NCBI GenBank assembly: GCA_026770585.1
Contig: MU647949.1
Coordinates: 2,327-33,857, forward strand
Length of the DNA: 31,531 nt
Source: Baffinella frigidus
Lineage: Eukaryota > Cryptophyceae > Cryptomonadales > Baffinellaceae
Direction of reading: 5' to 3'
Part shown: positions 1-31,531 of the stretch, piece after piece
Position numbering within the stretch: the first letter of the stretch is position 1
Layout: every line of letters begins with the position of its first letter
Notes under the pieces: generated by a model
What the model was told of the DNA's origin: nothing
What the model saw: only the letters and a program-made list of their open reading frames with translations
Database searches by the model: none
Program-made: the position numbers and the translations under genes

Positions 1-120
1 CCCCAGAGAGAGCGAGCGAGCGAGAGAGAGATAGAGAAAGAGAGTCCTCCCCCAACTTCTACAATCCGGAGAAGACAGTTTCCGATCGCACCCCTGAGCG
101 CCCTCTCTCAGCCTGACCAG

Positions 121-161
121 AAGAAGCTGAAATCAGTCAACTGCCTCGGATTGTCACGCTG
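121..161 (+). CDS. Gene 1, exon a (candidate)
   Basis: Acceptor gaccAG before 121 and donor CTG|GTGGCT. Encodes EAEISQLPRIVTL after a split codon. The exon is short, so it rests on protein-like composition and on phase 0 agreement with the next exon. Confidence 0.4.
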
Positions 162-3100
162 GTGGCTCAAGAAGGCTTCTTGGAGATTGCCTGACTTGGA
201 AGGGCGTGGCATGACTGCCGATGCTTTGTTGCGGGAAACGACTATTTGAAGCATGCATAGAAAGGGTGTAAGCAAGCGATGGTACACGTTGGCAGGTGGT
301 GGCCTGCCGGCTGGCAATGGCGCTGCCGCGCGCCACTGGCAAGAAGATCTATGCCTACTACAAGGAGGAACACCTCAAGCTCTCGGTCAGCGCCCCATGC
401 AACCCTGTACCTAGCATCCTTCAAATCTTGCGTTGCAATAGGAATACGTTTGTTGTCTCTGCTTCAGGGTGGCGTCTCCCTCACCATCTCTTCTACACGT
501 GAGAGCAAGTCAGAGTCCCGCAGGCTCTCAATGTGAACCTCCGCCAAGCTTCAACTCTTGCTCTGCAACAGGAACATGTGTCCAACCAACCCCCCTCCAC
601 TGAATCAGTCAACCCGTCTTGAATCCGCCGACACCCCTTTCACCCGGTTTAGGGTTTAGGGTTTAGGGTTTAGGATTTAGGATTTAGGGTTTAGGGTTCG
701 TCTGCTACGGGTAACCGGGAAAGAGAAGGCGACTACAGAGGAGGTAACGGCGCTGGCCGTGTCTGCAGAGGAGGCTATCCTAAGGTGGGCTACTGCGCGA
801 CTTGGGCTGTCACGTGCCTGCCTGCAGGCGTACCTTGTTACGAACCACACGTGCACCACCAGAGTGAAGTGTGCTTGCTCGGCATCAGTCGCTTTACAAA
901 AGAGTGTTGTCCCTTGCGGCAGGCGCTGGGAGACGAGCAGGCGCAGAAAGATGAGATGATGAATGCTGATGAGGACCTGGACCGCCAGCGGCGAGGATCT
1001 GTGCATGCTGTCCAAGGCCTCCAAGACATGATGGTCACCCCCCCCCTCACCCACCAACCACCGACGGTCCACTGCACCCAACCAGGGTGTTGACCAGGAC
1101 GAAAACTGGTCAACGGGGAGGGGGAGCTTCGCAGCCACAGGTGACTCCCCGTACCATTTTTGCCCATCTAAAGCCTTCCTGGTAACACACACACAGCATT
1201 GGTGGCTGCCACCAATGTAGTGAGCCTCACGACCTGACCAATGTAGTGAGCCTCACGACCTGTGTCGCAAGAACAACGCCCACCGATCGCCGGGCGGCAC
1301 TCACATAGACCCCAACTCGACAGGCATCAATGCACTCACTGTAGTTTGAGGCACATCCGGCGATGCACACTTCTTTCGCAGGTGGTGCGGCGAGGAGGTG
1401 GGATTCCTTTGAGTCACCGCGCCCTGCACATTCTCTGAGTCACTCAGTCCGGCACTTCCCACCCCCCGCTGCCCGCCCCTGATGGGGCACCTGCCTGCGG
1501 GTGCGGCAGGTGCCCCCCCTCCCGGGTACTGACGGTCCCAGGTACTGACGGTACAGCCCCCCCCGGCAGGCAATCAAGTTCGGGCGGTCACGATCCAACG
1601 AATCCCTCGAAAATCTCGCGTCCACTGACTCAACCAAGATCCCCGCGCCTGTCGAGGACGCAACCAAGTGCCTCCTCTTTCCCGCGGGTGAGCGCGCGCT
1701 CAGTCGCACGGGGTCTCCCTCCTCACTCGAGAGCATCAAGCCGCACGGCGCGCTCAGTCGCACGGGGTCTCCCTCCTCACTCGAGAGCATCAAGCCGCAC
1801 GGTGCCCCTCCTCCCCCGCCCCCCCCCCGCTGTTTGCTCGAGAGGAGTTATCCCCCCTCCCATCGCAGCGGGTGACAACTGATACGAACGTGGGGAGTGG
1901 TCAGGTGGGTCAAGCGGGATGGCGAGGGAGAACTCAACGGACCGACCCGCCTCAAAAGAGCGACCCTTGGCACTCGAGATCGATCGATCCGGGCCGATCG
2001 AGCGCCTGATGCTCGCGGCATCAATCACGCCTGGGACCCCGCCCGCCAGTCGCCTGCTCAAGTCAGCCCTTCGGCAACCACACACCAACGAGGGTGGCTC
2101 GGTGGAGCCCAGCCCCAGGGCCGCAACGCCCCTTTCCAGCAAGTCGCTCGGCACCTCCGGTCTGTCTCCCCCCGCTCTTTCTGTGAGGATAGTGCGATTC
2201 AATCATCAGATGACACGGCCGGAAAGCTAGGCGTTTTCTGCACCTGCAACCACATAGCGCACTTTGAAGGGAATTTGAATAACCCTTGAGCGATAAGACC
2301 CAGGACCCTACAGTAGGCAACCCGCAGGGGTATAGGGGGGTTACTACGGATAATGAAAGGGAAACTCGGGCACTGAGTGCTCGAGAATCCCTGCGTAGCC
2401 CGCTGTGTAGGACACACCGCGGCGCCCTCTGAGTTCTAGACCTGCCGCTTCCGCCGCCTAGGAAATGTTGCCTTGGCCCTTGCTTGCTTTCATCGGGGGA
2501 CGTGCGTTCCTGCCCTCTCGTCTCTCCCGGCACTGCAGCCTGTCCGCGGTCGTGCTATGTCATGAACCATGAATGCTATGCGATGAAGCATGAGTGACGC
2601 AACGCTCTTTTCTTGTCCTTTTCTTTTGTGACGCTGGACGTTGCTCCATCTTGGCTCTGGACGCGAGAGAAGGCTTGACCCTCACGTTTGACGTGGTTGG
2701 TCGATCGGGGCGGCAGGCAATCAGGGGGCGAATCTGGGCGCGCATCCTCTGCTGCTCTGGGACGCGAATCGCGCGCTCGAGCGCCATTCGTTGCAACAAA
2801 TGGCCAAGGTGCCGCCTCAGGTCACTTGCTGCCCGCAGAACCGATATCCCTTACGTGGCGAGTAGGCTCATACACCCTACGATAGGGTCCTATGACTTGC
2901 CTAGGACCTGTAGGGGGTCCTTGAAGACCCCCTCGCCACTTAAGGGATAGCGAGATTGCAAGAGACAGATAGATTTCCTTGTTCAACTGGCGACGCCTCT
3001 TTCGCTGTTTCTAAGATATCGGCACTCGAGAAGCTGTGCAACCTGACACATGCACGATTCGTGCACGGTTCTGCCTCGGGTTATTGTCTCGCCATGATAG

Positions 3101-6100
3101 GTGCCTCATGATCGGTGTTGGATTGCTGCGTGAGACACGTGCGTCAGGTGTGGGTAAGGGGGCTCCAAGATAGTTGCCCCCGACCCACAACCGGATGGCC
3201 TCGCTTCCGATGAGACACCCGTGTACGACTGTTGCCTCAATTGACCTTTTCGCGGAACTCGGCCTGCCGGGGTTAGTCATCGTCCTGGAGTAATTCCTGT
3301 CCGGTTTAGTCAACACTCTTTACGGAAGAATATCCATCTGATGGATACTGACCCCACCCTCTTTGGTCTCCACACCATTCTTGACTCTAGCTAGGACCCC
3401 TGCTTCCTTCGCGTTTCTGGTTTCCTGAACCTTTTCCTGATAGTCAGGACGACTATCGGGTACAGGCTCCGTTTACGTTTCGTTTGCCGTCACCGGTGCA
3501 ACAGAAGCATGTCTGTCCCATCAGGTAACGCCGTCGAGACTGACTTTCGTGTCCCACCAGGCTTACTGACTCCCTCGTCCTAGCAGACTGACTGCCGGTT
3601 TGTCTACTCTTCTCTCTCTTGTTCGGCACGCTGACTGACTCTCTTGATCGGCAGGCTACCGCCATCGAGACGGAGGGCGTGCTCCTCCGATCGTCCCTGT
3701 ACTCAGACATCAAGGGTACGGAGGGTGAGCATTCTCAACTTCATCACTCGGACCTCGATCGGTCAGACGATCTTTCGCGTTTGGACAGAGAGAATGGCTC
3801 CAACGCCGAACCTTCGGACGGAAGGGAGCGTTCCGACGAATCCGGCTCCGACAATTCAGAGCACGAAGACGAAGACGAGTCGATTGCGTCTTCGTCCGTC
3901 GATGACAACGCTCCGGTGGTCAGGGCCCTCTCAAACATGATGCAATGGAACATTCGCTGTGCAGGCGAGGCCAGGGCGATTCCATGTGCACCCACATTCA
4001 CATTTTCAACACTTTCGTGTAATGTTGGGGAAGGGGATTGCGGCACGGTAAGGCTTTGATTGCGAAAGAGGTTGGTGACAAGGTGATTGCGAAAGAGGTT
4101 GGTGACAAGGGCCGTGCCTCGCGCGCAGGAGACCGTGCCTCGCGCGCAGTCGGGCGCGGGAGTCTCCGTCGCGGGAGCCGACTTCGGTTCCTACGAGCAC
4201 GTCTACTCTGCCACAAACACCGCCGCTGGCTTGCCAGGGTTGGCCGGGAGTGCGCAGGAGTCGGAGGAGGTCCCTGAGGAGGGCGGGGCGCTCATGCCCC
4301 CTTCCATCATCACCAGAGCAGCCTCTCACGAGGTGACTGCATGAGCACCGTTCTCGATTCCCACCCCCTGTTACTCCATTCAGGCGAGACTCCCAGTGAC
4401 GGCATGCAGGCTGCTCCGAGCAACGGTTTCGCAAAGCATGCGGCGACTATCCCGCACCATTGTTCGAGGGTGACCCAGCATGTGGTGGACCCGGAAGACG
4501 ACCCCGCTGGGCAGCGAGAGAGAGAGCGCGCGCGCGAGAGAGAGAGAGAGCGAGCGAGAGAGAGAGAGAGAGAGCGAGCGAGAGAGCGAGGGAGCGAGAA
4601 AGAAATAGAACGAGCAAGAGAGCGAGAGAGCGAAAGAGCGAGAGAGAGAGGTGGACAGACCGTGTACTAGAAAACCCTGCGGTTTGTCGACGGTGGTACG
4701 GGTGAGTCTCCGTGAGCGGCGGTAGATGTGTGTCGCGTCAGAAGTTGAGTTCTCGGGAGATCTCTGTTGATCGCCGCACCGAGGCGAGGTTCGTGGCAAA
4801 TCAGAAGCCAGCTTCCAATCGTTCAACTGTCGGAAACGTTTTGTGCCAGGAAAAGGCAAACCGTGTGGATATACAGTGAATTGAACCACAGTACTTCCCC
4901 CTTTGTGACGCAATGTGAATCCGCAGGATGATGATGATGACGATGATGATGAGGGGGGGGGGGGCGATAGGCCCAAGAGGCTCTCAGATTCGTCGGCCGC
5001 CCTCCGCGAGGTTGTCACCCTCTCCCGTAAGCCAGTCGCCTGATGTCAGGCTAAGCCAGTCGCCTGATGTCAGGCTTCTGTGCTACTAATCCCGCCCGGT
5101 ACCAATCAGCGTTTCTCCTGGCATTTTACCTCTGGTTTGTCTACTGTTGTGGTGCAAACCCTTCCCGGGTCAGCGGACACTCGGTACGGGGTACACTCGA
5201 GGTGGTGGCACGCCTCACAATCGCGAGATCATCTCATCATCCCATCATCTCATCATCTCCCGTAAGACAGACGCCAGGCTGGTTGTCTACCAGGATGCTA
5301 GCTGAACCGGGCATCTTTGCGTGAATCCATGCACACCAACCTACCTAATCGTTTCTAAGCTTGTAGTTCGCATTGTTACACATCCAATGCAGCTACGTTG
5401 ATGGCTCTCTCATGAGTTGGTTGCTTCTCTTGTGATTTAGATTTGATGGCGCTCTTGTGATTTGGGTGGGTCTCTGGTGATGTAGGTGGACCCCGAGGTG
5501 GAGGCGGACGTGATCAAGAGCGTGGTCGCGCGACAGTCGGTCTTGGATCGGTCAAGCACCTACGCCGTCGTCCTCTTCGCTCTCATCGCAATCAGCATCT
5601 GCTCGGTACCCACGTCTCCTACTCACGTCACTCGTCACCCTTCACCCTAAACCCTAAGATCATCAATCAATCCACCCAGGAGACTTCAACGGGGTTTTGA
5701 ATAATACCTAAGCGATACGACCTAGGACCCTACAATAGGCAATCCGCAGTGACATAGGGGGGTTCCTACAGATAAGGTAACGGAAACTCGGGCTCTCAGA
5801 GCCCGAAATTGCCTTGGTAGCCCGCTGTGTGGAGTGAGTGGGTGGCCACTCTGCAAACCGCAGCACCCTCGGAATGCAAAGAGTATGCTTCTCGTCTACG
5901 TTCTTTCTCCCCCCCCCCCCTCTTTCTCGTGTCACATGGTTTCTCCAAGAACGGACAGTACAGCGGGCGCGCTGTGCGTGGATCGCTGGGCTCTCATCTT
6001 GGCGTGGATCGCTGTGCTCGGGTCTGATGTGATCTGACGCACTCCCACTGCTCTGATCTGACGTACTCCCTACTGCTGTCCTCTGACGCACTCCCACTGG

Positions 6101-8679
6101 GCAGGTGATGGTGCCGTGGCGGTTCGTCGGGCAGATGGTGAACCTCGGCCCGATTGCAAACCAAGCGGAGTACCGGCGCACCCTCGTCAAGTCGTGCGCC
6201 CACCTCACGCGCGAGCTCGTGCTCAACGACGCCTTCTCGCGCATGACGCAGGGCGAGATCGCCGGCACCCTGGGCGGCATCCTCAACCAGCTGAGGCAGT
6301 CTGACAAGGCGGTGCGCCGCGGGCACCTTCTTGGCATCGGGGAGGGTGCAGACTACTGGAGTGCGGGGCACAACCACGTCATGTACGATCCTGGTGCGTG
6401 CCTCCAATCACCGCCCCAACCGCGCCAGGCCGACCCTTCAGAGAGATTACTACTTGATTGCCAAACAACCAGCGTCAGCGCGCACATGCCTGAAGCAATG
6501 TGCTACGTACTGTACCCCATGTCGGGGGACGGTGCACTCACTCGAGGTTTCCCTGGTAGATAGCTGGACCGGGTTGGTTGCCTTCCTGGTAGAAACGGCG
6601 TCGGGGGCACTCTCTGTGCGGATCATGGGTGTTGATGTGTGAGTTGGCATGCGCGTCTAGAGCTTGTTCAAACAAGTCCTCCCCGGGGGAGAATACGCGT
6701 TTGGCAAGTCGGGTGTGGTCCTCCTTGAACGCGTACTCTCTGCCTCTTGTCGCACCACCCTCTGCCCGTGCCACACCACCCTGCCCGTGCCGCCACCCAT
6801 CTGGCTGCCCGTGTGTGGTCCGACGATCCCCCCAGGCTGCCCGTGGAAGGCGGGCGGGAACTGTGTGAACCGTGTTGGGTGTGATCCGCCCTGACTCTCT
6901 CTCCCACACCTGCCAGGCGGCCCGTGGAAGGTCTCAGTCAGTGAGTCAGTCAGCCTCTCCCCCTCTCTCTCTCTGTCTCTGTCTCTCACTCACTCACGCA
7001 CTCTCTCTTTCTTGAACCCGGCAGGGTGCCCGTGGAAGGAGGATGGGGACTGCCACAACCCCGACTTCCCGTCCTCGGGCTATCGAGGCGTCTTCGAGCT
7101 CTCCCTCATGGTACCAGCGCGCTAGTCAACCCGAAACCCGAGACCCCGAACGCTCACCCGAACCCCGAAACTTGAAATTTGACCCCCTAAACCCAACACC
7201 CTAAAACAGTTCATAGAATCAGTGGAGACGGTGCTGCAGACGTACGGGGGACCCAAGGACAAGTTTGTCGACACCTTCGGGGTGCCCCGCGACATCGCAC
7301 ATGCCAATTTGGTCCCCAGCAATATCACCTACGATGGCTCGCGCGATTATCTGCTCGATTCCGACAAGGCGGTGCACTATGTCATGAAGGAGGGGTCTGC
7401 TCCCCAAAATCCGAGACCCCAAACCCGGCACCCGCCGCATCCCGGAGGGATCTCAACTCGGTAGTCAACGTGATGTGAAAGTAAGTTGTAGTGCGACTGT
7501 GGGTTGGAGGAGGACTACACACGCTTGAGTGGCGTCGGAGATGCGGAACACACACACACCGCAATTGCTCGCCTGGCAGCCCCCCCCCTCTCCTCCCCCG
7601 CTGCGCCCCGACGCCTGTGGCAGGCCCTCACCCGTCTCACTCGCTGCGCCCTGACTTTTGGCATGCCCTCGCTCACCTGAATCTCTGCGATGCGCCCCGA
7701 TGCCTGACAGGCCCCCAATCGCTGCCAGATCCCCGCCCGCTCGGGTCGCATCTCACTGACTCGGGTCGCATCTCACTGACTCGGGTCGCATCTCACAGAC
7801 TCACTCGCTGCGCCCGGACCTGGCAGGTTCTCGGGAGATCTTTTCAACGGCTTCGGTCTCGTGCTGCACGTCCTCGAAGATGAGATGAGCAACCTTCTTG
7901 GCTCTGTTCACTTCGAGCTCCGCATCCTCTTCGCCGTGTACAGCTCTCTCCTCCTCTTCGGGTGAGTCATCAATGTCTCGGCGTGTACGCACTACATAGG
8001 TGACTAGCAATGACTAGGAGAATCATGCTTCTGCGACCTTGCAGAACAGCTCGGTGTTCAAGCATCCGCCGGTGGCCGAATCTTACAGTTTGGTGGTGGT
8101 GCAGGTTCTTCTTCCTCCTCTTCCGGCGCACTATCGCCGCGTCGTACGAGCACACCGAGCGCGCTCGCGACTTCGTTCAGGTGCCTCTTCCCCTTCCTGT
8201 GGTGCCTTTGTCGTTGCCTTTCGAACTGGCGGACATTCATGGGAAAACTCCTCAATTTCAGGGAAATGAGCTTACGGCATGAGGTGCTGTGGCTCGTTGC
8301 TTGTTCGGCTCTAATGGTGTGTGTCCTTTCTACTGAGCCTGCGGTTTACGCAGTATCTGGTCCAGAATCTTCATAGGACGCTTCCCTCTTTCCGCTGAGC
8401 GTGCTGGCTTTGGCTGGCTTGGCAGATGCTGCCCACGCACATGCACGCGTGGGTGCCTCTCTCTCGCTCTCTCTCTTTCTCCCTCGCTCTCTCTCGCTCT
8501 CTCTCTCGCTCACCCTCTATCTCTCTCGCTCGCTCTCTTGCTCACCCTCTCTCTCTCCCTCCCTCTCTCTCTCGCTCACCCTCTCTCTCTCTCTCGGGCA
8601 GATGCTGCCGACGCACACGCTGACGCGCGTCGAGCTGGATCTGCTGCGAGACCACTTCTGCGAATTCCCTGGGGAGTAG
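121..8679 (+). CDS. Two-pass membrane protein with acidic N-terminal region (18 exons, 5' partial)
   Basis: Family not recognised. Eighteen exons join with matching phases into about 827 residues ending at TAG 8677-8679; no start codon was found, so the gene probably begins before the window. Order: a mixed N-terminal part, a Ser/Pro-rich stretch (1905-2182), a long Asp/Glu/Ser-rich stretch (3655-4332), an eight-Asp run (4927), a first membrane span (STYAVVLFALIAISICS, end of 5486-5605), about 215 ectodomain residues including a CPWKEDGDC motif, a second span (RILFAVYSSLLLFGFFFLLF, across 7827-8180) and about 45 tail residues. The segment after the first span (MVNLGPIANQAEYRRTLVKS) resembles the start of helical-bundle ectodomains of membrane sensors; that is inference. 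It converges on the CK2 beta gene, about 780 bp away. The membrane half (5486-8679) is firmer than the N-terminal half. Confidence 0.72.
296..385 (+). CDS. Gene 1, exon b
   Basis: Bounded by ggcAG and TCG|GTCAGC, phase 0 at both ends, 30 codons including the protein-like block KKIYAYYKEEHLKLS. No family recognised. Confidence 0.6.
468..498 (+). CDS. Gene 1, exon c
   Basis: Small exon between ttcAG and a good donor, ACAC|GTGAGA. Encodes GGVSLTISST and ends in phase 1, which fits the next exon. Confidence 0.5.
640..700. repeat. TTTAGGG tract
   Basis: Seven or so telomere-type heptamers. Here the G-rich strand is in the gene sense, an exception in this window. Confidence 0.95.
739..836 (+). 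CDS. Gene 1, exon d
   Basis: Starts after ctacAG in phase 1 and ends CTT|GTTACG. Encodes 32 residues, EVTALAVSAEEAILRWATAR then LGLSRACLQAYL, which look like amphipathic helices. The upstream intron carries a TTTAGGG tract. Confidence 0.55.
923..1033 (+). CDS. Gene 1, exon e
   Basis: Starts after gcggcAG and ends ATG|GTCACC, phase 0, 37 codons. Charged helical sequence with QAQKDEMMNADEDLDRQRR. An inner acceptor after 940 would give a shorter version in the same frame. Confidence 0.6.
1211..1262. repeat. 26-bp perfect tandem duplication before exon f
   Basis: ACCAATGTAGTGAGCCTCAC(GACCTG) twice, ending 9 nt before the exon. Confidence 0.97.
1272..1340 (+). CDS. Gene 1, exon f
   Basis: 23 codons in phase 0 between cgcaAG and ACT|GTAGTT, with SPGGTHIDPNSTGINALT. 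The acceptor follows directly on a 26-bp tandem duplication (1211-1262). Confidence 0.55.
1570..1687 (+). CDS. Gene 1, exon g
   Basis: Starts after cggcAG and ends GCGG|GTGAGC in phase 1. 39 codons, Ser-rich with RSRSNESLENLASTDSTK, likely disordered and possibly phosphorylated. The phase matches exon h. Confidence 0.65.
1694..1801. repeat. 54-bp perfect tandem duplication after exon g
   Basis: Two identical copies (1694-1747, 1748-1801) beginning GCGCGCTCAGTCGCACGGGG, starting 6 nt into the intron. Confidence 0.97.
1905..2182 (+). CDS. Gene 1, exon h (Ser/Pro-rich)
   Basis: Starts after ggtcAG in phase 1 and ends TCT|GTGAGG in phase 0. 92 codons, including PLALEIDRSGPIERLMLAAS followed by a Ser/Pro-rich tail; predicted disordered cytosolic region. 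Confidence 0.6.
2279..2415. repeat. Dispersed element, family A
   Basis: Companion of 5698-5836 in the same orientation. Includes CTCGGGCACTGAGTGCTCGAG, a short palindrome at the same internal place as CTCGGGCTCTCAGAGCCCGA in the other copy, although the bases differ. A conserved hairpin at a diverged site suggests the fold matters to the element. Confidence 0.8.
2853..2950. repeat. Dispersed element related to 9837-9935
   Basis: Same outer blocks as 9837-9935; internal GACCTGTAGGGGGTC and ACCCTACGATAGGGT palindromes. Confidence 0.75.
3655..4047 (+). CDS. Gene 1, exon i (acidic)
   Basis: 131 codons, phase 0 at both ends, from cggcAG to the strong donor ACG|GTAAGG. Rich in Asp, Glu and Ser (for example SGSDNSEHEDEDESIASSS), so probably disordered and a possible phosphorylation target. 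The last 20 or so codons are less protein-like. Confidence 0.65.
4057..4150 (+). repeat. Tandem duplications at the exon j acceptor
   Basis: A 27-bp unit occurs twice (4057-4083, 4084-4110), followed by two copies of CCGTGCCTCGCGCGCAG, each bearing an acceptor AG. Confidence 0.85.
4129..4332 (+). CDS. Gene 1, exon j
   Basis: 68 codons, phase 0, from gcgcAG to GAG|GTGACT. Includes ADFGSYEHVYSATNTAAGL and an acidic EESEE-like stretch. The acceptor sits in a short duplication, so a second acceptor at 4149 is possible. Confidence 0.6.
4513..4654 (+). repeat. GA/CGAG simple repeat
   Basis: Purine tract of AGAG and GCGAGCGA units inside the intron between exons j and k. Confidence 0.95.
4927..5010 (+). 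CDS. Gene 1, exon k (poly-Asp)
   Basis: Starts after cgcAG with (GAT/GAC)8 then a 12-G run, giving eight Asp, Glu and four Gly, then DRPKRLSDSSAALRE. Donor GAG|GTTGTC (phase 0) is preferred because it fits exon l; CCC|GTAAGC at 5024 looks stronger but would break the frame. Confidence 0.62.
5011..5485 (+). other. Intron of gene 1 with a donor-side echo
   Basis: Contains a 24-bp perfect tandem duplication (5029-5052, 5053-5076) and, at 5257-5281, a diverged copy of CTCCCGTAAGxCAG from the upstream exon border. A TCATC tract precedes it. Confidence 0.6.
5486..5605 (+). CDS. Gene 1, exon l (first membrane span)
   Basis: 40 codons, phase 0, tgtAG to TCG|GTACCC. VDPEVEADVIKSVVARQ precedes a 17-residue hydrophobic run ending SICS. 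The upstream DRSS and Arg residues suggest the N-terminus faces the cytosol. Confidence 0.8.
5698..5836. repeat. Dispersed element, family A
   Basis: About 138 bp similar along its length to 2279-2415. Shared blocks are CCTAxGACCCTACAxTAGGC, AACTCGGGC and TAGCCCGCTGTGT. Non-coding. Confidence 0.8.
6029..6104 (+). repeat. Acceptor-proximal tandem repeat
   Basis: Three diverged copies of TCTGACGxACTCCCxACTG, each about 25 bp; the last runs into the exon m acceptor gggcAG. Confidence 0.85.
6105..6393 (+). CDS. Gene 1, exon m (ectodomain)
   Basis: 96 codons from gggcAG to CCTG|GTGCGT, starting phase 0 and ending phase 1. Begins VMVPWRFVGQMVNLGPIAN, then long amphipathic helices. Codons are strongly GC-ending, unlike the flanking introns, which supports it as a genuine exon. 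Confidence 0.88.
6836..6931 (+). repeat. Two head echoes of exon n
   Basis: cccAG|GCTGCCCGTGGAAGG (6836-6863, continuing CGGGAACTG like the exon's GGGGACTG) and ccAG|GCGGCCCGTGGAAGG (6917-6931) copy the start of exon n, which reads AG|GGTGCCCGTGGAAGG. Both keep an acceptor AG. Confidence 0.85.
7025..7110 (+). CDS. Gene 1, exon n
   Basis: 28 codons, phase 1 in and phase 0 out, acceptor cggcAG, donor ATG|GTACCA. Encodes CPWKEDGDCHNPDFPSSGYR and then GVFELSLM; the two Cys may form an ectodomain disulfide. Confidence 0.82.
7123..7209 (+). repeat. Degenerate CCCGAAA/CCCTAAA tract
   Basis: Telomere-like C-strand units fill almost the entire 99-nt intron between exons n and o, ending at the acceptor aaacAG. 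Confidence 0.8.
7210..7394 (+). CDS. Gene 1, exon o (ectodomain)
   Basis: 61 codons plus a split Gly (GG|GTCTGC). Contains FIESVETVLQTYGGPKDKFV and SRDYLLDSDKAVHYVMKE. Phase 0 in, phase 2 out, matching exon p. Confidence 0.85.
7600..7826 (+). repeat. Acceptor-proximal degenerate repeat
   Basis: Diverged units of CTCACTCGCTGCGCCCxGAC followed by TGGCAGG or similar (about 7604, 7637, 7690, 7800), with a CTCACTGACTCGGGTCGCAT block in three tandem copies (7737-7798). The last unit supplies the exon p acceptor. Confidence 0.8.
7827..7961 (+). CDS. Gene 1, exon p (start of second span)
   Basis: 44 codons, acceptor ctggcAG, donor TTCGG|GTGAGT, phase 2 at both ends. Includes GDLFNGFGLVLHVLEDEMSN and the hydrophobic RILFAVYSSLLLFG. 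Confidence 0.87.
8105..8180 (+). CDS. Gene 1, exon q (end of second span)
   Basis: 25 codons: GFFFLLF completes the span; RRTIAASYEHTERARDFVQ is a basic juxtamembrane helix. The Arg pair supports a cytosolic C-terminus. Donor CAG|GTGCCT, phase 0. Confidence 0.87.
8426..8449 (+). repeat. Head echo of exon r
   Basis: ggcAG|ATGCTGCCCACGCACAT repeats the start of the last exon (ATGCTGCCGACGCACAC) 176 bp upstream; a CT tract lies between the copies. Confidence 0.85.
8452..8596 (+). repeat. CT-rich simple repeat
   Basis: CTCTCGCTCTCTCT-type tract between the echo and the real last exon; it ends at the acceptor and could act as its pyrimidine tract. Confidence 0.95.
8602..8679 (+). CDS. Gene 1, exon r (last exon, stop)
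   Basis: 25 codons and TAG: MLPTHTLTRVELDLLRDHF then CEFPGE. Phase 0 after gggcAG. The Met is internal, reached by splicing, not a start. Confidence 0.8.
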   Translation: MLPTHTLTRVELDLLRDHFCEFPGE

Positions 8680-9462
8680 AGTGAGAAAACGCCGTTGGCG
8701 GCGCGGGAAGCGTGTATGTATACGGAGGTGGTCGCGGCGCGTGCGGAGGGGACCGCGGCGTGTAACAACGCCCACTCATCGCTCAGCGTCGGGGGACGCA
8801 CGAGTACCCCAGAGGGTGGTTGCGAGGCCACGCCATTCGAGCTATTTCAGCTGTAGTGCTGCACGTGGTTTAGGGTTTAGGTTTAGCCGGTGCGAGAGGA
8901 TTTTTCGAGGCGGGGGCGATGGGTGAGAGACGTGCTTGCCTCACGGGGTCCCTCGTAGATAATCTTTGTGAACCGAGCATGGAAACGAGCGTGTGATTAC
9001 ATCGCATGTATCCCACCGGATCAATTTTCTTGGCAGTGTGTACACAGGAACCGAGGTCCCTCACACGTCGATCTCACAATCTGTTTTCAGACGGGGGGGC
9101 TGCACCCCGGATATGCTGGAGAGTGCGAGCGGACGCATTTCCGTGATGTTTTCAAAGGTCTGCCAGCTGTTGCCAGCTGCAGATAGTGGGAGGAAACTTG
9201 TTTATTAAGATGTCTGCATTTGCGGTTTCGGACCGTACACCGGCTTCTGGGCAGCACACATTCGTCAGCTCTCGTGCCGCACGACATATCTAGTCGGCCA
9301 ACATCGCCTACAGTGCAGATGCCACCCCCCAACATTGGTGGTGAAACACGCGTCACTTCACCTTAGCTTCTCCCAGAATCCTCCACGCCTCGAATTCTTC
9401 ACACCCCTCCTAATATGTTGTGTCCTACAGCCTGCACGATGCGTCGCAAGGGCAGGTTGGCC
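8680..9462. other. Intergenic gap between convergent genes
   Basis: No exon supported. Has a short TTTAGGG remnant (8868-8886). No AATAAA-type signal was identified for either gene. Confidence 0.5.
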
Positions 9463-9516
9463 TCAGCTATCCTGCATCTTGCGGACGCGGAACCCGTAGA
9501 TGCGAGGCACGTACTC
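9463..9516 (-). CDS. CSNK2B: CK2 beta, exon 9 (C-terminal, stop)
   Basis: After acc[19 protein letters not shown] then TGA. Corresponds to the family's FVPRLYGFKI block. Confidence 0.9.
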   Translation of the reverse strand, partial: EYVPRIYGFRVRKMQDS

Positions 9517-12500
9517 CTGGTCCAGAAAGTGTGTGTCAGTCGACCACAGGGGTACCTCGCTCATAAGAAACCGACCCTCCCTAGGACCCTACAGTAGGGC
9601 TATGCGTAGGGCCCTATGATGGTCCAAGGGGGTGGGCGTTTTCTTGTGGGCGAGGTCCCCTGTAGGCGTGATGGCACCTTGAAGGTTCGAGAGTAATAAA
9701 CCCTGATGGGAGCGTGCGTGTGCAAGAGTTCGAGATAGCCCGGTGGCAGGAGGCAGGACGTGAGATTACAAGTTTTGATTGCAATCAAGACACTGGTCTA
9801 TTTCAACAACACACGCACAATTATGTTTTATCTCGTACGTGGCGGACGGGCGATGAATCAACCTAACTCGCCCTAGGCAGGTCCTGGGGCCCTACCGTAG
9901 GGCGTATGCATCTACTCGCCACTTGAGGGATACACATTTGGGTCTGGATGGGGGGGGGGGAGGAGAAGGCAGGACCTGCTTGGTTCTCTGGGGACAGAGC
10001 TCGGGGTGAGCTTGCATGACCAGGTGCGGGAACGAGGTCCCGAAGTAGGCGCCATCTGTCGCGGCCTGCCGATCGCCGTGGGAACACTTGAGCACTTTCA
10101 GGCCCAAATATTGACACCGACGCCGCTTCAAAGGGACTCGTTCGAAGCCTGATTTCCAATCTGGATTCCTCTCAGCGTCACCTCTCTCCACAAAGTGGAC
10201 TACGGACCTATCAAAAGTCAACTTACCATGTGGGTATTTAACTTTAAGGATTTTATCATGCAAAATTGGTCACGTTACCGCTAAATATAGGGGTCCCGAA
10301 AGGCTCGAAGTCCACCGTGTGGCTTGGTCCCTTTCTTTGGAAAACATTGACTTACAGAACATGAGAGGGTAGGGTGGTCACGCCGCGTGAGTAGTCCGAA
10401 CAGATGCTAGCATCAGGCATCAGCTTTTCCGTAGTCCCGCTCACCTGTACCCTTTCAATAAAGCACCTCTCTGTCTGTCTGTCTGTCTGTCTGTCTCTGT
10501 CTCTCTCTCCCTCTCTCTATCTCCCTCCCTCCCTCTCTCTGTCTCTCTGTCTCTACCTCCCCCCCCCCTCCTCGCTGGCCCCCTTTCGCTTTCTCTCTCT
10601 CTCTCGCGCGATGGTGGGAGGCGACTTTTCGTGAAGACTTGGGGAGGTAGATGTCATTGCACTTCGGACAGAAGCATTTGACCGTCACCTTGTTTAGGGT
10701 TCAGGATTTAGGGTTTAGGGTTTGGGGTTTAGGGTTCAGGGTTTAGGGTTTGTGGTTTGTGGTTTGTGGTTTGGGGTTTGGGTTGTAGGGCTTTTAGGGT
10801 GTAAGGTGTGGGGTGTGGGGTTGAGGGTTTAGGGTTTAGGATTTAGGGTTTAGGGTTTCGGGTTCAGGGAACCTTGTGCGGCACGTCACTCCGCCCCACT
10901 GGTAACATCGCCTGGTGCAGGGTTTCAGGTTTCAGGTTTCAGGTTTCAGGTTTCAGGTTTCAGGTTTCAGGTTTCAGGTTTCAGGTTTCAGGTTTAGGGT
11001 TTAGGGTTTAGAATTTAGGGTCTAGGGTCTAGGGTTTAGGGTTTAGGGCTTAGGGTTTGGGGTTTAGGGTTTAGGGTTTAAGGTTTGGGGTTTAGGAGTT
11101 AGGGTTGAGGGCCGAGGGTGAAGTGAGGAGGGCGAACCTGGCCCTCGCACAGCACTCGCGGACAGCGCCCAAATTCGGTCCGCTTCAATTTTTCGATCTG
11201 CACCGGGAAATTGGTTTCAATAAAGGTCTCTCTCTCACACTCCGAGTTGGTTTTAATCAACATTTTTTCTCTCACTGAGGCCCCATTTTACCAACCCAAT
11301 TTCTGCTGCCGGGGTTGATCTGTTCTCACCGCACAAAATGTTTGGAACAGGGGCCTCAGTACAGTCAGGGCAGCTAAAACACAAGACTGAGGAAACCAGA
11401 CCGTCCCAGACAGAGCTAGGACTCTGCGCCGCGAGGGTGTTGGTCCTCACCTCCAGAGGGCTGGAGGTGAGGACCAACACCCAGCGATGACCATCACCCA
11501 ACCTGCACTGCCTGCCCAAACCTCGCGCTCTCAACCCACCCATCTTCTGCATCCATCCTTTTCCTCGCCCACAGCTGAGAGCGGGGCTGCAGAGCGAATT
11601 AAATTCCTGGTACAAACAACCTTGACACCTCGAAACCCGAGATCGGACAAGTTTTCCAGGATTCGATCTACCATCTGGTTGATGCCGCGGGCGGTGTTGG
11701 TCCTTGCTGTTCCAGCACGGATTGATTCTTCCTCGGCCTGAGATGAGAGGTGCGGTTGCTCGCTGTTGCTCGCTGTAGCTCGCGGAGAGGGGCGAGCGGG
11801 ACAGTACCATCTGGTTCATGCCGCGGGCGGTATTGATGAAGCGGGCGTGTATCAGCCCATAGAGCACCTCTGCTGCCGACTCCACCTGCGCCCACCACCA
11901 CACCAAAATCATCATCCCCTTGCAGTTGCCACAATATTTCTCAAATGCTTACCTAAATAAAAGGTGTGCAGTGCGAAACAGCACACGCATTCTGGGTCGT
12001 TTCCGGGGTCCTGTCCGGATTGGACACGATAGCTTATCCCATCTCGTGTGGCCTCGCAGACGAATCACCGGGGGGATACCCCCATGCGGTTGCTGTGCAG
12101 TGCTTGCGCGGTGTTTTGTGTTTTGTGTTGTGTGTTGGGCAGCGTGGCCTACTCCTCGGGGCGGAAGAAGCTTCGCCGCTCCGTGACAATACTCCTTATC
12201 ATCGCCACTTTTCACTGCTGGGCATCATGGTCCATCTATGCATCGCAACGAATTTCTGGAGGACCACCCCCAAGGGAGCGAGGGCAAACGTCAACGCTGA
12301 CAGAGGGGGAACGTCAACGCTGACACACGCACTTGACGCATTTCACTGTCTCGGTTTCCCCGTTTGCTCCAGGGAGATACCGCCGCACGATACCTATCCC
12401 GGTTTGCGAAACAATCGAAAAGCTTCAGTCAGTGGGTGCTTGGGGGGGGGCTCAGTGCCGAACCATGCCGAGCCGAGACCGTCTTAAGGCGCATATCAGA

Positions 12501-13617
12501 TTGTATCACTCAATTTAAAACTCGCAAGTAAAAGAAGAAGAAGAACAAGACGACAAAGAAGAAGAAGAAGAAGAAACAATAAATAAATATAAAAAAACAG
12601 CAAAAGGTGTGTGTGTGTGGGGGGGGGTGATGACCAGCTCTTGTTGGTCCTCGGTGAGCAGCTCATCCTGAGGTGTCTCCACGTCCAAGATGATGTCCAG
12701 CGCGTAGTCATAGTACGGCACCTGTCAGGGTTTTAGGTGTTTCAACAGGTTGTGAACCATCACCAGGTTATGAGGTATCGGATGAGAGTAGTACGGCATC
12801 TGCTCAGGTTATGGATCAGGCACCATATCAACACAACAGGTTATGGTCTTTCAACAGGTTATGAAGTATCGAACAGGTTATCGGACATCGAAAGGTTATG
12901 AGGTATCAGAGAAGAGGAGGCCACCCTGCCCGGTCCAGATGCTGTTTTCGGGAAACAGGGTTGCGGGTTGAGGAAAGAGAGTGACGACAGGTTATGACGC
13001 CCCACAGAGGCGCGCGGCCATGCGTTGGAGGGCAGAGTGTGGCAACCAGGCCAGAGTTTGCGGCAACCAGAACAGCATGCCGGTATTCGCAGACCAACAT
13101 GCTACGTTTTGCTGCCCTTTCCGTGTCAAAGGGTGCGCGAAGCCGAGCGGAGGTCCCGCTACATAATAGCTACCCTGTTTGTTGGCTCTGCCGTCCATTT
13201 CGTTACACTCTGGCTTGTACCCGGTGGTCACGTATTTTGGAAGACCCCCTAAAGGTCCGAACGGTGAGCAAGGTCCCAACAGTGAGCAAGATCCGAAGGG
13301 TGAGCACCGATCAGGCGAGGGGGCGTGCAACATCGAGCTCTGCCTTGCTCGGGTTCACCGACTATCCTCACGTTGACATGCCGCATCTAAGGTACATATC
13401 CGTCAACTTTGGCTGGAAACGAGCCCGGGCTCTTTTCGGCTCTTTTCCAAATTGGAGAGGCGAAAAAGACAGAGGCAGCGGTAGAACCTGGGAGCCGAGA
13501 CCGGTGAGGTTGAAGTCATCCTGCACGTAGTCTTCCGCTACCTGTCCCACTCCAGAGAAACGTCAGACTGCCGCACACATCCCGAGCGAGAGAGAATTCG
13601 AGAGAGAGAGAGAGAGG

Positions 13618-13659
<42 letters not shown>

Positions 13660-14190
13660 GAGACAGATAGCGAGAGCGCGCGCGCGAGACACAGCCCTCT
13701 GGCTGGCGCACACCACGGACAGCCGCACAACCAAAGCACTCTCCTCAGACGCGCTCATCTCCCAACCGTGTGTGCCTCCGTCGGTGCTTCCAGGTGTGCG
13801 GTGTGAGGTGCGCGGGCGGTGGTTGGGGAGTGGCCGGGTGAGTCGAGGGCGTAGGAGCACCTCGGTGAAGAAGGGGTTCAGGGTTCAGGGTGTAGGGTTC
13901 AGGGTTCAGGGTTTAGAGTTCAGGGTGTAGTGTTCAGGGTGTAGTGTTCTGGGTTTAGGGTTCAGGGTTTAGGGTTTAAGAGTTGGAGTTTAGAGTTTAG
14001 GGTTTAGGGTTTAGGGTTTCGGATTTAGAGTTTAGGGCGTGGGAGGACCTCGGTGAAGAACTCGTTTCCCTGGAGAGAGCAGAACCACTGGATCCACGTC
14101 ACCTCCGCGGACCCCTCCGATGACACTGGCAGGGTTCTGGGTGTGAGATTTCGGGTTTCGGGTTGCGACCATGCCGATCGGGTTGCGACC
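9463..14190 (-). CDS. CSNK2B: Casein kinase II (CK2) regulatory subunit beta
   Basis: Regulatory subunit of the tetrameric Ser/Thr kinase CK2: it dimerises through a zinc finger and docks two catalytic alpha subunits. Nine exons give about 199 residues (the family is usually about 215 in animals). Blocks in order: [45 protein letters not shown], a short acidic loop ([14 protein letters not shown]), [67 protein letters not shown] and [10 protein letters not shown]. All four zinc cysteines (CPRVLC, CPKC) are present. The eight introns between exons 1 and 9 are all phase 0. The first codons are uncertain: ATG at 14190 reads through in frame, but telomere-like sequence before 14125 suggests an upstream exon joined at ccAG. 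The C-terminus stops soon after the YGF block, shorter than animal homologues. Symbol by homology. Confidence 0.95.
9543..9668. repeat. Foldback element
   Basis: Arms of about 50 bp: CCACAGGGGTACCTCGCTCA at the left pairs with TGTGGGCGAGGTCCCCTGTA at the right, and the pairing continues through the AAGAAA/TTTCTT and CCTAGGACC/GGTCCAAGG segments. Lies in the last CK2 beta intron. Confidence 0.85.
9837..9935. repeat. Dispersed element related to 2853-2950
   Basis: Shares TACGTGGCG at the left, an internal CCTACxxTAGGG block and CTCGCCACTTxAGGGATA at the right; outer ends are partly inverted copies. Confidence 0.75.
9976..10065 (-). CDS. CSNK2B: CK2 beta, exon 8
   Basis: 30 codons, ggcAG to CAG|GTCCTG. 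Carries [20 protein letters not shown], the conserved block after the zinc finger. Confidence 0.95.
10472..10612. repeat. CT-rich simple repeat
   Basis: CTGT then CTCTCTC tracts in the intron between CK2 beta exons 7 and 8. Confidence 0.95.
10626..10688 (-). CDS. CSNK2B: CK2 beta, exon 7 (second half of zinc finger)
   Basis: 21 codons, acaAG to [30 protein letters not shown] then K. CPKC supplies two zinc ligands. Confidence 0.95.
10690..10866. repeat. Interstitial TTTAGGG tract with variants
   Basis: Units TTTAGGG, TTCAGGG, TTTGTGG and others; in the CK2 beta sense strand it reads CCCTAAA. Confidence 0.95.
10873..10911 (-). CDS. CSNK2B: CK2 beta, exon 6 (39 nt)
   Basis: [13 protein letters not shown] between accAG and AAG|GTTCCC, matching the family's PMLPIGLSDIPG block. 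A small exon buried in telomere-like repeats on both sides. Confidence 0.9.
10918..11116. repeat. TTTCAGG array then TTTAGGG tract
   Basis: About ten successive TTTCAGG heptamers (10921-10993) pass abruptly into TTTAGGG units (10993-11116). The local homogeneity of the variant suggests array expansion in place. Confidence 0.95.
11138..11197 (-). CDS. CSNK2B: CK2 beta, exon 5 (first half of zinc finger)
   Basis: 20 codons: [20 protein letters not shown], gcAG to CAG|GTTCGC. CPRVLC supplies two zinc ligands. Confidence 0.93.
11274..11360. repeat. Small element with 11-bp terminal inverted repeats
   Basis: ACTGAGGCCCC at 11274-11284 and GGGGCCTCAGT at 11350-11360 are exact inverses. Intronic and non-coding. 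Confidence 0.75.
11435..11482. repeat. Perfect 22-bp-arm hairpin
   Basis: Arms 11435-11456 and 11461-11482 are exact reverse complements around the 4-nt loop AGGG. The stem contains GGTGTTGGTCC, a piece that also occurs at the 11672-11706 echo. Confidence 0.97.
11672..11699 (-). repeat. CSNK2B: Tail echo of CK2 beta exon 4
   Basis: On the plus strand, CATCTGGTTGATGCCGCGGG and the following GCGGT repeat the end of exon 4 (CATCTGGTTCATGCCGCGGG at 11808), donor side included. Lies downstream in the gene's sense. Confidence 0.88.
11808..11885 (-). CDS. CSNK2B: CK2 beta, exon 4
   Basis: 26 codons: [20 protein letters not shown] then RGMNQM, gcAG to ATG|GTACTG. The most diagnostic block of the family. 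Confidence 0.96.
11886..12634 (-). other. Intron 3 of CK2 beta
   Basis: No supported exon. Ends near a GAA/A-rich tract (12530-12600) and GT/G runs (12607-12628). Confidence 0.5.
12635..12721 (-). CDS. CSNK2B: CK2 beta, exon 3 (acidic loop)
   Basis: 29 codons: [15 protein letters not shown] then [14 protein letters not shown]; acAG to CTG|GTCATC. Confidence 0.94.
12722..12998. repeat. AACAGGTTATG minisatellite with a head echo of exon 3
   Basis: Irregular units around CAGGTTATGxxGTATCG. At 12789-12809 the plus strand reads GTAGTACGGCATCTGCTCAG, a diverged copy of the exon 3 head plus acceptor (ATAGTACGGCACCTGTCAGG at 12712-12731). Confidence 0.8.
13300..13480. repeat. Dispersed element, family C (inverted copy)
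   Basis: Carries GTACATATCCGTCAACTTTGG and CCAAATTGGAGAG, the reverse of GTTGACGGATTTGTACC seen at about 19195-19340 and 23060-23190. Confidence 0.7.
13488..13541 (-). CDS. CSNK2B: CK2 beta, exon 2
   Basis: 18 codons: [18 protein letters not shown], gacAG to CAG|GTTCTA. Confidence 0.95.
13585..13672. repeat. GA simple repeat
   Basis: AGAG/GGGA tract in CK2 beta intron 1. Confidence 0.95.
13847..13872 (-). repeat. CSNK2B: Tail echo of CK2 beta exon 1
   Basis: GGGCGTAGGAGCACCTCGGT then GAAGAA copies the end of exon 1 with its donor flank (GGGCGTGGGAGGACCTCGGT at 14037). A TTTAGGG/TTCAGGG tract lies between the copies. Confidence 0.88.
13873..14038. repeat. Interstitial TTTAGGG/TTCAGGG tract
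   Basis: About 165 bp of telomere-like heptamers and variants in CK2 beta intron 1; the sense strand reads CCCTAAA/CCCTGAA. Confidence 0.95.
14049..14125 (-). CDS. CSNK2B: CK2 beta, exon 1 (first recognised)
   Basis: [20 protein letters not shown] then EFFTE, ending GAG|GTCCTC. Bounded by ccAG at 14126 if an upstream exon exists; otherwise it extends to ATG 14190. CGCCATGGTCGCAACCC there occurs twice in tandem. Confidence 0.88.
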
Positions 14191-14539
14191 ATGGCGAGGT
14201 GCCCAACCCCACGCGTGCGCACCGTCAATCTAATGCGAAACCATATTCAATCTAAAACACCGGTGTGTGCTATCTCAAGGGCGTAATTTGGTGTGGTAGC
14301 CTCGACACATCGTTACCATACCACAAAACCCACCCACACGATAACAAACAAGGAGATTGAAATCAAATCGGGGTCGACATGCAATGCGCGTTTCGCCCTG
14401 GCGGGTGGTTGGAGTCACGCCTGCGGACCTCATGCCGGGTGACTTCTGGCCCCTCTCTCCGGATTCGAGTCGAAGGCTGGGGGATTCAGGAGAGACTCCA
14501 TGCACCTTTCTGTCGGCACCACTCCCGAAGAGTGGCACA

Positions 14540-14816
14540 GGGTCACGACAGGCAACACTCCCGAACAGTCGCTTACGGTCGGGCCTGCCTCAGGACTTCC
14601 GCACAGTTGGACACGGTGGGGAAAGGCGAACCATCACTAGGGTCGGGCCCGCCTCACGACTCACTAGCACAGGGCCGGGCGCGCCGCAGGACTAACGCAC
14701 AGTTGGACAAGGTGGGGAAATGCGAATCCCACCTCAGGACTAGGGCCGGGCGCGCCGCAGGACTGACCCTCGGCCGCGAATCAGGACCAAGGGCGGGCTC
14801 GCCTCAGGACTTACGG
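14540..14816. repeat. Degenerate tandem repeat
   Basis: Units built from GGGCCGGGCGCGCCGCAGGA, CGCACAGTTGGACAxGGTGG and CTCAGGACT, about 115 bp per long unit, at least two and a half copies. It keeps a plus-strand frame open but the translation is only repeat. Confidence 0.85.
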
Positions 14817-15021
14817 TCTCCTCTGTGCCGAGGTGGCAGTGAGCGGCGATGTGAGGGTAATGGAAAACACGAAAAGAGCAAGGTGAGGGTCGGGTTTCGA
14901 CGGACCCTCGTTGGAGACAGCATCCTCGCGCGGGTCAACCTCCCGAACCCGACGCCCCCCCTGAGCCTTCTCCTCTGAGGGCCTGTCAGGGCTGTGCGTG
15001 TGTTTGGGGGTGTCATTGTGG

Positions 15022-15130
15022 CCTTGCGTTTGGGTTTGGGTTTGTGTTTGGGGGCGTGGGTTTGGGTTTGGGGTGCGGGTTTGGGTTTGGGGTGCAGGGT
15101 TGAGGGTGTGGCTTTGGGGTGCAGGGTGCA
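15022..15130. repeat. TTTGGG-type telomere-like tract
   Basis: Degenerate GGGTTTGGG/GGGTGCAGGG repeats ending at the stop codon of the minus-strand gene at 15134. Confidence 0.9.
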
Positions 15131-15133
15131 GGG

Positions 15134-15256
15134 TTACAACATCCAGCGGTGAGCGCATTGCTTGCCCTTGAGAACAAAGGCACATCCCTTCACCTCGACG
15201 GAGTCGCAAGTCATTTCAATGACCCTGGCTTCCGAACTCGAAAGCAGATGTCCAAT
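15134..15256 (-). CDS. Minus-strand candidate, last exon
   Basis: 40 codons and TAA after tccAG, with SSSEARVIEMTCDSVEVKG and KGKQCAHRWML. Mixed codon use and three Cys. Confidence 0.5.
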   Translation of the reverse strand: MGHLLSSSEARVIEMTCDSVEVKGCAFVLKGKQCAHRWML

Positions 15257-16291
15257 CTGGAATGGCCGTGTGACACGGGGGTGGCGGGCGGGGGGCGCAC
15301 CCGCGCTCTCTTCGGTTCGCTCCCGCCCCACGGTTCTCGCCCGCCTCGCCCTGTCACGCGAATACGCTTCACTTTCTCACCCAGAACATCCACTCTTTTC
15401 GACGCTCTGGCGTCCGGGGAAACGGATGTCGATGTGTTAAAGAGTTTTTTGTGTTTTGGGGACCATGTAAAGTGTGAAACTCATGTCAAATCCAACATGT
15501 CTCTGGATGAAGAATGCTGCAGGGCGGGGTGTGAGATGTCCACAGGGGGAGGCTGGTCTCCTCAAAATGGTGTGATCTCAAGAGAGACACGAGTCACACG
15601 CGTCTTCTCTCAACTCAAGTGAGTTTCGCGGTGAGGCATCGCATCTGATGTTTCGTGAATGGATCGCATCTGATCAACGTGTTTCTCGGCAACGCCTCAC
15701 GCACGAGAACCTGTGCTGAATCCTCACAACAGGCCCCGGGACCTCAAGAACCACCGCACAAGGTGTCGAGCGTTTAGATGTCGGCGCTTCGGGTAAGGGA
15801 GGCTCCCACATCAGCGAAACGGAAATGAGATTGCTTCCCCCTGCGTCCCATCACTTGGACAGCGCTCGGAATCAGGACTAGTTATCCACCACAGAACCTC
15901 ACGTGCAGGGAGGCCGGCAACAGGACACGGGATTTCGTAATGACTACACCGTGTGCAGATAGGTTGACGGCTCCGTGCTCGAAGGCGGTCAGCATTCCCA
16001 AAGGGAAGGGGCGGGGATCCTGTCAGTGCTTGCGGCGTCGCACCCCGAAGGGCGAAAGAGAGACGCTCCGCAAGAAACAGCCCTCGAGGCCCTTCGATGA
16101 GCAAGCTGTCGACACATTCGCACGCGGACCGATCTCACCAACTTCGTTTCGAAACGCCTCTGCCCGAGCCCAGTTACGGATGCCAATTCTACGAATTCTC
16201 GCTGCTGGCAAAGATCCAGGAAACATGAAAAGGTTTGCGCACCTCGTGCATGTCGCCCTCCTCCAGTCTCACCAGAAGGCTCCCGGAGCAG
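15134..16291 (-). CDS. Unrecognised minus-strand gene (candidate, five exons, 5' partial)
   Basis: Not recognised. Reading AG...GT blocks on the minus strand gives five phase-compatible pieces, about 153 residues, ending at TAA 15134-15136. The most protein-like pieces are LLVRLEEGDMHE, QREFVELASVTGLGQRRFET, LLIEGPRGLFLAERLSFALR and SSSEARVIEMTCDSVEVKG. The first two introns would be only 37-38 nt, unlike the rest of the window. It may be a genuine compact gene, a decayed gene, or partly chance. No start codon assigned; it would share the 16.3-17.3 kb gap with the coiled-coil gene. Confidence 0.42.
15381..15406 (-). CDS. Minus-strand candidate, 26-nt exon
   Basis: gccAG to TGG|GTGAGA; phase-compatible joining gives RRKEWMFW before the last exon. 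Weak because so short. Confidence 0.3.
15772..15870. repeat. Dispersed repeat, inverted partner of 17080-17156
   Basis: Its reverse complement shares GATGGGACGCAGGGG-like and GAGCCTCCCTTACCCGAxGC/GCCGACATCT blocks with 17080-17156. Confidence 0.8.
15903..16105 (-). CDS. Minus-strand candidate, main exon
   Basis: From gacAG, LLIEGPRGLFLAERLSFALR then a Pro/Arg/Cys-containing region to the donor GCAC|GTGAGG. A 24-nt in-frame piece (16020-16043) looks like a GT...AG micro-intron but reads through equally well. Confidence 0.42.
16143..16204 (-). CDS. Minus-strand candidate, exon
   Basis: QREFVELASVTGLGQRRFET between tgccAG and ACGAA|GTTGGT; phase 2 out, matching the next piece. Confidence 0.42.
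16243..16291 (-). CDS. Minus-strand candidate, first exon seen
   Basis: CSGSLLVRLEEGDMHE between cgcAG and GAG|GTGCGC. Upstream exons not found. Confidence 0.38.
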
Positions 16292-16770
16292 CTGCGGTGC
16301 GCGCCCGAACTGTCAGTGTCTTCGCTGCCTCAGTACAGTGAAGAGGGGCTAGTGTTCAACGAGTCGCACTTCCGAAGGCTAAATTAGCTGCACGGTGGGA
16401 CTGATGGAACGCTCAGGGGAGGACCTAGCCAGCGTCCAAGCGAAAAAGAGCGCAACTCCCCGAAAAAAAACGCTAGTCGCATGCCCCGCGAAACTCACGC
16501 CGCACCCCTAGCGTGGAATCTTCCGTACCCTTAGCAGGGATTTACGCGGCCACACGCAATCGATTCTGCACGTTCTGTCTCAATAGGGGCCTTCTACGAT
16601 TTCACGGTTGCGGGCTGCTGCGGATGGTGGGAGATAGGGCAAACCTGCAGGCTGTGTCGTATCGGTGAAGAAGGCCTGTGTCGCGGCTCCTCCCTTTCGC
16701 CCCCGCGATTCCCTGCTTGAATTCTGTCAACTTTGCCGTTCAAGTTAATTTAATCCCAATTTTTGTCAGG

Positions 16771-16882
16771 AATACGATTTTGGTGTATCTTAAAGTTGAT
16801 AAATAAGACAGTCGCCCATCTAGCCTTCATTTATAGCCTTAATATATACCAAAATAGGATCGGGAATCCCCGAAATCGTATT
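16771..16882. repeat. AT-rich imperfect inverted repeat
   Basis: AATACGATTTTGGTGTATCT at 16771 pairs with AAATCGTATT (16873-16882) and TTAATATATACCA (16839-16851). The sequence from 16735 to 16945 is much more AT-rich than its surroundings. Confidence 0.8.
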
Positions 16883-17079
16883 TCTCCGAGATGAGATTTG
16901 ACCATCAAATATTTGGAAAAAAACATTTGAAATTCCTTTTGAAATCAGGACGTTTGCGTGGAGCTCGTACTCGCTTCCAGTCCGCCGAGAGCCTTGAGCG
17001 ATGGGCAAGGTGGACGCGGTCACCCCACCCCCGCCCCTCTGTTCTGCACCAGAACCCTCTCAGTAGACAGTGACGACGC

Positions 17080-17156
17080 TGTCCCAGTTATGGGACGCAG
17101 GGGTTGCGTTTTCTGATGAGGAGCCTCCCTTACCCGAGGCGCCGACATCTCACCTC
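17080..17156. repeat. Dispersed repeat, inverted partner of 15772-15870
   Basis: GAGCCTCCCTTACCCGAGGC and GCCGACATCT match the reverse strand of 15775-15820. Confidence 0.8.
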
Positions 17157-17273
17157 TCGCCAATTAGTGCGGTGGTTCAACTGGGTGCTCGCCAGAGGCC
17201 ACCGAACGCTGAACTCGAAGCGCTGTCCTGACTCTCCTTCCTTCTCCTGACTCTCCTTCCTGCAAAACAGCAG

Positions 17274-17345
17274 GTGGCGGTGGCGGAGTGCGGGGATGCC
17301 AAGGAGAAGAGCCTCAAGATGTTCCTTGCTGAGGCGCGCCAGCAG
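17274..17345 (+). CDS. Coiled-coil gene, exon 1 (first seen)
   Basis: 24 codons, gcAG to CAG|GTGCGT: VAVAECGDAKEKSLKMFLAE then ARQQ. Phase 0 start implies upstream exons or a missed start. Confidence 0.8.
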
Positions 17346-20300
17346 GTGCGTTCTCCACCTTGCCCCCTCACCTCGACCCCGCCTTGCCGGAAATTTTGCG
17401 ACGCTCTGGGGTATCCGCGGGAAACAAGTGCGGAGACGGGCCATGGAGACGGAGAGTGTCCTCCCTGAAGCACAGCTCCCCGCAACCAGAACGAGGAGCT
17501 CAAGAAGCTGTTCGAACAGTCGCGCGCCATCTCTCTCGCTCAAGCCGACCGCGCCCAGCGAGAGTAAATTCCTCACCCCCACCTCCGACGTGCGCTCCGC
17601 ATTTCGCAACCAGCCCGCCAACTGCCCCACCTCCTCTCTCTCGCCTCTATCCGAAGAGCTCACCCCCCCCCCACTCCCACAGGTCGGACAACGCGATAGC
17701 GCGTCTGAAAGCAGAGGTCGGCGCGCACGCCGGCGAAATCAGAAGCCTGACGGAGGAGTGCCGTGCCGGGGAGTGTGGGGCGTCGTCACAGTCGCGCGCG
17801 GCGCTCCTCGCGCGGGAGGAGATCAACGTGCTCAAGCAGCGCCTTGCTGATCTTGCTGAGGTGTGCGCCCAGGCGGTGCGAGGAGCCCCAGCGGCAACCG
17901 TCGTGCGATGCCGTGCGCTTGTTTCACTGTGTTCGATGCGTTGCCCGATCGTCCTGTCGAGAGGGTGCGTGCGCGCGAGGGTGGAGGGAGGGAGGGAGCC
18001 ACCAACCCTCACGGAAAGACCAAATCATCGATTTTCAGACCTCAAATTCACCTTGACAGCCAGGCGAATTCGCCTGGCCACAACTTAAGAAGTCCCAATC
18101 TTGGTGCAAAATCAACTTTTGAGGAAAGGTCGAAAATGGACTGTTTGGTCCTTCCGGGAGGACTGGTGGAGTGTTGCGGTGCGCATAGGTGACGCTGAGA
18201 CTGTGTGGCGGGGGCAGACGCAGCGGGCGGCACTGGAGAAGCAGGAGGAGGCGCTCCGGGAGGAGGTTGGCTTGCTCAAGACTGCCGCGTACAAGCAGGA
18301 ACAGGCGCTGCGCGAACAGGCACGTGCCCCCATGCTAGCCCTCCACTCGCGTTGTGCGTGGCGGGGTGTGCATGTCGCGCTGCACTCGCGGTGTGAAGAG
18401 GCGCCCGGTGGCACGGGGGTGCGGGTGCGAGGGGTGTCAACCCTCGGTGTTTCGCCGCGGCGTGTTGCCGGTGCTGCTTGTCCTGCTGCCGGAAACGACA
18501 CTTGGGGCAGACGCGTAGTGGTGGTGGTGAGGAGGAGAAGGAGGAGGAGGAGGAGGCTGATCACACCTCTGTGATTCAACCCAAGAGTCGCGAGGAGGAG
18601 GAGAAGGCAGAGGCATACTGCCTAACTCCGGAGTGGTGTTGCACCCACCAGTCCACCTTGTCTCCTCACCCCTCAACGCTAACCCCCCCTCGCAGGCGAA
18701 CCGGGCGTCGAAGGCTCCTTTGACCACCGCTCGAGGAGGATACCCCTCAACCCTCAACCCTGCACCCTGAGCCATACACCCTATGTGTAGGGTGTAAGGT
18801 GTAGGGTGTAGGGTGTAGGGTGTAGGGTGTAGGGTGTAGGGTGTAGGGTGTAGGGTGTAGGGTTTCGAGTGTATTGGAGGCTGAGGCGCGTCTCTGTTGG
18901 CAGGCGAACAGGGCGTCGAAGGCGGAGACGAGCGCGGCGACCGCGCAGGAGCAATCTCTGCTGGAGGTGCGCGCGCTGCTCGAGCGATCGACCGAGGGCC
19001 GCGAACGCGACCGTGTCCGCGCGGTGCGTCCCCGGCCCACTGCTGCTATCTCACCCGGGCGAGTATTTCAGTCGCATAAGATTTCGGGGATCTCCGATCC
19101 GGTTTGAAACGAAAATTACTACGTGACTGGAAAAGACCGGTGTTTAGTGATTTTCGTTGCCAGATCTTATTTGAGTCAAATACTCGTCGCGATTATATTG
19201 CTATCTGAAGACTATTTCGGATCACCAATTTGGTGAGACCGGGATCTTTTCCGCTCCAACGTTGACGGATTTGTACCGCACACCCAGCATGTCAACTTGA
19301 GAATAGTCGACCAACCTGAGTGAGGCAGAGCTCTCTGGCGGTGCCGCTTGGAACCGCTGTCTTCGCTGAGAGTGGCTGCGCGCTCAACCCTAAACCCTAA
19401 ACTCTAAACACAAAACCCTCAACCCTCAACCCTCGATCCTCAACCCTCAACCATAAACCCTCAACCTCCAATACACCCTAAACCCTAAATCTAAAACCCT
19501 AAACCCTAACCCTGCGGGCAGGCTCAGGCGCTAGAGCGAGCGGAGAAGAACGAACCCTCAACCTCAAACCCCAAACCCCAAACCCTCACCGTAGCCCGTC
19601 AACCCTGTGAGTGGCAGGCGGCATCGCTAGAGGTTGCGGAGAACAACGAACCCTAAACCATACACCCTAAACCCTAAACCCTAAACCCTGAACCCTAAAC
19701 CCTAAACCCTAAACCCTAAACCCTAAACCTGCGGGCATGCTCTGGCGCTAGAGGGTGCGGAGAAGAACGAACACTAAACCTCAAACCCCAAACCCCAAAC
19801 CCTAACCCTAAACGCTGAAGCGTGAACCCTGTGAGTGGCAGGCGGGAGCGCTGGAGGGAGCGGAGAAGAGCTTGGCAGGCCTCGCCGCGAAAGTCCAGGA
19901 CGCCCAGCGCGAAGCGGTCTACCTAACCCCTCACCCCTAAACCCCAAACCTAACCTAACCCTTAAACCTAACCCAACCCCTAAACCGCAAACCTCAAACC
20001 CTAAATCCTGAACCCGGAACCTAAACCCTGAACCCTGAACCCTAAAACCTAACCCCCAAACCCTCACGGTGACACGCCCCCCCCCCAGATGTTTGGGATT
20101 TAATCCCCCCCCCCCCAAAAAAAAACAGCTTCCACATCCTTGAGCTCTACATCTCTACAACATCCCCCCCCCCCAACATCTTCATCCCAAAGACCAGCAG
20201 GACATCCCTGTGCGACTGGAAAGCCTGGAAAGAGAGGAAAGAGAGGAAAGAGAGGGCAGAGAGGAAAGAGAGGACAGAGAGGAAAGAGAGGCGGACACTG

Positions 20301-23300
20301 ACATCGAAACACGGATAGGCCGAGGCGCACGAAGGGTGCAGATGCCGAAAAGTGATGCCGAAACACTGACTGACAGGCGGAGGCGCACGAAGGGAGTGCG
20401 GCAGCCGAGGCGAGAGCGTCGAGCCTCGGGGCTTCTCTCGAGCGTTCGCGCGCCGATCTTGCTGCGGGGGAGGCTGCTCGCGTACGCACCCCCCCGATGT
20501 CTTTTCTTCTTCTTCTTCTTCTTCTTTATTACTCTCGATACAGGTCCTAGGTAGGCCCTTGAGCCTTGAGATGAGTGATACAAAATTTTATGAGCCTTAA
20601 GCAACGAGCCCGGCTCGGATACGTGCGCCCGATTGTTGTAGCCATGCCTCTCTCGGGTTGATCGTCAGGCTGTTCTGTTGACGTGCTGGGTGTGCGGTGC
20701 ACATCCGTCAACTTTGGAGCGGGGTAGTGCTCTGGTGGTGCCCACCTTGGCGTTCAAGGATGCGGGAATGCATCATACTAAATGACAACGGAGTGCAGGT
20801 GCACCTTGAGGAGGAGGCAGCATCGCGCCTGAGCAGCGCGCGCGACGACACCAACCAGGCGCGGGCGCGCGGGGTGGCGGCGGCAGGCGCAGCGCTGCAG
20901 AAGCAGGCGCGACGCGGCACGCTCCGCGGGGGCCTCGAGGCGCTGCGTGATGCGGTCGCGGCGCACGCCGCGCGCACCCACCGCGCCTCGGCCATCGCGC
21001 TGCGCGGGGCCACCCCTGGTGCGCGCAACGCCGTGCTGGCGTGGCATGCGCTCACCGCGCGCGCCGCGCGCCTGCGCGTGGCCGTGCGCGCCATCCTCTG
21101 CCGCGCCCAGGCGGTCAGCATGCGGAGGGTGCTGGGGCGCTGGGGGGCGCTCACGGCTGATAAGGCCAACGCCTGTGGCGCGGCAGCTGCGCGCGCGGTG
21201 CGTCCCGTTGCCTCCCTCTGCCTCGCGCGGGGTCGCGCTCAGACTATCATCACGTTGCCATGCTGGGGTTGCGGGACACATCCGTCAATTCGGGAGCGGG
21301 AAATAGCCCGGGCGCGCCACATTGGTGAGCCCAAATAGACTGAGGCAGAGCTAGGAGGCGGACCCGCCCGCCCGCCCTGCCGTGCAGTTGTGCGCCTGGT
21401 ACACGGTTCCTGACGCTCACGCGACCCTCTGTGTGCGTGTGGTTCCTACTAGGAGGGGCTCCTAGGAGGAAACGGTTGCGTGCAGCGGCAGGTGACAAGT
21501 CGCGGGGCTGAGAATGCGCGGACGTGGGATGGTGTGGCAGGTGGCGGTGCACGCGCGCGGCGTCGGGGGTGTCTTTCAGGTGCGAGACCCTCTGCCTCCC
21601 TACATCACCCCTCGCCGTGTTTCGTCTCAGCCTGACACCCAATGTCAGTGAGTTGACCCGAGGCTGCCACCCAATGCCAGTCAATCCACTCACTCCTGCC
21701 ACCCAACGTCAATTGCCCCGAGGTTGACGCCGAATGGCAATTGACGCGAGGATGGCACCCAAAGTCAGCTGACTTGCGCCGCTTCATCCGGGTGTGAGCG
21801 CCGCTTCCCCTCATCTCGACATCTCATCTCGTCGCCATGTCTCCTCTCTCTCTGCAGCGCGAGGCCGACACCTGCCGGCAGCCGTGGCTCTGTCGCACTA
21901 CTTTGTACCCCACCACCATCATGCGTCCGATCTCAGTCATCAACACAGTCACCCCTACACCAATGCTCAACGCAGGCAGTTGACGAATTGCAACCCGGTA
22001 TTTGGATGGGGCAGGCGTGGCGTGGCGCGGCGGAGCGGGCGGTGCATGGGGGAGGCGGCGGCGCAGGAGAGGCTGCTGCGCGCATGGCTGCTCGCCTCGT
22101 CCGCGCGTCCCTCCAAGGTCTTACCACTACCTTACTTTCCCCGCAAACCTCGGCTGTCCAAATCTGCGTACCGTCAAAGTGTCTCGCCGCCCAGGGCGCG
22201 CGCGCGCGCGCGCGCGCGCGCGCGCCAGAGAGAGAGAGAGAGCGTCGCCAAGGATTGAGGAGAGATGGCGTTGCGTCGAGAGCTGCCCTGACGGTTTGCC
22301 AAAATGCGTTTCTCAGACCACGCTGGTAACAGTCCTGGGAAACGTTAATGTTTCCCGGAAATGCTTGGCGGGGCTGGGCTGGTGGGCGCGTGGGTACAGC
22401 GTTGCGTCGAGAGGTGAGGTGACTGTTGGCAGATGACAGAAATGGCGTGACAGCTTTTCACAATGCTGCAGCATTGGCGTGGTTATGCGCAAGGTGCTGA
22501 TGGATGCCGGGTCTCACTTGTTGGCGAGAGGTGACGTGACTGCTGACCTGTCACGAGAGGTGAGGTAACTGTTGGCGTGGCGCGTGGCAGGGCGCCGAAA
22601 GTGGGCGCGTTGCTCCGAGAGGTCACGTGACTATTGGCAGCCATGCGTGGTCGTAACATGGTCAGCCATTGCACTGCATGTCCTCAAACCTAGGGTTCAC
22701 GTGGCGCGTGGCAGAGATGGTGTGCGCGTGGGCAGAGCATTTTGTGTCGAGAGGTGAGCTGACTGTTGCCGTGGCGCGGGGCAGGGTTGGTATTGGTACT
22801 GCTGACCTGGCACGAGAGGTGAGGTGACAGTTAGCGTGGCGCGTGGCAGGGGTGGTGGGCGCGTGGGCAGAAGAGGCAGCGCGCGGCGCGAGGCGTGTTC
22901 GCCTTTCCATTCGCGCTGCCCGCCTCGACCAACGGTGAGCCTGCCACTCGAGCCTAGAAATGTCACCATTTTAAGACCGGGCTTCATTTACAGGTGGGGC
23001 GGTGTGTAGTAATTTGCCTCCATCCTCGACCAACGGTGCCCCCCCACTGCCTACCTCTGTATTCTGTCTATTTCGGCTCACCATTTCGGCGATCCCTCTC
23101 GCTCCAAAGTTGACGGATTTGTACCGCACGCCCGGCATGTCATCTCGAGAATCGTCGGTCAACCCGAGTGAGGCAGAGCGAGACTCTGTCTCTCGATCCG
23201 CGTGGTCCGCCTCGAGTAACGGCAAGACAGCACACCCTCATTATGGCGTCATCCTACTTCCGGCATTCCGTATCGCCCTACGGTATTGCATACGGTAGCA

Positions 23301-26300
23301 CTCTACGGAATGCCGCAACAGGATGACGCCGGAAGTAGGGCCTCCATGCTTACCACTCCGTCCTCCGACGTGAAGCATTTGCAAGGTCAGACAGAGTGAG
23401 AGCGAGAGAGAGAGAGAGTGTGTGTGTGTGAGAGAGAGAGGGAGAGTGCGTGTACATTTTCCAAAACTGCACTAGCGGGGTCTTGGGAATGTTTTGGGGG
23501 GTTTAGAGGTGGGACGTGGTGACAGTCCCTCGCGTCATCACGCCCCACTTCTCCAGGTGAGAAGCACCCCCCCCCCCTACCCCCCCTCTCCATCCCACAC
23601 CCACCTACCCCTCTGCAATCCAAAACAAAGGGTGGGGCCCTGCCACGCCTGGTCACAGTGGATATTTCAGACACAAGTCTTGGTTTTAATTTTGTACCAG
23701 GGTTTTCGGAACCGGGTAGACGCCCGGACGTGGAAAGGACGAGGAGTTGCGTTTCACCGGGGAGCGCTCACTCATTTAGTACCACGAAACGAAACGTCGC
23801 GTTCTGAAATTCCAAATTGTGCCCTGGCGTGACAGGCGCGAGGGGGTGCTGTTCGCGAGCGCGTTCAAGGAGCTCTGCGTCCGCGCGGCCGGCTCTAGAA
23901 CGTTCTAGAACGCTATCCGCGGTTAATGGGGGCACTAGCACCGCGTGACCACCTCGTGACTGACCCTGGTGGGCCTGCAGGCGCGAGGGGGCGGTGATCG
24001 CATTCGCGTTCGAGGAGCTCTGCGCGCGCGCGGCCGACGCCCGCCACCGCGCGGCGGTACCCCACACTCTTAACCCCAAACCCGAAACCCGAAACCATAA
24101 ACCATAAACCATACACCATAAACCATACACCATAAACCATAAACCCTAAACCCGGAACCCCGAACCCTAAACCCTCAGGTTGCTGCGTCCGACGCCGCGG
24201 CGAAGCGGGATACGGAGGAGGCGGAGGCCGCGGCAGGGCGTGCCGTCGCGGCCGCTCAGGTCTAGACCCTAAACCCTAAACACTAAACCCTAAATCCTAA
24301 ACCCTCAACCCTAACCCTAAACCCTGAACCCTAAACCCTAAACCCTAACGCTAAACCCTAAACCCTAAACCCTAAACCCTAAACCCTAAACCCCATACCC
24401 TAAACCCTAAACCCTAAACCTTAAACCCTGCACCCTAAGCCCTAAACCCTAAACCCGAATCCTTGGGGTGGCGGCACCGCACGCCCAGGCCTAACCCCAG
24501 AAGCCGAAACCCTTGCCTCCAGGAGGCGGCGGGGGTGCGGGTGGACCAGGCGCGTGTGGATGCCGAGGGGCAGGTGGATGCGGCGAAGGTGGCGGCGCAG
24601 TGGCAAGTGGAGGAGGCGGAGGCTGGGGCGGAGAGACGCGTGGGGGAGGCGAGTGCTGCGGCGGAGGGGCGGGTGGCGGAGGCGGAGGAGGGGAGGAGGG
24701 TCGAGGTGGAGGCTGCGCGGGCGGAGTGCGAGGAGGGGGTGAGGGAGGCGGAGGGGAGGAGTAAGGCTGCTGTGGAGGCGGGGAAGAGGGTGGTCAGGTT
24801 CACACCCTACACCTACACCCAAACCCTGCAACCTAAACCCTGCGGCTTAAACCCTAAACCCTAAACCCTAAACCTCAAACCCTGAACCCTAAATCCTAAA
24901 CCCTAAACCCTAAATCCTAAACCCTAAACCCTAATTTCGACACCCGAAACCCGAAATCCGACACCCGACACCCTACACCCTAAACCCTAAACCCTAAACT
25001 CTCAACCCTAAACCCTAAATCCTAAATCCTGAACCCTGAACCCTAAACCCGAAACCCTCAACAAGGGGGGCGGAGGAATCGCGGGATGCAGCGGTCGCGG
25101 AGATGCAGGTCTCACCCCGAAACCCGAATCCCAAAACTCAAAACCCCAACCCTAAACCCTAAACCCTAAACGTGAAACCTAGCTCTGCCTCACGCGTTTT
25201 GGTCCCGCCAATTTGGCGAGACCGGAAGTCAATTCCCCGAATTGGGGTTTGTTGTACAATCGTCAACTGTTCGAGTGAAAAAGATCAGTCAACCCGAGTC
25301 AGGCATAGCTAGGAAACGGAAAAGAGCCTGGGTGCTTGGAACCCTAGGGCACTGGACTTTTCCAAATTGGACATTCTTGGTGTGCGGAGTGTTGAAGCGG
25401 AGGGGCTTCTAGTTTGGGAGCGTCGAAGACTCTGTGGCCTGGAAACAAGTGTTGACGCGGATGCGCTTTCCGCGCCAGGTCATAAGTCGGAATTAAATTT
25501 TACTACACCATCTACGTGTGAAGATGATTCTAACCCGGAAAACACGCCAAAGGTGTTTTCACGCCAAAAGTGGGATTGGAGCTCTCTGCCGCCGCTACTA
25601 AGTTTTTTGAAACTTTTAGCGCGAAGCGTTGCGTTTGAAATTCTTGCTTATGTATGACCTGGCGTGGCCCTTGTGGCGCAGGGGCTCGAGAAGAAGATCC
25701 GCGATCACGAAGATGCTCTCGCTATCGCTCAGGTCCAACCCCTCAACCCTCAACCCTCAACCCCAAACCCTCAACCCTAAAACCCCGAATCCGGAACGGC
25801 AGAGTCGAGATCGAGTCTAGTCCCCACACCTACTAGGTTATATCTCAGATTTTGGCGTGGCGCTGGAGCTATTTCGTGCTTTTAGGGTTTTAACATATCA
25901 GGATGTGTACCGGAAATCCCTTAGATGGACGCGTTGCGAGATAGAAGCAGGTGACGTAGGTGACGCGATGAGGTCCGGACCCCCCCTCATTCGGGACTTT
26001 CGCACCCGCCCTCCCACACCAAGAGTTTCGATGGTGTGGGTCTGGCAGATTTGTACCGGGAGTGCGCTGCTTTCCAGCGCTCCCTGGTACAAATCGGGGG
26101 TTTGCCGCACGATGAAAGTAGTTTACTTCGTGGCTGGACGCTTTTGGTTGTTTGGGACCACTGGTGGACCGTGAAGTGTGTTGCGTCGATGGATCATTGC
26201 TTCTTGGCCCCTGAGGCTCTCCGTGTCACGACGTGGCAGCGTGTGAGCCCCTTCAGTGTTGCTTCTTGCTCTCCTGCCTTCTGAAACAAGACACGATCCC

Positions 26301-29300
26301 TCTGAGGGTGTTCCTGTGACGAGTGGCGCAGCGAGGGAACCGCTTGAGTGTTGCGTGTGGGGCGGATACGTGCGCAACCCATCTAACACCCTCTTTCTCA
26401 AGCTCCTCGTGTTGCGTCTGAGCCAATACGTTCTGAAAAATACACCGCCGTGTGACGATGGGAGCAGCGGGTGAACCGAATGCACGAAGAGTCAATGGCC
26501 AAGCTCGAAAGCGAGTGGGGCTGATGATGCGTAGGCTGATGATACGCGCAACACCCGATTTGTGAGCAGAGGGTGAACCGGATGCACGAGGAGTCAATGG
26601 CCACGCTCGAAAGCAAGGTCGCGGAGGCTGAGCTCCTCCAGACCAAGCTCACCCAGGCGTCCGAGGCCCTTTCTCTCTCGCAGGTGCCCTCTAGATGCCC
26701 CCCCCCCTCCCTTGATCCGATCGAGACACTCAAGACACTCGCATGTGCAGCTAGACACACCCGACACTATCATAGCTCGTCACACCCGACACACCCAGGA
26801 CTTTTTGGAAACGTGAAAGTCGTGGGTGTGTCGGGTAGTCGAGCTATGCTGATGCATGCTCTGCCACTGCGGCCGACGTTCAACATGAGCAGGAACGGCA
26901 CGCATCTTCATCTTGGCGTTTGTCAGATGATGCTTTTCGACGCACGCCATGCGAAACAGATGCTATCGGGTGACGCGATCGGACCCTTTGGTCCGATCGA
27001 GATGCTCGCCTGCCCACCTCGCCTGTTCAAGGTGAGCAGGAAGTTTCTTGCATCGAGCAGAGTGAGTTGCCACTACCGGATCTCGACTTTTCTGGGACGA
27101 TGCCAGCGGCGACCCCTGAGACGTGGGTGGTGTATGTCTTACGCTGGGTGTATGTCTTACGCTGGTTGTATGCCTTACGCCTGGTGTATGTCTTACGCTT
27201 GGTGACGGGCCGCGCGTGGTGGCAGATGGCGTCAGAGGCCAAGGATTCAGACCTTCTGGCGTCGCGCGCCCAGGCCGAAATGCTCCAGGCACCCCAAACC
27301 CTAAACCCTAAACCCTAAACCCTGAACCTTAGACCCTAAACCCTAAACCCTAAACCCTAAACCCTAAACCCTAGACCCTCAACCCAAAACCCTAAACCCT
27401 AAACCCCAAATCCTAAACCCTAAGCCCTAAACCAGGCCACGGTCCAAGACCTGCAGTCCGAGGTCTCCAAGCTCGAGACCCGCCAGTATCCCCCCTCCCC
27501 CCCTGTCACCGCGGGCCACTCTGCTCGCTGCGAGAAATTCCCTCTCCCCTCGCGCGAGTCCTGGGTGTGCGACACGGCGTTGGGGTTGCGCATGTGGCCA
27601 TCAGTGGGGTTGCTCATGTGGCGCACGCGGTGGCCGTGTTTCGGCTCAGTCAGTCTGGGCTCCTCAGTAAATACATGTAGATGCTGTTTGCACGGGAGCG
27701 TCCCTGATGTGGCTTCGCACGCTGTGAGCAAGGAGGAGGACGGACCTCCCTCCCCTCCCCTCCCCTCGCGCGAGTCACGCGCCGTCGGGGTTGCTCATTT
27801 GTCTCACGGAGGGTGATGCGTGGAGGGTCATACCTTTCGGCGAGCAGGGAGGAGGACGCGTCATGAGCGACACACGCGGAGTGCGCAGGGAGCGATCTGG
27901 CTCGTTTATTGTACAGTTGTATAGTTAGTTGTACAGTTGTACAGTTAGGTGTACAGTTGTCAAGGGATCTGGCTCGTGCACACCTCCCTGTGCGCCCGAA
28001 CCCTACACCCTAAATCATGCCTGTGCGCAGGGAGGAAGACGGGTCATCAGCGAACGTTGTCGCTCTCGAGCGGGAGACGCACGGCTTGCGACGGCGCAAC
28101 TCCACTCTTCAGGTTCTTCTTCCTCTTCCTTACCTCTCTCGATACAGGTCCTAGGTAGGCCCATGAGGCTTGAGGTGCCTTACGCCGCAACTCCACTCTC
28201 CAGGTTCTCGCCATGCCCTCCGCATGATGAGGGTAGATCATCATGCGGGGTAGATACCCGGACAGCTCTGTCCGACTAAATTTGGTCGCATCATCGTTAT
28301 TAGTTTTTAGAAGGGTCTCCAGTACAAATTGCCATGCCATCATCACCAAATTGCCATGCCATCGTCACCAAATTGCCATGCCATCATCACCAAATTGCCA
28401 TGCCATCATCACCAAATTGCCATGCCATCATCACCAGCCTCATTCTTGCAAGGGCTCGCCACACGTCAATTCCCCGGAAGGGATAAGGGGGAAGTGTTTA
28501 CTTTTGGCATAGTTGGAACGCCGGAAGTGGCGTTCCCACATGGAGCTACCCCCTCCAGAAGTCTGGCGTGACATGCGGGGTAGATACCGCATCTGCTTGT
28601 CGGGGGCGCGAGAACAATGTGGGTTTGGTCCAAGAGGAGAGAGCATCTTCTGAAGGTTGCGAGCCTGTGCGCTCCACGCCGGACATGGTTCCTCGAAAGT
28701 GGCTCGCACCCCATAAGTTGTTATCCGCGTGAGCAGGCTGAGATGGACACAAAGGTAGAGGCGGCCATCCACACATGCATGGCGTACGCATGCGAGTATC
28801 TTGGCCGGCGTGTCTTTGCGCTGGATGGGGCGCCCCGGTGTCGGACGTTGACTCCGCGTGGTGCGCAGGCGAAGATGGACACCATCGGGGACGCGTGCGT
28901 GTCGAACCCGCAGTCGCGTCCCAGGGAGAGTGTGTGTGGCGTGTCTAACACCGAGTCTCGTCCGGTTCGCAGGCTGAGATGGACACCAAGGCCGAGGCGC
29001 TGGCCGCGTCGGAGACTCGCATCCTGGTCCGCTTCCGAGAACACACCCACACACCATTCATTGCCTACCGTAGGGTCCTATGGATATTCACTTGAGGGTT
29101 CAGCGCTGAAACGCGCGGCAAACAACCGCGTCGGAGACTCGAATCCTGGCCCGCTTCTTCAACTCTCCCACTGCCGTAGGGTATGTGGCTACGGATTGCC
29201 CTACGGATTGCCTACTGTAGGGTCCTATGCCTGTCCACCTGAGGGTTAAACGCGTCGGAGACTCGCGTCCTGGCCCGTATCCGAAAACATTCCCACACCC

Positions 29301-31134
29301 TACGGATTGCCTACCGTAGGGTATGTCCCTACAGATTGCCTACCGTAGGGTATATCCCTACAGATTGCCTACCGTAGGGTATGTCCCTAGGGATTGCCTA
29401 CCGTAGGATCATATGGATACTCACTCAAGGGTCAACGCTGAAACGCGTGACAAACAACCAGGAGGTCGCCGTGTCAAAAAGCATCACCAACACACGCCCC
29501 AGAGTGGGAATCCTAGCTCTGCCTCACACGGTTGGGTATCATCACAATGATGAGACCGGAGGTCAATTTCCCGGGGTTCAGTGCAAACCCGGCAACGTGT
29601 GGGGTGGAAACGATCAGCCAGCCCGAGTGAGACAGAGCTAGGAATCAACACCTGGCACGCACGAAGCTGCGCGTGCCCTCTTGCCACCCGTGTGCTCCGA
29701 CCGCGCGTCTAATAAACGGGCGCCAAAAAAAAACGTGGCAAATACCCCCGTACTAACAACGACGGCGCGGTACTAATCTAGGACGCACCCCGTGCAGGCG
29801 GTGGAACAGCAAGTGTCGCGCCTGCGCGAGGAGGCTCTCGCCGCTGCCTCTGCCGCCAAGGTCCGACACCCCTCCCACGTCCTCTCTCTCTCTCTCTCTC
29901 TCTCGTTATCTCTCTCTCTCTCTCTCTCCATTTCTCTCTCTCCCCCCATCTCTCGCTCTCTCTCTCTGGCACGCGCCTGGCGCTCCAGGCAACTCGCTGC
30001 GGCGAAGCATCGATTCGATTGGTACGCGAGTTGCTTCGATTCGATGCGACTTTTGTGCGCCGCAAGTTGCCGTCGGCTGACCGTGTCGGGTGGTGGGGGG
30101 CTCACACCTGTCAGGTGGGAGGAGGAGGCTCACGGTGTCGGCTTGTTTTTGGGTGGGGGGGCTGACGCGGTGTCGGGTTGGTTGGCGAGAGAGGGGGGCA
30201 GAAGAGGGGGGCGGGTGGCGGCGGAGAGGCAGAAGGCTAACCATCTCTCTCGCTCTCTTTCTCCCTCTCTCTCTCCCTCTCTCTCTCCCTCCCTCTCTCT
30301 CTCTCGCAGGGGCGGGTGGCGGCGGTGTGCGGAGAGAGGCAAGAGGCTGAGCGATCGTTTCTTCGCTTCCGCGGGGAAGTTGAGGAGCGCGCTCGCGCTG
30401 AGGTCCGAATCTCTCTCATAAACACACACACTCTCTCTCTCTCTCGCTCTCTCTTTCTCTCTCTCTCTCTCACACACACTTTCTCTCTCTGCCCCCCCCT
30501 CTCTCGAGATCGCTCTATCTCTCTCTGGTTCTGCCCCTTTACCCGCGCCGAAGTCCGATCTTTCTCTCTCTCCCCTTCCCCCTCTGTTTGTCTCTCTCTC
30601 TCTCTCTTTCTATGTATCTCGCTCTCTCGGGGGGGGTCGGGTTCTCCCGTCATTGATTGCATAGAGGCACGGCGGAAGGAAACCTGAAGCGCAGCTGCGC
30701 CCCTGCAGGAAGATGCTTGAGACAGCCCCTCCTGCAGCAAGCACGCTCCGATCGCAACCTCACATTTCCCGCCTGGCACAACATATAACCTCAAACCCCA
30801 CCCCAACCCTCAAATCCTCAACCCCAAATTCCAAACTCCAAACCCTGAACCATGAACCCTGAAACCTAGAATCCAAACCGCAAACCCGAAACTCCGTTTG
30901 ACGTTACGCCAGATCGAAGCGAAGGAGGCAGAGGCGCGTCTCTGTCGCATTCACCTTATGCTATCTTACGGGTGGATTATACGCTAGGGCAAATCTATGC
31001 AGATGCTAAGATAGCAAACCCCGCCCTCAAGATAAAGCAAACCCGCGTTTGAAAAGTGGGGCGACCCCATGCGGCAGATCGAAGCGAAAGAGGCAGAGGC
31101 GCGGGCGCTGCGCGCACACCTCGCTACCCTCCAG
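17274..31134 (+). CDS. Long coiled-coil protein with Sfi1-like Trp units (27 or more exons, partial)
   Basis: No ortholog named. The exons listed join into about 820 residues running out of the window. Nearly all are Ala/Glu/Gln/Arg/Lys heptad sequence (for example NVLKQRLADLAE, EALREEVGLLKTAAYKQEQAL, KVAEAELLQTKLTQA). The middle, 20799-22493, adds Trp-centred helices (NAVLAWHALTARAARL, MRRVLGRWGALTADK, RLLRAWLLASS, MLQHWRGYAQ), resembling the spaced Trp repeats of centrin-binding Sfi1-type proteins. By family logic this suggests a basal body, centrosome or flagellar-root filament protein; this is inference. Most introns are phase 0. Phase breaks near 22.5-24 kb and 27.5-28 kb mean an exon is missing or misjudged at each. 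Many of its introns carry partial copies of adjacent exon edges. No start codon or stop was found. Confidence 0.8.
17490..17563 (+). CDS. Coiled-coil gene, exon 2
   Basis: NEELKKLFEQSRAISLAQAD then RAQR and a split Glu, accAG to CGAGA|GTAAAT. Confidence 0.85.
17683..17860 (+). CDS. Coiled-coil gene, exon 3
   Basis: 59 codons after cacAG, phase 2 in, donor GAG|GTGTGC. Helical, with ARLKAEVGAHAGEIRSLTEE and EEINVLKQRLADLAE. Confidence 0.88.
18218..18319 (+). CDS. Coiled-coil gene, exon 4 (GC donor)
   Basis: 34 codons: QRAALEKQEEALREEVGLLK then TAAYKQEQALREQ. Phase 0 joining to exon 5 needs the donor CAG|GCACGT, a GC-AG intron. Confidence 0.82.
18696..18715 (+). repeat. Head echo of exon 5
   Basis: cgcAG|GCGAACCGGGCGTCGAAGGC copies the first 20 nt of exon 5 with one change, 208 bp upstream; a TGTAGGG array lies between. 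Confidence 0.92.
18785..18868. repeat. TGTAGGG variant array
   Basis: About eleven nearly identical GTGTAGG heptamers, a variant of the telomere-type unit, on the plus (sense) strand. Confidence 0.95.
18904..19023 (+). CDS. Coiled-coil gene, exon 5
   Basis: 40 codons, ggcAG to GCG|GTGCGT: NRASKAETSAATAQEQSLLE then VRALLERSTEGRERDRVRA. Confidence 0.88.
19195..19340. repeat. Dispersed element, family C
   Basis: Shares CCAACGTTGACGGATTTGTA, CCGCACxCCxxGCATGTCA and CAACCxGAGTGAGGCAGAGC with 23060-23190; ends in the inverted-repeat motif of the family B MITEs. Confidence 0.85.
19385..19515. repeat. CCCTAAA/CCCTCAA tract
   Basis: Telomere-type C-strand repeat in the gene sense, with CCCTCAA variants, ending at the first echo of exon 6. 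Confidence 0.95.
19522..19772 (+). repeat. Three head echoes of exon 6
   Basis: Copies begin at 19522 (AQALERAEKNEP), 19618 (AASLEVAENNEP) and about 19742 (LALEGAEKNE). Each ends in GAACGAACxCT and passes straight into CCCTAAA/CTCAAACC repeat. The first two keep an acceptor AG; the third has gcATG. Confidence 0.92.
19842..19916 (+). CDS. Coiled-coil gene, exon 6
   Basis: 25 codons after ggcAG: AGALEGAEKSLAGLAAKVQD then AQREA; donor GCG|GTCTAC. It is the fourth and only complete copy of its head. Confidence 0.85.
19917..20072. repeat. CCCTAAA tract with variants
   Basis: Degenerate CCCTAAA, CCCTGAA and AACCTAA repeats in the gene sense, starting about 10 nt after the donor. Confidence 0.92.
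20317..20341 (+). repeat. Head echo of exon 7
   Basis: GCCGAGGCGCACGAAGGGTG repeats the exon 7 start GCGGAGGCGCACGAAGGGAG 60 bp upstream; its acceptor AG has become AG followed by GC. Confidence 0.85.
20377..20481 (+). CDS. Coiled-coil gene, exon 7
   Basis: 35 codons, gacAG to CGC|GTACGC: AEAHEGSAAAEARASSLGAS then LERSRADLAAGEAAR. Confidence 0.82.
20505..20577. repeat. Dispersed element shared with 28113-28182
   Basis: (TTC)n followed by CTCTCGATACAGGTCCTAGG and TAGGCCCTTGAGCCTTGAG; lies directly after exon 7. Confidence 0.85.
20799..21197 (+). CDS. Coiled-coil gene, exon 8 (Trp units)
   Basis: 133 codons, tgcAG to GCG|GTGCGT, phase 0, Ala/Arg-rich with GC-ending codons. NAVLAWHALTARAARLRVAV and MRRVLGRWGALTADK are Trp-centred helices, Sfi1-like. 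Confidence 0.9.
21262..21352. repeat. Fragment of family C/B element
   Basis: ACACATCCGTCAATTCGGGA and GACTGAGGCAGAGCTAGGAG are family blocks; the left inverted end is missing. Confidence 0.7.
21541..21579 (+). CDS. Coiled-coil gene, exon 9 (candidate)
   Basis: VAVHARGVGGVFQ between ggcAG and CAG|GTGCGA, phase 0. Short, so supported only by phase. Confidence 0.4.
21858..21904 (+). CDS. Coiled-coil gene, exon 10 (candidate)
   Basis: READTCRQPWLCRTT plus a split Leu, ctgcAG to CTTT|GTACCC; phase 2 out fits the next exon. Confidence 0.45.
22015..22117 (+). CDS. Coiled-coil gene, exon 11 (Trp unit)
   Basis: 34 codons, phase 2 in, AAG|GTCTTA out: RCMGEAAAQERLLRAWLLAS then SARPSK. The Trp spacing resembles exon 8. 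Confidence 0.65.
22195..22242. repeat. GC dinucleotide then GA repeat
   Basis: About 14 CG dinucleotides followed by AGAGAG; potential alternating purine-pyrimidine Z-DNA tract. Confidence 0.95.
22370..22905. repeat. Degenerate minisatellite with GAGAGGTGAGGTGACTGTTGG units
   Basis: At least six diverged units combining GTGGCGCGTGGCAG, GGGCGCGTGGGCAGAG and CGAGAGGTGAGGTGACTGTTG. Each bears possible GGTGAG donors and GGCAG acceptors. A small exon (22454-22493) lies within. Confidence 0.85.
22454..22493 (+). CDS. Coiled-coil gene, exon 12 (candidate Trp unit)
   Basis: LFTMLQHWRGYAQ between gacAG and CAAG|GTGCTG. Strongly Sfi1-like, but its phase 1 end does not fit the next recognised exon. 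Confidence 0.5.
23060..23190. repeat. Dispersed element, family C
   Basis: GTTGACGGATTTGTACCGCA, CGGCATGTCA and CAACCCGAGTGAGGCAGAGC in the same order as at 19195-19340. Confidence 0.85.
23245..23330. repeat. Foldback element, 86 bp
   Basis: GGCGTCATCCT...CGGCATTCCGTA at the left is the inverse of TACGGAATGCCG...AGGATGACGCC at the right; the loop has TACGGTA-type palindromes. Confidence 0.92.
23836..23895 (+). repeat. Head echo of exon 13 (60 bp)
   Basis: gacAG|GCGCGAGGGGGTGCTGTTCG onward copies most of exon 13 145 bp upstream: REGVLFASAFKELCVRAAG against REGAVIAFAFEELCARAAD. It then runs into the palindrome TCTAGAACGTTCTAGA (23894-23909) and a stop. Confidence 0.93.
23981..24056 (+). CDS. 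Coiled-coil gene, exon 13
   Basis: 25 codons, phase 2 in, GCG|GTACCC out: REGAVIAFAFEELCARAADA then RHRAA. Confidence 0.8.
24060..24177. repeat. CCCGAAA/ACCATAA/CCCTAAA tract
   Basis: Telomere-like units and an ACCATAAACCATACA sub-array fill the whole intron between exons 13 and 14, right up to the acceptor. Confidence 0.93.
24179..24259 (+). CDS. Coiled-coil gene, exon 14
   Basis: 27 codons, ctcAG to CAG|GTCTAG: AASDAAAKRDTEEAEAAAGR then AVAAAQ. Confidence 0.85.
24262..24465. repeat. CCCTAAA tract, 200 bp
   Basis: Long, nearly regular telomere-type repeat beginning 2-3 nt after the donor of exon 14. Confidence 0.97.
24523..24797 (+). CDS. Coiled-coil gene, exon 15 (purine-rich)
   Basis: 91 codons plus a split codon, tccAG to CAG|GTTCAC (phase 2). 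Built from GAGGCGGAG-type codons: Ala/Glu/Val/Arg helix with KVAAQWQVEEAEAGAERRVG. The sense strand is extremely G-rich and C-poor. Confidence 0.85.
24805..25060. repeat. CCCTAAA tract with variants
   Basis: Regular CCCTAAA with CCCGAAA, CCCTGAA and CCCTCAA islands; fills the intron between exons 15 and 16. Confidence 0.96.
25066..25108 (+). CDS. Coiled-coil gene, exon 16
   Basis: GAEESRDAAVAEMQ, acaAG to CAG|GTCTCA, phase 2 in, which matches exon 15. Confidence 0.72.
25179..25312. mobile_element. MITE-like element, family B, with 5-bp TSD
   Basis: Left end CTAGCTCTGCCTCACG, right end GTCAGGCATAGCTAG (imperfect inverses), flanked by GAAAC at 25174-25178 and 25313-25317. 134 bp, non-coding. 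An almost identical architecture occurs at 29513-29641. Confidence 0.88.
25538..25560. repeat. Short perfect hairpin
   Basis: GAAAACAC/GTGTTTTC with a 7-nt loop, inside an AT-richer intron stretch (25340-25670) that has an open frame but no coding support. Confidence 0.8.
25682..25732 (+). CDS. Coiled-coil gene, exon 17
   Basis: GLEKKIRDHEDALAIAQ, gcAG to CAG|GTCCAA, phase 0. Confidence 0.8.
25733..25795. repeat. CCCTCAA/CCCTAAA tract
   Basis: Short telomere-like array starting directly after the donor of exon 17. Confidence 0.88.
26048..26095. repeat. Foldback, 48 bp
   Basis: GATTTGTACC and GGTACAAATC at the ends, with an inner GxGCGCTG/CAGCGCTC pair around TTTC. The motif GATTTGTACC recurs in family C elements. 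Confidence 0.9.
26468..26516 (+). repeat. Head echo of exon 18 (49 bp)
   Basis: gcAG|CGGGTGAACCGAATGCACGA onward reproduces RVNRMHEESMAKLESE, then reads WG-stop. It sits 102 bp before the true exon and keeps a usable acceptor. Confidence 0.94.
26570..26683 (+). CDS. Coiled-coil gene, exon 18
   Basis: 38 codons, gcAG to CAG|GTGCCC: RVNRMHEESMATLESKVAEA then ELLQTKLTQASEALSLSQ. Clear heptads. Confidence 0.9.
26771..26848. repeat. Long foldback, about 33-bp arms
   Basis: CATAGCTCG...ACCCGACACACCCAGGACTTT pairs with AAAGTCGTGGGTGTGTCGGG...CGAGCTATG across an 11-nt loop. Non-coding. Confidence 0.92.
26976..26999. repeat. Perfect 10-bp-arm palindrome
   Basis: CGATCGGACC/GGTCCGATCG around CTTT; the right half recurs as GATCCGATCGAGACACTC at 26714. 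Confidence 0.85.
27131..27202. repeat. 18-bp tandem repeat, four copies
   Basis: TGTATGTCTTACGCTGGT units with small changes, shortly before the exon 19 acceptor. Confidence 0.95.
27226..27288 (+). CDS. Coiled-coil gene, exon 19 (GC donor)
   Basis: 21 codons after ggcAG: MASEAKDSDLLASRAQAEML then Q. Ends CAG|GCACCC, the second GC-AG candidate. Confidence 0.82.
27290..27433. repeat. CCCTAAA tract
   Basis: Fills the whole intron between exons 19 and 20, from donor to acceptor. Confidence 0.96.
27436..27486 (+). CDS. Coiled-coil gene, exon 20 (3' end unsure)
   Basis: ATVQDLQSEVSKLETRQ after accAG. No GT or GC donor follows directly (CAG|TATCCC), and the frame stays open to 27835, so the end is uncertain. 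Confidence 0.65.
27731..27870 (+). repeat. Two head echoes of exon 21
   Basis: AGGAGGAGGACGG at 27731-27743 and gcAG|GGAGGAGGACGCGTCATGAG at 27848-27870 copy the exon 21 start GGAGGAAGACGGGTCATCAG. Confidence 0.82.
28031..28112 (+). CDS. Coiled-coil gene, exon 21
   Basis: 27 codons, phase 2 in, CAG|GTTCTT out: EEDGSSANVVALERETHGLR then RRNSTLQ. Confidence 0.78.
28113..28182. repeat. Dispersed element between two copies of an exon end
   Basis: TCTCGATACAGGTCCTAGGT then AGGCCC...GAGxCTTGAG, preceded by a TTCTTC tract, is shared with 20505-20575. Here it is flanked by two copies of the 24-nt exon 21 end plus donor. Confidence 0.85.
28184..28208 (+). repeat. Tail echo of exon 21
   Basis: CGCAACTCCACTCTCCAGGT and TCT repeat the exon end and donor at 28096-28117 (one C/T change inside the 20-mer). 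Confidence 0.92.
28242..28588. repeat. Segment bounded by 17-bp direct repeats
   Basis: CATGCGGGGTAGATACC occurs at 28242-28258 and 28572-28588. Between them lie a 22-bp tandem array and the hairpin GGAACGCC/GGCGTTCC. The left repeat is preceded by CGCATGATGA/TCATCATGCG. Confidence 0.85.
28326..28435. repeat. 22-bp tandem repeat, five copies
   Basis: AAATTGCCATGCCATCATCA(CC), one base differing in the second copy. Head-to-tail without spacers. Confidence 0.98.
28737..28895 (+). repeat. Two head echoes of exon 22
   Basis: gcAG|GCTGAGATGGACACAAAGGT (28737) and gcAG|GCGAAGATGGACACCATCGG (28869) copy the exon 22 head GCTGAGATGGACACCAAGGC; both keep the acceptor. Confidence 0.93.
28973..29026 (+). 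CDS. Coiled-coil gene, exon 22
   Basis: AEMDTKAEALAASETRIL, cgcAG to CTG|GTCCGC, phase 0. Echoes occur on both sides. Confidence 0.82.
29075..29460. repeat. Palindromic GATTGCCTACCGTAGGG array
   Basis: Two copies of a TATGGATA...CACTxxAGGGT...CGCTGAAACGCG block (29090-29125, 29410-29450) enclose repeated GGATTGCCTACCGTAGGG units; related to family A. Confidence 0.88.
29127..29281 (+). repeat. Two tail echoes of exon 22
   Basis: GCGTCGGAGACTCG(A/C)(A/G)TCC then TGGCCCG at 29128 and 29252 copy the exon end and intron start (TCGGAGACTCGCATCCTGGT). The donor GT is changed to GC in both. Confidence 0.92.
29513..29641. mobile_element. MITE-like element, family B, with 5-bp TSD
   Basis: Left CTAGCTCTGCCTCAC, right GTGAGACAGAGCTAG, flanked by GAATC at 29508-29512 and 29642-29646. 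129 bp, no coding capacity. Internal GATGAGACCGGAGGTCAATT matches 25179-25312. Confidence 0.9.
29798..29860 (+). CDS. Coiled-coil gene, exon 23
   Basis: VEQQVSRLREEALAAASAAK after a first Ala, tgcAG to AAG|GTCCGA, phase 0. Confidence 0.88.
29879..29968. repeat. CT simple repeat
   Basis: CTCTCT tract starting about 20 nt after the donor of exon 23. Confidence 0.95.
30209..30237 (+). repeat. Head echo of exon 24
   Basis: GGGCGGGTGGCGGCGGAGAG then GCAGAAGGC copies the exon 24 head with a 6-nt deletion (GRVAAERQKA against GRVAAVCGERQEA); a CT tract separates them. Confidence 0.85.
30310..30402 (+). CDS. Coiled-coil gene, exon 24
   Basis: 31 codons, cgcAG to GAG|GTCCGA: RVAAVCGERQEAERSFLRFR and GEVEERARAE. 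Confidence 0.86.
30431..30630. repeat. CT-rich tract with a tail echo of exon 24
   Basis: CTCTCT repeats interrupted at 30544-30560 by CGCGCCGAAGTCCGATCT, a copy of the exon 24 end plus donor (CGCGCTGAGGTCCGAATCT). Confidence 0.85.
30790..30895. repeat. Degenerate telomere-like tract
   Basis: CCCTCAA, CCCTGAA and CCCAAA units ahead of the echo of exon 25. Confidence 0.85.
30913..30940 (+). repeat. Head echo of exon 25
   Basis: gccAG|ATCGAAGCGAAGGAGGCAGA onward matches the first 26 nt of exon 25 with one change, 165 bp upstream. Confidence 0.93.
30959..31016. repeat. Small element with 10-bp inverted ends
   Basis: TGCTATCTTA and TAAGATAGCA are exact inverses 38 nt apart; it lies between the echo and exon 25. 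Confidence 0.85.
31078..31134 (+). CDS. Coiled-coil gene, exon 25 (GC donor)
   Basis: IEAKEAEARALRAHLATLQ, ggcAG to CAG|GCACAC, the third GC-AG candidate. (Exon numbers here follow recognised order; some intervening ones may be missing.). Confidence 0.83.
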
Positions 31135-31135
31135 G

Positions 31136-31531
31136 CACACCCTACAACCTACACCCCACCCCCCACAAACCCTACACCCTACACCCTACACCTTCGACCC
31201 TGAACCCTAAACCCTAAACCCTAAACCTTGAACCCTGAACCCTAAACCCTAAACCCGAAAACCTAAAACCTGAACCCTAAACCCTAGACCCTAAACTCTA
31301 AACCCTGAACCCTAGACCAGGCCGCTCCTCAACCCTCAACTCTGGACTTCAAACCCCAACCCTTACACCCGACACCCACCACCATATACCCCACACCCCA
31401 AACTCTCAACCCAACACCATCAACACCTGTTGGCGGTGCAGGCAGCGCGGACCAGATCGCGGCGGACGCCACACCAAACCCTAAACCCTAAACACCCCAC
31501 TCTCTCATTCTTTCCACCCCCCCTTCCCCCC
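31136..31531. repeat. CCCTAAA/CCCTACA tract to window end
   Basis: Telomere-type repeat with variants, interrupted at 31316-31327 (accAG|GCCGCTC) and 31435-31470 (tgcAG|GCAGCGCGGACC). These may be an echo and the head of the next exon, beyond what can be resolved here. Confidence 0.85.

Follow-up and report, generated by a model that had tools for sequence, protein, structure and literature searches.

The locus examined here raises the question of how an intron comes to carry partial copies of the edge of its neighbouring exon. The window, that is, the whole stretch of 31,531 nucleotides from Baffinella frigidus that was analysed, is a eukaryotic nuclear stretch taken from an assembly of 382 Mb in 1,364 contigs, where it occupies positions 2327-33857 of its contig. 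It contains three intron-rich genes, in which 38 introns were defined. Gene 1 lies on the plus strand and ends at 8679, and seven of its exons entered the analysis. Gene 2, on the minus strand, is casein kinase II (CK2) beta. Its best database match, the B. frigidus protein P0001, aligns with 15350-9466 in exact segments from residue 4 on, and this deposited gene model takes the CK2 beta exon edges and ignores the three echoes in the gene. Gene 3 (plus strand, 17274-31134) forms a single open frame of 852 codons from 23 joined exons, and its product of at least 852 residues appears coiled-coil-like by eye. A GC donor replaces GT in two introns of gene 3 (18320 and 27289), and GC was also seen at some of the predicted donors of the chaperonin genes considered below.

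The 45-nt edge of each exon was compared with the adjoining intron by Smith-Waterman alignment, with a cut-off score of 15 or more. In the three genes of the window, the exon start was found again in its own intron (head echo) in 11 of 38 introns and the exon end (tail echo) in 3 of 38, while the same cut-off was reached by 1 of 2,760 mismatched exon/intron pairs. The 95th percentile of this null distribution was a score of 10, and a score of 11 was reached by 3.3% of it. The exon-edge echoes that the original prediction had claimed are therefore real. On the wrong side, matches reached the cut-off for 0 of 38 heads and 1 of 38 tails, and we read this sole tail match as a head echo, a long one, from an exon of 76 nt. 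All 23 places that had been listed as echoes showed similarity on alignment, but their strength was unequal. Three of them (27731, 12789-12809 and 30544) are so short that the score alone cannot separate them from chance; the echo at 30209 is short as well, yet it consists of 17 perfect nucleotides. The stated start of the echo region, 1694, is a 55-nt perfect tandem duplication (1694-1802, plus strand; offset 54, unit 54-55 nt, from the offset scan) in which no exon is involved, and it reflects the generic process.

Both the alignment and the offset scan recovered a set of plus-strand head echoes, those of exon 7025 (6825-6863, block -11 to +28), exon 8602 (8421-8449), exon 18904 (18692-18715), exon 20377 (20311-20336), exon 23981 (23826-23891, 56 exon nt), exon 26570 (26459-26515, 48 exon nt of which 43 are identical), exon 28031 (27828-27870), exon 28973 (28724-28763, and a second one at 28857-28886), exon 30310 (30208-30224, short) and exon 31078 (30907-30938). 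The same holds for the two tail echoes of the plus-strand exon ending at 29026, which run 24 nt (29126-29171) and 40 nt (29251-29312) into the intron, and on the minus strand for the tail echo of the CK2 beta exon ending at 11808 (11669-11699), which reaches 3 nt across the donor. Alignment gave the second head echo of exon 7025, with about 15 exon nt (6902-6931, plus), a weak head echo of exon 28031 with an exon part of 12/14 (27720-27745, plus), a weak tail echo of the exon ending at 30402 (30531-30560, plus) and a weak head echo of the CK2 beta exon starting at 12721 (12787-12808, minus), which is short and near chance by score. A tail echo of the exon ending at 22934 (23012-23053, plus), absent from the earlier list, was seen on alignment, and its 15-nt core was recovered in the offset scan. 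Two further tail echoes cross the donor. That of the CK2 beta exon ending at 14049 (13844-13873, minus) agrees at 12/13 exon and 12/14 intron positions, and that of the exon ending at 28112 (28182-28208, plus) has a dispersed repeat in its spacer. Exon 19842 has three head echoes (19513-19549, 19604-19645 and 19732-19766, plus), all inside a tandem unit of two 119-nt copies that are 90% identical at an offset of 217 (19475-19810, plus).

In the residue-level alignments, the echo blocks span from 1 to about 38 nt of intron and about 15-60 nt of exon. Since the copies carry intron bases, they are DNA copies and were not derived from spliced RNA. Within 24 hand-chosen pairs, the identity was 205/257 in the intron part and 525/614 in the exon part. 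In the same pairs, the first, second and third codon positions differed in 25/206, 24/205 and 40/203 cases (12, 12 and 20%), the intron part of these blocks differed by 20%, and several gaps in the echoes were not multiples of three. This pattern points to a free copy beside a constrained exon: changes at positions 1 and 2 fall mostly in one of the two sequences, those at position 3 and in the intron part in both. The echoes are dead DNA copies under neutral decay.

The AG was retained in 19 of 22 head-echo rows, in one of them in a shifted register, which makes most head echoes candidate decoys. Real acceptors scored 3.07 and those echo sites that have AG scored 1.93 (P 0.13); the real sites of the window were part of the training set. 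The donor scores of two rows (CK2 beta 14049 and 30402) were out of register and were left aside. It is plausible that the head echoes are decoy acceptors, and the spliceosome may face choices between nearly equal real and echo sites.

The original prediction also held that the order is fixed, with heads upstream and tails downstream of the exon, and that the process extends beyond the window. Loci elsewhere in the genome were read with a purpose-built gene finder trained on the window, which predicted eight chains, two of them in loci chosen for carrying a dispersed element. When one gene was left out at a time, this finder overlapped 30 of 34 internal exons and placed 16 of 34 exactly, and 13 of its 49 predictions overlapped no exon. 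In the predicted introns elsewhere, a score of 15 or more was reached by 13 of 54 heads and 12 of 54 tails, against 0.06% of 3,516 null pairs. Wrong-side matches there amounted to 9/54 and 5/54, which we attribute to short exons, whose 45-nt windows overlap, and to mispredicted exons. Because errors of the gene finder give wrong-side matches, we relied on the copies that cross a junction and on two chaperonin genes, CCT alpha and delta, 25 exons of which were checked by homology to solved T-complex subunits.

The junction-crossing totals count copies and not exons, and several exons have more than one copy. In the window, 12 heads lay upstream and 5 tails downstream, the wrong side was empty, and 2 further matches do not cross the junction. 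The eight predicted genes, in which 39 exons of at least 45 nt were counted and predicted exons were masked, gave 15 heads upstream, 13 tails downstream and none on the wrong side, with 9 non-crossing matches besides (side unrecorded). At a slightly lower cut-off, CCT alpha and delta gave 6 heads upstream, 5 tails downstream and again an empty wrong side; at least one echo was found for 9 of the 25 exons. Of the 6 non-crossing matches in these two genes, 3 consist of a telomere-like intron flank alone and the other 3 lie upstream. All 33 heads were thus upstream and all 23 tails downstream (56:0). The claimed order is strict for junction-crossing copies, and the claimed spread beyond the window is borne out by the eight predicted and two chaperonin genes.

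Queries made of exon sequence only, from 105 exons, found heads 27 times upstream and once downstream, tails 18 times downstream and never upstream, 15 interior copies (6 upstream and 9 downstream, mostly from predicted exons) and one whole exon. Inverted exon copies within 1 kb of the 105 exons numbered 0 at the same cut-off. The order and the lack of inversions argue against copying to random nearby places, which would give both sides and both orientations. Direct copies that stay in place (56:0, with no inverted copy at 105 exons) are what tandem duplication from a staggered break gives. The fixed order is expected because duplication in place keeps both copies and strands the dead one on the intron side, the used copy being the one still joined to the body of the exon.

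The original prediction had further taken the process to be aimed at exon-intron junctions, and this part was not supported. Duplicate pairs were counted by an offset scan, since a blastn self-comparison missed close tandems. The window contains 95 direct pairs at offsets of 10-1,200 nt, compared with 2 at 6,000-7,190 nt; 68 of the near pairs are intron-intron, 17 exon-intron, 8 intergenic and 2 exon-exon. Elsewhere, 37 kb of readable sequence gave 266 near pairs against 2 far ones, and in such pair counts one repeat family enters many times. Direct local duplication is rampant in this genome. It covers 17.5% of the introns of the window and 5.8% of the sequence outside the gene models. Random intron 12-mers of the window lie inside local duplicates in 13.5% of cases, and the first 12 nt of the exon do so for 12 of 38 exon starts, or 11 without one exon-exon match (binomial P 0.003 or 0.01). 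Head coverage is therefore about 2.3-fold above the intron background (2.2-fold with 11), whereas the last 12 nt of the exon, covered in 4 of 38 cases, are at background. In the chaperonin genes, the edges are near background (heads 4/23 and tails 5/23, against 13.9% and 12.0%). A junction-specific hot spot was accordingly rejected, only the window heads standing above the background. Part of their excess is expected, since the exon copy decays mainly on one side, and slower decay of the exon side may be the explanation.

The duplicates take more than one form. Outside the exon models, four tandems are perfect and contiguous, their units measuring 24-54 nt, and two 17-nt repeats, also perfect, have their copies 2 and 4 nt apart. 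Contiguous exon-intron pairs numbered 0 of 17, and the shortest spacers dissected were 32, 36 and 45 nt. Of the young pairs, 34 of 44 are spaced, some of these being non-adjacent members of an array or members of one repeat family. Ten spaced pairs are identical; in the five that were dissected, flanks of 21-42 nt enclose fillers that measure 77-279 nt. The best young case concerns an exon tail in a predicted locus elsewhere (L009, 6338-6379), where 42-nt identical flanks surround a chimeric filler. The first part of this filler consists of 48 nt that recur, inverted and 94% identical, at a site 2.3 kb off; the second part is a dispersed repeat cut short after its first ~50 nt. This repeat has at least 39 other copies at 92-98% (40 of 1,136 candidates scored), and the five that were aligned all run on past this point. 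Of the other four fillers, two matched the 108 kb compared once at most, a third is a palindromic repeat, and the last, at locus L011, agrees with the far side in the way expected of a tandem unit.

Simple tandem duplication, by which the original prediction had explained the order, fits only some of these structures. The spacer matched the far side of the echo above every null comparison in 10 of 30 dissected events, two of them narrowly. The unit at 19475-19810 is an example of a plain tandem of edge plus intron, but this expectation failed in the other 20 events, so two forms must be mixed. Fillers had a match elsewhere in 9 of 31 cases and control intron segments in 13 of 80, and the filler that was resolved carries just a fragment of an element; the idea that the spacers are whole elements was thus unsupported. 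Within an intron, the donor flank resembled the acceptor flank no more closely than it resembled that of other introns (permutation P 0.62, n = 37), and flanking repeats at both intron ends, as a sign of recent intron gain, were found in none of the 37 introns.

The direct orientation of the copies, their order, their spread and their neutral decay were observed, as was chimeric filler in one case. From these we infer break repair as the cause, together with a splicing filter and the pathway that follows. We consider it probable that the echoes originated by in-place direct duplication during break repair, filtered by splicing. The non-coding DNA of this alga would be hit repeatedly by direct duplications in place, of about 15 to 70 nt and sometimes of a unit of about 200 nt, which most likely arise when a staggered break, or a pair of nicks, is repaired by fill-in and joining, and filler DNA copied from elsewhere would often enter at the join. 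Within introns, the outcome would be a pair of direct repeats round a spacer. For a block lying across a splice junction, the copy on the outer side, still joined to the rest of the exon, would be used, and the inner copy would be left in the intron to decay. Splicing would survive only if the spacer or the block brought in pyrimidines and a branch site without introducing a stronger competitor. Such a filter would explain why no contiguous exon-intron pair was found and why CCCTAAA or CT tracts, which lack AG, are common in the spacers.

In rice, patch-mediated break repair was reportedly described by Vaughn and Bennetzen in 2014 as a source of small tandem duplications. Paired nicks with 43-nt 3' overhangs gave small tandem duplications through fill-in by CST and Pol alpha-primase (PMC8355091), and such duplications also came from staggered breaks, with end joining (NHEJ) involved (PMC5730883). 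These products resemble ours in being direct, in place and tens of bases long, some of the fresh cases here being perfect tandems. They differ in that about one third of the exons here (9/25 in the chaperonin genes) echo their own edge in the intron and that filler is common. The intron gain by AGGT tandem duplication (PMC3443670, PMC2891723) likewise involves a duplication with splice signals inside a gene, but in the introns studied here growth seems to occur at a junction already present. Break repair has also been invoked for direct repeats found at the borders of introns (PMC11782384). Those repeats pair the 5' with the 3' border over 4-30 bp, whereas here one border recurs inside its own intron.

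A tentative alternative is serial template switching, in which a polymerase leaves after the block, copies elsewhere, returns upstream and recopies the block, so that block, filler and block stand in place. The chimeric filler at L009, with an inverted local piece joined to a truncated dispersed repeat, speaks for this route, and it predicts the same order rule as was observed. It is unnecessary for the perfect tandems without filler, and only one filler was resolved. Insertion of an introner-like or MITE element with a long target duplication straddling the junction seems improbable to us. Short inverted-repeat elements do occur in many copies, one of them with at least 39 further copies (40 of 909 candidates scored), and some spacers carry dispersed repeats, 9 out of 31 fillers matching other places. 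That fraction is only somewhat above the 13 of 80 of the control segments, the flanks vary from 21 to 42 nt in the dissected cases, and a complete element with fixed ends and a target duplication of fixed length was not found in the one resolved event, the filler of which has just a fragment. The introners of the parasitic dinoflagellate Amoebophrya (PMC7789003) are comparable as repeated intronic inverted-repeat elements in a protist genome; their boundary direct repeats measure 3-5 nt, and our resolved filler is not a complete element.

Repair may also capture nearby DNA at one break and paste it at another, as in the repair-mediated duplication of vertebrates. The source (PMC2671141) describes proximal duplicates that include splice sites, and short local duplicates and chimeric pieces are common to that system and ours. 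Its copies are pasted at other sites, one exon copy being inverted, whereas the order here is fixed. With no inverted copy at 105 exons, heads 27 to 1 upstream and tails 18 to 0 downstream, order and orientation speak strongly against a free choice of side and direction. The 15 interior copies favour no side, and we regard capture and pasting as highly improbable. It is also very doubtful that selection maintains the echoes as alternative edges of exons. Most head echoes keep the AG and their acceptor scores are not clearly lower, but the mismatches at positions 1 and 2 are those of a neutral copy and several gaps are not in threes; the codon-position pattern led us to reject conserved alternative edges.

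Besides the duplication in place preferred here, the telomere-type arrays in the introns need attention. As exact heptamers on the sense strand, CCCTAAA occurs 91 times and TTTAGGG 2 times in the introns of the window, 73 and 5 times in the predicted introns elsewhere (where the strand was set by the finder trained on the window), and 72 and 1 times in the chaperonin introns (where it was fixed by homology), which gives 236 against 8 for all loci together. The intron at 27289-27435 (plus) is almost wholly CCCTAAA-like, with a coverage of 0.90, and the coverage is 0.50-0.68 in introns 11-13 of gene 3 and introns 7-8 of CK2 beta. The heptamers occur in introns of all three genes, for example at 24057-25065 and 10689-11137 besides 27289-27435. 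The arrays occupy the spacers of some echoes. The CCCTAAA strand contains neither AG nor GT, while TTTAGGG is a string of acceptor-like sites. The strand bias may come from selection by splicing or from a strand-specific mechanism.

One pathway behind both the echoes and the CCCTAAA arrays, namely telomere enzymes acting at ordinary breaks, is conceivable but rather unlikely. A break with long 3' overhangs would sometimes be extended by telomerase, and CST with Pol alpha-primase, the C-strand machinery, would fill in afterwards. If both overhangs were filled, the flank would be duplicated and the added repeat would be the filler. At junctions, the duplicated flank would restore the exon, and the C-rich strand, without AG or GT, would be invisible to splicing. 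Interstitial telomere-type arrays are also known from telomeric repeats inserted at breaks, where the flanks were duplicated in a minority of cases (PMC2246262). The arrays in our introns differ from these in being almost all sense CCCTAAA and in making up 0.90 of one intron. If telomere enzymes do act in this way, each telomere-type insertion by which an intron grows would arrive with a spare junction of its own.

Other repeats were noted in the same introns. An element of about 140 nt at 28433-28570 has imperfect inverted ends (CACGCCAGA..TCTGGCGTG); the scoring of 40 out of 909 candidates gave at least 39 more copies, 82-88% identical. A family of short intronic elements is formed by 25186-25315 and 29520-29644, with the inverted ends CCTAGCTCTGCCTCAC / GTGAGGCAGAGCTAGG as read by eye, and a second group of short elements in introns comprises 13338-13484, 19212-19331, 20645-20722, 21216-21354 and 23068-23179. 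A (TTC)n..CTCTCGATACAGGTCC element, introner-like in our view, begins in the sense direction at or near the donor of three introns (20510-20573, 28114-28177 and L009 6523-6588). A CK2 beta intron contains a 48-nt palindrome (92%) at 11435-11482, near the tail echo at 11669, and a dispersed 148-nt repeat with 80% identity is present at two places, 2261-2408 and 5683-5830.

According to the original prediction, no named system is known with this signature. The type of duplication event is known; to our knowledge, its density, the ordered exon-edge mark and the spacer bias have not been described. A search of the literature on introns and introners of this alga or of cryptophytes, with most subscription journals outside its scope, found nothing alike.

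Gene predictors will call the echoes as exons, as our own finder did at 2333-2374 of locus L030 (gene-sense coordinates). The echoes also set real splice sites beside naturally occurring decoys of almost the same sequence, and such pairs are useful for studying how the spliceosome picks its site. The growth of introns without breakage of the gene is usually hard to see, since its scars are elsewhere rare or erased. In this alga the scars are dense, ordered and of varied age, so that duplication, tolerance by splicing and decay could be dated within one genome.
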